Shown here: positions 1 through 64,000 of the stretch, piece by piece
How positions within the stretch are numbered: the stretch's first letter is position 1
Layout: the number at the start of each line of letters is the position of its first letter
Origin: Rhodanobacter sp. 67-28
Lineage (GTDB): Bacteria > Pseudomonadota > Gammaproteobacteria > Xanthomonadales > Rhodanobacteraceae
Direction of reading: 5' to 3'
Assembly: GCA_001898415.1 (NCBI GenBank)
Contig: MKTU01000024.1
Coordinates: 62,001-126,000, forward strand
DNA: 64,000 nt
Made by a program: the position numbers and the translations under genes
Notes under the pieces: generated by a model
Database searches by the model: none
Told to the model about the DNA's origin: nothing
The model's input: only the letters and a program-made list of their open reading frames with translations

Positions 1-709
1 GCGTGCCGCCCTGGGCGGCCTGGAACAGGCCTTCCTTGTCCGCGCTGGCGCCGGTGAAACTGCCCTTGCGATGACCGAAGAACTCGCTTTCCATCAGCTC
101 GGACGGGATCGCGCCGCAGTTGACCGGCACGAACGGGCCGCCCGCGCGCGGACCGCGCTCGTGGATCAGCCGCGCGACCAGCTCCTTGCCTACGCCCGAT
201 TCACCGGCGATGTAGACCGGCGCCTGGTTGCGTGCCAGCTTGGCGATGGTGGCGCGCACCTGTTCCATCGCCGGCGAGTCGCCGATCAGGCGGTCGCCGG
301 AGCCGCCGGCCTTGGCGGCGCCGCCGCCTTCGCGCTTCTCCTCGGCCAGCCGCAGCGCGGTGCGCACCAGGCCTCGCAGCATCTGGATGTCGACCGGCTT
401 GGAGACGAAGTCGAACGCGCCGGCCTTGAGCGCGTTCACCGCCGCGTCGACGTTGCCGTAGGCGGTAATCATCGCCACCGGCGTGTCCGGGCAGGTTTCG
501 GCGATCAGCTCGATGATCTCCTGGCCGTTGCCGTCGGGCAGGCGCATGTCGGTGAAGCAGAGGTCGTAGCTGTTTTCGCTCAGCGCGCGGCGGGCGTCGG
601 CGACGGTGCCGACGGCTTCGACCTGCAGGTCCATGCGCCCGAGGGTGATGGTGAGCAGCTCGCGGATATCGCGTTCATCGTCGATGACCAGGACGGTCTG
701 GAGGCTCAT
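1..709 (-). CDS. pilR: Type IV pilus response regulator PilR (NtrC family), 3' part cut off by window edge
   Basis: This is the N-terminal 236 residues of a sigma-54-dependent response regulator; the rest lies left of the window. Seen: a receiver domain at about residues 1-120 with the acidic pair in VIDDERDIREL, the phospho-acceptor Asp in LCFTDMRLPDG and the Lys in FVSKPVD. A linker follows, then the AAA+ domain with Walker A GESGVGKELVARLIHERG and the sigma-54 contact motif GSFTGA (within FFGHRKGSFTGA). In the family such proteins activate sigma-54 promoters, and PilR activates pilin transcription when phosphorylated by PilS. The PilS kinase gene lies just upstream in the same direction, 91 bases away, which supports PilR over other NtrC-like regulators. 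The ATG at 709-707 begins MSLQTVLVIDDE. Confidence 0.88.
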   Translation of the reverse strand, partial: MSLQTVLVIDDERDIRELLTITLGRMDLQVEAVGTVADARRALSENSYDLCFTDMRLPDGNGQEIIELIAETCPDTPVAMITAYGNVDAAVNALKAGAFDFVSKPVDIQMLRGLVRTALRLAEEKREGGGAAKAGGSGDRLIGDSPAMEQVRATIAKLARNQAPVYIAGESGVGKELVARLIHERGPRAGGPFVPVNCGAIPSELMESEFFGHRKGSFTGASADKEGLFQAAQGGT

Positions 710-800
710 GGCATGTCGCGAGGGGAGGGTGGCTCAAGAATAACCGCGGCCCAAGTCAAGAGCAAAGCCGGCGCGCGGCGTCGGCGGCCTGCCGGAGCGT

Positions 801-2444
801 TCAGGCTTCGGGCTCGCCGTCGCCGGCGCCGCGGTTCATCTGCGCCGGCGTCAGGGTAAGCCGGAAGCAGCTGCCACCGCCGGCCACGCGCACGTACTCC
901 AGCGCGGCCTGGTTGGCCTCGCTCATCTGCTTGGCCAGGTACAGGCCAAGGCCGGTGCCGTATTCGTGGGTGGTGTAGAACGGCTCGAAGATCTGTGCGG
1001 CCACCTTGGGCGCGATGCCGGGGCCGCGGTCGATCACCTCGAGGATCGGCACGCCATGCTCGCCCTGGCGTGCGACCACCATCACCCGCGCCGGCTCGCC
1101 GGGCAGGCGGCCGTAGCGCAGCGCGTTCTGCACCAGGTTCCACACCACCTGTTGCAGCTGCTGCGGATCGGCCAGCGCGACCACCGCCACGCCGGTGCTG
1201 GCGATCGCGCGCAGCGAGTCGGCGCCGAGGTCGTTGCCCTGGCGGTATTCCTCCACGAAATCCTGCGCCCAGTCGCCCAGGTCCAGCGCCTCCGGGCGCG
1301 AACGCTCGCGGCGCGACAGCTGCAGGATGTTCTCGATGATCTCGTTGAGCCGCACGCAGTGGTTGTTGATGATCTCGACCATGCGCTGGTCGGCGCCGTC
1401 CATGGTGCGCGATTCGGCCAGCAGCTGCGCCGAGTAGCGGATCGCCGCCAGCGGGTTGCGGATCTCGTGGGCGATCGAGGCCGACAGCCGGCCGAGCGAG
1501 CTGAGCGTGAGCTCCTCCGCGCGGCGCGACAGCAGCGAGGTGTCGTCGAGGAAGATCAATACGTGCGAGTCGTCGTTCGGCGCCAGCCGGGTGAAGCGCG
1601 GCACCACTTCCGGGACGCCGTCGGCGAGCTGGGTGGCGGTTTCGTCGAGCTTGCCCGAGGTCATCCAGTGGTACAGCCGGCGCGACAGCTCCGGCGCCAG
1701 CAGCCCGAGGTCGCGCTGGTCGGCGCCGGGATTGCCCAGCAGCATCCAGGCCGATTCGTTGATCTGGTGGATGCGGTTGGCGTCGTCCACCAGCAGCACG
1801 CCGGTCTTCATGCGGCGGATGATCAGTTCGTTGATCTGCGACAGGTTGGCCAGGTCGGTGCTGCGCTGCTCGGCCAGCGCCTCGGTGGCGCGTAGCTGCT
1901 GGCCCAGCACGCTGCACAGGGCGGTGGTGGCGAAATAGGCCAGGCCGAACAGCGCCGCTTCGAGCAGGTCGCGGTCACCGGCGTGGGGCGACAGCGACCA
2001 GCCGAACAGCGAGATGCCCAGCATGCCCAGCGTCGCCAGCGCGGCGAAGAAGCCGGACATGCGCAGCGGCAGGATCAGCGCGCCGGCGCAGAGGTTGACC
2101 GCCAGCATCATCGCGATACCGATGCGCGCATCGTGCATCGCCACGATCGCCAGCACCGCGGCGACGACGTCGACCACCAGGGTGGCGGCCACGGCGGTCT
2201 TTGCGTGGGCCATGCTGCGCCGGTTCAGCAGCAGCGCCAGCAGCGCGAAGATCAGGTACAGCGTGGCCAGCGTGCGCGCGAAGCCCGGCGCGGCCAGCTG
2301 CGGCCAGCCCATGCCGGGCGGGCTGAATGCCAGGGCGACGTACACCAGCGCCTGCACCAGCCTGAAAACATTGAGGAACGACAGCTCGTGGCGGATCGTG
2401 GCCGTCCCTGCGCGCGGATCGTTTAACGTAGCTAGGGTAGACAC
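801..2444 (-). CDS. pilS: Membrane sensor histidine kinase PilS
   Basis: A 547-residue membrane histidine kinase, partner of the adjacent PilR. The N-terminal 190 residues are a run of hydrophobic segments, about six transmembrane helices as in PilS. A PAS-like region at about 205-300 follows. The dimerisation domain carries the phospho-accepting His in [16 protein letters not shown]. The ATPase domain has the N box ([10 protein letters not shown]), a G1 box ([10 protein letters not shown]) and a G2 box ([12 protein letters not shown]). PilS homologues sense pilin in the membrane and set PilR phosphorylation. The start appears to be GTG at 2444: the next in-frame Met falls inside the first membrane segment. 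It is divergent from sucC across 299 bases. Confidence 0.88.
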
Positions 2445-2743
2445 GTAGGCTGCGATTCCGGTGCGGTTGCGGTCGAGTATATGACGCCCCGGGCAAGCCC
2501 GGGCGGGGGCCGCGCCACCTTCGTGGAGGCCGGAAAATCGCCGCCCGGCCGGTCGCGATGCGGCCGCGCCCTTTCCATTGCGGCCCGCTTCCGCGAAAAT
2601 GGGCGGCCGTTTGCTGCGGTTCGGCCCGTGTCCGGCCCTTGTGCCGCGACCGGGTCGTGTGTGATTCCACCGCCGATCCCCTGACCCACGCCTTTCTTCA
2701 TGCGTGCGGCCGTCATCGTTTCTCCGTTCGCTCGAGGTATCGA
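2445..2743. other. Divergent intergenic region pilS / sucC
   Basis: These 299 bases must hold the promoters for pilS (leftward) and sucCD (rightward). A short GC-rich inverted repeat at 2488-2503 (CCCGGGC, two bases, GCCCGGG) is visible. GAGGT at 2734-2738 lies five bases before the sucC ATG and looks like its ribosome binding site. I see no convincing sigma-70 promoter and no small gene. Confidence 0.5.
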
Positions 2744-3907
<1,164 letters not shown>

Positions 3908-3921
3908 GGAGCAATCGAAAC

Positions 3922-4794
3922 ATGAGCGTTCTCGTAAACAAAGACACCAAGGTGCTGGTGCAGGGCTTCACCGGCCAGCAGGGCACCTTCCACGCACAGC
4001 AGTGCATCGACTACGGCACCAAAGTCGTCGGTGGCGTGACCCCGGGCAAGGGCGGTTCGGAGCACATCGGCCTGCCCGTGTTCAACTCGGTGGATGAAGC
4101 GGTGCTGGAAACCGGCGCCGACGCCTCCGTCATCTTCGTGCCGCCGCCGTTCGCGGCCGACTCGATCCTCGAAGCGATCGACGCCGGCATCAAGACCATC
4201 GTGGCGATCACCGAAGGCATCCCGGTGCTGGACATGCTGCGCGTGAAGAACGTGCTGCAGCAGCATCCGGAGATCGTGCTGATCGGGCCGAACTGCCCCG
4301 GCATCATCACCCCCGGCGAATGCAAGATCGGCATCATGCCCGGCCACATCCACAGCAAGGGCAGGGTCGGCGTGGTCTCGCGCTCCGGCACGCTCACCTA
4401 TGAGGCGGTGTTCCAGACCACCAACGAAGGCCTCGGCCAGAGCACGGTGATCGGCATCGGCGGCGACCCGATCAACGGCCTGAACTTCATCGACTGCCTC
4501 AAGCTGTTCCAGGACGATCCGCAGACCGAAGGCATCATCATGGTCGGCGAGATCGGCGGCAGCGCCGAGGAAGACGCCGCCGAGTTCATCGGCGAATACG
4601 TGAAGAAGCCGGTGGTCTCGTTCATCGCCGGCGCCTCGGCTCCGGCGGGCAAGCGCATGGGTCATGCCGGCGCGATCATCTCCGGCGGCAAGGGCACCGC
4701 CGCGGCGAAGTTCGCCGCGCTGGAGAAGGCCGGCGTCACCACGGTGAAGTCGCCGGCCGACCTGGGCAAGGCGCTCGCCCAGCTGATGAAGTAG
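3922..4794 (+). CDS. sucD: Succinyl-CoA synthetase alpha subunit
   Basis: SucD, 290 residues, carries the CoA-binding Rossmann domain ([13 protein letters not shown] near the N-terminus) and the phospho-histidine of the catalytic cycle, seen in [18 protein letters not shown] near residue 245. It also shows the conserved [22 protein letters not shown] lies upstream of the ATG, between sucC and sucD. It forms the alpha2beta2 enzyme with SucC. The gene is followed within 25 bases by a strong intrinsic terminator. Confidence 0.97.
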
Positions 4795-4815
4795 GCGTTG
4801 GCGCAGGAGAACAAG

Positions 4816-4842
4816 GGCCGCGCATTGCGCGGCCTTTTTTTT
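4816..4842 (+). terminator. Rho-independent terminator of sucCD
   Basis: A perfect 8-bp stem (GGCCGCGC / GCGCGGCC) with a 3-base loop ATT at 4824-4826 is followed directly by eight T residues. This is a textbook intrinsic terminator 22 bases after the sucD stop. Confidence 0.93.
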
Positions 4843-4977
4843 GGCTTCGGCGCCGTCACGCGCCGGCAACGATCCGCCGCACGATCGGCGGATCTGAATG
4901 CAGCGCTCGCGTGGACGGGCCACCCGGCGCGGCATTCCACTACCATTCGCCGATTGAATCCAAGGAATGCTGCGTCC

Positions 4978-6648
4978 ATGGCAAAGCTGCGACTGGCGCT
5001 GGCCCAACACGATTTTGCCGTCGGCGCGGTGGCGGCCAATGCCGCCAAGGCGGCAGGACTGATGGCGCAGGCGCGCGAAGGCGGCGCCGCGCTGGTGGCC
5101 TTTCCCGAGCTGACCCTGAGCGGCTATCCGCCGGAGGATCTGCTGCTGCGGCCGAGCTTTCTCGCCGCCTGCGAGCGCGAGCTGTGCGCGCTGGCCTGCG
5201 CGGCGCAGGGCGTCGCGGCGCTGGTCGGCCATCCGCACAGCGCCGGCGAGGTCTACAACGGCGCCAGCCTGCTGCGCGAGGGGCGGATCGAGTGCACCGC
5301 GCACAAGCAGGCGCTGCCCAACTATGGCGTGTTCGACGACCTGCGCTATTTCCGCCCCGGCAACGGCACCACGACGCGCGTGATCGAGGGCGTGAGCGTG
5401 GGCCTGCTGATCTGCGAGGACGTGTGGCAGCCCGAGCCGGCCGCGCAGGCCGCGGCTGCGGGCGCGCAGCTGATCGTGGTGATCAATGCGTCGCCGTGGG
5501 ACGACCGCAAGCAGGCCGAGCGCGAGGTCGTGCTGGCGGCGCGGGCGCGCGAAACCGGCTGCGCGATCGCCTACCTCAACCTGGTCGGCGGCCAGGACGA
5601 GGTGGTCTACGACGGCGCTTCGATCCTGGTCAACGGCGACGGGTCGATAGCGGCACGGGCGCCGGCCTTCGTCGACGCGCTGCTGTGGGCCGAGTTCGAC
5701 CCGGCCACGCGCACGCTCGCGGCGATCGACTGGCCGGTGCCGGCCGACTCGTCGATGGAGGCGACGCTGTACGCGGCGCTGGTCCGCGGCGTGCGCGACT
5801 ACATCGACAAGAACCGCTTCGACGGCGTGCTGCTGGGCCTTTCCGGCGGCATCGACTCGGCGCTGACGCTGGCGCTGGCGGTCGACGCGCTGGGCGCCCG
5901 GCGCGTCACCGCGGTGATGATGCCCACCCGCTACACCTCGCAGCTCTCGCTCGACGGTGCCCGCGCGCAGGCCGAGCAGCTGGGCGTGGACTACCACGTG
6001 ATCCCGATCCAGGCGACGTACCAGTCGTTCATGGATGCGCTCACTCCCGCCTTCGCCGGCAAGGCCGCCGACACCACCGAGGAGAACCTGCAGTCGCGCA
6101 CGCGCGGCGTGATGCTGATGGCGCTGTCCAACAAGCACGGCCGCCTGCTGCTCGCCACCGGCAACAAGAGTGAAATGGCCGTGGGTTACGCCACCCTGTA
6201 CGGCGACATGTGCGGCGCCTACGCGCCGCTCAAGGACGTGTACAAGACGGTGGTGTATCGGCTGGCGCGGTGGCGCAATGGAGCCGGTAACCGGGAACGC
6301 ATGTCCTCGCCGGCATCCGGCTCTTCGACGATGCCCGATGCCCGATTGCCGATTCCGCCCGAAGTCATCGCCCGTCCGCCCTCGGCCGAGCTGCGCGACA
6401 ACCAGGTCGACCAGGATTCGCTGCCGCCGTACGACGAGCTGGATGCGATTCTCGAACGCTTCATCGAGGGCGAGCAGTCGCAGGCGGAGATCGTGGCCGC
6501 GGGCCACGATGCCGCGACGGTGCAGCGGGTGGCGCGGCTGGTGCTGCTCAACGAGTTCAAACGCCGCCAGTCCGCTCCCGGCCCCCGCGTCACCACGCGC
6601 GCCTTCGGCCGCGAACGCCGTTACCCGATCACGTCAGGGTGGCGTTGA
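4978..6648 (+). CDS. nadE: Glutamine-dependent NAD+ synthetase, with an in-frame insert
   Basis: A two-domain NAD+ synthetase of 556 residues. The N-terminal carbon-nitrogen hydrolase (glutaminase) domain shows the Glu-Lys-Cys triad: FPELTLSGYPPEDL, HKQALPNYGVFDDLRYF and LLICEDVWQ. The C-terminal synthetase domain has the PP-loop GLSGGIDSALTLALA near residue 285. It turns deamido-NAD, ATP and glutamine into NAD. Oddity: between VYRLARWRN and PPEVIARPPSAEL about 25 residues (codons from 6280 to 6354) are added. Part of their DNA, 6330-6357, is four 7-base units like the intergenic heptamer repeats nearby. Frame and downstream motifs are intact. Start ATG 4978 begins MAKLRLALAQHDF. Confidence 0.93.
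   Translation: MAKLRLALAQHDFAVGAVAANAAKAAGLMAQAREGGAALVAFPELTLSGYPPEDLLLRPSFLAACERELCALACAAQGVAALVGHPHSAGEVYNGASLLREGRIECTAHKQALPNYGVFDDLRYFRPGNGTTTRVIEGVSVGLLICEDVWQPEPAAQAAAAGAQLIVVINASPWDDRKQAEREVVLAARARETGCAIAYLNLVGGQDEVVYDGASILVNGDGSIAARAPAFVDALLWAEFDPATRTLAAIDWPVPADSSMEATLYAALVRGVRDYIDKNRFDGVLLGLSGGIDSALTLALAVDALGARRVTAVMMPTRYTSQLSLDGARAQAEQLGVDYHVIPIQATYQSFMDALTPAFAGKAADTTEENLQSRTRGVMLMALSNKHGRLLLATGNKSEMAVGYATLYGDMCGAYAPLKDVYKTVVYRLARWRNGAGNRERMSSPASGSSTMPDARLPIPPEVIARPPSAELRDNQVDQDSLPPYDELDAILERFIEGEQSQAEIVAAGHDAATVQRVARLVLLNEFKRRQSAPGPRVTTRAFGRERRYPITSGWR
6330..6357 (+). repeat. Heptamer repeat array inside nadE
   Basis: Four consecutive 7-base units, GATGCCC, GATGCCC, GATTGCC and GATTCCG, lie inside the nadE reading frame. 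They match the GATTCCC-like units at 6696-6715, 8688-8715 and 22530-22557. Confidence 0.7.
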
Positions 6649-6695
6649 ATCGGGACTCCGGGGGGGCGCCCGACGCTCCTGCGCCTGCTTTTCCT

Positions 6696-6715
6696 ATTCC
6701 CCATTCCCCATTCCC
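6696..6715. repeat. Intergenic heptamer repeat, nadE/bamD
   Basis: Three copies of ATTCCC(C) with a period of seven lie between the convergent nadE and bamD genes. No terminator hairpin is obvious here. Confidence 0.75.
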
Positions 6716-6734
6716 GGCCGCGCAGCGGCCAAAC

Positions 6735-7601
6735 TCAATGATGCCCGGAGAACGGAATCATCTTGCGCACCAGCGAGGGTGCGTGCGGCCACTTGGGATC
6801 GGTGAGATAGGGGTGGTTCGGATAGTTCAGCGCCAGCACTTCGCGGGTCTGCGCAGCCAGTTCCTTGCGGTCCAGCGCCAGGTAGCTGCGGGCGAGGATG
6901 GCCAGCGCATCGCCGGTCTGCGGCGCCTGCTGGTAGTGCTCGATCACGTACTGCGAGCGGTCGGCCGCCGCGATGTAGGCCTTGTTCTGCAGGTAGAACT
7001 CGGCCACGTTGATCTCGTACTGCGCCAGCAGGTTGCGCAGGTAGATCATGCGCTGGCGTGCGTCGGCGGTGTAGGCGCTGTCGGGGAAGCGCCGCGACAG
7101 TTCGGAGAAATCGTCGAACGCCTGCAGGTTGTAGCCCTGGTCGCGGCGAGTCAGCCCGCCGGCGCGCTTGGTGAAGCGCTCGATGAAGCCGCTGGTGCGG
7201 TCGAAATTGATCAGGCCGCGCAGGTAATAGGCATAATCGACGTGTTTGTTGGCCGGATAGGTCTTGATGAAGCGGTTGATGGTGGACAATGCCTCGTCCG
7301 GCTGGTTGTCCTTGTACTGCGCATAGGCCAGCTCAAGCTGGGCCTGCTCGCTGTACGGACCGGACGGGAAGCGCGCGATCAGGCGCTGGAACGCCCGCAC
7401 CGCGCCGGAGTAATTGCCCGCCTCCAGGAAGCTGTGGGAGCGGTTGTACAGCGGCTCCAGCGGCATCGTGTCGATGGTGTTGCCCTTGCGGCCGAACATC
7501 GAACAGGCGCCAAGCACGGCCACCAGGGCGACCACGGCGAGCAGCCTGGCGGCGTGCAGCGGGAACAACGATGGCGTGGTCGAGCCACTGGATGGGCGCA
7601 T
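6735..7601 (-). CDS. bamD: Outer membrane assembly lipoprotein BamD
   Basis: BamD (ComL/YfiO) is the essential lipoprotein of the BAM complex, which inserts beta-barrel proteins into the outer membrane. The 288-residue product starts at ATG 7601 (MRPSSGSTTPSLFPL) with a signal peptide ending in lipobox LGAC, so Cys is about residue 22. Tetratricopeptide-like repeats follow, with the typical region YSGAVRAFQRLIARFPSGPY and YAYYLRGLINFDRT. Longer upstream readings would bury the signal peptide and are rejected. The gene is divergent from rluD (70 bases apart), an arrangement common in gammaproteobacteria. Confidence 0.93.
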   Translation of the reverse strand: MRPSSGSTTPSLFPLHAARLLAVVALVAVLGACSMFGRKGNTIDTMPLEPLYNRSHSFLEAGNYSGAVRAFQRLIARFPSGPYSEQAQLELAYAQYKDNQPDEALSTINRFIKTYPANKHVDYAYYLRGLINFDRTSGFIERFTKRAGGLTRRDQGYNLQAFDDFSELSRRFPDSAYTADARQRMIYLRNLLAQYEINVAEFYLQNKAYIAAADRSQYVIEHYQQAPQTGDALAILARSYLALDRKELAAQTREVLALNYPNHPYLTDPKWPHAPSLVRKMIPFSGHH

Positions 7602-7671
7602 AGGAATGAATTCGGATGTCGGAACGAACAGGCATGATAACTGAAACCGGTTGCCGCCCGCGGGGGCTGGC

Positions 7672-8646
7672 ATGACCACCATACGGCAGCAGGCGGAGGT
7701 TCCGCTGAGTGCAGCAGGCCGTCGCTTCGACCAGGCTTTGGCCGAGATGTTCCCCGCCTATTCGCGTTCGCGGCTCAGCGGCTGGATCAAGGCCGGCGCG
7801 GCGACCCTGGATGGCGCCCCGGCTGCGCCGCGGCAACTGCTGCGCGGCGGCGAGCGGGTCGAGCTGGATGTCGAACTGGAAACGGAAGTGCACAGCCAGC
7901 CCGAGGCGATTGCGCTGACGATCGTGTACGAGGATGCCGACCTGCTGGTGCTGGACAAGCCCGCCGGACTGGTGGTGCATCCCGGCGCCGGCAACCCGGC
8001 CGGCACGCTGCTCAACGGCTTGCTGCACCACGACCCGCAGCTGGCCGAGCTGCCGCGCGCCGGCATCGTGCATCGGCTGGACAAGGACACCTCCGGCCTG
8101 ATGGTGGTGGCCAGGACGCTGTCCACCCATACCGCGCTGGTCGATCTGCTCTCGCGGCACGAAGTGGAACGCCAGTACGAAGCCGTGGTGATGGGCACGA
8201 TGGTGGCCGGCGGCACGGTGGACCAGCCGATCGGCCGCAGCATGGGCGACCGCCTGCGCCAGGCCGTGCGTGACGAGGAGGACGGCAAGCGCGCGGTGAC
8301 CCATTACCGCGTGCGCGAGCGCTTCCGCGCGCACAGCCTGCTGCAATGCCAGCTGGAAACCGGCCGCACCCACCAGATCCGCGTGCACCTGGCGCACATC
8401 GGCCACCCGCTGATCGGCGACCCGTTGTACGGCGGCGGCCTCAAGTTGCCCAAGGGCGCCAGTGACGGCCTGGTCGCCGCCTTGCGCGGCTTCCGCCGGC
8501 AGGCGCTGCACGCGGAGAAACTCTCGTTCGTGCATCCGGTCACCGGCGAGGCGCTGTCGTTCACGGCCGAGCGCCCCGCCGATCAATTGGCCCTGATCGA
8601 GGCGCTGCGTGCGGATCTGGCCGAACACGGTCCGGACCCGTATTGA
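7672..8646 (+). CDS. rluD: 23S rRNA pseudouridine(1911/1915/1917) synthase RluD
   Basis: A 324-residue RluA-family pseudouridine synthase that modifies helix 69 of 23S rRNA. It has an N-terminal S4 RNA-binding domain (residues about 15-80, [12 protein letters not shown]) and a catalytic domain with the signature [18 protein letters not shown] containing the catalytic Asp. [19 protein letters not shown] closes the fold. Start ATG 7672 ([13 protein letters not shown]) is preferred to an ATG seven codons upstream. The pairing with bamD and pgeF favours RluD over RluA or RluC. Confidence 0.92.
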
Positions 8647-8687
8647 TGGGTCGGTACGCGCCGCCGCCAGCCGTGCGATGCTTGGGG

Positions 8688-8715
8688 AATCCCCGATCCC
8701 CGATCTCCAATCCCG
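8688..8715. repeat. Intergenic heptamer repeat, rluD/pgeF
   Basis: Four 7-base units (AATCCCC, GATCCCC, GATCTCC, AATCCCG) end six bases before the pgeF start codon, so they make up most of its 5' leader and leave no ordinary Shine-Dalgarno site. Confidence 0.72.
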
Positions 8716-8721
8716 GCCCCC

Positions 8722-9471
8722 ATGACTGAAAGCTGGATCTTTCCCGACTGGCCCGCGCCGCCGCAAGTCCACGCGACCGTCACCACGCGGCTGGGACCGG
8801 GCGTGTCTTCCGCGCCGTTCGAGCGCTTCAACCTTGGCCTGCGCTGCGGTGATGCAGCCGAGGCCGTGATGGCGAACCGCGGCGCGCTGCAGCAGGCGCT
8901 GCGACTGCCGGCCGCGCCGCGCTGGTTGCATCAGGTGCACGGTTGCGGCGTGGCCGAACTCGGCCCGCTGCCCAGCGCACACGAGCCGCAGGCGGATGCG
9001 GCGGTCTCGCACATTCCCGGCACGGTGCTGGCGATCCTCACCGCCGATTGCCTGCCGGTGCTTTTGTGCAGCGAGGATGGCGGCGAGATCGGTGCGGCCC
9101 ATGCCGGCTGGCGCGGCCTCGCCGCCGGCGTGCTGGAGGCCACCCTGGCGCAGATGGTCAGCCCGCCGGCGCGCGTGCTGGCGTGGCTGGGCCCGTGCAT
9201 CGGCGCGCCGTCGTACGAGGTGGGCGAGGAAGTGCGCGCCGCGTTCGTCGCGCGCGACGCGGCTGCCGCGGCGTGCTTCGAGGCCACGCGCCCGGGCCAC
9301 TGGCGCTGCGACCTGGCCGCACTGGCGCGGCAGCGCCTGGCGCGCGCGGGCGTGACGCGCGTCTGCGGCGGCGGCGACGATACCCATGCCGACCCGCGTT
9401 TCTACTCGTACCGGCGCGACGGCGCCGCCAGCGGCCGCTTCGCCAGCCTGATCTGGCTCGCTCAGGGCTGA
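8722..9471 (+). CDS. pgeF: Peptidoglycan editing factor PgeF / multicopper polyphenol oxidase family (YfiH)
   Basis: A 249-residue YfiH/RsfA-family protein. The conserved metal and active-site residues are visible: His in HQVHGCGVAEL, Cys in TADCLPVLL and His in AAHAGWRGLAAGV. Family members act on purine nucleosides and have been linked to removal of wrongly incorporated L-Ser from peptidoglycan precursors. It lies 75 bases after rluD, the classical rluD-yfiH pair. Its 3' end overlaps the 3' end of the convergent otsA by ten bases. Confidence 0.88.
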   Translation: MTESWIFPDWPAPPQVHATVTTRLGPGVSSAPFERFNLGLRCGDAAEAVMANRGALQQALRLPAAPRWLHQVHGCGVAELGPLPSAHEPQADAAVSHIPGTVLAILTADCLPVLLCSEDGGEIGAAHAGWRGLAAGVLEATLAQMVSPPARVLAWLGPCIGAPSYEVGEEVRAAFVARDAAAAACFEATRPGHWRCDLAALARQRLARAGVTRVCGGGDDTHADPRFYSYRRDGAASGRFASLIWLAQG

Positions 9472-10871
9472 TCCGGCGCGGGTTTCCCGGGCGCGCGCAA
9501 CGCCTCCAGGAAACTGGTGCGCCAATGCGTGATGTCGTTGTGGCGCAGTACCCGCATCATCGCCTTCCAGCGCCGGCGCCGTTCTGTCAGCGGCATGTGC
9601 AGCGCCTGCTCCAGGGCGTCGGCGACCTCTTCGGTGTCGGCCGGGTTGACCAGCAAGGCATCGCCCAGCTCCAGCGCGGCTCCGGCGAAACGCGAGAGCA
9701 CCAGCACGCCGGGGTCTTCCGGGTCCTGGCAGGCCACGTACTCCTTCGCCACCAGGTTCATGCCGTCGCGCAGCGGCGTGACCAGGCCCACGCGCGCGCT
9801 GCGGTAGTAGCCGGCGAGCAGGCGGTGCGGGAACGACTTGTTGATGTAGCGGATCGGCACCCAGTCCGGCGCGGCGTACTTGCCGTTGATGTGGCCGGCG
9901 CTGCGCTCCAGCTCGCGGCGGATCGCGCGGTACTCCAGCACCGCGCCGCGCGAGGGCGGCGCGATCTGCATGAAGGTGACGTGGCGGTGCAGCTCCGGGT
10001 CGCGTTCGAGCAGCCGCGCGTAGCCCTGGAAGCGATGCGGCAGGCCCTTTGAATAGTCCAGCCGGTCGACCCCGATGATCAGCGCGATGCCGCGGGTGCT
10101 TTCGCGCAGCTGCACGATTTCCTTCAGCCCCACGGCCTTCTGCGCGATCCCGGCGATGTGTTCGGTGTCGATGCTGATCGGGAAGGCGCCGGCGCGGAAT
10201 TCGCGCCCGCCGGGCATGCGCATGCGCCCGCCCAGGCGCATCACCGCACCGGCCTCGTGCAGGAAATAATCCTCCAGCGCGCGCAGGTCGCGATGGGTGT
10301 GCACGCCGATCAGGTCGTAACTGGCCAGTGTTTCCAGCAGCTCGTGGTGGTTGGGCAGGGCAATCAGCAGGCCGGCGGCGGGCAGCGGCGTATGCAGGAA
10401 GAAGCCGATGCGGTTCTTCACGCCGAGCTTGCGCAGCATGGCGGCCAGCGGGATCAGGTGGTAGTCGTGGACCCAGATCGTGTCGTCCGGGCCGATCAGC
10501 GGACGCAGGCGCTCGGCGAAGATCCGGTTGACCCGCAGATAGCCGTCCAGATGGCTGCGCTGGTAGTCGACCAGGTCCGGCCGGTAGTGCAGCAGCGGCC
10601 ATAGCGCGCCATTGGAAAAGCCGGCGTAGAACGCGTCGTGGTCGGCGCGCGAGAAGTCCACGGTGGCGTAGTCGATGCCGTGGTCGCTGGCCTGGTGCAG
10701 TTCGGCGCCGGTCTCGGCGGCGCTCACCTTGCCGCTCCAGCCGAACCACAGCCCGCCGTTTTCGGCCAGCGCCGCGCGCAGGGCCGAGGCGAGCCCGCCA
10801 GCGGCGGTCTGGTGGGGCAGTGCGACGCGGTTGGAGACCACGATGAGCCGGCCGGGAGTCTTGCGCGCCAT
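9462..10871 (-). CDS. otsA: Trehalose-6-phosphate synthase OtsA (GT20)
   Basis: OtsA makes trehalose 6-phosphate from UDP-glucose and glucose 6-phosphate. The 469-residue protein has the GT20 landmarks: RLIVVSNRVALPH at the N-terminus, WVHDYHLIPLAAMLR, GVDRLDYSKGLPHRFQG and the sugar-nucleotide loop LRDGMNLVAKEYVACQ. The ATG at 10871 shares one base with the TGA of the upstream GH15 gene, so translation is probably coupled. Third and last gene of the otsB-GH15-otsA operon, giving osmotic and desiccation protection. Confidence 0.94.
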   Translation of the reverse strand: MARKTPGRLIVVSNRVALPHQTAAGGLASALRAALAENGGLWFGWSGKVSAAETGAELHQASDHGIDYATVDFSRADHDAFYAGFSNGALWPLLHYRPDLVDYQRSHLDGYLRVNRIFAERLRPLIGPDDTIWVHDYHLIPLAAMLRKLGVKNRIGFFLHTPLPAAGLLIALPNHHELLETLASYDLIGVHTHRDLRALEDYFLHEAGAVMRLGGRMRMPGGREFRAGAFPISIDTEHIAGIAQKAVGLKEIVQLRESTRGIALIIGVDRLDYSKGLPHRFQGYARLLERDPELHRHVTFMQIAPPSRGAVLEYRAIRRELERSAGHINGKYAAPDWVPIRYINKSFPHRLLAGYYRSARVGLVTPLRDGMNLVAKEYVACQDPEDPGVLVLSRFAGAALELGDALLVNPADTEEVADALEQALHMPLTERRRRWKAMMRVLRHNDITHWRTSFLEALRAPGKPAPDQP

Positions 10872-12676
10872 CACATGGCGTCCTCCCAGCGGCGGGACAG
10901 GCGCATCGCCGACTGGATCAGCCCCACCAGCGAATAGGTCTGCGGGAAGTTTCCCCACGGCTCGCCCGTCTTCGGCGCGATGTCCTCCGAGAGCAGGCCC
11001 AGCGTGGTGCGCTGGGCGAGCATGTTCTCGAAGGTGGTGCGGGCGCGCTTCTCGCGGCCGGTGGCGGCAAGCGCGTCGATGTACCAGAACGTGCAGATGT
11101 TGAAGCTGGTTTCCGGCGCGCCGAAGTCGTCCGGCGCGATGTAGCGGAACATGTAGTCGCCATGGCCGAGCTTGTCGCCGATCGCGTCGACGGTGGCGAC
11201 GAAGCGGGGGTCGCTCGCCTGGACGAACCCGATGTCGGCCAGCAGCAGCAGGCTGGCGTCCAGCCGCTCTCCGTCGTAGGCGTCGACGAAATGGCCAAGC
11301 TTTTCGTTCCAGGTGCGCGCTTCGATGCGCCCGTGCAGCGCGGCCGCCTCGTCATGCCACCAGCGCGCGCGGTCCTCCAGCCCCAGCTCGGTGGCGATGT
11401 GCGCCAGACGGTCGCACGCGGCCCAGCACATCGCCGCCGAGTAGGTGTGCACGGCCATGCGCCCGCGGTACTCCCACAGGCCGGCATCGGGCTCTTCGGC
11501 CATGCGCAGTGCGGTCTTGCCCAGCTGCTCCAGCCGCTCGAACGTCACCTTGTCGCCGCGATGCTGCAGGCGCTGGTCGAAGAACAGTTGTGCCGAGGCC
11601 AGCAGCACCGAGCCGTAGACATCGTTCTGGCGCTGCTGCCATGCGTCGTTGCCCACGCGTACCGGCCCGTCTCCGCGGTAGCCGGCCAGCGTGTCGACCT
11701 GCCGCTCGGGCAATTGCTCGGCAAAGGTGATCCCGAACACCGGGCCGAGTTCGGCCTGCCCGCGGTTGGCGACCAGGTTGAAGGCGTAGCGGATGTACTC
11801 CTCCATCGAGCGCGTGGCGCCCAGCCGGTTGAGGCCGCGCACGGTGAAGGCGGCGTCGCGCAGCCAGCAGTAGCGGTAATCCCAGGTGCGCCCGCTGCCG
11901 GGCGACTCCGGGATCGAGGTGGTCAACGCCGCCACGATCGCGCCGGTGGCCTCGTACTGGCACAGCTTCAGCGTGATCGCGGCGCGGATCACCGCCTCCT
12001 GCCACTCGAACGGGATGGACAGGTAGCGGGTCCATTCGCGCCAGTAGTCCAGCGTGCGTTCCAGTGCCAGGTGGATGAAGTCCGACACGTTGCCTTCCAG
12101 CGTCTCATCCGGACCGAACAGGAAGTGCGCGGGCTGCTCCAGGCCGAATGGCAGGCCGCGTTCGACCATCAGCGGCGCCACGTCGCAGGTCAGTCGCTGG
12201 ATGGTGTCGCTCAGCAGGTAGCGGATGTGGTTGCTGCCGGAGGTGGTCTGCGGCGTGCGCGCGCCGTAGTCGCACAGCGGGCGCATGCGGACGCGGATGC
12301 GCGGCGAACCGGAGATCGGCGCCACGCGCCGCGCCAGCATTTCGGGATGGTAGAGCCGGCCGGAGGCGCGGTGGCGCGGGGCGAAGTCGGTGATCTCGAT
12401 CGCGCCGCCCTGGCGGTCGAACAGCCGCGTGACCAGCACCGCGGTGTTGCGCAGGTAGAACTGCTCGGCATGGTCGAAGTGCTCCAGCTCGATGGCCCAG
12501 TCCCCGCCGGGGAGGGTCGGCGAGAGCAGGCTGCAGAAGCTGGCGTCGGCATCGAACCGCGGCAGACAACACCAGACGATGCGCGCGTGGCTGTCGACCA
12601 GCGCGGCCACGCTGCCGTTGCCGATCACGCCCAGTTCAAGACTGGCGCGAGGTTTCTCGTTCGGATGGTCGGGCAT
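10871..12676 (-). CDS. Glycoside hydrolase family 15 protein (glucoamylase/trehalase type)
   Basis: A 601-residue GH15 protein with an N-terminal beta-sandwich domain ([20 protein letters not shown], typical of the family) and an (alpha/alpha)6 barrel. The barrel shows [19 protein letters not shown] (as [14 protein letters not shown]), the usual substrate-site signature, and a C-terminal [16 protein letters not shown] region with a likely catalytic Glu. Members hydrolyse alpha-glucosidic bonds of maltodextrins, isomaltose or trehalose; substrate cannot be fixed from sequence. It overlaps otsB by 41 bases and touches otsA, so it belongs to the trehalose operon and may recycle trehalose or feed glucose into it. 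Confidence 0.88.
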
Positions 12677-13475
12677 GGGTGGGGGCTCCTTGCATCAGTG
12701 CGCCCAGGACGCGGGCCAGCCAGGCGATCGTGGCGACCGGATCGGGCAGGGTGAAGCGCGCGGCGCTGGGATGGCGGTCACCGACGCGGACACTGAGTCC
12801 GTGCGCGCGATTGACCGCGTCGAAGGCGTGCTCGTCGGTGAGGTCGTCGCCGAGGTAGACCGGCAGCCGGCCCTTGAACGGTTCGCCTTGCAGCAGTTCG
12901 GCGACGGCGCGGCCCTTGTCCATGCCGCCTGGCTTGAACTCCAGCACGCGGCGACCGGCCTGCAGTTCGTAGCCGGGCAGATGGGCGATCGCGCCGATGG
13001 CCGCCTCGCGCAACTGTTGCCACTCGTCCGACGACCCGCGGCAGTGCAGCGCGACCGCCTGCTGCTTGTTTTCCAGCTGCACGCCGGCAAAGCGCGCGGC
13101 CAGCGCCTGCGCCTCGTGTTGCATGCGCGCCTGTTGCAGCGGCATCACCACGTGGCGGCGCAGTTCGCCGGTAGCCGCGCGCAGCTCCACTCCGTGCAGG
13201 CCGATGGCGGCCCGGTGTGGGCGCTCGAACAGGCGGTCGATGTCGTCCAGCCGGCGCCCGCTGACCAGCGCCAGCGCGCCGTCGGTCGCCCCGTGCAGCG
13301 CGTCGAGCAGGGCGAGCAGCTCGTTGTCTACGCGCACCGCATGCGGGTCATCAGCGAAGTCGAGCAAGGTGCCGTCCACGTCCAGCAACAGCGCCCAGGC
13401 AGTGCCTGCAGTGGGCAGCGGCGGAGGGGGAAGCGGCGCGTGGGTCGTGGCGTTGGCGGGGCGTGGCGTGGACAT
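12636..13475 (-). CDS. otsB: Trehalose-6-phosphate phosphatase OtsB (HAD superfamily)
   Basis: OtsB dephosphorylates trehalose 6-phosphate. The product is 279 residues, with HAD motif [13 protein letters not shown] (nucleophile Asp), motif II SGRR, the Lys-containing [13 protein letters not shown] and motif [17 protein letters not shown] 13475 ([14 protein letters not shown]) is followed by a Pro-rich lead before the HAD fold. First gene of the operon; its 3' end overlaps the GH15 start by 41 bases, which suggests tightly coupled expression. It is divergent from clpB across 160 bases. Confidence 0.93.
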
Positions 13476-13562
13476 CGGGCCGCACCGTAACAGGGTGAAT
13501 GTGAAGAGCCGGCCATGCGCCGCGTGCGGCCACGGTGAACGGCGATCGGCGGACCGGGCCAG

Positions 13563-13590
13563 CTTGAATCGGTGCATTCCGGCCACACGT
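13563..13590 (+). promoter_or_regulatory. Possible sigma-32 (heat-shock) promoter of clpB
   Basis: CTTGAA at 13563-13568 matches the sigma-32 -35 element. After 14 bases, CCACACGT at 13583-13590 partly matches CCCCATNT. The predicted start of transcription would lie about 40 bases before the clpB ATG. Confidence 0.45.
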
Positions 13591-13635
13591 TTGCGCCGTG
13601 GCGATTGCCGCCCTACCGATGCGGGGATTCTCGAC

Positions 13636-16221
<2,586 letters not shown>

Positions 16222-16230
16222 CCGCGGGTC

Positions 16231-16266
16231 AACCCGGCGCGGCGGATGCTTCCGGCGCGCCGGGTT
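16231..16266. terminator. Stem-loop downstream of clpB
   Basis: AACCCGGCGCG (16231-16241) pairs perfectly with CGCGCCGGGTT (16256-16266), an 11-bp stem with a 14-base loop. There is no T tract. Its place between the ends of convergent clpB and the TonB receptor gene suggests a two-way transcription barrier. Confidence 0.6.
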
Positions 16267-16334
16267 CGGTGTCGGTTCCCGTGTGGAGGCCGCAGCGCAG
16301 ATCCCGCGCGTCGACCTTGCCCCAGCCGATCAGC

Positions 16335-18755
16335 TCACCAGTGATAGGCCACCGTGCCGTAGTAGTACGCGCCGCTGAAGCCGAACGGCGACGAGCCCGA
16401 GTAGGTCAGGATGCCGTGGAAGTTGTTGGCGGCGCTGCTGCGTTCGGGGTAGGCGTTGTTGAGGTCGTTGGCGCCCACGGCGAAGGTCCAGTTGTTCCAG
16501 GCGTAGTTCGCGTTGGCATCGAGCACGAAGCGTGCGCCGTAGGTCTGGTCCGTGGCCGGGTTGTTGCCCAGCGTGGTGAACTGGCCGTAGCGGGTCAGCT
16601 GGCCGTGGAAGCTCCAGTTGCCGACGTTCCAGTCGGTGGCGAGGAACGCCTTGGTGCGCGGGGCACCCTTGGTGATGCGGCCCTGTTCGGTGCGGTCGAT
16701 GATCGGCAAGGTCAGCCCGACCAGGCCCAGTTGCGGCGGGTTCGGCGCGATCGCGCGGATGTCGGTCTTGTTGTAGTTCACTCCGCCGGTGAACTTCAGC
16801 GCGGAGTGTTCCAGCTGCAGCGGCCAGGTGGCCACCAGGTCGACGCCGCGCGTGCGCGTGTCGACCGCGTTGGTGAAGAAGCGGCCGCCGCTGACGAACG
16901 GAATGCCCACCGAGGTGAGGTAATCCTGCACGGGCGTTCCGACCAGGTTGCCGCTGAGGATGATCCGGTGGTCGATGTCGATCTGGTAGAAATCCAGTGT
17001 GGTGTACAAGCCGCTGGAAGGGGTCAGCACCAAACCGAGGCTGTAGTTGCGCGATTTCTCCGGCTTCAGTGCCTGCGCACCCAGCGCCTGCGCGGCGGGG
17101 TTGCTGACCGGGAAGGTACGGATCGTGTACGGGATCAGGTTGCCGCTGCCGTCGGCGACGAAGTTGATCGCGGTGCTGGAGTAGTACTCCTGCTGCAGCG
17201 AAGGCGCGCGGAAACCGTTCGACACGGTGCCGCGCAGGGCCAGCGTGTCGGTCAACGCGAAACGCCCGGACAACTTGGCCGAGGTGGTGCCGCCGAAATC
17301 GCTGTAATGCTCGCGGCGCACCGCCAGCCCGGCAGAGAGCTTGTCGGTGAGGTCGCTCTCCAGGTCCACGTAAAGCGCGCGGCTTTTGCGCGAGTGCGAG
17401 CCGGCGTCGCCGGGCTGGTAGCCGGGGAACACCTGCGCGCCGGAGCCGGCGTACGAGGCCGCGTCGCCCTGCTTGAGGGTGAACTCCTCGCGGCGGTATT
17501 CCAGGCCCCAGGCCACGGACAAGCCGTTCGGCAGCATGGCGGGCTGGAAGTCGCGGCTGAAGTCGGCGTTGTAGACATCCTGCCGGTTGGTCAGGGTGCC
17601 GATGTAGAAGCCGGTGGGCGAATCCGGGTCCAGCGAGTAGTTGTAGGTGTCGCTGGTGTGCAGCTTCCAGTGGTTGCCGCCGGTGTTGGCGCTGAGGTCG
17701 TAATGCCAGCCGGCCACCGTGCCGCGCAAGCCGAGCACTTCGCTGTCGTCGCGGATCGCGCTGTTCTCGATCGGCAGATAGCCGTCCGGATAGACCGCCG
17801 CCGCGCCGGGGTAGCTGCCGGCATAGGTCGACAGCGAACGGAAGAAGCCGCCGGCGCTGACGTCGCGCTTGTTGAACAGGCTGAAGGCGTAGAGCTGCGC
17901 GTTCGGGGTGAAGTCGTACTGCAGGTTGATCGCCGCCTGCCTGGCCCGCACCAGCGGGATGCCGTAGTGGAAGGTGACTTGCCCGTAGCTGGGATCACCC
18001 GGGTAGCGCACGTCGGCACCGGCACGATTGGTCGGGTCCTGGTGGCTGGCGTTCGCGCTCAGGTGCACCCAGCCCTTGTCGCCGAGTTTGAAGCCGCCAT
18101 CGGCGCCGCCCTGCCAGGTGGTGCCGTCACCCTTGCTGTACTGGCCGCCGGTGAGGCTGAGCGAGCCGTGTTGCGCGCCACCCTTGAGGATGATGTTGAT
18201 CACGCCGGCGATCGCGTCCGAACCGTATTGCGCCGCGGCGCCGTCGCGCAGTACCTCGACGCGCTCGATCGCGTTGACCGGGATCGCGTTGATGTCCACC
18301 GGCGAGGAGCCGCGGCCCAGTGAGCCGTTGACGTTGACGATCGCGGTGGTGTGCTGGCGCTTGCCGTTGATCAGCACCAGCGTCTGGTCCGGCGAGAGCC
18401 CGCGCAGTTGCGCGGGCTGGATCGCGTCGGTGGCGTCAGTCACCGAGGGCTGCGGAAAGTTGAACGAGGGCAGCAGCACGCGCAGCGCGGTGGCCAGGTC
18501 GGTGGCACCGGTACCGACCAGGTCCTTCGGCGTCAGCACGTCGATCGGCGCCAGCGAGGTGGCTTCGGTGCGGTCGAACACGCGGGTGCCGGTGACCACC
18601 ACCGCCTGCAGTGCGGTGACATCCTTGGCGGCAGGCTTGTCCGGCGCGGCGCCGGGGTCCTGGGCGCGCGCGGGCAGGGAGAGGGAAAACGAGGACAGGA
18701 CGAGGGCGATGGCGGCGGCGAGGCCGCCCCGGATCGGGAATGATTTGGCTTGCAT
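16335..18755 (-). CDS. TonB-dependent outer membrane receptor
   Basis: An 806-residue TonB-dependent receptor. ATG 18755 gives MQAKSFPIRGGLAAA with a signal peptide cut after ARAQ near residue 32. The plug domain follows (VVVTGTRVFDRTEATSLAPIDVL, and RVEVLRDGAAAQYGSDAIAGVINIIL), then a 22-strand barrel with Tyr/Trp-rich repeats and a terminal aromatic residue (GTVAYHW). Transport is powered by TonB-ExbBD. The plug style (ISPVDINAIPVNAIERVEVLRDG-like) is common among receptors for plant sugars or siderophores in this order; substrate is unknown. No transport or regulator gene sits beside it. Confidence 0.9.
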   Translation of the reverse strand: MQAKSFPIRGGLAAAIALVLSSFSLSLPARAQDPGAAPDKPAAKDVTALQAVVVTGTRVFDRTEATSLAPIDVLTPKDLVGTGATDLATALRVLLPSFNFPQPSVTDATDAIQPAQLRGLSPDQTLVLINGKRQHTTAIVNVNGSLGRGSSPVDINAIPVNAIERVEVLRDGAAAQYGSDAIAGVINIILKGGAQHGSLSLTGGQYSKGDGTTWQGGADGGFKLGDKGWVHLSANASHQDPTNRAGADVRYPGDPSYGQVTFHYGIPLVRARQAAINLQYDFTPNAQLYAFSLFNKRDVSAGGFFRSLSTYAGSYPGAAAVYPDGYLPIENSAIRDDSEVLGLRGTVAGWHYDLSANTGGNHWKLHTSDTYNYSLDPDSPTGFYIGTLTNRQDVYNADFSRDFQPAMLPNGLSVAWGLEYRREEFTLKQGDAASYAGSGAQVFPGYQPGDAGSHSRKSRALYVDLESDLTDKLSAGLAVRREHYSDFGGTTSAKLSGRFALTDTLALRGTVSNGFRAPSLQQEYYSSTAINFVADGSGNLIPYTIRTFPVSNPAAQALGAQALKPEKSRNYSLGLVLTPSSGLYTTLDFYQIDIDHRIILSGNLVGTPVQDYLTSVGIPFVSGGRFFTNAVDTRTRGVDLVATWPLQLEHSALKFTGGVNYNKTDIRAIAPNPPQLGLVGLTLPIIDRTEQGRITKGAPRTKAFLATDWNVGNWSFHGQLTRYGQFTTLGNNPATDQTYGARFVLDANANYAWNNWTFAVGANDLNNAYPERSSAANNFHGILTYSGSSPFGFSGAYYYGTVAYHW

Positions 18756-18861
18756 GCGCGAACCCCGGGCAATGGCGAGCATGTAGTCGGCGGGTCCATG
18801 ACTGCGACCTGGCACGCGCATTCGCTCGGGGATGTGGTGTCGTGCGTCCCTGACGGGCTCG

Positions 18862-18891
18862 AACTTAGGTTGCTGCAGAATGACCTGTCAA
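18862..18891 (-). promoter_or_regulatory. Candidate sigma-70 promoter of the TonB receptor gene
   Basis: On the minus strand a consensus TTGACA (-35) lies at 18891-18886. After 18 bases a weak -10 TAAGTT lies at 18867-18862. It would give a leader of roughly 100 bases. The -35 is perfect but the -10 matches only three of six. Confidence 0.35.
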
Positions 18892-19025
18892 GCGCGGCGC
18901 CGTCGGCGCGGCGAAGGAACTTGCGAGGGGCTTGCGCCATCCTCCGCACGAGCGCCTCGCGAACGCATCATGGCGCCATCGGTGCCACGCAAACGGCGAC
19001 ATGATGCAGGCGTGGCTGCGCTCGC

Positions 19026-19055
19026 GCGGATCGGGCACCGGTGTGCCCGATCCGC
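19026..19055 (-). terminator. Hairpin after the CsgG-family gene
   Basis: A perfect 13-bp stem (arms 19026-19038 and 19043-19055) with a 4-base loop lies 50 bases past the stop of the CsgG-family gene. It lacks a U tract, so it may act as a 3'-end stabiliser as well as a terminator. Confidence 0.65.
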
Positions 19056-19104
19056 ATCCGGTGGTGCGCGGCCGGGCTTCGACATCGAGAACCCGGCGAC
19101 CTCT

Positions 19105-19833
19105 TCAGTCGAGATCCAGCGAATCGCGGTCGCCCTGGCGACGCTTCTGTTCCTTCTGCTCGTAGCGGGCCTCGCAGCCGTCGCGCTTGACCATGGCGCA
19201 GTCGAGATAATCGGTGGCCTCGATCAGCGCGGCGCGCACCGCCTTGCTGGCCGGTGTCTTCTCCTTGTGGCCGAAGTCGCCGCCGACGCCGCGGGTGTAG
19301 CCGCTCAGGCGAATCGCCTTGTCGGTGCTGCGCCCTTCCACCGTGCGCGAGAACACGACCTCCGAGGTTTCCGCGTCGATCACGCGCAGGTCGATCGCCA
19401 CATAGGCCTTGGCCTGGCCGCCGCCGACGTGGAAGCCCGCGAAGCTGAGGCCGCCGCCGGTGTTGGAGGTGTCTTCCGTGTACGAGGCGACGCTGCCGGT
19501 GATCAGGTACTGCGCACCGGTGATGTTGCCGGTGTGCGGACTGCTGCCCGGGCGCATGCGGTAGGAGCTGGCCAGATCCTGCTCGGCCAGCACGGCGTTG
19601 ATCTTCTGCCGCTCGATCACCTTGAAGTCGCCGGTGGCGCTGAGTTCGTTGCTGAGCACGTCAGCCAGTTGCGAGCCGACGCCGCCGTGCCACCAGGCGA
19701 CGGAGTCACTGTTGTTGGTGAAGTCGACCACCGCGACGGTCAAGGTCGGTGCTTCGCGGGCCATGGCGGCGCCACTCGCCAGCACGGCAAGCGCCAGCAT
19801 GGTGCCGGTGGCAAATCGTCGTGTTCGTTTCAT
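19105..19833 (-). CDS. CsgG-family secreted/periplasmic protein
   Basis: A 242-residue protein with a clear signal peptide (MKRTRRFATGTMLALAVLAS, cleaved after AMA near residue 25). The body matches the CsgG/curli-assembly fold: VAVVDFTNNSD, GVGSQLADVLSNELSATGDF and KVIERQKINAVLAEQDL, followed by AQYLITGSVASYTED and a DLRVIDAETSEVVFSRTVEG strand pair. There is no lipobox Cys, unlike true CsgG, so it is unlikely to be the curli pore. Related stand-alone proteins are envelope proteins of unknown role. AGGGGACAAC before ATG 19833 is a good ribosome site. No csgA/B/E/F neighbours. The C-terminus is charged (EQKEQKRRQGDRDSLDLD). Confidence 0.75.
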   Translation of the reverse strand: MKRTRRFATGTMLALAVLASGAAMAREAPTLTVAVVDFTNNSDSVAWWHGGVGSQLADVLSNELSATGDFKVIERQKINAVLAEQDLASSYRMRPGSSPHTGNITGAQYLITGSVASYTEDTSNTGGGLSFAGFHVGGGQAKAYVAIDLRVIDAETSEVVFSRTVEGRSTDKAIRLSGYTRGVGGDFGHKEKTPASKAVRAALIEATDYLDCAMVKRDGCEARYEQKEQKRRQGDRDSLDLD

Positions 19834-20258
19834 CGTTGTCCCCTCCGCTTGATGGAGCGCTGATAACCCCCTGATTGCCGGCCCTCGCGCCGGCAAGCCG
19901 CGGCGCCGACGGCGTGGCCGACGCCGTGGCGGCGCCCACCCGGCTGCACCGCGTGCGGCGCAGGCCATAGTGGCCGTTTTTCGGCTCCCTGTTCAAGCGT
20001 GGCGCGCCGTGGACGTGTAGGCGCCGGCCGTGAAACCCTGTCCGCGGGATTCCGCCGGCCAGGTCGTCGCCCCTCCCGCGGCCGCCGGGAACCGCCGCCG
20101 CCCGCGGATCTGGCGACCACCCGGTGGCGCCGCTACGATGACGCCCTGTGCGTGCCGGCCCCGCGGCCCGGTCGCGCCGCCCGCGTTGAAATCGGCGCCG
20201 GCCCACCCGATATTGCGACCAGTCCCGCTCCATCCTGGTCCGGAGTCCAGAAACCACC
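19834..20258. other. 425-base gap upstream of the CsgG-family gene and fmdB-like gene
   Basis: The gap contains three inverted repeats on the side of the CsgG-family gene: 19875-19896 (8-bp stem TTGCCGGC / GCCGGCAA), 19902-19936 (14 paired bases with a 2-base bulge) and a small one around 19965-19977 (GGCCA / TGGCC). They would fold in the leader of the leftward transcript. The right half shows nothing recognisable before the fmdB-like start. Confidence 0.5.
19875..19936 (-). promoter_or_regulatory. Tandem hairpins in the likely leader of the CsgG-family mRNA
   Basis: Two strong hairpins follow each other: arms 19875-19882 / 19889-19896 with a 6-base loop, and arms 19902-19915 / 19921-19936 with a 5-base loop and a 2-base bulge. 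They end about 40 bases before the start codon at 19833. An attenuator or mRNA-stability element is possible; no known riboswitch class was recognised. Confidence 0.35.
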
Positions 20259-20582
20259 ATGCCCATCTACGAATTTGAATGCAGCGGCTGCGGCCATCGT
20301 TTTGATCGCCTGCAGAAGCTGTCCGATGCCGATCCCACCGTCTGCCCCGCCTGCGCGGCAGCCAAACTGCACCGCCGGGTCAGTGCGCCGGCGTTCCGCC
20401 TGGCCGGCAGCGGCTGGTACGAGACCGATTTCAAGAAGGACGGCGAGAAGAAGCACAATCTCGCCGGCACCACGGCGGGCGAGGGCAGCAAGCCGGCCCC
20501 GGAAGGCAAGCCGGCGGCGGCGCCGGAGGCGTCCACCGCCAAGCCCGCTGCACCCGCCAAGGCGGCCGCGGCGGCGGATTGA
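20259..20582 (+). CDS. FmdB-family zinc-ribbon protein
   Basis: A 107-residue small protein with the FmdB/CxxC_CxxC_SSSS zinc ribbon at residues 1-45: [13 protein letters not shown] and [16 protein letters not shown] supply the two Cys pairs. The central [10 protein letters not shown] is usual for the family. The C-terminal 40 residues are a low-complexity Ala/Pro/Lys tail. Role is unsettled; FmdB was first linked to formamidase regulation in Methylophilus. In many proteobacteria it sits directly before aspS, as here, which supports co-expression. Confidence 0.85.
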
Positions 20583-20710
20583 GTCCGCCCGCGCGTCCTC
20601 CCGTTCGGCTCCAGCCGCGGCGGCCCGGCGTTTGCCGGAAGGCCGGCGATGCTAAGATTCCGGGTCTTTTCCCCCGTTCATGCCGCCAGTCGGCCCGGAG
20701 TTTCCAGCGC

Positions 20711-22474
20711 ATGCGCACGCATTACTGCGGCCTCGTCAACGAGGCCCTGATCGACCAGACCGTCACCCTCTGCGGCTGGGTCAACACGATCCGCCTGCAG
20801 GCGCACGTGGCCTTCGTCGACCTGCGTGACCACGAGGGCGTGGCGCAGGTGGTGATCGAGCGCGACAACGCCGCGGCGTTCGCCATCGCCGGCGAGATCG
20901 GCAATGAGTACTGCCTGCGTGTCACCGGCACGCTGCGTCGCCGGCTGGCGGCGAACGACAAGCTCAAGACCGGCACGGTCGAACTGCTCGCCGACCGCGT
21001 GGAGATCCTCAACGCGGCGAAGGACCTGCCGTTCGCGCTGCACGAGAATCCCAACGAGGACATGCGGATGACCTACCGCTACCTCGACCTGCGCCGCCCC
21101 GAGATGCAGGCGATGCTGCGCAAGCGCACACGTCTGGTGCAGACGCTGCGGCGCTACCTCGACGCGCGCGGTTTCCAGGACATCGAGACGCCGATCCTGA
21201 CCAAGGCCACGCCCGAGGGCGCGCGCGACTACCTGGTGCCCAGCCGCGTGCATCCGGGCCAGTTCTACGCGCTGCCGCAGTCGCCGCAGCTGTTCAAGCA
21301 GATCCTGATGATGGCCGGCTTCGACCGCTACTACCAGATCGCGCGCTGCTTCCGCGACGAGGACCTGCGCGCCGATCGCCAGCCGGAGTTCACCCAGCTC
21401 GACATGGAGTTCGCCTTCGTCGAGGAGAAGGACGTGCAGGACATGGTGGAGGACCTGATCCGCCACGTGTTCCGCGAGGTGCAGGGTGTGGAGCTCGATA
21501 CGAGCTTCCCGCGCATGACCTGGGCCGAAGCCATGCGCCGCTTCGGTTCGGACAAGCCGGACCTGCGCATCGCTCTGGAACTGGTCGACGTGGCCGACGC
21601 GCTGAAGGGCGTGGAGTTCAAGGTGTTCGCCGAACCGGCCAACGATCCGGCCGGCCGCGTGGCCGCGCTGCGCGTGCCCGGCGCTGCGGCGCTGTCGCGC
21701 AAGGACATCGACGGGCTCACCGAGTACGTCGCCCGCTACGGCGCCAGGGGGCTGGCCTGGATCAAGGTCGAGGATCGCGCGAAGGGCCGCGAGGGCATCA
21801 GCTCGCCGGTGGCCAAGTTCCTCGATGACATGGCGCTCGATGCCGTGCTCGATGCGACCGGCGCGCAATCCGGCGACATCGTGTTCGTCGGTGCGGGCAA
21901 GTGGAAGACCGTCACCGACTTCATGGGCGCGCTGCGGCTCAAGGTCGGCAAGGATCGTTCCCTGGTCGAGGAGGGCTGGAAGCCGCTGTGGGTTACCGAC
22001 TTCCCGATGTTCGAGTACGACGAGGACGAGCAGCGCTACGTGGCCCTGCATCATCCGTTCACCGCGCCGAAGATCGACGACATCGCCGACCTGAAGAGCC
22101 ATGCAGCCACTGCCGTCAGCCGCGGCTACGACATGGTGCTCAACGGCAACGAGATCGGCGGCGGCTCGATCCGCATCCATCGCCCGGAGATGCAGAGCGC
22201 GGTGTTCGGCCTGCTGGGCATCGGCGCCGACGAAGCGGAGGCCAAGTTCGGTTTCCTGCTCAAGGCACTGAAGTTCGGCGCGCCGCCGCACGGCGGCATC
22301 GCCTTCGGCATCGACCGCATCGCCGCGTTGATGGCCGGCACCGAGTCGATCCGCGACGTGATCGCCTTCCCCAAGACCACCAGCGCGCAGGACTTGATGA
22401 CCGACGCACCGTCGCCGGTATCCGCCGCCCAGCTGAAGGAGTTGTCGGTGGCGACCGTCGAGGGCAAGCCCTGA
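20711..22474 (+). CDS. aspS: Aspartyl-tRNA synthetase
   Basis: Class IIb aspartyl-tRNA synthetase, 587 residues. N-terminal OB anticodon-binding domain ([12 protein letters not shown]), motif 2 ([19 protein letters not shown]), a bacterial GAD insert at about 290-420 and motif 3 ([15 protein letters not shown]). The start ATG 20711 ([14 protein letters not shown]) matches the usual N-terminus. Because a separate GlnRS is encoded at 38672-40420 the organism charges Gln directly; whether AspRS is discriminating cannot be told from this window. Confidence 0.97.
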
Positions 22475-22523
22475 GGCGCGAGGCGCGTACCCTTGCCGAC
22501 AGCCGGTGGTGGCGAGACGCGTG

Positions 22524-23222
22524 ATGACCGAATCCCGAAATCCCGATCCCGAGTCCCGGCTGCAGGCCCACGTGATCCTGCTGCACGGCCTGTGGATGCG
22601 CGGGTTCGCGCTGTCCATGCTGCATCACCGGTTGATGGAGGCCGGCTTTCGCGTGCACCGCTTCGATTACCTGAGCGTGGCCGCCAGCCAGCAGCACATC
22701 CTGGATCGCCTGCACCAGCGCATCGCCACGCTGGCCGGCGAGGCCGACGCGGTGCACCTGGTCGGCCACAGCCTGGGCGGGCTGCTCGCGCTGCGGGCCT
22801 GCAGCGACGGCAAGGCGCTGCCGCCGGGACGCATCGTCTGCCTCGGCTCGCCACTGCGCGGCAGTGCCGCCGCGCGCGGTTTTGCCCGCTGGGGTCGCGG
22901 CGGCGAGCTGTTGCTGGGACACAACCGCCAACTGCTGGAAGAAGGTTTCGAGCGCTGGGATGGCGAGCGCGAGGTGGGCGTGATCGCCGGCCGCGTCGCG
23001 CTGGGGCTGGGCGCCGTGCTGGGTCAGCTGGAGGGCGAGCACGACGGCACCGTGGCGGTGGCCGAGACGCGCCTGCCGGGGTTGGCCGACCATTGCGTGG
23101 TCGAATCGAGCCACACCAGTCTGCTGTTCTCGCCGGAGGTGGCGCGGCGGGTGGCCTGTTTCCTGCGCGAGGGGCGATTTGCCGCGGAGCCGGGCGCCGG
23201 CACACCTGCCGATTTCAGGTAA
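22524..23222 (+). CDS. Alpha/beta hydrolase (lipase/esterase-like)
   Basis: About 232 residues with the alpha/beta-hydrolase core: HVILLHGLWM (oxyanion region), the nucleophile elbow GHSLGG at about residue 85, and a late His in VVESSHTSLLFS. The general pattern resembles small PGAP1-like or triacylglycerol-lipase-type hydrolases; substrate is unknown. The start is uncertain: ATG 22524 lies just before a GAATCCC-type repeat, so the first dozen codons (ESRNPDPESR) are repeat-derived, and the ordered fold begins at about LQAHVILLHG. It sits between aspS and yebC on the same strand. Confidence 0.75.
   Translation: MTESRNPDPESRLQAHVILLHGLWMRGFALSMLHHRLMEAGFRVHRFDYLSVAASQQHILDRLHQRIATLAGEADAVHLVGHSLGGLLALRACSDGKALPPGRIVCLGSPLRGSAAARGFARWGRGGELLLGHNRQLLEEGFERWDGEREVGVIAGRVALGLGAVLGQLEGEHDGTVAVAETRLPGLADHCVVESSHTSLLFSPEVARRVACFLREGRFAAEPGAGTPADFR
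22530..22557. repeat. Heptamer-type repeat at the 5' end of the hydrolase gene
   Basis: Units GAATCCC, GAAATCCC, GATCCC and GAGTCCC follow one another. They lie either in the leader or in the first codons of the hydrolase gene. Confidence 0.65.
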
Positions 23223-23261
23223 AATTGCCCGCTTGTCCAATCGCTTCATGCAGGAATCGCC

Positions 23262-23996
23262 ATGGGTAGAGGCCCGTCCATCGAAGGTCGCAAGAACGCC
23301 GAGGACGCCAAGCGCGCCAAGGTGTTCACCAAGCTGATCCGCGAGATCACCGTGGCTACCCGCGCGGGCGTCGCGGATCCTGGCGGCAACCCGCGCCTGC
23401 GCGCGGCGGTGGACAAGGCGCTGTCGGCCAACATGACCAAGGACACCATCGAGCGCGCGATCAAGCGCGGCTCCGGTGCCGATGGTGGCGCCGACATGCA
23501 GGAGCTGCGCTACGAAGGCTACGGCCCGGCCGGCATCGCGCTGATCATCGACTGCTTCACCGACAACCCCACCCGCACCGTCGCCGACGTGCGTTACGCG
23601 CTGACCAAGCACGGCGGCAACCTGGGCACGTCCGGTTCGGTCGCGTTCCAGTTCACCCGCTGCGGCGAACTGGTGTTCGCCACCGACAACGACGCCAGCG
23701 CCGAGGAGTTCGTGCTCGATTCGGCGCTGGAAGCGGGCGCCGACGACGTGATCAACGAGCACGGCGAGAGCATCGTGCTGTGCGCGCCGGAGCACTTCGA
23801 GGCGGTGCAGCAGGCCCTGATCGACGCCGGCCTCAACGCCGTGCACGCCGGCGTGGTGATGCGCCCGAACAATCGCGTCGAGGTGCCGGCGGAAGCGCTG
23901 GAGGCGCTGCTCGACCTGCTCGAGAAGCTCGATGCGCTGGACGACGTGAGCGAGGTCTCGCACAACGCCCTGCTGCCCGCCGGGACGGCCGAATAA
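23262..23996 (+). CDS. yebC: YebC/PmpR-family regulatory / translation factor
   Basis: A 244-residue YebC/TACO1 family protein. It begins [18 protein letters not shown], a family landmark (usually MAGHSKWANIKHRK...; this version is the shorter variant), with [18 protein letters not shown] and the central [19 protein letters not shown]. Members act as transcriptional repressors or help ribosomes at proline stretches. It precedes ruvC, the standard yebC-ruvCAB order. Confidence 0.92.
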
Positions 23997-24029
23997 GTCG
24001 GAGGCCTCGCGCCTTCGCATCGCATCGTG

Positions 24030-24551
24030 ATGATCCGCATCATCGGCATCGATCCCGGCAGCCAGCGCACCGGCGTGGGCATCATCGACGTGGACGAGGC
24101 GGGCCGGCTCGCCCATGTCTTCCATGGCGCGCTGGCGGTGGCCGGCGAGGCCAGCTTCCCGCTGCGCCTGAAACGCATCTTTGACGAACTGTGTGACATC
24201 ATCGCCGCCCATCACCCGGTCGAGTGCGGCATCGAGCGCGTGTTCATGGCGCGCAATGCGGATTCCGCGCTGAAACTGGGGCAGGCACGCGGCGCCGCGA
24301 TCTGCGCGGTGGTCAGTCGGGGGATCGTGGTGCACGAATACGCGGCAACCGAGGTCAAGCAGTCCGTGGTCGGCAGTGGCCGCGCCGACAAGGCGCAGGT
24401 GCAGCACATGATCGGCGTGCTGCTCGGCCTCAAGGGCCCGCTGCAGGCCGACGCCGCCGATGCATTGGCCATCGCGGTGGCGCACGCGCACACCCGCGCC
24501 AGCCTGGCCCGCGTCGGCATCCCGCGCACGGCGTGGAGGCGGCGCCGGTGA
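24030..24551 (+). CDS. ruvC: Holliday junction resolvase RuvC
   Basis: RuvC, 173 residues, cuts Holliday junctions. The acidic catalytic residues are seen in [34 protein letters not shown] and [20 protein letters not shown] 24030 is chosen ([11 protein letters not shown]); a GTG directly before it is the alternative. Its TGA overlaps the GTG of ruvA by four bases, so the pair is translationally coupled. Confidence 0.95.
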
Positions 24552-25144
24552 TCGGCCGACTGCGTGGCACCCTGGTTTCCCGCCAGCCGCCCTCGCTGCT
24601 GGTGGAGGTGGCCGGCGTCGGCTACGAGGTCGAGGCGCCGATGTCCACGATCTACGACCTGCCCGCCACCGGCACCGAAGTGACCTTGCTGATCCATCAC
24701 GCGGTGAAGGAGGACAGCGTCGCGCTGTACGGTTTCCTGCGCGAGAACGAACGCACGCTGTTCCGCAGCCTGCTCAAGGTCAGCGGCATCGGCGCGAAGA
24801 TCGCGCTGGCGGTGCTGTCGGGGGTTTCCACCGATCACTTCGCCCGGCTGGTGCATGCCGGCGACGTAGTGGCGCTGACCAAGATCCCCGGCATCGGCAA
24901 GAAGACCGCCGAGCGCATCGTGGTGGAGCTGCGCGACCGCGTCGACGGCTTGTCCACTCCCGGCGGCGTATCCCTGCCCGGTGCCGCCGCGGCGCTGGAC
25001 GCGGCGGGCGAGGCCACGGTGGCGCTGCAGCAGCTCGGCTACAAGCCGGCCGAGGTGAGCCGGCTGGTGCAGAAGGTCGCCGCCGACGGCGACAGCGCCG
25101 AGGCCATCATCCGCAAGGCCTTGCGCGCTGCGTTGGGCAACTAG
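24548..25144 (+). CDS. ruvA: Holliday junction branch-migration protein RuvA
   Basis: RuvA, 198 residues, binds the junction and loads RuvB. Domain I is an OB fold ([21 protein letters not shown]), domain II has two helix-hairpin-helix motifs ([18 protein letters not shown] and [19 protein letters not shown]), and domain III is the small RuvB-contact domain at the C-terminus. GTG start at 24548 overlaps ruvC by four bases. kup, not ruvB, comes next. Confidence 0.95.
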
Positions 25145-25159
25145 GCCGTCAGGATTTCC

Positions 25160-27076
25160 ATGAGCGAACAAGTGCACGACCAGGCGCCCGCTTCCAGCGG
25201 CACCGACAACGGCCACGGCGCCAAGTCGGCCTTGATCCTCGGGGCGCTGGGCGTGGTGTTCGGCGACATCGGCACCAGCCCGCTGTACACGATGCACGAG
25301 ACCTTCCTGCCCGACCACGGCCTGCACCCGCACCCGAGCACGGTGCTGGGCATCCTGTCGCTGGTCACCTGGTCGTTGATCATGGTGGTGGCGGTGAAGT
25401 ACGTCAGCCTGGTGATGCGCGCCGACAACAAGGGCGAGGGCGGCATCATGGCGTTGATGACCCTGGCCCAGCGCGCGGCCGGCAAGTCGGTGCGTGCACG
25501 GCGGGCGATCATGCTGATGGCCTTGCTCGGCGCCGCGCTGTTCTTCGGCGATGGCGTGATCACGCCGTCGATCTCGGTGCTCTCGGCGGTCGAGGGCCTG
25601 CAGGTGGCCGCGCCGGCGCTGTCGCACTACGTGGTGCCGATCACGGTGGCGATCCTGCTCGGCCTGTTCTGGCTGCAGCGCCACGGCACCGCGCGCATCG
25701 GGGTGCTGTTCGGGCCGATCATGGTGTTGTGGTTCCTGGCGCTGGCGGTGATCGGCGTGCACAACATCATCAAGGCGCCGGGCGTGCTGTGGGCACTCAA
25801 TCCGTACCATGCGGTGCAGTTCTTCATGAGCCATGGGGCGGCGTCGTTCCTGGCGCTGGGTTCGGTGGTGCTGTGCGTGACCGGCGCCGAGGCGCTGTAT
25901 ACCGACATGGGCCACTTCGGCCGCTACCCGATCCGCGCGGCGTGGTTCGGTTTCGTGATGCCGGCGCTGCTGCTGAACTACTACGGGCAGGGTGGCTTGC
26001 TGCTCAACCACCCCGAGGCGATCGCCAACCCGTTCTACCATTCGGTGCCGGGCTGGGCGTTGTACCCGATGATCGGGCTGGCCACGCTGGCTACCGTGAT
26101 CGCCTCGCAGGCGGTGATCTCCGGCGCGTTCACCGTGTGCCGGCAGGCGATCCAGCTCGGCTTCCTGCCACGCATGCAGGTGGTGCACACCTCGCGCGAG
26201 GCGATCGGGCAGATCTTCCTGCCGTGGGTCAACCGCGGCCTGATGGTGGCGGTGATCGCCACCGTGATCGGTTTCGGCTCCTCCAACGCCCTGGCTGGCG
26301 CCTACGGCATCGCGGTGACCGGCACCATGGCGATCGACACCGTGCTGACCATGATCGTGGCGCGCCGCATGTGGCACTGGAGCCGCACTGTGGTGATCCT
26401 CACCGGCCTGCTGCTGCTGGTGATCGACCTGAGCTACTTCGGCGCCAACACGCTGAAGATTCCCGACGGCGGCTGGTTCCCGCTGGTGCTCGGCGTGCTG
26501 CTGTTCACCGTGATGACTACCTGGCGCCGCGGCCGCGAGCTGGTGGTGCGCGAGATCAAGCAGGGCGGCCTGGCACTGGCGCCGTTCATCGAGAACATGA
26601 CCGAGCATCCGCCGATGCGGGTACCGGGCACGGCAGTGTTCCTGACCGCCAACCAGGAGGCCGTGCCGCATGCGCTGCTGCACAACCTGAAGCACAACAA
26701 GGTGCTGCATGAGCGCAACGTGCTGCTCACCGTGGCAATCCTGGAGACGCCGGTGGCCGATGCCGAGGAGCGCATCCACATCAGCCGGCTGAGCGACGAT
26801 TTCTACAGCCTGGAGTTGCGCTTCGGTTTCGCCGAGGACCCCAACATCCCGCTGGCACTGTCGCGCTGCACCCGCGAAGGGCTCGGTTTCGACATGATGG
26901 ATACCACCTTCTTCCTGTCGCGCGAGAGCATCGTTTCCAGCGAGCGGCGCCCGGGCATGGCGCCGTGGCGCGACAAGCTGTTCGCCTTCATGGCGCGCAA
27001 TGCGCTGCCCGCCACCGCCTTCTTCCAGATCCCCGGCAACCGGCTGATCGAGCTGGGCGCTCAGGTGGAAATCTGA
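25160..27076 (+). CDS. kup: Low-affinity potassium transporter Kup
   Basis: A 638-residue KUP/HAK/KT potassium:proton symporter. It begins with the family motif ALGVVFGDIGTSPLYTMHE, has about 12 hydrophobic segments to residue 430 and a soluble C-terminal domain of about 200 residues. GLLLNHPEAIANPFYHSVP is another hallmark. It starts 16 bases after ruvA and separates ruvA from ruvB, so the ruv genes may be transcribed through it or ruvB from a separate promoter. Confidence 0.95.
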   Translation: MSEQVHDQAPASSGTDNGHGAKSALILGALGVVFGDIGTSPLYTMHETFLPDHGLHPHPSTVLGILSLVTWSLIMVVAVKYVSLVMRADNKGEGGIMALMTLAQRAAGKSVRARRAIMLMALLGAALFFGDGVITPSISVLSAVEGLQVAAPALSHYVVPITVAILLGLFWLQRHGTARIGVLFGPIMVLWFLALAVIGVHNIIKAPGVLWALNPYHAVQFFMSHGAASFLALGSVVLCVTGAEALYTDMGHFGRYPIRAAWFGFVMPALLLNYYGQGGLLLNHPEAIANPFYHSVPGWALYPMIGLATLATVIASQAVISGAFTVCRQAIQLGFLPRMQVVHTSREAIGQIFLPWVNRGLMVAVIATVIGFGSSNALAGAYGIAVTGTMAIDTVLTMIVARRMWHWSRTVVILTGLLLLVIDLSYFGANTLKIPDGGWFPLVLGVLLFTVMTTWRRGRELVVREIKQGGLALAPFIENMTEHPPMRVPGTAVFLTANQEAVPHALLHNLKHNKVLHERNVLLTVAILETPVADAEERIHISRLSDDFYSLELRFGFAEDPNIPLALSRCTREGLGFDMMDTTFFLSRESIVSSERRPGMAPWRDKLFAFMARNALPATAFFQIPGNRLIELGAQVEI

Positions 27077-27127
27077 AGCTGCAGGACAGCGCCCTGTTTG
27101 CGCGAAGCTTTTGCGCGCCGTGAAGAG

Positions 27128-27157
27128 GGGCACCGGGCACAAGGTGCGCTCCTACAT
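27128..27157. repeat. REP-like GTAGGAGCGCACC element between kup and ruvB
   Basis: Read on the minus strand, TGTAGGAGCGCACC runs into a small hairpin (GCACC / GGTGC at 27130-27134 and 27143-27147). This resembles REP elements widely scattered in Xanthomonas and Pseudomonas genomes, an identification made from memory. Confidence 0.5.
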
Positions 27158-27186
27158 ACCCGGTGTGAGCCTGCCATAATCCCCGC

Positions 27187-28228
<1,042 letters not shown>

Positions 28229-28236
<8 letters not shown>

Positions 28237-28648
28237 GCTTGCCGCGGAGCCCCCCTTTAGCTGGAAGGTGCGCGTCTATTGGGAAGACACCGACGCCGGC
28301 GGCGTGGTCTACCACGCCGGCTACCTGCGTTTCATGGAACGCGCCCGCAGCGAGTGGATGCGCGCGCTGGGCGTGGACCAGATGGCCTACAAGCAGGCTA
28401 CCGGGCTGGCCTTCATGGTGCGCGACATGCACATCGACTTCCTGCGTCCCGCCCTGCTGGATGATGAACTGTCGGTAACGGTGGAAGTCAAAGAACGCCG
28501 CGCTGCCAGTATCCTGTTCGCCCAGACGATCATGAAGGCGGACGGCAAGTGCCTGGTTCGCGCCAGCGTGCGCGTGGCGTGCGTGGAGCTGGAACGCATG
28601 CGGCCGGCGGCGATACCGCCGGATCTGATCCCGCAACCCGAAGCCTGA
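28229..28648 (+). CDS. ybgC: Acyl-CoA thioesterase YbgC (tol-pal associated)
   Basis: A 139-residue hot-dog thioesterase of the 4-hydroxybenzoyl-CoA type. The catalytic Asp lies in the signature [20 protein letters not shown]. YbgC acts on acyl-CoA or acyl-ACP and is tied to phospholipid metabolism. It starts inside ruvB and heads the tol-pal cluster, its usual place. Confidence 0.93.
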
Positions 28649-28688
28649 CACCCGTCCCTCGTCGAAATCCGCGGAGTACCTGCAAGCC

Positions 28689-29372
28689 ATGAATGGTGGA
28701 CTGAACATTTTCACGCTGGTGGCCGATTCGAGCCTGCCGGTGCAACTGGTGCTGCTTATCCTGCTGGTGTTCTCGTTCCTGTCGTGGGTGATCATCATCC
28801 GCAAGTACACCCAGACCAAGGCAGCGCTGGAAGACGCCGAGGCGTTCGAGGAGCGCTTCTGGTCCGGCGGCGATCTCGCCCAGCTGTTCCGCGAGGTCAG
28901 CAATCGCGGCGACAGCGGCGGCATCGAGAACATCTTCGAATCGGGCTTCCGCGAGTTCGCCCGCCAGCGCCAGCGCAAGACGCACGACGCGCGCGCGGCG
29001 ATCGAGGGCTCCGAGCGCGCGATGCAGGTGGCCGGCACCCGCGAGATCGGCCTGCTCGAGCGCAACCTGGAGTTTCTCGCCAACGTCGGCTCGATCAGCC
29101 CGTACGTGGGCCTGTTCGGCACGGTGTGGGGCATCATGGGCGCGTTCCAGGGCCTGGGCGACATGAAGGACGTGACCATCGCCGTGGTGGCGCCGCACAT
29201 CTCCGAGGCGCTGATCGCCACCGCCATGGGCCTGTTCGCCGCGATTCCGGCGCAGTGGGCGTACAACCGCTACGCCACCAAGGTCGAGCGCATCGCCTCG
29301 CGCTACGACGTATTCCAGGAGGAGTTCTCCTCCGTGCTGCAGCGGCAGATCCAGACCGACGACGCAGCCTGA
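28689..29372 (+). CDS. tolQ: Tol-Pal system proton channel TolQ
   Basis: TolQ, 227 residues, forms with TolR the proton-driven motor of the Tol-Pal system, which constricts the outer membrane at division. One N-terminal membrane helix (QLVLLILLVFSFLSWVIII) is followed by a cytoplasmic loop and two later helices, with the conserved Thr/Gly-rich region NVGSISPYVGLFGTVWGIMG. It is followed by tolR after 13 bases. Confidence 0.95.
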   Translation: MNGGLNIFTLVADSSLPVQLVLLILLVFSFLSWVIIIRKYTQTKAALEDAEAFEERFWSGGDLAQLFREVSNRGDSGGIENIFESGFREFARQRQRKTHDARAAIEGSERAMQVAGTREIGLLERNLEFLANVGSISPYVGLFGTVWGIMGAFQGLGDMKDVTIAVVAPHISEALIATAMGLFAAIPAQWAYNRYATKVERIASRYDVFQEEFSSVLQRQIQTDDAA

Positions 29373-29385
29373 GCGGAGAGCGATC

Positions 29386-29824
<439 letters not shown>

Positions 29825-29838
<14 letters not shown>

Positions 29839-30766
29839 GGCGACGCCGAAGGCGGTCGTGCTGTCCGCCGTATTGCATATCGGCATCGTGGGGTTCCTGT
29901 TCCTCGCCGTGCTGCCGTGCGCGTCGTACGAGAGCTTCTTCAACGCGCTGCACCTGCCGTCGTGGATGAACCCGATCACCTGCTCGGCACCGCTAAAGCT
30001 GCAGGGTCCGATCATCGAGGCCACCCTGATCGGCCCCACCGGCAGCCCGCCGCCGAAGGCGGTCAAGGTCAAGCCGGTGCCCAACACGGTCCCGCCGCCG
30101 CCCACCGTGACCCCGCCCAAGCCGACGCCGGAGAAGCCGGCGGTCAGCCAGTTGCCGCCGCCGCCGAAGCATCCGGACACGGTCGACCAGGAGCGCGTGG
30201 TCGAGGACGCCGCACTGAAGGCCGAAGAGGCCAAGAAAGTGCAGGAGGAGAAGGAGCGCCAGCGCCAGGCCGAACTGGACGCCCAGGCGGCCAAAAAGAA
30301 GGAGGAGGAGCGCAAGAAGCTCGACGCGATCTTCGCCAAGATGGCGGCCGCCTCGGCGCAGACCCGGCAGCTGGACAACAAGGCCAAACAGGCCCAGCAG
30401 CAGCTGGCCGACCTGAAAAACGCCCAGGACAACGCCCGTCCCGACCTGCCGGCCACCGACCAGCTGCAGAGCGGCAACAACAGTCCGGACAGCGATCTGA
30501 GCAGCGAGTACGCAGCGGCCATTCAGAATGCGGTCACACCGAACTGGCTGCGTCCGGATAACATGCCCGAGGCTCCCTGCGATGTTCACATCGTGCAATC
30601 ACCCGGTGGTGACGTCCTGAGCGCCACAGTCGACTCCAGCTGCCCGTACGACGAGGCCGGAAGGCGCTCGGTGGAAAACGCCGTGCTCCGCACCAAGACC
30701 TTGCCGTACAAGGGTTTCGAAAAAGTGTTCCGGCGCAATCTCACCTTCACCTTCAGGCCGCAATGA
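29825..30766 (+). CDS. tolA: Tol-Pal system protein TolA
   Basis: TolA, 313 residues, links the TolQR motor to TolB/Pal. An N-terminal helix (AVLHIGIVGFLFLAVLP) anchors it, a Pro-rich stretch (about 65-120) and a long charged Glu/Lys/Gln/Ala coiled coil (about 125-210) span the periplasm, and a C-terminal domain (about 225-313) binds partners. Start ATG 29825 overlaps tolR; its TGA overlaps the tolB start. Confidence 0.93.
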
Positions 30767-32091
30767 CCAAGCCCACGCGAAAGTTCAGCCTAGGCATCGC
30801 CCTACTCATGGTGGCCGCGGCCGCGCTGTTTGCCGGCCCGGTGGTGGCCCAGTCGCCGCTGACGGTGGACATCATCGGCGGCGTCAAGACCGCCACGCCG
30901 ATCGTGGTGGTGCCGTTCGCCCAGCAGGGCGGTGCGCCGCTGTCGACCGACGTGGCCGACGTGATGCGCAGCGATTTCAACCGCTCCGGCAAGTTCCGCT
31001 CGCTGGCCAGGAGCGACATCGTGGAGACGCCGGCGCAGGGTTCGGAGATCAAGTTCGCCACCTGGCGGCTGCTCAAGCAGGATTACATCGTGGTGGGGCG
31101 TATCGCGGATGCCGGCAACGGCACGCTCACCGTCACCTACGAGCTGTGGGACGTCAACAAGCAGCAGGAACTGCTCGGCGGCACCTTCACCACGCCGGCC
31201 GGCGACCTGCGCGGCGTGGCGCACCGGATGGCCGACAAGGTCTACGAGAAGATCACCGGCGTGCGCGGCGCGTTCTGGACGCGCATCGCCTACGTCACCT
31301 CGGTGGGGCTGGGCAACAGCACGACCTATTCGCTGATCGTCGCCGATTCGGATGGCTACAACCCGCAGGTGGCGGTGCGCTCGCGCGAGTCGCTGCTGTC
31401 GCCGGCGTGGTCGCCGGACGGCTCCAGCATCGCCTATGTCTCGTTCGAGGACGGCAACTCCTCGATCCGCATCCAGAACATCCTCACCGGCGCGCGCCAG
31501 CTGGTATCGGCCCGCAAGGGCATCAACGGCGCGCCGTCGTGGTCGCCGGACGGGAAGAAGCTGGCGGTGTCGCTGTCCTATGTCGGCAACCCGGAGATCT
31601 TCGTGATCGACCTGGCCAGCCACCAGGCCACCCGGTTGACCAACAGCCTGTCGATCGACACCGAGCCGGTCTGGGCGCCGGACGGCCAGAGCATCTACTT
31701 CACCTCCGACCGGTCCGGCCGGCCGCAGATCTACCAGGTCCCGGTCGCCGGGGGCACGCCGCAGCGGATCACCTTCCAGGGGCAGTACAACGCCAAGGCC
31801 TCGGTGAGCTACGACGGCAAGCAGATCGCGATGGTGCAGGGCGGCGGGAACGTGTATCGTATTGTCATTCAGGATCAGAGTCTGGGCGGGCAGCAACGAT
31901 TCATTTCGCCGGGCCCGCTGGACGACTCGGTCAGCTTCGCACCCAATGCCAGCATGCTGCTGTATTCAGCCACCGAAGGTAGTCGTGGAGTCCTGTATTC
32001 CGTGTCCAGCGACGGCATGGTGCGTGATCGCCTGCGCCTCGCCGAGGGCAACGTGCAGGAACCCGCCTGGGGGCCTTATCGGGAACCTTGA
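30763..32091 (+). CDS. tolB: Tol-Pal system beta-propeller protein TolB
   Basis: TolB, 442 residues, is periplasmic: a signal peptide (cut after VVAQ, about residue 30), an N-terminal domain (IVVVPFAQQGGAPLSTDVAD) and a six-bladed propeller made of WD-like blades (SPAWSPDGSSIAYVSFEDG, SWSPDGKKLAVSLSY, PDGQSIYFTSDRSGRPQIY). It overlaps tolA by four bases and is followed six bases later by a strong stem-loop. Confidence 0.95.
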   Translation: MTKPTRKFSLGIALLMVAAAALFAGPVVAQSPLTVDIIGGVKTATPIVVVPFAQQGGAPLSTDVADVMRSDFNRSGKFRSLARSDIVETPAQGSEIKFATWRLLKQDYIVVGRIADAGNGTLTVTYELWDVNKQQELLGGTFTTPAGDLRGVAHRMADKVYEKITGVRGAFWTRIAYVTSVGLGNSTTYSLIVADSDGYNPQVAVRSRESLLSPAWSPDGSSIAYVSFEDGNSSIRIQNILTGARQLVSARKGINGAPSWSPDGKKLAVSLSYVGNPEIFVIDLASHQATRLTNSLSIDTEPVWAPDGQSIYFTSDRSGRPQIYQVPVAGGTPQRITFQGQYNAKASVSYDGKQIAMVQGGGNVYRIVIQDQSLGGQQRFISPGPLDDSVSFAPNASMLLYSATEGSRGVLYSVSSDGMVRDRLRLAEGNVQEPAWGPYREP

Positions 32092-32096
32092 ATTTT

Positions 32097-32130
32097 CATG
32101 TCGCCGTGCGGTCAGCCGCACGGCGGCATG
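32097..32130 (+). terminator. Strong stem-loop between tolB and pal
   Basis: Starting six bases after tolB, arms 32097-32111 and 32116-32130 form 15 pairs (one of them a G-U) around a TCAG loop. No T run follows. It could attenuate or process the mRNA so that pal and cpoB are expressed at other levels than tolQRAB. Confidence 0.65.
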
Positions 32131-32340
32131 ATGCCCATGGAACGGGCCCGGACGGCGCCATCGGCGCGTTTCGGTTTCGGGTGGGACGCAGTTGCGGACC
32201 CGCCGGGCAGAGCGGCATGCAGCGTCACGCATCGTCGATCTTTCGCATGTGAAAATAACAGCCGGTCAACCGGCGGCCAGCGTTTGTAACCTCCTCGTCA
32301 TCTGTTTGTCGGAACTCAACTCGTTATAAGGAACGTCACC

Positions 32341-32850
32341 ATGAACAAAACCGTTCGCATTGCCCTGGTTGCCTTGCTCTGCGTGGGTGCAGCAGCGTGC
32401 AGCAAGAAGCAGGAAGTCAAGCCGCAGCCGCCGGTCGAGCAGACCGCACCGGCGCCGACCGCGCCCGCGTCCGATGGCAAGTACACCCCCGCCGACCTCG
32501 ATACCGATGCCTGCCTGCGTCAGCGCGTCGTGTACTTCGACTTCGACAAGTCCGAGATCAAGCCGGAGTTCCAGCAGATCATGGCGTGCCACGCCAAGTA
32601 CCTGCAGGATCGCCCGAGCGCCCAGCTGCGTCTGGAAGGCAACACCGACGAGCGCGGCACCCGCGAGTACAACCTGGGCCTCGGCGAGCGTCGTGCCAAT
32701 GCCGTCGACAGCGCGCTGCAGGCCAACGGTGCCTCGGCCAGCCAGATGACGGTCATCAGCTACGGCAAGGAAAAGCCGGTCTGCCGCGAGCACAATGAAG
32801 ACTGCTGGAGCAAGAACCGCCGCGTCGAGATCGTCTACACGGCGCAGTAA
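32341..32850 (+). CDS. pal: Peptidoglycan-associated lipoprotein Pal
   Basis: Pal, 169 residues, ties the outer membrane to peptidoglycan. Lipoprotein signal peptide MNKTVRIALVALLCVGAAAC with Cys at 20, a short Pro/Ala linker, then an OmpA-like domain: VYFDFDKSEIKPEF and LEGNTDERGTREYNLGLGER. AAGGA upstream is the ribosome site. A 249-base gap with a hairpin separates it from tolB, so it may also have its own promoter. Confidence 0.95.
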   Translation: MNKTVRIALVALLCVGAAACSKKQEVKPQPPVEQTAPAPTAPASDGKYTPADLDTDACLRQRVVYFDFDKSEIKPEFQQIMACHAKYLQDRPSAQLRLEGNTDERGTREYNLGLGERRANAVDSALQANGASASQMTVISYGKEKPVCREHNEDCWSKNRRVEIVYTAQ

Positions 32851-33689
32851 TGATGAAGCGACTGGCTAAGGGTTTTTCGGCCAGGATCAGCATGGCGGGC
32901 GCCTTGGCGTCCGCCATGCTGTTCGCGTTCCCGGTACTGGCCCAGGACGCCCGGCTCAGCCTGGCGGATCGTGTCAGCCGGCTGGAGCAGCAGACGCAGA
33001 ATCGCGACCAGAGCGGCACCGGCCTGGTCAACCAGATCCAGCAACTGAGCTCGCAGGTACGCCAGATGCAAGGTCAGATCGAGGAGCTGCAGCATCAGTT
33101 GCAGGTGCTCGAGGACAAGAACAAGGCCCAGTACGGCGACCTCGACGCGCGCCTGGCGCGCCTCGAAGGCGGCGGTGCGGGCAATCCGCCGGCGCCATCC
33201 GGCACCCCGGCAGCGGCAGCGGCGACGACAGCGGCGACTTCCGCCAGCGCGTCGAGCGCGCCAGCGCCGGCATCGAGCAGCGCTGCCACGGCCGATCCGG
33301 CCGCGGCACAGGCAGCTTACGACACGGCATTCCAGTCGATCCGCGGTGGCAATTACGCGGCGGCCTCGCGGCAGTTCCGTGCCTTCATCCAGCAGTATCC
33401 GAACCATGCGCTGGTGCCCAATGCCTGGTACTGGCTGGGGCAATCGTATTTCGTCACCACCAACTACGGCGTGGCGCTGGATGCGTTCAAGCAACTGGTC
33501 GGGCAGTTCCCGCAGAGCGACAAGACCCCCGACGCGCTGCTCAAGATCGGCTATTGCCAGATCGAGTTGAAGCAGGTCGACGCGGCCAAGGCCACGCTGA
33601 AGCAGGTCATTGCCAAGTATCCCGGGTCGGACTCGGCGAGCTTGGCGCAGGAGCGCCTGCAGCGCCTGCAAGTCCAAGCCGGCGGTTGA
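32850..33689 (+). CDS. cpoB: Cell division coordinator CpoB (YbgF)
   Basis: A 279-residue periplasmic protein that couples Tol-Pal work to peptidoglycan synthesis. Signal peptide cut after VLAQ near residue 32, a trimerising coiled coil (about 35-100, with VSRLEQQTQNRDQ and IEELQHQLQVLEDK), an Ala/Pro/Ser linker and C-terminal TPR repeats (about 155-279). ATG 32850 shares a base with the pal stop; a second ATG follows directly. Confidence 0.93.
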   Translation: MMKRLAKGFSARISMAGALASAMLFAFPVLAQDARLSLADRVSRLEQQTQNRDQSGTGLVNQIQQLSSQVRQMQGQIEELQHQLQVLEDKNKAQYGDLDARLARLEGGGAGNPPAPSGTPAAAAATTAATSASASSAPAPASSSAATADPAAAQAAYDTAFQSIRGGNYAAASRQFRAFIQQYPNHALVPNAWYWLGQSYFVTTNYGVALDAFKQLVGQFPQSDKTPDALLKIGYCQIELKQVDAAKATLKQVIAKYPGSDSASLAQERLQRLQVQAGG

Positions 33690-33696
33690 GGCGGCG

Positions 33697-34389
33697 GTGA
33701 GTGGTGACGATACGCGCGTGGCCTCCGCCACGCCTGCGACGGCAGTTGCCGAGCGCCTGCGCATCACCGAGATCTTCCACTCGATCCAGGGCGAAGCCGA
33801 CGCCATCGGCTGGCGCACCGTGTTCGTGCGCCTCACCGGTTGCCCGCTGCGCTGCGTGTGGTGCGACACCGAGTATTCGTTCCACGGCGGCGACTGGCAC
33901 GCGATCGACGACATCATGGCCGAGGTCGCGCGGCACGGCGCGAAGCATGTCTGCGTCACCGGCGGCGAGCCGCTGGCGCAGAAGCGCTGCCTGATCCTGC
34001 TGCGCAAGCTGTGCGACGCCGGCTATGAGGTGTCGCTGGAGACTTCCGGCGCGCTGGACGTGTCCGCCGTGGACGCGCGCGTGCACAAGGTGATGGACCT
34101 GAAGGCGCCCGATTCCGGCGAGAGCGGCCGCAACCTGTGGTCCAACCTGGATCATCTGCTGCCGCACGACCAGATCAAGATCGTGCTCGCCAGCCGCGGT
34201 GACTACGAGTGGGCGCGCGCCATGCTGACCGAGCACGCCCTGACCGGTCGCTGCATGGTGCTGTTCTCCCCGGTGCACGGCGCGGTCGAACCGCGCGAAC
34301 TGGCCGAGTGGATCCTCGCCGACAAGCTCGACGTGCGGTTCCAGCTGCAGCTGCACAAGCTGCTGTGGAACGACGCGAAAGGCAAGTAG
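33697..34389 (+). CDS. queE: 7-carboxy-7-deazaguanine synthase QueE (radical SAM)
   Basis: QueE, 230 residues, makes 7-carboxy-7-deazaguanine in the queuosine pathway. The radical-SAM cluster motif is the variant CPLRCVWCD (CX3CX2C) with the GGE motif in VCVTGGEPLAQKR. ITEIFHSIQGEADAIGW starts the domain. No ATG fits; GTG 33697 with GAGG close upstream is chosen, GTG 33718 is an alternative. It follows cpoB by seven bases. queC is separated from it by an inverted-repeat spacer. Confidence 0.92.
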   Translation: MSGDDTRVASATPATAVAERLRITEIFHSIQGEADAIGWRTVFVRLTGCPLRCVWCDTEYSFHGGDWHAIDDIMAEVARHGAKHVCVTGGEPLAQKRCLILLRKLCDAGYEVSLETSGALDVSAVDARVHKVMDLKAPDSGESGRNLWSNLDHLLPHDQIKIVLASRGDYEWARAMLTEHALTGRCMVLFSPVHGAVEPRELAEWILADKLDVRFQLQLHKLLWNDAKGK

Positions 34390-34390
34390 A

Positions 34391-34465
34391 GGAAGCGAGA
34401 AGTGAGAGAACAGCGGCGAGCAACGCCTTTTCCCACTTCTCACTCCTCTTCACTCGCTTCTCGCC
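34391..34465. repeat. GAAGCGAGAAGTGAG inverted-repeat spacer between queE and queC
   Basis: The left arm (from 34392) contains GAAGCGAG and GAGAAGTG. Complementary CACTTCTC (34434-34441) and CTCGCTTC (34453-34460) lie to the right, giving alternative pairings. The purine-rich/pyrimidine-rich arms differ in composition from the genes around and look like a mobile or slipped repeat. Confidence 0.6.
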
Positions 34466-34483
34466 GTTTTTCTTTTTCCATGG

Positions 34484-35179
34484 ATGCAAACCATGCCTGA
34501 CCCACAATCCCGCAAGGCCGTCGTACTCGTTTCCGGCGGCATGGATTCGGCCGTCACCATCGCGATCGCCCGCGAGCAGGGCTACCAGGTGCACGCGTTG
34601 AGCGTGGCCTATGGCCAGCGCCACCGTTCCGAGCTGGCGGCATCCGATCGGGTGGCGAGCATGCTCGGTGCGGTCGAGCACAAGACCGTGGCGGTCGACC
34701 TGCGCAGCATCGGCGGGTCGGCCCTCACCGCCGACATCGAGGTGCCGCTGGATGCGGGCGACAGCAGCGAGATCCCGGTGACCTACGTGCCGGCACGCAA
34801 CACGATCATGCTGTCGATCGCGCTGGGCTGGGCCGAGGTGCTCGGCTCCAGCGACATCTGGTGTGGCGTCAACGCGGTCGACTACTCGGGCTATCCGGAT
34901 TGCCGGCCTGCCTTCGTCGCGGCGTTCGAAGCGCTGGCCAACGTGGCCACGAAGGCCGGGGTCGAGGGGGCGGGTATCCGCGTGCACGCGCCGCTGATGC
35001 ACATGAGCAAGGCCGACATCGCGCGCGAAGGTCGTCGCCTCGGCGTCGACTTTTCGGCCACGGTCAGCTGCTACCGCGCCGATGACGAGGGTCGCGCCTG
35101 CGGCCACTGCGACGCCTGCCGGCTGCGCGCGCAGGGCTTCCGCGAAGCGGGCATGGCCGATCCCACGCGCTACGCCTGA
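34484..35179 (+). CDS. queC: 7-cyano-7-deazaguanine synthase QueC
   Basis: QueC, 231 residues, converts carboxy-deazaguanine to preQ0 with ATP and ammonia. The PP-loop is [17 protein letters not shown], and the zinc site is [20 protein letters not shown] near the C-terminus. ATG 34484 is the longest start; ATG 34493 ([16 protein letters not shown]) is equally possible, with no clear ribosome site for either. Confidence 0.94.
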
Positions 35180-35191
35180 GCGCGCGTTTGC

Positions 35192-35220
35192 TTGTGCCAT
35201 CATGGAGCACACCGTAAAAT
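35192..35220 (+). promoter_or_regulatory. Promoter of tRNA-Lys
   Basis: TTGTGC (35192-35197), 17 bases, then TAAAAT (35215-35220), five of six to the -10 consensus. A hairpin GCCCGGCC / GGCCGGGC (35230-35247) follows in the short leader before the tRNA at 35256. Confidence 0.55.
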
Positions 35221-35255
35221 CGAAGGCTTGCCCGGCCACGGCCGGGCGCTTGCAC

Positions 35256-35331
35256 GGGTCGTTAGCTCAGTTGGTAGAGCAGTAGACTTTTAATCTATTG
35301 GTCCCGGGTTCGAATCCCGGACGACCCACCA
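35256..35331 (+). tRNA. tRNA-Lys (anticodon TTT)
   Basis: A complete 76-base cloverleaf: acceptor GGGTCGT pairs with ACGACCC (35321-35327), discriminator A, encoded CCA 35329-35331. The anticodon stem is 35282-35286 / 35294-35298 with loop CTTTTAA, so the anticodon is TTT at 35289-35291. The T arm CCGGGTTCGAATCCCGG is standard. Confidence 0.97.
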
Positions 35332-35368
35332 ACTCCCCACGCGCCGCCGTTCGCGAATCCAGGCGGCG

Positions 35369-37267
35369 TCACGCCCCGTCACGGGCGGCCAGCGCGGCCA
35401 GCATCGCACTGCGCAAGCGCTGCGGCGAGACCGGTTTGTACAGCACCGTCAGCTTGTCGGCGAGCACCTCCTGCAGGCGCTCGGCGCGCGTCTCGCCGGT
35501 CACCAGCAGACGCGCGAAGCGCGCTTCGCCGTCGCGTTGGTAGAGGCGGTCGAGTTCCGCGAACAGGTCGATGCCGCGCTCGCCCGAGCGCAGGTGCAGG
35601 TCGCAGATCACGATGTCGACCGGCGCCGGCCAGTTCTCGATCGCCTCCTGCGCCTGCTGATGATCTTCGGCCACCGCCACGTCGCAGCCCCAGCTGCGCA
35701 GCAGGAAGCGGATGCCGGAGAGGATCGCCGGATCGTCGTCGAGCACCAGCACCCGGCGGCCAGCCAGGTCGCCGGCGGGCTCTTCCTCCGCCTCCGTCGG
35801 CGGCGGCAACATCTGCGCGCTGGCCAGCGGCAGCTCGAAGTGGAACATGCTGCCGCGGCCGGGGCGCGAGTCCACCCCGACCACGGTGTCGAGCAGTTGC
35901 GCCAGGCGCTGTACCGTGGCCAGGCCCAGGCCGAGGCCCGACTGGGAGCCGTCGGCGAGCCCGGGGTCGCTGTGGTCGTCGATGCGGTAGAACTCGTCGA
36001 ACACGTGCGCCAGGTGTTCGGCGGCGATGCCGCTGCCGGTATCCCACACCTCGATGCGCAGGCGGTCGCCGCCGCAGCGGCGCGCACCGATCAGGGCGCC
36101 GCCGCGGCGGGTGAAGCGCAAGGCGTTGCTGACCAGATTGTTGAGCATGCGCGTGAGCATCGTGCGGTCGCTGCGTACCCAGTCGCGCACGGGGTGGAGG
36201 CGCAGCACCAACCCGCGTTGCTCGGCCACCATGCTGAAGGTGCGGCTGACCGCGGCGAACACCTGGTTGAGCGGAAATTCGCTGATCTCGACCTGCACCG
36301 CGCCGGCTTCCAGCCGCGACAGGTCCAGCAGCTCGCCGAACAGATGGTCGAGCGAGTGCACGCATTCCTGGATGTGTGCGATGCGGTCCAGCCGCTGCGG
36401 GTCGTGTTCGTCGAGCGCCAGCGCGGCCGAGAACAGGGTCAGCGCGTACAGCGGCTGGCGCAGGTCGTGCGCGGCGGCGGCGAGGAAACGCGAACGGGCC
36501 TCGCTGGCCGCTTCCAGCGCGGCATTCTTGTGTTCCAGTTCGAGCGTGGCCTCCTCGATGCGCTCGCGCAGGCCGCGGCGACTCTCGAACAGCGCGGCGG
36601 CAGCGTGGTTGAAGCCCCGCTGCAGCTCGCCGATCTCGGTGTGATCGGTCACCGGCACGCTGGCGGGCTGGTCGTCCCGACCCAGTTGCCCCACCGCGCC
36701 GGCCAGGCGCCGCAGCGGTGCGCTGATCCAGCGCGCCGCCTGCCAGCCGATCACGCCGGCCACCAGCAGGCTCAGCAGCAGCGCGATCAAGGCGTGGCGC
36801 AGCGTGGCCCGTTGCGCGGCGACGGCGTCGCGCAGGCTCACGTTGACCAGTACCGAGCCCAGCACCTGGGGCGTCGCCTGCGCGGTGTCGACGACCTCGC
36901 GCACCACGCTGGTGACGTCGTGGCCGTCGTCGGCGGCGCGATGATCGGCCAGGATCTGGCCGTCCGCGGTGCGGATCTGCACGCGTGTCACATGGGGCAG
37001 TTCACCGATCGAATCGGCGATGCGCAGCAGTTCGCGCAGCCGCATCGTCCGCAGAGGCTGCACGCACACCGACGCGGTCTGGGTGGCGATGGCGTTGGCG
37101 TTGCCGCGCGCCATCTGATGCAGGGTGTCCAGTTGCCGCTGGGTGAGCAGGGTCACCAGCAATGCAGCCGTGATCAGGGTGGGCACCAGCGCCACGAAGG
37201 CCATGCGCTGGACCAGCGACGTGTGGTGCCACAACCTTGCCAGCCACGAGTTGCCCGCCAGATCCAT
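35369..37267 (-). CDS. Hybrid sensor histidine kinase with C-terminal receiver domain
   Basis: A 632-residue membrane kinase. Two helices (about 16-40 and 150-175) flank a periplasmic sensor domain of about 110 residues; a HAMP domain follows (ARWISAPLRRLAGAVGQLGR). The dimerisation domain has the His in LAAAAHDLRQPLYALTLFS, the ATPase domain has NNLVSNALRFTRRG, DTGSGIAAEHL and SGLGLGLATVQRL. The receiver at about 510-632 shows LVLDDDPAILSG, VICDLHLRSGERG, LVTGET and LYKPV. Signal and target are unknown and no response regulator is adjacent. ATG 37267 (MDLAGNSWLARLW) is preferred over a longer Arg-rich reading. Confidence 0.85.
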   Translation of the reverse strand: MDLAGNSWLARLWHHTSLVQRMAFVALVPTLITAALLVTLLTQRQLDTLHQMARGNANAIATQTASVCVQPLRTMRLRELLRIADSIGELPHVTRVQIRTADGQILADHRAADDGHDVTSVVREVVDTAQATPQVLGSVLVNVSLRDAVAAQRATLRHALIALLLSLLVAGVIGWQAARWISAPLRRLAGAVGQLGRDDQPASVPVTDHTEIGELQRGFNHAAAALFESRRGLRERIEEATLELEHKNAALEAASEARSRFLAAAAHDLRQPLYALTLFSAALALDEHDPQRLDRIAHIQECVHSLDHLFGELLDLSRLEAGAVQVEISEFPLNQVFAAVSRTFSMVAEQRGLVLRLHPVRDWVRSDRTMLTRMLNNLVSNALRFTRRGGALIGARRCGGDRLRIEVWDTGSGIAAEHLAHVFDEFYRIDDHSDPGLADGSQSGLGLGLATVQRLAQLLDTVVGVDSRPGRGSMFHFELPLASAQMLPPPTEAEEEPAGDLAGRRVLVLDDDPAILSGIRFLLRSWGCDVAVAEDHQQAQEAIENWPAPVDIVICDLHLRSGERGIDLFAELDRLYQRDGEARFARLLVTGETRAERLQEVLADKLTVLYKPVSPQRLRSAMLAALAARDGA

Positions 37268-37393
37268 CGTCTGCCCGCCCCGTCGGAACACCCCGCCGAT
37301 ACCCCGGTACCGCCGCGGGATGCGTCGTGCACGCCGGGCGCCGTTGCCGGGAATGTAGCGCAACCCCGCGCAAAGGGAAGCGCCGGCGCGCGC

Positions 37394-38104
37394 TTACTCC
37401 CCCGTGCGGCGACGCCGGCGGCGGGCCAGCCGCTCGAACAGCAGCGGCAGCAGGGCGAGCAGGGCGATCGCGCCCAGCGGCAGCAGGACTTCGCGGTGCA
37501 TGAACAGGCCCAGGCCGATGCGGTCGCTCTCGCTCATCGCGTCGGCCAGGCCGGCGCCAACCGACGTCTCGAACACCAGCGACACCGTGCCGCCCAGCCA
37601 GCTGGCGCCGAGGAACAGCCACAGCGGACAGCGCAGCCAGGCCAGTGCCACGGTGACCGCGCCGAACGGCAGTACCGGCACGAAGCGCAGGAACAGGGTG
37701 TAGCTGACCGGATGGCGTTCGAAGCCGTGGTGCAGCCGCGCGACCAGCGGCGGCGGCTGCGCGCTGCCCGGGCCGAACGCCTGGCGGCTGGCGAGATACA
37801 GGATCAGCGCGCCAAGGGTGAGCCCGAGCGACGAGGTCAGTGTCGCGTCGACCACGCCGAAGGCGAAGCCGCCGGCCAGGATGATCACGATGGTGCCGGG
37901 GATGCCGGTAGCCACGCCGAGGGTCAGCAGGCCGACGTAGGCCAGCCGGGCCAGCCACGGGTGTTGCTCGATCAGGGCGTGCAGCTCGGCCTGGTGGGCC
38001 AGCAACTGGCGCGGGGTCAGCGCGTGCAGCGAGCCCGAGGCGAACAGCAGCACGCCTGCCAGCAACAGCAGGGCCAGCGGCAGCGCGGCGCGCCAGCGGC
38101 TCAA
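37394..38104 (-). CDS. TVP38/TMEM64-family (DedA-like, VTT domain) membrane protein
   Basis: A 236-residue inner-membrane protein with five to six hydrophobic segments and the VTT/SNARE-associated signature: GVATGIPGTIVIILAGGFAFG and RFVPVLPFGAVTVALAW. Relatives (YdjX/YdjZ, DedA) are tied to lipid scrambling and membrane homeostasis. Its start overlaps the end of the deaminase gene by four bases, so the two are coupled. No specific substrate can be given. Confidence 0.82.
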   Translation of the reverse strand: MSRWRAALPLALLLLAGVLLFASGSLHALTPRQLLAHQAELHALIEQHPWLARLAYVGLLTLGVATGIPGTIVIILAGGFAFGVVDATLTSSLGLTLGALILYLASRQAFGPGSAQPPPLVARLHHGFERHPVSYTLFLRFVPVLPFGAVTVALAWLRCPLWLFLGASWLGGTVSLVFETSVGAGLADAMSESDRIGLGLFMHREVLLPLGAIALLALLPLLFERLARRRRRRTGE

Positions 38105-38661
38105 TACGGCGTGCCGGTGGCGCCGTAGCTGGCGAGCACGTCACGGGCCTGGTCGCGCAGGATGTCGCGGCGCACGGCGATATGGCGGCGGGCCAGTTCG
38201 CCGATCCAGTCCGCCGGCAGCGGGCCTTCGTCGAACTGGGTGAGCTCCTCCACGTCTTCCGCGCGTGCGCCGATCAGCAACTCGTCGATGCCTGCCCACA
38301 CGCTGGCGCCGTAGCACTGGCAGCACGGCTGCGAGCTGGTGGCCAGCGCGTATTGGCTGCCGTCCTCGTTGAGGCGGTGCCGGCTGAGCCGCTGCTGGGC
38401 GATCATGATCGCCATCATCTCGGCGTGGGCGACCGAGCAGCCTTGCGGCACCACGCGGTTGACGCCGACGGCGACCAGCCGCCCGCTGTGGTTGTTGAAC
38501 ACGGCCGCGCCGAACGGCCCGCCGCCGCCGCGCTCCACGTTCTGCCGGGACAGCTCGATCGCCAGCCCCACGCGCTCCTCGTCGCTGTGGTAGCGCTTGT
38601 TGGTATCGGCCACGTCGCCGATCCAGGGCGGCAGGGTCAGGTGGATCTGCAGCGGCAGCAT
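38101..38661 (-). CDS. Nucleoside/guanine deaminase-like protein (CDA superfamily)
   Basis: A 186-residue zinc deaminase. The metal ligand and catalytic Glu are in AHAEMMAIMIAQQ, and the two Cys ligands are in SSQPCCQCYGASVWAG. The pattern is nearer guanine deaminase/Tad-type proteins than cytidine deaminase. The true substrate (guanine, tRNA adenosine or another base) is unclear. It lies ten bases after glnS on the same strand and overlaps the TVP38-like gene. Confidence 0.8.
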   Translation of the reverse strand: MLPLQIHLTLPPWIGDVADTNKRYHSDEERVGLAIELSRQNVERGGGGPFGAAVFNNHSGRLVAVGVNRVVPQGCSVAHAEMMAIMIAQQRLSRHRLNEDGSQYALATSSQPCCQCYGASVWAGIDELLIGARAEDVEELTQFDEGPLPADWIGELARRHIAVRRDILRDQARDVLASYGATGTPY

Positions 38662-38671
38662 CGCGGTCTTC

Positions 38672-40420
<1,749 letters not shown>

Positions 40421-40533
40421 CGAGTGACGCTCGCGCGCGGTGGTGGAAACCGCAAAGTTTACCCCGTCGCCCGGACCGGGCGAAGAACGCCGTGGCCTTG
40501 CCCCGCGCCGCGCCGCGGGGTAGCTTGCCGCTC

Positions 40534-40803
40534 ATGCACACCGTCTACCGCGCGCAGAACCTGTTCGACGCCCATCTGGTCAAGGATGCGCTGGAGGCGG
40601 CCGAGATTCCGGCGTTCATCGCCGGCGAGTACCTCACCGGCGGCGTCGGCCAGTTGCCGGCGATGGATTTCATCGCGGTGATGGTGCCGGAAGCGGGGCT
40701 GGCACGGGCGCAGGACGTGGTGCGAGAGGTCGAGGCGGTGCTGGGCGAAGCCCGCCACGCGATCGACGAGATGCCCGACGATCCGCTGGCCGTACCCTGC
40801 TGA
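40534..40803 (+). CDS. DUF2007 family protein
   Basis: An 89-residue small protein with the DUF2007/putative signal-transducing fold: VYRAQNLFDAHLVKDALEAA and ending in a helix QDVVREVEAVLGEA. Function is unknown; homologues resemble PII-like signal proteins in fold. ATG 40534 is chosen because the domain starts two residues later; a longer reading adds only an unrelated lead. Divergent from glnS. Confidence 0.78.
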   Translation: MHTVYRAQNLFDAHLVKDALEAAEIPAFIAGEYLTGGVGQLPAMDFIAVMVPEAGLARAQDVVREVEAVLGEARHAIDEMPDDPLAVPC

Positions 40804-40903
40804 GCGGCGTGCGCCCGAACCGCCGAACCGCCCTGCGGTTGCCCCTGCGCCGCCCGGTCGTGCGCGGGATACTTGCCGGCATTCCTGTCGCCGAGAGCTT
40901 GCG

Positions 40904-41854
40904 ATGCATCCCGCCCACATTCGCCTGATCGCCCCCTCGGGCCATGCGCATGATCCTGTCGCCATGGCGCGCGGCGTGGCGCGCCTGCGCGAGGCGGGCT
41001 GCACGGTCGACGGCGAGGAGGTGCTGGCGCGTTTCGCGCAGCGTTTCGCCGGCAGCGACGCCGAGCGGGCGGCCGACATCAACGCGCTGGCGACGGCGGC
41101 GGTGCTGCCGGACATCGCGCTGACCACGCGCGGTGGCTACGGCGCGGCGCGCTTGTTGCCGCAGCTCGACTACCCTGCGCTGCGCGAGCGCCTGCACGGC
41201 GCACCGATCGCGCTGGTCGGCCACAGCGATTTCACCGCGCTGCAACTGGCCCTGCATGCGAAGAGCGGCCTGTGCACGTTCAGTGGCCCGCTGCTGGCCG
41301 ACCTCGGCGCCGAGGTGCCGGATGACTTCAGCTGGCGCCAGTTCTGGGCCACGCTGACCGCGCCGACGGCGCAGGTATGCTGGACGACCTCCGCCCGCGC
41401 CGGGCTCGACCTGCACGGCCCGCTGTGGGGCGGCAACCTGGCGATGTTGTGCAGCCTGCTCGGCACGCCGTACTTCCCCGTCATCGACGACGGCATCCTG
41501 TTCGTCGAGGACGTCGGCGAGGCGCCGTACCGGGTGGAGCGCATGTTGTACCAACTGCATCTGTCCGGCGTGCTGGGGCGGCAGCAGGCGTTGCTGCTGG
41601 GCAGCTTCAGCCAGTGCGCGCCCGGCCATCGCGACAACGGCTACGAATTGCGCGACGCGTTCGCCCAGATCCGCGCCGTGGCCGGCGTGCCGCTGGTCGA
41701 CGGCCTGCCGCACGGCCATGGCGCCGAACAGCTCACGTTGCCGTTCGGCGCGCCTGCGCGCCTGCGCGTCGAGGACGGCCGCGCGCGGCTGGAAATCGGC
41801 GGCTATCCCCACCTCGATTGCGCCAACCCGGCCGGCCCGCCCGAAAAGCCGTAA
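40904..41854 (+). CDS. ldcA: LD-carboxypeptidase (murein tetrapeptide carboxypeptidase)
   Basis: A 316-residue S66-family peptidase that removes the terminal D-Ala from peptidoglycan tetrapeptides during cytoplasmic recycling. The Ser nucleophile is in ALVGHSDFTALQLAL, the Glu in LFVEDVGEAPYRVERM and the His in GLPHGHG. It begins MHPAHIRLIAPSGHAHD, a family lead. Confidence 0.9.
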   Translation: MHPAHIRLIAPSGHAHDPVAMARGVARLREAGCTVDGEEVLARFAQRFAGSDAERAADINALATAAVLPDIALTTRGGYGAARLLPQLDYPALRERLHGAPIALVGHSDFTALQLALHAKSGLCTFSGPLLADLGAEVPDDFSWRQFWATLTAPTAQVCWTTSARAGLDLHGPLWGGNLAMLCSLLGTPYFPVIDDGILFVEDVGEAPYRVERMLYQLHLSGVLGRQQALLLGSFSQCAPGHRDNGYELRDAFAQIRAVAGVPLVDGLPHGHGAEQLTLPFGAPARLRVEDGRARLEIGGYPHLDCANPAGPPEKP

Positions 41855-41893
41855 AATGGCCGGCCCGCACGGGCTTGCTCCCAGGAACAGACC

Positions 41894-42358
41894 ATGAAGA
41901 CCATCGAAGGCGATTTCGCCACGCCCCACGGCCGCTTTGCCATCGTCGCCGGACGCTTCAACGGTTTCGTGGTGGAGCCGCTGGTTGCCGGCGCCCGCGA
42001 CGCGCTGCTGCGCCATGGCGTGGCGGATGACGCGATCGAGCTGGTGCGCGTGCCCGGCGCCTGGGAAATCGCGCTGGTCGCGCACAAGCTGGCGCATTCG
42101 GGTGAGTACGCGGCCGTGATCGCGCTCGGCGCGGTGATCCGCGGCGCCACCCCCCATTTCGATTTCGTCGCCGGCGAATGCGCCAAGGGCCTGGCCTCGG
42201 CCGCGCTCGGCTCCGGCGTGCCGGTGGCGTTCGGCGTGCTCACCACCGACTCCATCGAACAGGCGATCGAGCGCGCCGGCACCAAGGCCGGCAACAAGGG
42301 TGCCGACGCCGCCCTGGCGGCGCTGGAGATGGCCAACCTCTACCGGAAACTCGGATGA
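41894..42358 (+). CDS. ribH: 6,7-dimethyl-8-ribityllumazine synthase
   Basis: RibH, 154 residues, makes lumazine in riboflavin synthesis. Conserved [33 protein letters not shown] (catalytic His) and [17 protein letters not shown]. It overlaps nusB by four bases, the usual ribH-nusB-thiL-pgpA order. Confidence 0.95.
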
Positions 42359-42801
42359 GCGCGCGCGTCCACGGCCTCGACCTGCAGGCGCGCTCGCGGG
42401 CACGCCGCCGTGCCTTGCAGGCGCTGTACGCATGGCAGCTCAGCGGCAGCCACATGAATGCGGTGATCGAGCAGTTCCGCCACGAACAGGACATGGAAGT
42501 GGCCGACCTGGAGTATTTCGAGGACCTGCTGCACGGCGTCGAGCAGCACGTCGACGAGCTCGATGCCTGCCTGCGTCCGCACCTGGATCGCGAGGTGGCG
42601 CAGGTCGATCCGATCGAACGCGCCGCGCTGCGGCTGGCCGCCTACGAACTGAAGCATCGGCCCGACGTGCCTTACCGCGTGGTGCTGAACGAGGCGATCG
42701 AAGTGACCAAGCGCTTCGGCGCCGATCACGGTCACAGCTACGTCAACGGCGTGCTGGACAAGCTGGCCGCCGAGTTGCGCGCGCTCGAGAAGGGCGCTTG
42801 A
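42355..42801 (+). CDS. nusB: Transcription antitermination factor NusB
   Basis: NusB, 148 residues, all-alpha, binds boxA RNA with S10 in rRNA antitermination. Seen: [35 protein letters not shown] and [17 protein letters not shown] 42355 overlaps the ribH stop. Confidence 0.94.
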
Positions 42802-43346
42802 TGCAGCCCGCCGTCGTGCCTGCGGGCATCGATCCGGTGCCTCCGCTCGAAACCGCGCGCCTGCGCCTGCGCGGCCATCGCGCCGACGACCACGACGCCC
42901 TGCTGGCGATCTGGTCCGATCCGGTCGTGGTGCGTTACATCGGCGGTCGCCCGTCCACGCGGCAGGAAGCCTGGTTGCGGCTGCTGCGCTATCCGGGCCT
43001 GTGGTGCGTGCTCGGCTACGGCTACTGGGCGATCGAGGAGAAATCCAGCGGTCGCTGCATCGGCGACATCGGCTACGCCGATTTCCGGCGCGAGATCGAA
43101 CCCTCGCTCGAAGGCATGCCCGAACTCGGCTGGGTGCTGGCCGCGGACAGTCACGGCAAGGGTTACGCCAGCGAAGCGCTGGCGGCGGTGCTGGCCTGGG
43201 GCCAGGCGCATCTGGGCGACCACACCGCGGTATGCATCATCGATCCGGACAACGCCGCCTCGATCCGCCTTGCCGAAAAGGCCGGCTTTGCGCTGCGCCA
43301 GCAGACCACCTACATGGGCGACCCGGTGCTGCTGTTCACGCGCTGA
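42801..43346 (+). CDS. GNAT-family N-acetyltransferase (RimJ/RimL type)
   Basis: A 181-residue acetyltransferase: LETARLRLRGHRADDHDAL at the start, ELGWVLAADSHGKGYASEA for the acetyl-CoA loop, and NAASIRLAEKAGFALRQQ. The RimJ/RimL-like pattern suggests amino-terminal or small-molecule acetylation. Its ATG shares one base with the nusB stop; it splits the usual nusB-thiL pair. Confidence 0.88.
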   Translation: MQPAVVPAGIDPVPPLETARLRLRGHRADDHDALLAIWSDPVVVRYIGGRPSTRQEAWLRLLRYPGLWCVLGYGYWAIEEKSSGRCIGDIGYADFRREIEPSLEGMPELGWVLAADSHGKGYASEALAAVLAWGQAHLGDHTAVCIIDPDNAASIRLAEKAGFALRQQTTYMGDPVLLFTR

Positions 43347-43376
43347 CGAGCCCGGCAACAGAGGCGAGCGACGCTG

Positions 43377-44345
43377 ATGGAATTCGACCTGATCGAGCTG
43401 ATCCGGCAGCGCACCGTGCAGGCGCGCGACGACGTGCGGCTGGGCATCGGCGACGACGCGGCCGTGCTCGCCGTGCCCGCCGGGCAGGAGCTGGCGGTGG
43501 CGATCGACACGCTGGTCGAAGGCGTGCATTTTCCGCGCGGTACCGATCCGGCCGACATCGGCTGGAAGGCGCTGGCGGTGAACCTCTCCGACCTGGCGGC
43601 GATGGGTGCCACGCCGGCCTGGGCGCTGCTGGGGCTGACCCTGCCGCAGGCGGATCGCGCCTTCGTAGAAGGCTTCGTCGACGGATTTTCGCGGCTGGCC
43701 GCTGTGCACCGGCTGGCGCTGGTCGGTGGCGATACCACGCGCGGCCCGCTGACCGTGAGCGTCGCGGTGCACGGCTTCGTGCCGCCGGGCAAGGCGCTGA
43801 CCCGGGCCGGTGCGCGCGTGGGCGACGCGGTGCTGGTCACCGGCACGCTGGGCGATGCCGCCGCCGGCCTGAACGTGCTGCAGCAATGGCGCCGCGAGGA
43901 GGATGATCGCGGCCAGTTGCGCGACTACCTCGTCGAACGGCTGAACCGGCCGACGCCGCGGCTGGCCGCCGGTGTCGCGCTGCGTGGGCAGGCGCATGCC
44001 TGCGTCGACGTTTCCGACGGCCTGCTCGCCGACCTGGGCCACATCTGCGCCGCCAGCGGCGTGGGAGCCGAGATCGACGCCGCGCTGCTGCCGCGCTCGT
44101 CGGCGCTCTTGGGCCTCTACGACGACGCCACCGCGCTGCACTTTGCGCTGGGCGGCGGCGACGATTACGAGTTGTGCTTCTGCGTGCCGCCCGACCGGTT
44201 GAGCCAGGTGCAGGCCGACCTGTCGCGGCTCGGCTGCGGTGCCACTCGCATCGGCCGGATCGTGGCCGGCACCGGGGTGCGCGTACGTGGCCACGACGGT
44301 GGCTGGATGGAGCCCGGCACGCCGGGCTGGGAGCATTTCGCGTGA
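43377..44345 (+). CDS. thiL: Thiamine-monophosphate kinase
   Basis: ThiL, 322 residues, phosphorylates thiamine monophosphate to the diphosphate. Metal and nucleotide motifs: LGIGDDAAVLAVP, ALVGGDTTRGPLTVSV, CVDVSDGLLADLGH and LGGGDDYELCF. It overlaps pgpA by four bases. Confidence 0.95.
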   Translation: MEFDLIELIRQRTVQARDDVRLGIGDDAAVLAVPAGQELAVAIDTLVEGVHFPRGTDPADIGWKALAVNLSDLAAMGATPAWALLGLTLPQADRAFVEGFVDGFSRLAAVHRLALVGGDTTRGPLTVSVAVHGFVPPGKALTRAGARVGDAVLVTGTLGDAAAGLNVLQQWRREEDDRGQLRDYLVERLNRPTPRLAAGVALRGQAHACVDVSDGLLADLGHICAASGVGAEIDAALLPRSSALLGLYDDATALHFALGGGDDYELCFCVPPDRLSQVQADLSRLGCGATRIGRIVAGTGVRVRGHDGGWMEPGTPGWEHFA

Positions 44346-44863
44346 ATGACAGAAAACGCCTGAGCGCCACGCAAAGGCGTGCCCTGCTGGCCACGCCGTG
44401 GGGCTGGCTCGCCTGCGGGTTTGGTTCCGGCCTGGCGCCGCTGGCGCAGGGCACGTTCGGTTCGCTGGCCGCGCTGCTGCCGTGGCTGGTCCTGCGCGGC
44501 CTGCCCGCGTGGGGCTACGTGCTGGTGCTGCTGACGGGCTTCGCCGTCGGCGTGCGTGCCTGCGACATCGCCGGCCGCGCGCTGGGCGTGGACGATCATC
44601 GCAGCCTGGTCTGGGACGAGTTCATCGGCCAGTGGCTGGCGCTGCTGCCGCTGCTGGGCGCGCTGCTTCCCGCCGATGGCCTCGCGTGGTGGATGCCGGT
44701 GGCCGGTTTCGCGCTGTTCCGCCTGTTCGACGTCTGGAAGCCATGGCCGATCCGCTGGCTGGACCGGCGCGTGAAGGGCGGTTTCGGCGTCATGATCGAC
44801 GACGTGATCGCCGGCGTGTTCGCCGCGATCGCGCTGGCCGCGCTGCTGCGCATCCTGGCCTGA
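44342..44863 (+). CDS. pgpA: Phosphatidylglycerophosphatase A
   Basis: PgpA, 173 residues, an inner-membrane phosphatase that makes phosphatidylglycerol. Three or four hydrophobic segments and the family motifs GLAPLAQGTFGSLAALLPW, LVWDEFIGQWLALL and FDVWKPWPIRWLDRR. GTG 44342 overlaps the thiL stop; no ATG fits. Confidence 0.93.
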   Translation: MNDRKRLSATQRRALLATPWGWLACGFGSGLAPLAQGTFGSLAALLPWLVLRGLPAWGYVLVLLTGFAVGVRACDIAGRALGVDDHRSLVWDEFIGQWLALLPLLGALLPADGLAWWMPVAGFALFRLFDVWKPWPIRWLDRRVKGGFGVMIDDVIAGVFAAIALAALLRILA

Positions 44864-45031
44864 GTCCCGCCGGCCTCGGGCATTCGGCCCGGGCCGGGAT
44901 GCACAACCGCGTGCGCATGGGACGAAGCAATGCTCCGGCACGGCGGTTAGCCGGCGTCGATGGTCGATCAGGGGCAGTCGCGGCAGCAGGCGCCGGACGC
45001 GTACGCGGCGTCTCCGGCCGGCGCCGGCGGC

Positions 45032-45058
45032 GCATCGGGGTAACCGCGGCCGTCGTAC
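45032..45058 (+). promoter_or_regulatory. ECF-like promoter motif before the catalase gene (variant)
   Basis: GCATCG (45032-45037), exactly 16 bases, CGTAC (45054-45058). The -10 block CGTACC is the same as before the SDR gene; the -35 block differs from GCATCC by one base. The site ends about 50 bases before the start codon. Confidence 0.5.
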
Positions 45059-45109
45059 CAGCGAAAGGAACCAGGCACCCTCGTTTCATCTCCATTGACC
45101 GGAGGCTCC

Positions 45110-46219
45110 ATGCTTGATTCCGATCCTGCCGCCATTCCCGCCAGCCGTCGGCGTGCGACCTTGGCATGGCTTGCCATCGCGCTGATCGTCGCCGCCGTCG
45201 CCCTTGCGTTCGCATGGGTCGGCGGCTGGCTGGGTTCCAGCCGTCTCACGTCGCAACGTTTCACCAACGCGATCGAAACCGCCAACGGCCAGGTCTGGCG
45301 CGGGTTTCGCCGGGCTCACGCCAAGGGCGTCTGCGTGGCCGGCTACTTCGAGGGCAACGGGCAGGGAACGGCGCTGTCGAGCGCGCGATTGCTCGCACCG
45401 GTGCGCACGCCGTTCGTCGGCAGGTTGTCGATCGGCGGCGGCTCGCCCTACGGGCTGGACGCCAGGGCGCGCGTGCGCAGCATGGCGCTCAAGCTCGACA
45501 GCGACGACGGCCAGCAATGGCGCATGGCGATGAACAGCTTTCCGTTCTTCGGCGTGTCCTCGGTCGAGGCCTTCTATGAGCAGACCCGCGCCAACACCCC
45601 CGATCCCGCCACCGGCAAGCCCGATCCGGCGCGCCAGGCGGCGTTTGCCAAGGCGCATCCGGAATTCGCCCGCTTCGCCGATTGGGCCGCCCACGCGCCG
45701 TGGTCCACCAGTTGGGCGAACACCACGTTCAACGGCGTCGACACCTTCCGCTTCGTCAACCGCGCCGGCAACGTGCGCAACGTGCGCTGGTCGATGCAGC
45801 CGCAAACCCCGTTTGCCGGGATGACGCCGGAACAACGCGAGCAGGCCGATGCCGATTACCTGGCCGAGGATCTTGCGGCGCGTCTGGCGAAGGGCGAACT
45901 GCGCTGGGACATGGTGGTGACGCTGGCGCAAGCCGACGATCCGGTGAACCCCTCGCAGAGCTGGCCGGAGGATCGCCCGCGGGTCACGGTCGGCACCGTG
46001 GTGGTGGAGAGCAGCAGCGCGCAGGCCACCGGCGCCTGCCGCGACATCAACTACGATCCGCTGGTGCTGCCCACCGGCGTGGAGGCTTCCGACGATCCGA
46101 TCCTGGCGGCGCGTTCGGCCGTCTATTCGGTGTCGTTCAACCGCCGCGAGCACGACATCGCCAGCGGCGAGGCCGGCGCCGCCACCGGCCACGCCGCGAC
46201 ACCGGAGTCGGACCGATGA
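45110..46219 (+). CDS. Catalase-related peroxidase (SrpA family), membrane-anchored
   Basis: A 369-residue short catalase. An N-terminal helix (about 20-42, ATLAWLAIALIVAAVALAF) anchors or exports it. The distal heme His is likely in RRAHAKGVCVAGYFEG, and the proximal Tyr in AVYSVSFNRREHD near the C-terminus. SrpA-type catalases act as periplasmic peroxidases. GGAGG at 45101-45105 sets the start at ATG 45110. It overlaps the cytochrome b561 gene by four bases, the usual pair, so the cytochrome may feed it electrons. Confidence 0.9.
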   Translation: MLDSDPAAIPASRRRATLAWLAIALIVAAVALAFAWVGGWLGSSRLTSQRFTNAIETANGQVWRGFRRAHAKGVCVAGYFEGNGQGTALSSARLLAPVRTPFVGRLSIGGGSPYGLDARARVRSMALKLDSDDGQQWRMAMNSFPFFGVSSVEAFYEQTRANTPDPATGKPDPARQAAFAKAHPEFARFADWAAHAPWSTSWANTTFNGVDTFRFVNRAGNVRNVRWSMQPQTPFAGMTPEQREQADADYLAEDLAARLAKGELRWDMVVTLAQADDPVNPSQSWPEDRPRVTVGTVVVESSSAQATGACRDINYDPLVLPTGVEASDDPILAARSAVYSVSFNRREHDIASGEAGAATGHAATPESDR

Positions 46220-46782
46220 ACCGCGCCGGCAGCTCCGCCCATTTCAACCTGCTCGCCCGCGTGCTGCACTGGACGATGGCGCTGGCGATCCTGGCGATGC
46301 TCTTCGTCGGCGTCGGCATGGTCGCCTCGCTGAGCCTGCGTCCCACCCTGGTGAGCCTGCATCGCCCGCTGGGCATCGCGATCCTCCTGCTGGCGGCGGT
46401 GCGCCTGGCCAATCGCCTGCGCCATCCGCCACCGGCGTTGCCGGCCGACCTGCCGGCCATCCAGAAGGCTGCAGCGACGGCCTCGCACATCCTGCTGTAC
46501 GCCCTGATGTTCGCCATGCCGCTGGTGGGCTGGGCCATGGTGTCGGCTGGCGGCTATCCGGTGACCATGCCCGGCGGGTTCAGCCTGCCGGCGATCGCAC
46601 CGCACGACCCGACGGTGTACGCCGTGTTGCGTACGGCCCATACCTGGCTGGCGTTGCTGCTGTTCGCCGTCGTGCTCATGCATCTGGCGGCGGCGCTGTA
46701 CCACGCCTGGATACGCCGCGATGGCGTGTTCGCCAGCATGGCAAGGGGAGCGGGGCGGCACCGGAGCGATATCCGCTCCTAG
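46216..46782 (+). CDS. Cytochrome b561
   Basis: A 188-residue four-helix diheme cytochrome. Candidate heme His residues lie in ARVLHWTMALAILAML, LVSLHRPLGIAI, ASHILLYALMFAMPLVGW and RTAHTWLALLLFAVVLMH. It moves electrons across the inner membrane; next to the SrpA catalase it probably acts as its reductase partner. Confidence 0.9.
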   Translation: MNRAGSSAHFNLLARVLHWTMALAILAMLFVGVGMVASLSLRPTLVSLHRPLGIAILLLAAVRLANRLRHPPPALPADLPAIQKAAATASHILLYALMFAMPLVGWAMVSAGGYPVTMPGGFSLPAIAPHDPTVYAVLRTAHTWLALLLFAVVLMHLAAALYHAWIRRDGVFASMARGAGRHRSDIRS

Positions 46783-46812
46783 GCCGCCGACGCCGCGCCT
46801 GGTGGCGACAGG

Positions 46813-46839
46813 GCATCCAAATGCGAACGTGCGCCGTAT
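46813..46839 (+). promoter_or_regulatory. ECF-like promoter motif before the lipocalin-TspO-photolyase operon
   Basis: GCATCC (46813-46818), 16 bases, CGTAT (46835-46839), followed by GAGCTG exactly as before folE. It ends 46 bases before the lipocalin start. Confidence 0.7.
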
Positions 46840-46885
46840 GAGCTGCATGTAGCGGTCCTGATCGCAGCAGACGAGATTGCCCCGG

Positions 46886-47464
46886 GTGAAACGCTTGGTC
46901 ATCCTGACGCTCCTCGCCGTGTGGGTGCTGCCCACGCCGGCAGCGCGTGCGCGCCAGTTCGACCCGATCCGGCCGGTGCACACCGCGGATGTGGGTCGCT
47001 ACCTGGGGCGCTGGCATGTCCTCGCTGCCATCACGCCCCGTTTCGAGCGCGACAGCTACAACGCGGTGGAAACCTTCCGGCGCAACGACGACGGCTCGCT
47101 CTGCATCTGGCTGCGCCAGCGCCACGGGGGGTTCGACGCGCCGGCAAGGCTGTTCAAGTCGACCGCGAGCGTGGTCGAGGGCAGCGGCCATGGCGAATGG
47201 CGCGTACGCTTCTTCGCCTTCCTGAGCGCCCGGTATCTGGTCGGCTGGCTGAAGGCCGACGGCACCCAGGCGATGGTGGTGCGCGATGCGCGCGACTATC
47301 TGTGGTTCCTTTCCCGTACGCCCACCGTGTCGGAGGCCGACTACGCCGCCATGCTCGATCGGGCGTCCGCCATGGGGTACGACCCGACCGCGATCCGCCG
47401 GGTGCCCCAGCGCTGGCCCGAGCTTGGCGCAGACCGCGATCGCTTTGCTGGAGAATGCCCGTGA
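46886..47464 (+). CDS. Lipocalin family protein (Blc-like)
   Basis: A 192-residue secreted lipocalin. Signal peptide MKRLVILTLLAVWVLPTPAA ends near residue 24 without a lipobox, so it is periplasmic rather than lipid-anchored. GXW motif in DVGRYLGRWHVLAAI; the Blc-type ending RDYLWFLSRTPTVSEADYAAM is clear. Such lipocalins bind fatty acids or lysolipids and often accompany photo-stress genes. GTG 46886 is chosen for the signal peptide; a TTG three codons upstream is possible. It overlaps the TspO-like gene by four bases. Confidence 0.85.
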   Translation: MKRLVILTLLAVWVLPTPAARARQFDPIRPVHTADVGRYLGRWHVLAAITPRFERDSYNAVETFRRNDDGSLCIWLRQRHGGFDAPARLFKSTASVVEGSGHGEWRVRFFAFLSARYLVGWLKADGTQAMVVRDARDYLWFLSRTPTVSEADYAAMLDRASAMGYDPTAIRRVPQRWPELGADRDRFAGECP

Positions 47465-48222
47465 AATACCTCGTCGTCTTTCTCGCCTGGGCGATGCCCG
47501 TCGTCGCCCGGCTGTCCAACACCGGCGCGTTCGGGCCGACCAATGGCGAAATCTCGGATCGCTATCCCACCCTGATCGTGGCCGCCGGCTACGCGTTCGC
47601 CATCTGGGGGCCGATCTTCGTGCTGGACGCGATCTTCGGCACGCGACAGCTGTTCGAGCGGCACGCCACGGCGGCGCTGCGCCGCATCCGGGGGTTGACG
47701 GCGGCCGGCTTCGCGCTGACCTCGGCATGGATGATCGTGTTCTCGCAGCAGTGGTTCTGGCTCGCGCTGTTCGTCATCTGGGCCAGCCTGGCGTGCCTGC
47801 TCGCAGCCGCCTGGCAGGCGTCGCACACCGCCGGCCACGCGCGCGGGCCGTGGTGGCAGTGGGTCCCGCTGTCGCTGCACGCCGGCTGGGTGTCGCTGGC
47901 GGTGTTCCTCAACCTGGCCCAGGTGATCGTGGCGTTCCGCCTGTTGCCGGTGGCGGACATGCTGGCGTGGACGCTGGTGCTGTTCGCGCTGGCGGCGGCG
48001 CTGGTACTGACCATGATCGTGCGCATGCGCGGCAATCCCTGGTATGCGCTCGCGGCGCTGTGGGGCCTGCTGGGGGTATGCGTGAAACAGCGCAGCGCCG
48101 GCCTGGCCGGCGCGGATGCGGCCGCCAGCGTGGCCCTGCTGCTGGCCGTGGCGGTGCTCTTGGTGTCGCTGGTCTCGACGCTGCGCCAGCGCCGGGCGGC
48201 GACTTCGCCGACGGCGCGCTGA
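47461..48222 (+). CDS. TspO/MBR-like (tryptophan-rich sensory protein family) membrane protein
   Basis: A 253-residue membrane protein with about seven hydrophobic segments. FAIWGPIFVLDAIFGTRQLF and WVPLSLHAGWVSLAVFLNL resemble the long TspO/MBR-like family. True TspO is about 160 residues with five helices, so the extra segments mark the longer bacterial variety. TspO proteins bind porphyrins and affect their light-driven breakdown, which fits ferrochelatase downstream. GTG 47461 follows GGAG by seven bases; an ATG two codons earlier is too close to it. Confidence 0.75.
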   Translation: MKYLVVFLAWAMPVVARLSNTGAFGPTNGEISDRYPTLIVAAGYAFAIWGPIFVLDAIFGTRQLFERHATAALRRIRGLTAAGFALTSAWMIVFSQQWFWLALFVIWASLACLLAAAWQASHTAGHARGPWWQWVPLSLHAGWVSLAVFLNLAQVIVAFRLLPVADMLAWTLVLFALAAALVLTMIVRMRGNPWYALAALWGLLGVCVKQRSAGLAGADAAASVALLLAVAVLLVSLVSTLRQRRAATSPTAR

Positions 48223-48240
48223 ACCGGACGGCCACGCCCC

Positions 48241-49770
48241 ATGACCATGCTGCGCCTGCTGCTGGGAGACCAGCTCGACCCCGGACATTCCTGGTTCGCG
48301 GCCAGCGATCCCGACGTGCTCTACGTGCTTATGGAAGTCCGCCAGGAAACGGATTACGTCCTCCACCACGCGCAGAAGATCCTGGCGATCTTCGCCGCCA
48401 TGCGCGACTTCGCCCGCAGGCTGGAGGCGACCGGCCATCGCGTGCGCTATCTCGCGATCGACGATGCGGCCAACCGTCAGTCGATCACCGCCAACCTCGA
48501 CCAGCTGATCCGGGAGTACCGCGTGCGCACGTTCGAATACCAGGCGCCGGACGAGTGGCGCCTGGACCGGCAGCTGGCGGAGTACGCGCAGCACTTGCGC
48601 ATCCCCGCACGGAAGGTGGACAGCGAGCACTTCCTGACCCGCCGCGACGACGTCGCGACATTCTTTGCCGGTCGACGGCGCTGGAAGATGGAGTCGTTCT
48701 ACCGGCACATGCGCGCGAAGCACCGCGTGTTGCTGGACATGCAGGGGCGGCCGGTGGGCGGCCGATGGAACTTCGATGCCGACAATCGCAGGCGCTGGCC
48801 AGGCGCGCCGTCCGAACCGGCCGATGCGCGACCGTCGCACGACCACCGCGCGCTGTGGCGGCGCATCGTGGCCGCCGGCGTGCAAAGCTTCGGGGCGCCC
48901 GAAGCCGGAGCGTTTCGCTGGCCGCTCAACCGGGACGAGGCGCTGCGCCAGCTCGATGCCTTCCTGCGCGACGGGCTCGCCGATTTCGGCGACTACCAGG
49001 ACGCGATGAGCACGCAGGCGCCGCGCCTGTTCCATTCACTGATCTCGTTCGCGCTCAACGTCAAGATGCTTTCGCCAGGCGAGGTGATCGAACGCGCCGA
49101 AGCGTGCTGGCGCGAGGGTCGCGCGCCGCTGGCGGCGGTCGAGGGTTTCATCCGCCAGATCCTCGGCTGGCGCGAGTACGTGCGCGGCGTGTACTGGGCG
49201 CGCATGCCCGTGTACGCCGAGGCCAACTTCTTCGGCCACCGGCGCGATCTGCCGGCCTGGTTCTGGACCGGCGCCACCGGCATGAACTGCCTGCACCAGG
49301 CCATCACGCAGTCGCTGGAGCATGCCCACGCGCACCACATCCAGCGGTTGATGGTGATCGGCAACTTCGCGCTGCTGGCCGGCCTGGACCCCGGACAGGT
49401 GCACCGCTGGTATCTCGGCATCTACGTCGATGCCTTCGAGTGGGTGGAGCTGCCCAACACGCTGGGCATGAGCCAGTTCGCCGATGGCGGCCTGCTGGCG
49501 ACCAAACCCTACGTTTCGTCGGCGAACTACATCCACAGGATGAGCGATTACTGCGCCGGCTGCCGCTACCGGCACGATCAGCGCACCGGCGAACGCGCCT
49601 GTCCGTTCAACGCGTTGTACTGGGATTTCCTGGCACGCCATCACCGCGCACTGGCATCCCATCCGCGCCTCGGCATGGCCCTGCGCCAGCTCGAGCGCAT
49701 GCCGCCCGCACAACGCGCCGAAGTGCTGCGGCGGGCCGAGGTCGTGCTCGGCGATCTCGACGCCTTGTGA
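48241..49770 (+). CDS. Iron-sulfur bacterial cryptochrome/photolyase (FeS-BCP, (6-4) photolyase type)
   Basis: A 509-residue member of the cryptochrome/photolyase-related (DUF523/PhrB Agrobacterium) branch. [17 protein letters not shown] is its typical start. The FAD domain has [14 protein letters not shown] and [16 protein letters not shown]. Cys residues of the predicted [4Fe-4S] cluster lie in TGMNCLHQ and [10 protein letters not shown]...[10 protein letters not shown]. Relatives repair (6-4) photoproducts with a lumazine antenna, noteworthy as ribH is nearby. It follows the TspO-like gene by 18 bases. Confidence 0.9.
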
Positions 49771-49819
49771 CCGGCAACGCACCTCGCACCCGCTTCCTGC
49801 CTCCACCGGAAAACCATCG

Positions 49820-50854
49820 ATGCCCGACCAAGCCCTGATCCTGGTGAACCTCGGCTCCACGCCCTCCACCGACGTCGCCGACGTGCGGCGTTATCTCGAC
49901 CAGTTCCTGATGGATCGCCACGTCATCGACGTGCCGTGGCCGCTGCGCCGGCTGATCGTCTCGCTGGTGTTGCGCACGCGTCCGGCGGCATCGGCCGCGG
50001 CCTATCGCTCGATCTGGTGGGACGAAGGCTCGCCGCTGCTGGTGATCGGCCGACGCCTGCAGGCGCGGGTGGCCGAACGCTGGCACGGCGCGCCGGTGGA
50101 ACTGGCGATGCGCTACGGCGAACCCTCCATCGAGAAGGTGCTGTGCGACCTCGCCCGCCGCGGCATCCAACGCGCGACCCTGCTGCCGCTGTATCCGCAG
50201 TTTGCCGACAGCACCGTCACCACGGTCCTGGAAGAGGCGCGGCAGACCCTGCAGCGCCATCGCCTGCGGCTGCAGCTGGATCTGGTTGCGCCGTTCCATG
50301 ACCGGCCGGAGTACCTGTCCGCGCTCGGCGCCAGCATGCGGCCCTATCTGGCGCAGCCGCACGACCATCTGCTGCTGAGCTATCACGGCCTGCCCGAGCG
50401 TCACATCCGCAAGGCGGACCCGACCGGCCGGCACTGCCTGTGCGGTCCGTCGTGCTGCCTAGAGCCTCCGGCAAACGTGCTGGAGCGCTGCTATCGCGCC
50501 CAATGCGTGCGCACCAGCGAGCGCCTGACCGCCGCACTCGGCGTCCCGCACGAGCGCTGGTCGCTGGCGTTCCAGTCGCGGCTGGGCCGCGCGAAGTGGA
50601 TCGAACCGCATACCGACGTCGTGCTCAAGGAGCTGGCTGCGCAGGGCGTACGCCGATTGCTCGTGGCCTGCCCGGCGTTCGTGGCCGATTGCATCGAGAC
50701 CCTGGAGGAGATCGGGATCCGCGGACGCGAAACCTTCCTCGCCGCCGGCGGCGAGGAGCTCACCCTGATCCCGTGCCTCAATGACCAGCCACAGTGGGTC
50801 GATGCCGTCGCGGCGCTCTCCCGACAGCCTTCGGGCAAACCCCTGGCCGCCTGA
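49820..50854 (+). CDS. hemH: Ferrochelatase HemH with a Cys-rich insert
   Basis: Ferrochelatase, 344 residues, inserts Fe2+ into protoporphyrin IX. Catalytic His in [15 protein letters not shown] and Glu in [12 protein letters not shown]. Between them residues 205-229 hold six Cys (206, 208, 212, 213, 224, 229) in HCLCGPSCC and CYRAQC. Cys-rich centres occur in some bacterial ferrochelatases and bind a [2Fe-2S] cluster in a few. Rapid removal of photosensitising protoporphyrin would suit the photo-stress context. It follows the photolyase by 49 bases. Confidence 0.93.
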
Positions 50855-50877
50855 ATCCGTCGATGGACGGCAAGCAT

Positions 50878-50904
50878 GCATCCGGATGGCCCGGTGCTGC
50901 GTAT
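50878..50904 (+). promoter_or_regulatory. ECF-like promoter motif before folE
   Basis: GCATCC (50878-50883), 16 bases, CGTAT (50900-50904). The next bases GAGCTG repeat those before the lipocalin operon. Confidence 0.7.
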
Positions 50905-50977
50905 GAGCTGATGGTGCATGCCGGGCATTCGGGTTCGACAGCGCACGACGCCATCCGCCGCTGCCAAAGGCCTGATC

Positions 50978-51703
50978 ATGCAAACAGCACCCTCCGATGT
51001 GGCATCCATTCGCCATGCCGATGCCACCGCCATCTCGGACCGCATCCGCCACCGCCTGCGCGAGGCCGGCGCACGGTTCCACGCCAACGACAACCTGGCG
51101 GAGTTCATCCGGCCCGGCGAGCTGGACGAACTGCAACGGGAGGTGGCCGACAAGGCGGACGCGCTGCTGCGCGCCCTGGTGATCGACGTCGAGCACGACC
51201 ACAACACCCGCGAGACCGCAAAGCGGCTGGCCAAGATGTTCGTGCGCGAGGTCTTCGCGGGCCGCTATCGGGCCGCGCCCGAGGTCACCGAGTTTCCCAA
51301 CGTGCAGCATCTGAACGAGCTGATGATCGTCGGGCCGATGCGCGTGCGCAGCGCCTGTTCGCACCACCTGTGCCCGATCATGGGACGCGTGTGGGTGGGC
51401 GTCATGCCCCATGCCGCATCCAACCTGATCGGCTTGTCCAAGTACGCGCGACTGATCGACTGGGTGATGAGCCGGCCGCAGATCCAGGAGGAAGCGGTGG
51501 TGCAGATCGCCGACCTGCTCGAATCACGCCTGCGGCCCGACGGCCTCGCCGTGGTGCTGGAAGCCGATCATTACTGCATGCACTGGCGCGGCGTGAAGGA
51601 CGATGGCGCCAGGATGGTGAACAGCGTGATGCGCGGATCCTTCCTCGAGGACACCTCGTTGCGAAAGGAATTCCTGAGCCTGTTGGCCGAGCGCAGGGCT
51701 TGA
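50978..51703 (+). CDS. folE: GTP cyclohydrolase I FolE
   Basis: A 241-residue type I GTP cyclohydrolase making dihydroneopterin triphosphate. Zinc ligands are in CSHHLCPIMGRVWVGVMP (Cys, His) and ADHYCMHWRGVKDDGARMV (Cys). Start ATG 50978 gives MQTAPSDVASIRHAD. Its place in this island, away from folate genes, suggests a stress-linked paralogue supplying pterins, for example a photolyase antenna or an antioxidant. Confidence 0.93.
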   Translation: MQTAPSDVASIRHADATAISDRIRHRLREAGARFHANDNLAEFIRPGELDELQREVADKADALLRALVIDVEHDHNTRETAKRLAKMFVREVFAGRYRAAPEVTEFPNVQHLNELMIVGPMRVRSACSHHLCPIMGRVWVGVMPHAASNLIGLSKYARLIDWVMSRPQIQEEAVVQIADLLESRLRPDGLAVVLEADHYCMHWRGVKDDGARMVNSVMRGSFLEDTSLRKEFLSLLAERRA

Positions 51704-51777
51704 GCCTCGCCGTCGTGCATGGCCGCTCGGCTGCACGAAACTTGCCGGGTGCTCCGCGCTAACCACCTCGGGCCCGA

Positions 51778-52446
51778 TCAGGGCGCGGCGAATGTGTTGA
51801 TCTGCCTGTTCTCGACCACGACCATCCCGGTCCCTGAGGTCTCGGCCCTCGCCATGGCCAGCATGCACCTTCCCACGGCCGCGCTCGTGGTGAAGCTGCC
51901 GGGCATCAGGCGCACCGCCACGGACAGCACGGGACCGGCCAGCGCATAGAGTGCCCGCCGCGCGCGATGCGGAGACCGCTCGCCCTGCACGGGGCAGATG
52001 GCACCGGGCCGCAGTACCGTGGTGGCCAGCGCGAAGCGGCCGGGCACCTGCTCGGCCTCGCCCTTGATCCGCAACGGCATCAAGCGGCTGCGGATGTCGG
52101 CGCCGGCGCCGGAGACATAGATCATCCGTCCTCGCGGATTGGCGCGTGCAAAGGCCCGCGACACACACTCGAGGGTGGCCACCGTCGCCTCGCGATAGGC
52201 CGCTTCCGAGAGAAGCAGGGGCAACGGCCCGGCGCAGTACAGGCAGGCATCGATGCCGCCAAGGTCGAGTCCTTCCAGTGCCTTGTCGCAGAGTTCCGGT
52301 ACTTGCAGCACGCGCACTCCCTGCGGCACGTCTGGCGACCGGCGGCGGACCAGCAACGTCACCCCGGGCCGCGCGGCGTCCTGCAGCAGCACCTTGAGGA
52401 CGCCTTGTCCGACCAGTCCGCTCGCTCCGACCAGCAGTATCTTCAT
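51778..52446 (-). CDS. NAD(P)-binding Rossmann-fold protein (atypical SDR)
   Basis: A 222-residue atypical short-chain dehydrogenase/NmrA-like protein. The nucleotide loop is ILLVGASGLVGQGVLKVL and YVSGAGADIRSRL follows. A lack of the YxxxK pair places it among NAD(P)H-binding or epimerase-like proteins of unknown substrate. GGAGG lies before ATG 52446. It trails the SDR gene by 163 bases on the same strand and is probably in its operon. Confidence 0.8.
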   Translation of the reverse strand: MKILLVGASGLVGQGVLKVLLQDAARPGVTLLVRRRSPDVPQGVRVLQVPELCDKALEGLDLGGIDACLYCAGPLPLLLSEAAYREATVATLECVSRAFARANPRGRMIYVSGAGADIRSRLMPLRIKGEAEQVPGRFALATTVLRPGAICPVQGERSPHRARRALYALAGPVLSVAVRLMPGSFTTSAAVGRCMLAMARAETSGTGMVVVENRQINTFAAP

Positions 52447-52609
52447 GGGTGACCTCCCGGGCAGGCCCGCCATCGACAGCGCTTGGACCAGTATTCCACC
52501 CCGGCCGGCCCGCGTGCCCATCTTCCGCACCCGTGGACCCCGCGGCGAGGGTGCACGCCAGGCTTGCCAGGCAACTCGCGATTGCTGCGCATTGCGCTGC
52601 CTGCTCCGG

Positions 52610-53335
52610 TCACTTTCCGGCAATGGCCGCGCGCCCGCCATCCACGCCGATCACTTGCCCGGTCATCCAGCCGGAGCGCGGCCAGAGCAGGTGGGCGGCA
52701 AGTTGGGCGATGTCTTCGGGTTCTCCCAGGCGGCCCAAGGGATGGGCTGCGGCGAACGCCTCGCGAAGCTTCGGGTTGGCCACCATGCGTGCGGCCAGCG
52801 GCGTCCGGATGAGCGATGGCGCAATCGCGTTGACCCGCACCGCGGGTGCCAGTTCGGCGGCAAGCGACCGGGTCAGACCCTCTACCGCCGCCTTGGCCAT
52901 GGCGATGGACGCATGCGACGGAAAGCCGCGCGATGCTGCTACGGAGGAAAACAGCACCACGGACGCACCGGTGGTGCTTTTGCGCAGCGACGGCAGGGCC
53001 GCCCGGACGGCCAGCGCGGCGCCGATCGCGTTCAGCCGGTAATCGTGGGCCAGGTCAGCTTCGGAGACGCGCGAGATCGGCTTCACCGCGATGTTGCCGA
53101 CCGCATAGACCAGGCCGTCGAGGCTCGCGGGCGCAGCCTCGGTCACCGCCGCAAAGGATGCTTCATCCAGTACGTCGGCCACCGTCCATGTCGCCCCCAG
53201 GGATTGCGCCAATGGTCGCAACGTCTCCTCATGGCGCGCCACCAGGTGCAACTGCGATCCCGTATCGGCGAGTAGCCGGGCCAGGCATGCGCCGACGCCG
53301 CCCGTGGCGCCGTAGATGAGTATGGATGAGGACAT
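52610..53335 (-). CDS. Short-chain dehydrogenase/reductase lacking the catalytic Tyr
   Basis: A 241-residue classical-looking SDR. Cofactor loop YGATGGVGACLARLLA (TGxxxGxG), VGN at residue 81, catalytic-type Ser in VVLFSSVAAS. In the active-site helix ASIAMAKAAVEGLTRSL the Lys (148) is kept but the Tyr four residues before is Ile144, so normal proton transfer looks impossible. It may be a regulatory or binding protein or use other residues. It has its own ECF-like site and is divergent from the MipA-type porin. Confidence 0.85.
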   Translation of the reverse strand: MSSSILIYGATGGVGACLARLLADTGSQLHLVARHEETLRPLAQSLGATWTVADVLDEASFAAVTEAAPASLDGLVYAVGNIAVKPISRVSEADLAHDYRLNAIGAALAVRAALPSLRKSTTGASVVLFSSVAASRGFPSHASIAMAKAAVEGLTRSLAAELAPAVRVNAIAPSLIRTPLAARMVANPKLREAFAAAHPLGRLGEPEDIAQLAAHLLWPRSGWMTGQVIGVDGGRAAIAGK

Positions 53336-53364
53336 GGCCAGAGCCTGTGGGTGCCTGATTACAG

Positions 53365-53391
53365 GTACGGAGATCCGGTGCGAATGGATGC
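53365..53391 (-). promoter_or_regulatory. ECF-like promoter motif before the SDR gene
   Basis: On the minus strand GCATCC (53391-53386), 16 bases, CGTAC (53369-53365). It ends 30 bases before the SDR start codon at 53335. Confidence 0.68.
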
Positions 53392-53467
53392 AAGGCTTTC
53401 GGCAGCGCCGGCGGAGAAGCACGGGGAACGATCAGCGTCGCGGACGTCCTTCATCGCCGGTGAATGC

Positions 53468-53494
53468 GCATCCGCCGGTGGACGCGCTCCGTAT
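53468..53494 (+). promoter_or_regulatory. ECF-like promoter motif before the MipA-type porin
   Basis: GCATCC (53468-53473), 16 bases, CGTAT (53490-53494), 75 bases before the start codon. It is divergent from the SDR site 75 bases to the left. Confidence 0.68.
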
Positions 53495-53569
53495 GGATGG
53501 ATATGCCCTTCTGCGTGGCAACGTCTGCAGGCGAGCGTTGCCTTCCCCATCCGACCGGAGTGCCGACCC

Positions 53570-54337
53570 ATGCTTCCCCCCTTCCTCTGGATCGTTGTTG
53601 CCGGGTTGCTCTGCGCGTGCTGCTCGGAGGCCTTCGCCGCCGGGGAGACGGCCTCGCGCCGGGTACAGCGAGGCTGGCAAGCCGGTGCCATCGCGCTGGT
53701 CAGCAACGGTGGCTATGCCGGTTCCTCCCGTCGCCAGCTGGTGGTTCCCGCGGCGGCTTACGAAGGCGAGCACGCCTTCCTGCGCGGCCTGCAACTCGGC
53801 TGGCATGCCTGGCAACGCGACGACTGGCGGCTGGACCTGGTGGCGCAGGCACGGCTCGACGGATTCGATGCCGACGACATTCCCCTGGACGGTCTTCGGG
53901 ACCGGCGCCGGAGCATGGATGTCGGCGCCGTGTTGACCCGCTCCGGCAGGCTGGGAAACCTGCAGCTGACCGTGCTGACCGATGCCTTGTCGCGAAGCCG
54001 CGGGCAGGAGCTCGCCCTGCAGTACGGCTATCCGCTGCGGTTCGGCAAATGGCGCGTCACGCCCGGCCTGGGTGTGCGCTGGTGGTCGCCCCGGCTTGCC
54101 GACTATTACTACGGCATCCATCCTTCCGAGGCAGCCAACGGCGCACCGGGGCCCTATGCCGTTCCCGGCGTGCTGGTGCCGGAAGCCAGCCTCGGCGCGG
54201 TGGCTCCGATGGGTCGCCGCTGGACGTTCTGGAGTGCCCTGAAGTACCAGCGGCTGCCTCGCGCGATCACCGACAGTCCGCTGGTGGAGCGCTCCTCGGC
54301 AAGCACCGTGCTGGCGGGTTTCGTCTACGCCTTCTGA
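53570..54337 (+). CDS. MipA/OmpV-family outer membrane protein
   Basis: A 255-residue beta-barrel protein. Signal peptide MLPPFLWIVVAGLLCACCSE with a cut after AFA near residue 23. The MipA/OmpV pattern includes VTPGLGVRWWSPRLADYYYG and the terminal strand VLAGFVYAF. GGAG nine bases before ATG 53570 fixes the start. Members scaffold murein enzymes or act as porins; role here is unknown. Confidence 0.8.
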   Translation: MLPPFLWIVVAGLLCACCSEAFAAGETASRRVQRGWQAGAIALVSNGGYAGSSRRQLVVPAAAYEGEHAFLRGLQLGWHAWQRDDWRLDLVAQARLDGFDADDIPLDGLRDRRRSMDVGAVLTRSGRLGNLQLTVLTDALSRSRGQELALQYGYPLRFGKWRVTPGLGVRWWSPRLADYYYGIHPSEAANGAPGPYAVPGVLVPEASLGAVAPMGRRWTFWSALKYQRLPRAITDSPLVERSSASTVLAGFVYAF

Positions 54338-54427
54338 GGCCGAACAGATTCCGTTGCCGGCGGATGGCGGCACATGCACGACGGCATGGCGGTCGATGTC
54401 CCTCGGGTCGCCCGGCGGACGCCCGCG

Positions 54428-55324
54428 CTAATCGGCGAGCTCAAGCGCCGTACGTGGACGGATCAGCTCGCGCAACAGCGGATTGGGAAAACGCCGCTTC
54501 ATGGTGACGGCAAAAAAGGTCTCGCTGAGCTGCGGCAACTGGTGAACCTCCACCAGGCGGCCGCTGCTCAATTCATCCTTGACCACGATCGGCGGAACCA
54601 CCGCCAGGCCGACGTCCTCCCGGGCGATCAGTCGCAGCATCGCCATGTCGTCGATCTCCGCCGCCACCCGCACTTTCCAGCCCATGCGTTCGACCAGCGC
54701 GTCGAATCCGATGCGCACGCTGCTCTCCATCGTCGGCAGCACGAGGGGTTGCCTGGTCAGCAGTGTCTTCAGCGTGCCGCCCTTGCCGATGCGTTTCGGC
54801 GTTCCGATCAGGCTGACGGGTTGTTCGGCAATGGCGTGGGAAACCCAGGGAGTGGCCGCATCGCGGGCGGGCGCGACATTGACCAGCGCCACGTCCAGCC
54901 GGTGTGCTTCCAGGCTTTGCAACAGGAAGGCGGTGGTGCCCGAGCGAACGATGACCTCGACATTCCGGCGTCCCAGCAATGGCCGCAGGAAACCGATCTG
55001 GAAATTGCGCGACAGCGTGGCCAATGCCCCGACCCTGAGAATCGCACGCCGGCCGCCGGAGCGCTGCTTGAGCGTGGCGAGCAGGTCGCCACCGGTGGCG
55101 AAGATCGATTCCGCGTGGTCGAAGGCGATGCGCCCGGCTTCCGTCAGCACGAGTTGCCGGCCGCTGCGTTCGAACAGGTCCTGCCCCAGCTGAGCCTCGA
55201 GCTTCCTGATCTGGATCGACAGCGCCGACTGCGAGATCAGCAGCTTCTCCGCGGCGCGCGTGAGGTTTCCCTCGCGGGCGACTGCCCAGAAGTAGCGCAA
55301 GTGGTTGTAGTTCAGTGCGGCCAT
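54428..55324 (-). CDS. LysR-family regulator of the dab operon
   Basis: A 298-residue LysR regulator, NhaR-like. The DNA-binding domain is NYNHLRYFWAVAREGNLTRA and KLLISQSALSIQIRKLEAQLG; a periplasmic-binding-type effector domain follows (about 95-295). It is divergent from dabB with 104 bases between, the standard LysR arrangement, so it probably activates the operon in answer to low CO2 or a related metabolite. Confidence 0.88.
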   Translation of the reverse strand: MAALNYNHLRYFWAVAREGNLTRAAEKLLISQSALSIQIRKLEAQLGQDLFERSGRQLVLTEAGRIAFDHAESIFATGGDLLATLKQRSGGRRAILRVGALATLSRNFQIGFLRPLLGRRNVEVIVRSGTTAFLLQSLEAHRLDVALVNVAPARDAATPWVSHAIAEQPVSLIGTPKRIGKGGTLKTLLTRQPLVLPTMESSVRIGFDALVERMGWKVRVAAEIDDMAMLRLIAREDVGLAVVPPIVVKDELSSGRLVEVHQLPQLSETFFAVTMKRRFPNPLLRELIRPRTALELAD

Positions 55325-55327
55325 GCA

Positions 55328-55381
55328 ATCATTCTATTTTGTATATCGACAGGTTTCGTTAAATGAATTTTTTAGAATGAT
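55328..55381. promoter_or_regulatory. Inverted-repeat operator in the lysR-dabB gap
   Basis: ATCATTCTA (55328-55336) and TAGAATGAT (55373-55381) form a perfect 9-bp inverted repeat 36 bases apart, in a strikingly AT-rich stretch for this genome. Each half contains TAGAAT, a -10-like hexamer, facing outward. LysR regulators bind such paired sites; this is a candidate. Confidence 0.55.
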
Positions 55382-55428
55382 GCGCGAAGCGTAGGCTTGC
55401 CGCGGCTCACCTGACCGCGGAGTGATTG

Positions 55429-57015
55429 ATGTTGCCTGCCCTTGCGACGCTGTTTCTGCTTGCCCCCGCCAGCCTGTTGTTGGCGACCCTGTTTCCTTCA
55501 CGGCCGGGACCTCGTCGGCCGCACGCCATGCTTCTCGCAAGCCGCCTGGCGACGTGGTTTTGCCTGGTGCTCGCGGTGCTGGCCTGCCTGCTGACCGCGT
55601 GGGAAGGCCCGGCCACCAGCGGGTTGCTGGGAGACAATGGCATCGGCTTGTCGGTCAGGCTGGATGCCATCAGTTGCACCATGTTCCTGCTGGTCGCCTT
55701 CGTCGGCGTCGTCGTGGTCCAGTACAGCCGCAACTACATGGACGGCGAGCCGCGCCAGGGCGCCTTCATGGCCGGCCTGTGCCGGACGCTGGCAGCCGTG
55801 ACGCTGCTGGTCTTCGCGGGCAACCTCGTGCAGCTGGTGGTTGCGTGGGTGGCGATGAGCCTCTCCCTGCACCGCTTGCTGGTGTTCTACCCGGAGCGCC
55901 GACCCGCAAGGATTGCCGCCCGCAAAAAGTTCCTCGCCGCCCGCCTCGGTGATGCGTGCATGCTCGGTGCCGCCGCCCTGCTGGTGACCACGTTCGGCAC
56001 GACCGACCTGGCCACCGTGCTGGCCCGGGCGCAGGCCATCGCCGCCGACGCCGCGCCGCCCGCACTCTCGCTGGCGGCCTTGCTGCTGGGTGTCGCGGCA
56101 CTCATGAAGTCGGCGCAGTTCCCCACCCACGGCTGGCTGCCGGAGGTGATGGACACGCCGACGCCGGTGTCGGCCCTGTTGCATGCGGGCATCATCAATG
56201 CGGGTGGATTCCTGTTGATCCGCTTTGCCGACGTGATGGTGCTCTCGATGCCGACGCTGCACGGCGTTGCCATCGTGGGCGGCTTCACCGCCTTGTTCGG
56301 CGGCGTGGTGATGCTGACCCAGACCAGCGTGAAAGGATCGCTGGCTTTCTCGACCGTGGCGCAGATGGGTTTCATGACACTGCAATGCGGGCTCGGCGCG
56401 TTCGCGATCGCGCTGCTTCACCTGGTCGCCCATTCGCTGTACAAGGCCCACGCCTTCCTCTCGGCCGGGGGCGTGGTGGAAACCGAGACGCTGCCGCGTT
56501 TCGCCAGGCCGCGCCTGCGCCCCGTCCTGCTGAGCCTGTTGCTGGCGACCGCGATCTACGTGCTGTTTGCCTGGGTATTCGGAACCTTCGTGCGGGCGGA
56601 GCCTGCCGTGCTGACCCTGGGCGCGATCCTGGTGATGGGCGTCAGCATGCTGCTGGCATCGTCACTGCAAGGGGCCACCACTTCCCGCCTGGTTGTGCAG
56701 ACCCTGCTCGGGGCCGCCGGAACCACGCTGGCCTATTTCATCCTGGAAACCGCCTTCACGCGGCTGACCGCCGGCAGCCTGCCGGCGATTCCCCGGCCCG
56801 ACGGCACGGGCCTGCTGATCATGGGGCTGGCCATCGCATCGTTCACCGCGGTCACCGTGCTGCAAAGCCTGGTCGTGCTGTGGAACCAGCGGCCGCTCTG
56901 GCGGGCGGCACGCGTCCACCTGGCCAACGGCCTCTACGTCAACGCCATCTTCAATCGCCTGGTGGGTGCCTTGCGTCGGGAAGACGCGCGCCATCACGCC
57001 CGGACCATCGCCTGA
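55429..57015 (+). CDS. dabB: DabB, NuoL-like proton-conducting subunit of DAB inorganic carbon transporter
   Basis: A 528-residue NuoL/NDH-family membrane protein with about 13-14 hydrophobic segments. The proton-channel motif shows as MKSAQFPTHGWLPEVMDTP, with TPVSALLHAGIINAGGFLLI and TQTSVKGSLAFSTVAQMGFM. There are no other nuo genes around, and dabA follows after ten bases, so it is the cation-coupling partner that drives vectorial hydration of CO2. ATG 55429 is the best start. Confidence 0.93.
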   Translation: MLPALATLFLLAPASLLLATLFPSRPGPRRPHAMLLASRLATWFCLVLAVLACLLTAWEGPATSGLLGDNGIGLSVRLDAISCTMFLLVAFVGVVVVQYSRNYMDGEPRQGAFMAGLCRTLAAVTLLVFAGNLVQLVVAWVAMSLSLHRLLVFYPERRPARIAARKKFLAARLGDACMLGAAALLVTTFGTTDLATVLARAQAIAADAAPPALSLAALLLGVAALMKSAQFPTHGWLPEVMDTPTPVSALLHAGIINAGGFLLIRFADVMVLSMPTLHGVAIVGGFTALFGGVVMLTQTSVKGSLAFSTVAQMGFMTLQCGLGAFAIALLHLVAHSLYKAHAFLSAGGVVETETLPRFARPRLRPVLLSLLLATAIYVLFAWVFGTFVRAEPAVLTLGAILVMGVSMLLASSLQGATTSRLVVQTLLGAAGTTLAYFILETAFTRLTAGSLPAIPRPDGTGLLIMGLAIASFTAVTVLQSLVVLWNQRPLWRAARVHLANGLYVNAIFNRLVGALRREDARHHARTIA

Positions 57016-57025
57016 GGAGCCGCCC

Positions 57026-59542
57026 ATGAACGCCATCGCATTGAAGATCAGGGAACAAGCCGATCCCATCCCACCTTCCTCCGACATCGGGGCAGGGCGT
57101 GCATGTGAAGCCGCGCAGCGCGCGTGTGGACGCATCGCGCCACTGTGGCCGCTGAAGAATTTCGTGGCCGTCAATCCCTTCCTCGGCATGGCCGACCGCC
57201 GCTTCGGCGAGGTCGCGCGCGTCATGGCCGAGGTGGCAGGCGCCCGCATGACCATGCCGCGCGCGTTCTACCGCGACGCCATCGCCCAGGGTCGCATCAC
57301 CGACCGGGATCTTGGCCAGGCCCTGCTGCGCAAGGGAAGTGCCGCCCCTCGCACCCTCGACGTCGCGGCGCTGCGCCGCCAACTGCAAACCGAGGATGTG
57401 GCAACGCATGCGCCGCTGCCGACCGTTGCCGACGTCGCCGGCAAGCTGACCGGACGGGACTGGGCCAGCTTTGCCGGCGAGCGGGTCTCGCTGTGGGCGG
57501 CCGGCTACTTCGACGCGGGGCAGGCGCTGTGGCCAGCGTCGACACGGCACCTGGGCCCTTATGCGGCCTGGCGTGAGGAGGCCGCCATCGATCGCACGCC
57601 CCAGGTCATGGGGCTCGCCGGATTCCACCGCACGATCGGCGCGCTTCCTGCCACTGCCGAAGCGATGATCGCCCATGGAGCGGCCCGCCTGAAGATGGAC
57701 GAACCGGGCCTTGCCGATTATTTCCACCGGCTGCTGATGAGCGTGGGCGGCTGGGCCGGCTACGCCCGCTACCAGGTCTGGCAAAGCGAGCTGGCGGGGC
57801 GCCGCGACGACACCTTGCTCGAACTGCTGGCGATACGGCTGGCTTTCGAGGTGGCGCTGCTGGAAACGTGCCAGCCGGTCGCCGCACTGGCGGCCGGATG
57901 GGAGCAGGCCCGCGCATGTTTCGCTGCACCGGCCTGCGAAAACGAGCCGGCCGCGCCGACGCTGGAAGAAATCCTGCAGGACGCCTACGAAATCGCCTGG
58001 CAGCGATGCTTCCTCGCCAAACTCGCCGCGCCGCGGCCGTCCGTGATCGCCATGCGTCCGGCGGTGCAGGCGGCCTTCTGCATCGACGTGCGCTCCGAAA
58101 CCTTCCGGCGCGCGCTGGAGAAAGTGGCGCCCGGCGTGGAGACGCTGGGCATGGCCGGCTTTTTCGGCATGCCGATGGAGTATGTGCCGCTCGGTCGGGG
58201 CCAGGGTGGTCCCCGCTGCCCGGTGTTGCTGGCACCCGGCCTGTCGGTGCACGAGACCGTCAAGGGCGCGACGGCGCAGGAGCAAGCCGACATCGCCACG
58301 CGGCGGCGGCGGCGGCTTCGCGCCATCGGCCAATGGCGCTGGTTCAAGCTGGCCGCGGTGTCGTCGTTCACCTTCGTCGAAGCGATGGGATGGAAATTCG
58401 CCGGCAAGCTCATCGCCGACAGCCTGGGCTTCACCCGGCCCGAAGCGCACCCGGCGGAGCGCGGTATCGACGCCGCTGCACTCACGCGACTGGCGCCGGA
58501 CATCACGCCCTCGACCGCGAACGACCGCGCCACCGGCATGCCGCTGGAAACCAGGGTCGCGCTGGCAGAGGGCGCCCTGCGCGCCATGTCGCTGCGGCAG
58601 CAGTTCGCGCGCGTGGTGCTGTTCGTCGGGCACGGCGCCAGCTCGGTCAACAACCCGCATGCCAGCGGCCTGGATTGCGGGGCCTGCGGTGGGCACGCAG
58701 GCGATGCCAACGCACGGGTGGCGGCCGCCGTGCTGAACGACCGCGAGGTGCGCCAGGCCTTGGCGGGACGCGGCACGGTGATTCCCGACGAGACGCATTT
58801 CCTCGGCGCGCTGCACGACACCACCACCGACCAGGTGACGATCTTCGACACCGACGGCTTGCCGGCGACGCATGCCGACGACCTGGCCCGACTGCAGGCA
58901 GCGCTGGCCGAGGCCGGCCGGGTGACCCGGCAGGAACGTGCCGCCATCCTTACCTTGCACGACCGGCGCCCGGTCGAGCGCCAGCTCCTGGCGCGCAGCA
59001 GGGACTGGAGCGAGGTGCGGCCGGAGTGGGGCCTGGCCGGCTGCGCGGCCTACATCATCGCCCCGCGCAGCCGCACCGCGGGCCTCGACCTGGCGGGGCG
59101 TGCCTTCCTCAATTCCTACGACTGGCAGCGCGATGACGGCTTCAAGACCCTGGAATCCATCATGACCGCGCCGATGATCGTGGGCGCGTGGATCAGCCTG
59201 CAGTATTACGGCTCGGCGGTGGACAACCGGGTCTTCGGAAGCGGCAACAAGACGCTCCACAACGTGGTCGGCAAGCTGGGCGTGCTGGAGGGCAATGGCG
59301 GCGACCTGCGCACCGGCTTGCCATGGCAGTCGCTGCATGACGGCAAGCGCTATGTCCATGAGCCGCTGCGGCTGTCCGTCGTCATCGCCGCTCCGCTGGA
59401 CGCCATCAACGCCATCGTCGCCAGGCATGAAGCCGTGCGGCACCTGTTCGACCACGGCTGGGCCCACCTGTTCGCCTTCGGCGACAAGCCAGGGTCCATG
59501 CATCGCTACACCGGCCATCTGACCTGGGAGGACGCGGCATGA
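57026..59542 (+). CDS. dabA: DabA, beta-carbonic-anhydrase-like zinc subunit of DAB transporter
   Basis: DabA (UPF0753/DUF2309), 838 residues. The zinc site is complete: Cys352 and Asp354 in AAFCIDVRSETF, His536 in VGHGASSVNNPHAS and Cys551 in GLDCGACGG. The His-Cys spacing of 15 matches the known Halothiobacillus protein. DabAB accumulates bicarbonate by membrane-potential-driven, one-way CO2 hydration in the cytoplasm. GAGGAG lies upstream of ATG 57026. It overlaps the Sua5 gene by four bases. Confidence 0.95.
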   Translation: MNAIALKIREQADPIPPSSDIGAGRACEAAQRACGRIAPLWPLKNFVAVNPFLGMADRRFGEVARVMAEVAGARMTMPRAFYRDAIAQGRITDRDLGQALLRKGSAAPRTLDVAALRRQLQTEDVATHAPLPTVADVAGKLTGRDWASFAGERVSLWAAGYFDAGQALWPASTRHLGPYAAWREEAAIDRTPQVMGLAGFHRTIGALPATAEAMIAHGAARLKMDEPGLADYFHRLLMSVGGWAGYARYQVWQSELAGRRDDTLLELLAIRLAFEVALLETCQPVAALAAGWEQARACFAAPACENEPAAPTLEEILQDAYEIAWQRCFLAKLAAPRPSVIAMRPAVQAAFCIDVRSETFRRALEKVAPGVETLGMAGFFGMPMEYVPLGRGQGGPRCPVLLAPGLSVHETVKGATAQEQADIATRRRRRLRAIGQWRWFKLAAVSSFTFVEAMGWKFAGKLIADSLGFTRPEAHPAERGIDAAALTRLAPDITPSTANDRATGMPLETRVALAEGALRAMSLRQQFARVVLFVGHGASSVNNPHASGLDCGACGGHAGDANARVAAAVLNDREVRQALAGRGTVIPDETHFLGALHDTTTDQVTIFDTDGLPATHADDLARLQAALAEAGRVTRQERAAILTLHDRRPVERQLLARSRDWSEVRPEWGLAGCAAYIIAPRSRTAGLDLAGRAFLNSYDWQRDDGFKTLESIMTAPMIVGAWISLQYYGSAVDNRVFGSGNKTLHNVVGKLGVLEGNGGDLRTGLPWQSLHDGKRYVHEPLRLSVVIAAPLDAINAIVARHEAVRHLFDHGWAHLFAFGDKPGSMHRYTGHLTWEDAA

Positions 59543-60543
59543 ACATCAAGGATCGGGAAGACATCAGGCTCTCCGGGAGTGCTGGCGTGCGCGACGCGGT
59601 GGATGCGCTGCGCCGCGGCGCCTTGATCGGCCTGCCGACCGAGACGGTCTACGGACTGGGCGCGGATGCCGGCAACCCCGCCGCGGTCGCGAAGATCTTC
59701 GCGGCCAAGCAGCGCCCGGCAGACCATCCGCTCATCGTGCACCTGCATCGGGCCGCCCAGTTGGCGCAGTGGGCGCGGGACATTCCCGCGCTCGCATGGA
59801 GCCTTGCCGAAGCCTTCTGGCCTGGCCCGCTCACGCTGGTGTTGCCCCGCGCCGCCACGGTGAGCGACGGCGTGACGGGCGGCCTGGATACGGTGGCGCT
59901 GCGCGTGCCCGCACACCCGCTGGCGCTGGACGTGCTGGAAGCGTTCGGCGGGGGGATCGCTGCGCCCTCTGCCAACCGGCACAAGAAGATCAGTCCGACC
60001 ACCGCCCGGCACGTCCGGGAAGAGCTTGGCGATGCGGTCGAGGTGCTGCTGGATGGCGGCCCCTGCCGCGTGGGCATCGAGTCGACCATCGTCGATCTTT
60101 CCACCGGCCTGCCGCGGCTGCTCCGGCCCGGTGCGATCACCGGGGAGGACCTGGAGCGGGTGACCGGCAAGCCGGTCGAGTCGCCGGTGGACACCGCGAT
60201 ACGCAGCCCCGGCCGCATGAAGCTTCACTACGCCCCCAACGCCCGCGTGGTGCTGGCATCGATGGAACAGGTGCCCGAGCGCATCGCCGAATATGCCGCG
60301 CTCAGCGCTCGCGTGGGCGTGCTCTCCGCGCGGCGTGCCGAGAGCTGGCCGGCACAGGTGCCCTGGTTGTCCATGGGTCATTCTCCGGACCAGCAGGCGC
60401 AGCAGCTGTACCGGCGGCTGCGCGAAGCAGACGACATGGATCTCGCCGTGCTGATCGTGGTGCCGCCGGATGGCCGCGGACTGAACCATGCCCTGCGCGA
60501 CCGGTTGTGGCGAGCGGCGGGCCTCGGCCATGCACTCGCGTGA
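59539..60543 (+). CDS. L-threonylcarbamoyladenylate synthase (Sua5/YrdC/YciO)
   Basis: A 334-residue Sua5-type enzyme making threonylcarbamoyl-AMP from Thr, bicarbonate and ATP, the first step to t6A in tRNA. YrdC domain at about 1-210 (GLPTETVYGLGADAGN, KQRPADHPLIVHL, APSANRHKKISPTT), then the linker PGRMKLHYAPNA and a Sua5 domain to the end. Position in a bicarbonate-uptake operon fits its need for bicarbonate. It overlaps both neighbours (dabA by four bases, cysD-like by 14). A housekeeping tsaC may exist elsewhere. Confidence 0.92.
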   Translation: MNIKDREDIRLSGSAGVRDAVDALRRGALIGLPTETVYGLGADAGNPAAVAKIFAAKQRPADHPLIVHLHRAAQLAQWARDIPALAWSLAEAFWPGPLTLVLPRAATVSDGVTGGLDTVALRVPAHPLALDVLEAFGGGIAAPSANRHKKISPTTARHVREELGDAVEVLLDGGPCRVGIESTIVDLSTGLPRLLRPGAITGEDLERVTGKPVESPVDTAIRSPGRMKLHYAPNARVVLASMEQVPERIAEYAALSARVGVLSARRAESWPAQVPWLSMGHSPDQQAQQLYRRLREADDMDLAVLIVVPPDGRGLNHALRDRLWRAAGLGHALA

Positions 60544-61456
60544 CGAGGATGCCTTCCCGGACACCAGCCATCTCGCACACCTGGAGAACGAGGCCGTTTT
60601 CATCCTGCGCGAGGCCGTGGCGCAGGCACGCAAGCCGGTGCTCCTGTTTTCCGGAGGCAAGGATTCCACCGTGCTCGCCCATCTCGCGCTGCGCGCCTTC
60701 CACCCCGCGCCGCCACCCCTGCCGCTGCTCCACGTCGACTCCACCTGGGAGTTTCGCGAGGTGCTCGCATTCCGCGACAGCTTTGCGCGCAAGCATGGGT
60801 TCCAACTGCACGTACACGCCAATGAACAGGGCCGCGCCGCCGGCGTGAATCCCTTCGACCATGGCGATGCCTACACCACGGCCATGCGCACGGATGCGCT
60901 GAAGCAGGCGCTGGACGACGGCGGGTACGACGTGGTCTTCGGCGGGGCGCGCCGCGACGAGGAAAAATCCCGGGCAAAGGAACGCGTGTTCTCGCTGCGC
61001 GAGCGCGGGCACACATGGAACCCTCGCCGGCAGCGGCCGGAGTTGTGGAACCTCTACAACACCCGGTTGGCCGAGGGGCAGTCGTTGCGCGTCTATCCGT
61101 TGTCCAACTGGACGGAAGCGGACGTCTGGCATTACGCCATGCTGAGGAAGGTCGAGCTGGTGCCTCTGTATTTCGCGGCCTGGCGACCGGTGGTTCAACG
61201 CGATGGCGTGCTCATCGTGGTGGACGAACCCGAGCGCATGCGCTTCCTGGCCGGCGAGACGACGAGTCGCCGCCACGTGCGTTTCCGTACCCTGGGTTGC
61301 TGGCCGGTGACCGGCGCCATCGAATCGACTGCGGCGGACCCAGCGGCCGTGTTGGCCGAAACCCTTGCTTCATCTGCATCCGAACGCCAGGGTCGGCTGG
61401 GTGGCCAGGATCCGGGTGCAAGCCTGGAAAGGCAGAAGCGCGAGGGTTACTTCTGA
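60530..61456 (+). CDS. Sulfate adenylyltransferase small subunit-like protein (CysD family), no CysN
   Basis: A 308-residue PP-loop protein of the CysD kind. PP-loop PVLLFSGGKDSTVLAHLA, VDSTWEFREVLAFRD, DVVFGGARRDEEKSRAKERV and the CysD-type C-terminus LERQKREGYF show a full-length family member. CysD normally needs the GTPase CysN, which would follow it, but the next gene is DUF6671-like. It may pair with a CysN elsewhere, or have been recruited to a different adenylation. ATG 60530 overlaps the Sua5 gene by 14 bases. Confidence 0.88.
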   Translation: MHSRDEDAFPDTSHLAHLENEAVFILREAVAQARKPVLLFSGGKDSTVLAHLALRAFHPAPPPLPLLHVDSTWEFREVLAFRDSFARKHGFQLHVHANEQGRAAGVNPFDHGDAYTTAMRTDALKQALDDGGYDVVFGGARRDEEKSRAKERVFSLRERGHTWNPRRQRPELWNLYNTRLAEGQSLRVYPLSNWTEADVWHYAMLRKVELVPLYFAAWRPVVQRDGVLIVVDEPERMRFLAGETTSRRHVRFRTLGCWPVTGAIESTAADPAAVLAETLASSASERQGRLGGQDPGASLERQKREGYF

Positions 61457-62298
61457 TGCCATCGGATCGCGTCGTGATCGCCACCATGCACGGCAAGGAG
61501 GCGGTGATTGCCCCTCTGTTGCAGCGGGCCCTGGGTCTGCAGCCACTCTTGCCGGCCGGATTCGATACGGACCGGTTCGGCACCTTCAGCCGAGACATTC
61601 CCCGCCTCGATTCCCCGCATGCAACGGCAAGGGCCAAGATCGCGGCAGCCCTGGAGTGCGTGCCCGAGGCGCATGCCGGTGTTGCCAGCGAGGGCAGCTT
61701 CGGCCCCCATCCACAAATCCCGTTCGTGCCGATCGACAGCGAGCTGGTGATGCTTGTGGATCGTCGCGATGGCGTCGAAATCATCGGAACGCATGTCACG
61801 CCGCGCACCAATTACGCCCAGCGCGTGGTGGCGGATGCGCGCCTGGCCGTCGCCTTCGCCGAAGGCATCGGCTTTCCCCGGCATGGGGTGATCGTGACGG
61901 CTGCGGTTGACGGCAAGTCCCACCCGGCGCTCTTGCTGCGCAAGGACAACCTGAGCCGGGCGCAATTGCTGGCCAATGTCGTCGATGCCATTGCCATCAG
62001 CGGCGCGGCCTGCGTGGAAACGGACATGCGCGCATGCAGCAACCCGACGCGGATGCGTGCCATCAAACGCGCGACCATCGATCTCGTGCGGCGCTACCGA
62101 TCCTGTTGCCCTCAATGCGGACGACGCGGATTCGTGCCCACCGAACGCATCGCCGGCCTGCCGTGCGGGGCCTGTCACGCACCCACCGACATGATCCGTG
62201 GCGTGGTCGCGATCTGCGCGGGCTGTGGTCATCGCCGCGAGCAATCGTTCGAGGCGGCGTGGGCCGATCCCGGGCGCTGCGATTTCTGCAATCCGTGA
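61456..62298 (+). CDS. DUF6671-like protein with C-terminal zinc ribbons
   Basis: A 280-residue protein I place in DUF6671 from memory. The N-terminal 200 residues have no catalytic motif I know; RVVIATMHGKEAVIAPLLQ and ETDMRACSNPTRMRAIK stand out. The C-terminus carries four Cys pairs: CCPQCG, CGAC, CAGC and CDFC, likely two zinc ribbons. Its ATG shares a base with the CysD stop, so it is the last gene of the dab operon. Function is unknown. Confidence 0.7.
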   Translation: MPSDRVVIATMHGKEAVIAPLLQRALGLQPLLPAGFDTDRFGTFSRDIPRLDSPHATARAKIAAALECVPEAHAGVASEGSFGPHPQIPFVPIDSELVMLVDRRDGVEIIGTHVTPRTNYAQRVVADARLAVAFAEGIGFPRHGVIVTAAVDGKSHPALLLRKDNLSRAQLLANVVDAIAISGAACVETDMRACSNPTRMRAIKRATIDLVRRYRSCCPQCGRRGFVPTERIAGLPCGACHAPTDMIRGVVAICAGCGHRREQSFEAAWADPGRCDFCNP

Positions 62299-62658
62299 CC
62301 CGCCACCCGGAGGTCGATGATCCGGAACGTGGCCTCTGGTGATGGCTTCTCCCGCATCCGGCCTGCTCGTGCCGTGGCGGGGATCAGCGCAATTCCTTCC
62401 TGCATCGCCGCAGGCATCCCTGAGGACTGGGGTGAGTTCAGCCCCCTCACGACCACGCCGGCATGCCCACGCCCGGAGCGATCCGCTTTTCACGAGCATG
62501 TCGCGCGATCCACAGCGTGCACATCGGTTCCGCACAAATTCAATCCAAAACTCGCGGCCAACCGTATAGACACTCGCGTCGGGGCATTTCCCAGCGCGAA
62601 GCAGGACTCTCTGCCCGAGGGTCTCGAACCGGTTTGTCCCCCTATTGGAGATGCCAAC
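62299..62658. other. Intergenic region before the OmpW-type gene
   Basis: This 360-base gap has no supported gene. A weak ECF-like motif lies at 62541-62567, and GGAG precedes the ompW-type start. No terminator for the dab operon was found. Confidence 0.5.
62541..62567 (+). promoter_or_regulatory. ECF-like promoter motif before the OmpW-type gene (weak)
   Basis: CAATCC (62541-62546), 16 bases, CGTAT (62563-62567). The -10 block and spacer match the other sites; only four of six -35 bases do. Confidence 0.4.
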
Positions 62659-63285
62659 ATGAAAGTTTTCCCCCTGATTGTCGCCGCTTGCGCCTTGGCT
62701 GTTGCCGGTGCCGGCAGTGCCCGGGCCCAGGATTACAGCGCGCCAGGCTTCTACGGCGCGGTGGGCTACAGCGGTGTCGCACCCAGGAGCAACAACGGCG
62801 TGCTGGCGGGCGCCTTCCAGTCCAGCATCGGCGATGACTGGGAGCCGACCCTCACGCTGGGCTATCGCTTCGCGCCGAACTGGGGCGCCGAGCTGTGGCT
62901 GCCGTTCGTGAAGTTCGAGCACGACGTGAAGCTCGATGGCGCGAAGTCCGCCACCATCAAGCACATGCCGCTGCTGCTCACCGCCCAGTACCACTTCCTC
63001 GCCGACCAGGCGTGGCAGCCCTTCGTCGCCCTGGGCTATGGCTGGGTGAACGTGAGCGACGAGCGCACCACGGGCCCCATCGCGGGCACGAACCTGGACG
63101 TGAAGGACGGCAGCGGTGTCGTCGGGCAGCTGGGCCTGGATTTCCACGCCACGTCGAACGTGTTCGTGCGTGCCGATGCGAAGTACTTCAACTGGAGCAG
63201 CGACGTGAGGCTCAACGGGGCGGGCATCGGCAAGGCGAAGGTAGACCCCTGGATCTACGGCATCAGCGTCGGCTACAGCTTCTGA
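62659..63285 (+). CDS. OmpW-family outer membrane protein
   Basis: A 208-residue eight-stranded barrel. Signal peptide MKVFPLIVAACALAVAGAGS, cut after ARAQ. OmpW-style strands: WEPTLTLGYRFAPNWGAELW, PLLLTAQYHFLADQAWQPFV and the final GISVGYSF. GGAG eight bases before ATG 62659. OmpW proteins are small porins for hydrophobic compounds. Confidence 0.88.
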   Translation: MKVFPLIVAACALAVAGAGSARAQDYSAPGFYGAVGYSGVAPRSNNGVLAGAFQSSIGDDWEPTLTLGYRFAPNWGAELWLPFVKFEHDVKLDGAKSATIKHMPLLLTAQYHFLADQAWQPFVALGYGWVNVSDERTTGPIAGTNLDVKDGSGVVGQLGLDFHATSNVFVRADAKYFNWSSDVRLNGAGIGKAKVDPWIYGISVGYSF

Positions 63286-63316
63286 CGTCTGCTGCCGCCG
63301 CATCGCCTGAAACCGC

Positions 63317-63386
63317 CCGTCGTCCCGGCGCAAGCCGGGACTCCAGGTCTGTCGGACGCTGGATGCCTCATCTCGCCGGGACGACA
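63317..63386. repeat. REP-like inverted pair between convergent genes
   Basis: GTCCCGGC / GCCGGGAC (63322-63329 / 63334-63341) forms an 8-bp hairpin with GCAA loop. A second copy of GTCGTCCCGGCG (63319-63330) lies inverted at 63374-63385. It sits between the 3' ends of the OmpW-type and MAPEG genes. Confidence 0.7.
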
Positions 63387-63447
63387 AGCAGCTGGCCGCA
63401 CGCCCGCCGGAGCGTCTCCATGCAGTGGTCCGGAGGGTTTGCCGGGT

Positions 63448-63840
63448 TCAGCGCAGCAATGGTTCCACCATCTGCAGGATGCCCCACAGGCTGGCGGCCC
63501 ACACGGCCGTACGCAGGTAGGGGATGCCCACCACATAGATCGGCAGATACGCGACTCGCGTCCAGAAATAGACCTGCGCCCCGATCGCGGTGTGCGCATC
63601 GGTCTGCTGTGTCGCCATCACCGCCAAGGTCGCCGCGGCGAAGAAGGCGAAAGTCTCGAGGAAATTGTGGCTGGCGCGGGCGGCGCGTGCGGCGGGCCCG
63701 CGAAGCGGCTCGGGGTCGCCGTCGCGGTTGCCGACATTCCAGCGCAGGCCACGCTGCCATGTGCCCAGCGCGGCAGCGAACAGCACGTAAACGATCCCGA
63801 GCAGCACCGACCAGCCCAGCATCTGCAATTCAGTCGTCAT
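63448..63840 (-). CDS. MAPEG family membrane protein
   Basis: A 130-residue, four-helix MAPEG (microsomal GST-like) protein: MLGWSVLLGIVYVLFAAAL at the start, ARASHNFLETFAFFAAATL and ARVAYLPIYVVGIPYLRTAVW. Members conjugate glutathione or reduce lipid peroxides. ATG 63840 is chosen since a longer reading only adds an unrelated soluble lead. It carries an upstream ECF-like site. Confidence 0.85.
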   Translation of the reverse strand: MTTELQMLGWSVLLGIVYVLFAAALGTWQRGLRWNVGNRDGDPEPLRGPAARAARASHNFLETFAFFAAATLAVMATQQTDAHTAIGAQVYFWTRVAYLPIYVVGIPYLRTAVWAASLWGILQMVEPLLR

Positions 63841-63910
63841 CTCCAACTCTCCCGGCAGGTCCACAACGTCAAGACGCGGCCACGCACGCCACCGGCGGGC
63901 CATGGGTGTT

Positions 63911-63937
63911 GTACGTTGCCAGCCAGCCTATGGATGC
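63911..63937 (-). promoter_or_regulatory. ECF-like promoter motif before the MAPEG gene
   Basis: On the minus strand GCATCC (63937-63932), 16 bases, CGTAC (63915-63911), 70 bases before the start codon. Confidence 0.65.
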
Positions 63938-64000
63938 ACACGGGGCGTTCGCGGAGAAATGGTCCGGCAGCACGCAGGTGCCGGCGCCCCCCGCCCCTGC

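Follow-up and report, generated by a model that had tools for sequence, protein, structure and literature searches.

Candidate promoters of an ECF11 RpoE–ChrR regulon with a GCATCC −35 element in Rhodanobacter sp. 67-28

Within a 64,000-nt stretch of the Rhodanobacter sp. 67-28 genome (the window, from contig MKTU01000024.1), genes with little more than generic names share an upstream two-block element, GCATCC-N16-CGTA, which raises the question of what reads it. The features concerned are:

45032–45057, plus strand, weak copy GCATCG-N16-CGTA (one mismatch) before a catalase-like gene
46813–46838, plus strand, predicted promoter of the lipocalin unit, exact match (next base T), 47 nt before GTG 46886
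46886–47464, plus strand, lipocalin (Lipocalin_2, PF08212, E 3e-29)
47461–48222, plus strand, conserved membrane protein (originally called TspO), no Pfam match
48241–49770, plus strand, deoxyribodipyrimidine photolyase-related protein (PF04244 DPRP, E 3e-74)
49820–50854, plus strand, hemH, ferrochelatase (TIGR00109, 233 bits, cut-off 124.6)
50878–50903, plus strand, predicted promoter of folE, exact match
50978–51703, plus strand, folE, GTP cyclohydrolase I (scores highest with GTP cyclohydrolase I models but does not reach their cut-offs, 150 vs 162 bits)
52610–53335, minus strand, short-chain dehydrogenase/reductase, SDR (PF13561, E 3e-49)
53366–53391, minus strand, predicted promoter of the SDR gene, exact match
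53468–53493, plus strand, predicted promoter of the MipA gene, exact match
53570–54337, plus strand, MipA/OmpV-type outer-membrane protein (PF06629, E 4e-42)
61813–61838, minus strand, sixth exact copy, within a DUF6671 gene read on the plus strand
62541–62566, plus strand, weak copy CAATCC-N16-CGTA (two mismatches) before ompW
63448–63840, minus strand, MAPEG-family membrane protein (PF01124, E 2.5e-21)
63912–63937, minus strand, predicted promoter of the MAPEG gene, exact match

The original prediction had listed five exact copies, 30–75 bases before start codons, and all five were found exactly where and on the strands it had placed them, each with spacing 16. Measured from CGTA, the start codons chosen lay 30–76 nt away (lipocalin 47, folE 74, SDR 30, MipA 76 and MAPEG 71 nt), the folE distance applying to ATG 50978 and shrinking to 14 nt if ATG 50918 is the start. 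Only the count of five fell short, the copy at 61813–61838 having been overlooked; this sixth copy is probably a chance match. Base composition returned the previously calculated chance expectation of 0.12 copies, and shuffling gave 0.06 (at most two copies in 100 shuffles) against the six seen; moreover, when spacings of 8–26 were scanned across the window, 16 alone was enriched, with six copies compared to 0–2 elsewhere. The catalase-like gene and ompW had also been put forward as regulon members. Weak copies do precede them, yet with up to two mismatches allowed 48 matches occur in the window where 40 would be expected, and in L206, the only relative found with both genes, no motif precedes either ortholog. 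Both are probably not members.

Genome-wide, we counted 18 exact copies, or 19 sites with the variant upstream of rpoE described below. Comparison with gene starts gave a divided answer: eight of the 19 were promoter-like on inspection by hand (the five in the window, C82:1231, C82:5365 and C36:134547), an automatic test flagging a coding-like start downstream in only five of these eight, while seven others lie in coding-like sequence and one in the DUF6671 gene, the remaining three being L002, L004 and L013. Outside the window, the promoter-like sites precede rpoE, a desaturase–ufaD–ufaO–cfa-type operon of this genome (desaturase, amine oxidase, DUF1365 and cfa; furan-fatty-acid type) and its fasciclin gene. 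The 11 sites outside the promoter-like set and the weak copies, which fall within the chance range, are what one would expect if the motifs were random matches in GC-rich DNA; for the strong copies this reading is already contradicted by the spacing scan and by the conservation of the folE, SDR, lipocalin and desaturase sites in relatives, and we regard it as scarcely conceivable.

The regulator had been sought in an ECF sigma factor encoded outside the window, and we found one of RpoE–ChrR type on contig C82, in an rpoE–chrR–photolyase unit with the photolyase directly behind chrR. RpoE contains ECF regions 2 and 4 (PF04542 and PF08281) and has R. sphaeroides RpoE as its closest solved structure (2q1z_A, E 3e-30). 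ChrR scores 174 bits with TIGR02451 (cut-off 124.5), matches PF12973, has 2z2s/2q1z as its closest solved structures and, in an alignment with ligand positions taken from Rhodobacter, retains all eight zinc ligands (H6, H31, C35 and C38 of HxxxCxxC, and H, H, E and H of the cupin). Judged from these sequence features, the pair is an ECF11 RpoE–ChrR system. A like motif before the pair itself had been anticipated, and GAATCC-N16-CGTAT indeed lies at −173 upstream of rpoE. A scan of ECF loci in this genome (24 PF08281 loci and three ChrR-cupin loci) recovered this site (in L027 and again in L044), rpoE being the only scanned sigma gene preceded by the motif; five further matches, in L022, L026 and L032, we do not interpret as promoters of the sigma genes there. 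We consider it very probable that the five window motifs are promoters of this RpoE.

Conservation across the family points the same way. Among 78 family genomes, RpoE and ChrR occur in the same 25, and the core ATCC-N16-CGTA lies upstream of rpoE in 23 of the 24 testable loci, always with spacing 16 (the 25th, with only 118 nt upstream, was left out of the count). The desaturase operon carries the motif in all 25 RpoE-containing genomes, and the upstream flank of the photolyase-related gene has it in 11 of 12 testable loci with RpoE compared to one of six without. In 46 rpoE neighbourhoods from Lysobacterales and MAGs matching with them, spacing 16 yielded 94 matches against 0–4 at every other spacing from 8 to 26. 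Other observations count against RpoE as the reader. Genome G047 has RpoE–ChrR and the motif before the desaturase, with none before rpoE or the photolyase-related gene, and GMATCC-N16-CGTAY is nearly as frequent without RpoE as with it, averaging 8.1 per genome (range 0–17) in 53 genomes compared to 10.0 (6–16) in 25. Because the means of genomes with RpoE, with a SigK-type sigma alone (9.8, 16 genomes) and with neither (7.4, 37 genomes) differ little and their ranges overlap widely, we rejected raw counts as a gauge of whether the motif depends on RpoE; the reversed-pattern control (0–5 per genome) seems to understate the true background.

Individual window promoters are conserved to differing degrees. 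The 8-base core at spacing 16 was present in all eight folE ortholog loci and in three of four SDR ortholog loci, the fourth SDR gene sitting directly behind chrR. The folE of this window presumably belongs to a protein family other than that of Rhodobacter folE2. Upstream of lipocalin genes with 56–59% identity, the core was found in six relatives (G022, L214, L215, L216, L219 and L232), those having enough upstream sequence, a seventh (L173) offering only 12 nt; with lipocalins of 47% identity or less the motif was mostly absent within 300 nt, being present in three rows from two genomes. Many of these more distant lipocalins are genes of the cfa operon rather than orthologs of this one. The lipocalin unit runs lipocalin–membrane protein–photolyase-related–hemH, and its second gene could not be upheld as TspO, since it had no Pfam match and a six-sequence profile found no PDB match. 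No MipA ortholog was found among the loci compared, and the MipA promoter is assigned from the motif. The MAPEG site is weakly conserved, with the core within 300 nt in one of five ortholog rows, two of which have 76 nt or less upstream, and this too counts against the RpoE assignment. A same-strand ORF without a Pfam match overlaps the MAPEG site.

Photolyase, folE and SDR genes are also targets of LitR in other bacteria, so the motif might instead be the binding site of a light-responsive repressor of LitR/CarH type, or of another regulator, rather than a sigma promoter. Against this stand its two separate blocks at a fixed spacing of 16, oriented into genes, a layout matching the published ECF11 element TGATCC-N16-CGTA, and its presence before rpoE in nearly all testable family loci; a repressor site is accordingly a very improbable reading.

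Comparison with published systems indicates that the regulon, which had been proposed as new, is the published ECF11 RpoE–ChrR regulon with overlapping targets: RpoE beside ChrR, and the motif before rpoE, the desaturase operon and the fasciclin gene, make it a new instance of a known system. RpoE and ChrR are homologous over most of their length to those of R. sphaeroides, whose ChrR has the identical eight zinc ligands and whose RpoE targets in common with ours comprise furan fatty acid genes, a photolyase, a folE-type gene (folE2) and a fasciclin gene (PMC6852236, PMC7074977, PMC7380195); photolyase-related protein, lipocalin, hemH, MipA and MAPEG are likely additional targets here. The PSPTO_1043 regulon of P. 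syringae (PMC5507510) and RpoE2–ChrR of Shewanella oneidensis (PMC4336711) likewise have a CGTA −10 element, spacing 16 and the motif before the sigma gene. In Shewanella, RpoE2 is predicted to act, among others, on a photolyase-related protein with an SDR and on hemH2, whose partner, unlike that of hemH here, is a periplasmic glutathione peroxidase (PMC4336711). In Stenotrophomonas maltophilia, of the same bacterial order, sigmaEc–ChrR controls a desaturase–oxidoreductase–cfa–lipocalin cluster, with a reported effect on superoxide tolerance, not singlet oxygen (PMC11832516). Four S. maltophilia records (L225, L227, L228 and L233) have GCATCC-N16-CGTA before rpoE, and the element may already be in print for this species (PMC11832516).

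What sets the present system apart is its −35 element. Published ECF11 RpoE–ChrR promoters read TGATCC-N16-CGTA in three gammaproteobacteria. TGATCC is given for P. syringae (PMC5507510) and S. oneidensis (PMC4336711), with a single tabulated P. syringae promoter, that of PSPTO_4231, reading gcATCC (PMC5507510). Here, GCATCC or GAATCC is found instead: Lysobacterales have mostly GCATCC, with some GAATCC and GGATCC, and most other gammaproteobacteria examined have TGATCC. TGATCC-N16-CGTA was absent from the 46 rpoE neighbourhoods and occurred once in 12 family regions; TGATCC-N16-CGTAY was absent from the window's genome, with scattered matches in the family. It is the promoter that differs between lineages here, and this element does not define the protein family.

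The −35 change was apparently accompanied by the exchange of a single amino acid in the sigma factor that reads it. At one position of the −35 helix, equivalent to R176 of E. coli sigmaE, which bonds that −35 base, we found Arg in 66 of 67 G-type loci and Leu in 17 of 18 T-type loci, counts that do not represent independent events since some genomes enter twice (by family handle and by named record) and the G-type loci are essentially one clade. The 96 aligned sequences (gap-rich columns skipped) also include one A-type and ten without an accepted motif, and four of the T-type loci were accepted at 7 of 8. Of 80 named loci 56 were kept, the fragment L242 and 23 alphaproteobacterial loci being dropped; as none of these 23 reached 8 of 8 at spacing 16 with its best match (two 7/8 at spacing 16, two 7/8 at 18, one 8/8 at 15, the rest nothing) and L258 (Mesorhizobium) was kept for its motif, the choice of alphaproteobacterial loci depended on the outcome. 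From the class search, 15 of 26 rows were used, L290 repeating our own genome and L306–L315 being left out (the three of these ten that were scanned lack HxxxCxxC downstream). By analogy with sigmaE, we infer that Arg171 of this RpoE touches the −35 G, a contact that would account for GCATCC here and for TGATCC in lineages where Leu occupies that site.

A different ECF sigma factor, notably of SigK/RskA type, could also read such promoters. Mycobacterial SigK targets include fasciclin and amine-oxidase/cfa-type genes. In relatives lacking RpoE, a SigK/RskA-type pair lies near the desaturase operon and the motif, its sigma factor likewise having Arg at the key −35 helix position, and GCATCC- or GAATCC-N16-CGTA is kept in all 15 RpoE-lacking family genomes with both this pair and the operon; with neither pair, the motif precedes the operon in two of four. 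The motif alone is therefore no proof of RpoE. The window's genome itself (G000), however, yielded nothing matching the SigK-type sigma of its relatives at E ≤ 1e-25, the best among its examined loci being below 30% identity except for a short 38% piece, an RskA query found no match among the loci examined, which cover part of the genome, and among the scanned ECF loci rpoE alone is preceded by the motif. Control of the window promoters by another sigma factor is therefore very unlikely, and RpoE remains our preferred reader. Upstream of the SigK-type sigma gene, no 8-of-8 match at N16 was found in 22 of 24 family loci, whereas a pair from another family (L307) has the motif at −186. SigK–RskA systems (ECF18/ECF19) have an RskA-type anti-sigma factor, not a zinc-binding ChrR as here (PMC7509140). 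The distribution suggests that SigK–RskA replaced RpoE–ChrR in relatives. With slightly less than even confidence, we propose that a Leu-to-Arg change at the −35-contacting position of the sigma factor turned TGATCC into GCATCC at the ECF11 promoters of Lysobacterales and brought them to the element of the unrelated SigK/RskA-type sigma, such that ChrR and RskA systems could run one regulon, and that several genera swapped RpoE–ChrR for SigK–RskA with promoters unchanged.

If the system works as in its studied relatives, ChrR would keep RpoE bound in a complex that depends on zinc, ChrR would be lost under photo-oxidative or related stress, and the freed RpoE–RNA polymerase would read GCATCC at −35 and CGTA at −10. 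This would turn on photolyases for DNA repair, the desaturase, the furan/cyclopropane fatty acid enzymes and the lipocalin for protecting membrane lipids, hemH for removing porphyrins, folE for supplying pterins, and other functions. Window genes otherwise known by generic names thereby gain a probable regulator, and the likely RpoE–ChrR targets of this group extend to hemH and folE and, with less certainty, to MipA and MAPEG. The order and its relatives, differing in one base and one helix residue, offer a natural case of promoter–sigma covariation, and a testable one of a regulon whose promoters may stay in place as one sigma factor gives way to another.

A pattern scan of the window found six exact copies of GCATCC-N16-CGTA against a mean of 0.06 in dinucleotide-shuffled sequence, and any spacing from 8 to 26 other than 16 yielded only 0 to 2. 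The five copies named in the original prediction were recovered at their positions, oriented into the lipocalin–membrane protein–photolyase-related–hemH unit, folE, and the SDR, MipA and MAPEG genes, and ending 30–76 nt ahead of the start codons; the sixth (61838..61813, minus strand) lies within a DUF6671 gene. We could not retain the weaker copies assigned to catalase and ompW, since matches with two mismatches are at chance level (48 found, 40 expected), and orthologs of both genes in a Rhodanobacter MAG (L206) lack the motif. Likewise, the TspO label given to the membrane protein at 47461–48222, between the lipocalin and photolyase-related genes, is unsupported, as Pfam and PDB searches returned no match; the protein is 69–73% identical in relatives. 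Elsewhere in the window (54428–59542), inspection of the sequence by eye revealed a NuoL-like gene and a large DUF2309-like one, with a LysR-type gene divergent from them; we take the pair to resemble DabB/DabA, which serve inorganic-carbon uptake.

The window, C24:62001–126000, belongs to a genome of 82 contigs (4.08 Mb) that has 24 loci with ECF sigma region 4 and three with a ChrR cupin, and the two coincide only on contig C82, where the ECF sigma gene anticipated outside the window, preceded by a similar motif, was indeed found. Relevant features outside the window are:

C82, ATG at 1404: rpoE, the sole place with both sigma region 4 and ChrR cupin
C82, 1955–2617: chrR, with a photolyase gene directly behind
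C82, −173 from rpoE: GAATCC-N16-CGTAT
C82:5365: exact motif, ahead of genes for a fatty acid desaturase, a UfaD-like flavin amine oxidase, a UfaO-like DUF1365 protein and a methyltransferase of cfa type
C36:134547 (L014): exact motif, ~48 nt ahead of a fasciclin-domain protein gene

The nearest solved structure to the C82 sigma is Rhodobacter sphaeroides RpoE, while its anti-sigma scores 174 bits against the ChrR model TIGR02451 (cut-off 124.5) and conserves all eight zinc ligands of R. sphaeroides ChrR. The amine oxidase and DUF1365 proteins would be equivalents of UfaD and UfaO (roles as in PMC7380195), and the fasciclin gene is likely a further regulon member; the Rhodobacter RpoE regulon lists a fasciclin gene and folE2 (PMC7074977). 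Published RpoE-ChrR promoters read TGATCC-N16-CGTA in Pseudomonas syringae (PMC5507510), TGATC-N16–18-CGTAW in Vibrio cholerae (PMC5241685) and TGATCC with CGTATT in Shewanella, where predicted targets include hemH2 and a photolyase-related protein together with an SDR (PMC4336711), and the Stenotrophomonas maltophilia sigma governs a desaturase-cfa-lipocalin cluster (PMC11832516). Given these promoters and targets, the regulon is not a new ECF type, as had been proposed, but belongs to the known RpoE-ChrR type. In literature covered mostly as top-ranked matches, titles, abstract openings and passages, we recognised no description of GCATCC as an ECF11 −35 element, but the motif itself may already be in print in the Stenotrophomonas box, which is published as a figure.

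Among 78 Rhodanobacteraceae genomes, RpoE occurs in 25 and ChrR in the same 25. The core ATCC-N16-CGTA precedes rpoE at 23 of 24 testable loci, always with spacing 16 (chance ~0.004 per 450 nt), the two preceding bases being GC (20), GA (2) or GG (1). Genome G047 (loci L077 and L289) has RpoE-ChrR, with the motif only ahead of the desaturase operon and none at rpoE, which lies directly behind the desaturase-lipocalin cluster and may be on its transcript. As for the targets, the core precedes folE orthologs at 8/8 loci, SDR orthologs at 3/4 (the fourth sits behind chrR) and lipocalin genes with 56–59% identity in six of seven relatives, the seventh (61% identity) having just 12 nt upstream. It precedes one of five MAPEG orthologs, two of the five having ≤76 nt of upstream sequence, and no MipA ortholog was found among the relatives' loci compared. 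At two loci (L219, L232) the genes run as in the window, from the lipocalin through the membrane protein and the photolyase-related gene to the motif and folE, but hemH is absent in between.

In 46 Lysobacterales rpoE neighbourhoods among the matches listed (five being MAGs whose titles give no more than Proteobacteria or Pseudomonadota), 94 copies of GCATCC-N16-CGTA were counted, against 0–4 at each other spacing and none of TGATCC-N16-CGTA. If 12 family regions are included, the core matches at spacing 16 number 156, of which 128 start with GC, 9 with GA, 7 with GG and 1 with TG. Outside Lysobacterales, eight gammaproteobacteria have TGATCC or TGATCT at the corresponding place, as do, among the matches listed in a single scan, Zhongshania, Neptunomonas, Neptuniibacter, Pokkaliibacter and one Mesorhizobium; an Endozoicomonas has AGATCC there. 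When 96 sigmas were aligned, only columns 140 and 171 among those with few gaps separated promoters with an initial G from those with an initial T without overlap, and only 171 falls in the −35 recognition helix. It is Arg in 66/67 G-type and Leu in 17/18 T-type sigmas (exceptions, Glu and Ser); among loci without an accepted motif, five have Leu and four Arg. By the residues given in PMC6713349, its equivalent in E. coli sigmaE is R176, which bonds G−35 together with a second arginine. The G-type loci are essentially a single clade, so what is counted repeatedly here is a single evolutionary change.

Two relatives without RpoE still have the motif ahead of the desaturase operon, and both encode an ECF sigma paired with an anti-sigma of the RskA type (a PF10099 protein in the case of G070):

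L286:5385–6281: desaturase operon of G055, SigK/RskA-type sigma pair <5 kb away
L287:10764–11720: desaturase operon of G070, SigK/RskA-type sigma pair <5 kb away

A SigK-type sigma, whose helix likewise carries an Arg at the key position, occurs in 24 of the 78 genomes, in all 24 alongside an RskA-like gene; the motif is missing ahead of the sigma gene itself in 22/24. The desaturase is present in 44 genomes (RpoE, 25/25; SigK-type alone, 15/16; neither, 4/37), and the motif precedes it in 25/25, 15/15 and 2/4 respectively. By coordinates, the SigK-type gene lies <5 kb from the desaturase in 12 of 15 SigK-alone genomes versus 0/8 with both sigmas; in four of these eight, the sigma and desaturase genes sit on separate contigs. 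For the photolyase-related gene, the upstream flank (≤1500 nt) contains the motif at 11/12 testable loci with RpoE versus 1/6 without; the latter six proteins are more distant (43–48% identity), all from genomes with a SigK-type sigma. Both sigma systems lie within ~9 kb in G022 (L282:6555–15230), around a photolyase and a lipocalin–photolyase-related unit. Mycobacterial SigK reportedly reads CCATCC and controls fasciclin proteins as well as a comparable amine oxidase-DUF1365-cfa operon. PMC7509140 itself supports no more than SigK autoregulation, exerted at the Rv0449c promoter, and the conservation of a SigK site in Yersinia. Replacement of RpoE-ChrR by a SigK-RskA pair was likewise not recognised in the top-ranked matches that mostly made up the literature covered.

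That the SigK-type gene seldom has the motif ahead of itself counts against such sigmas reading the desaturase promoters. The picture is also incomplete, because the desaturase motif is present in G016 (L375) and G037 (L376), where searches at the thresholds used detected neither sigma; the reader there may be a third one or a sigma that has diverged further. The promoters are predicted from sequence, and the signal acting on the regulon is inferred. In the window's own genome no SigK-type sigma matched at E ≤ 1e-25, which leaves RpoE as the likely reader of the window promoters.
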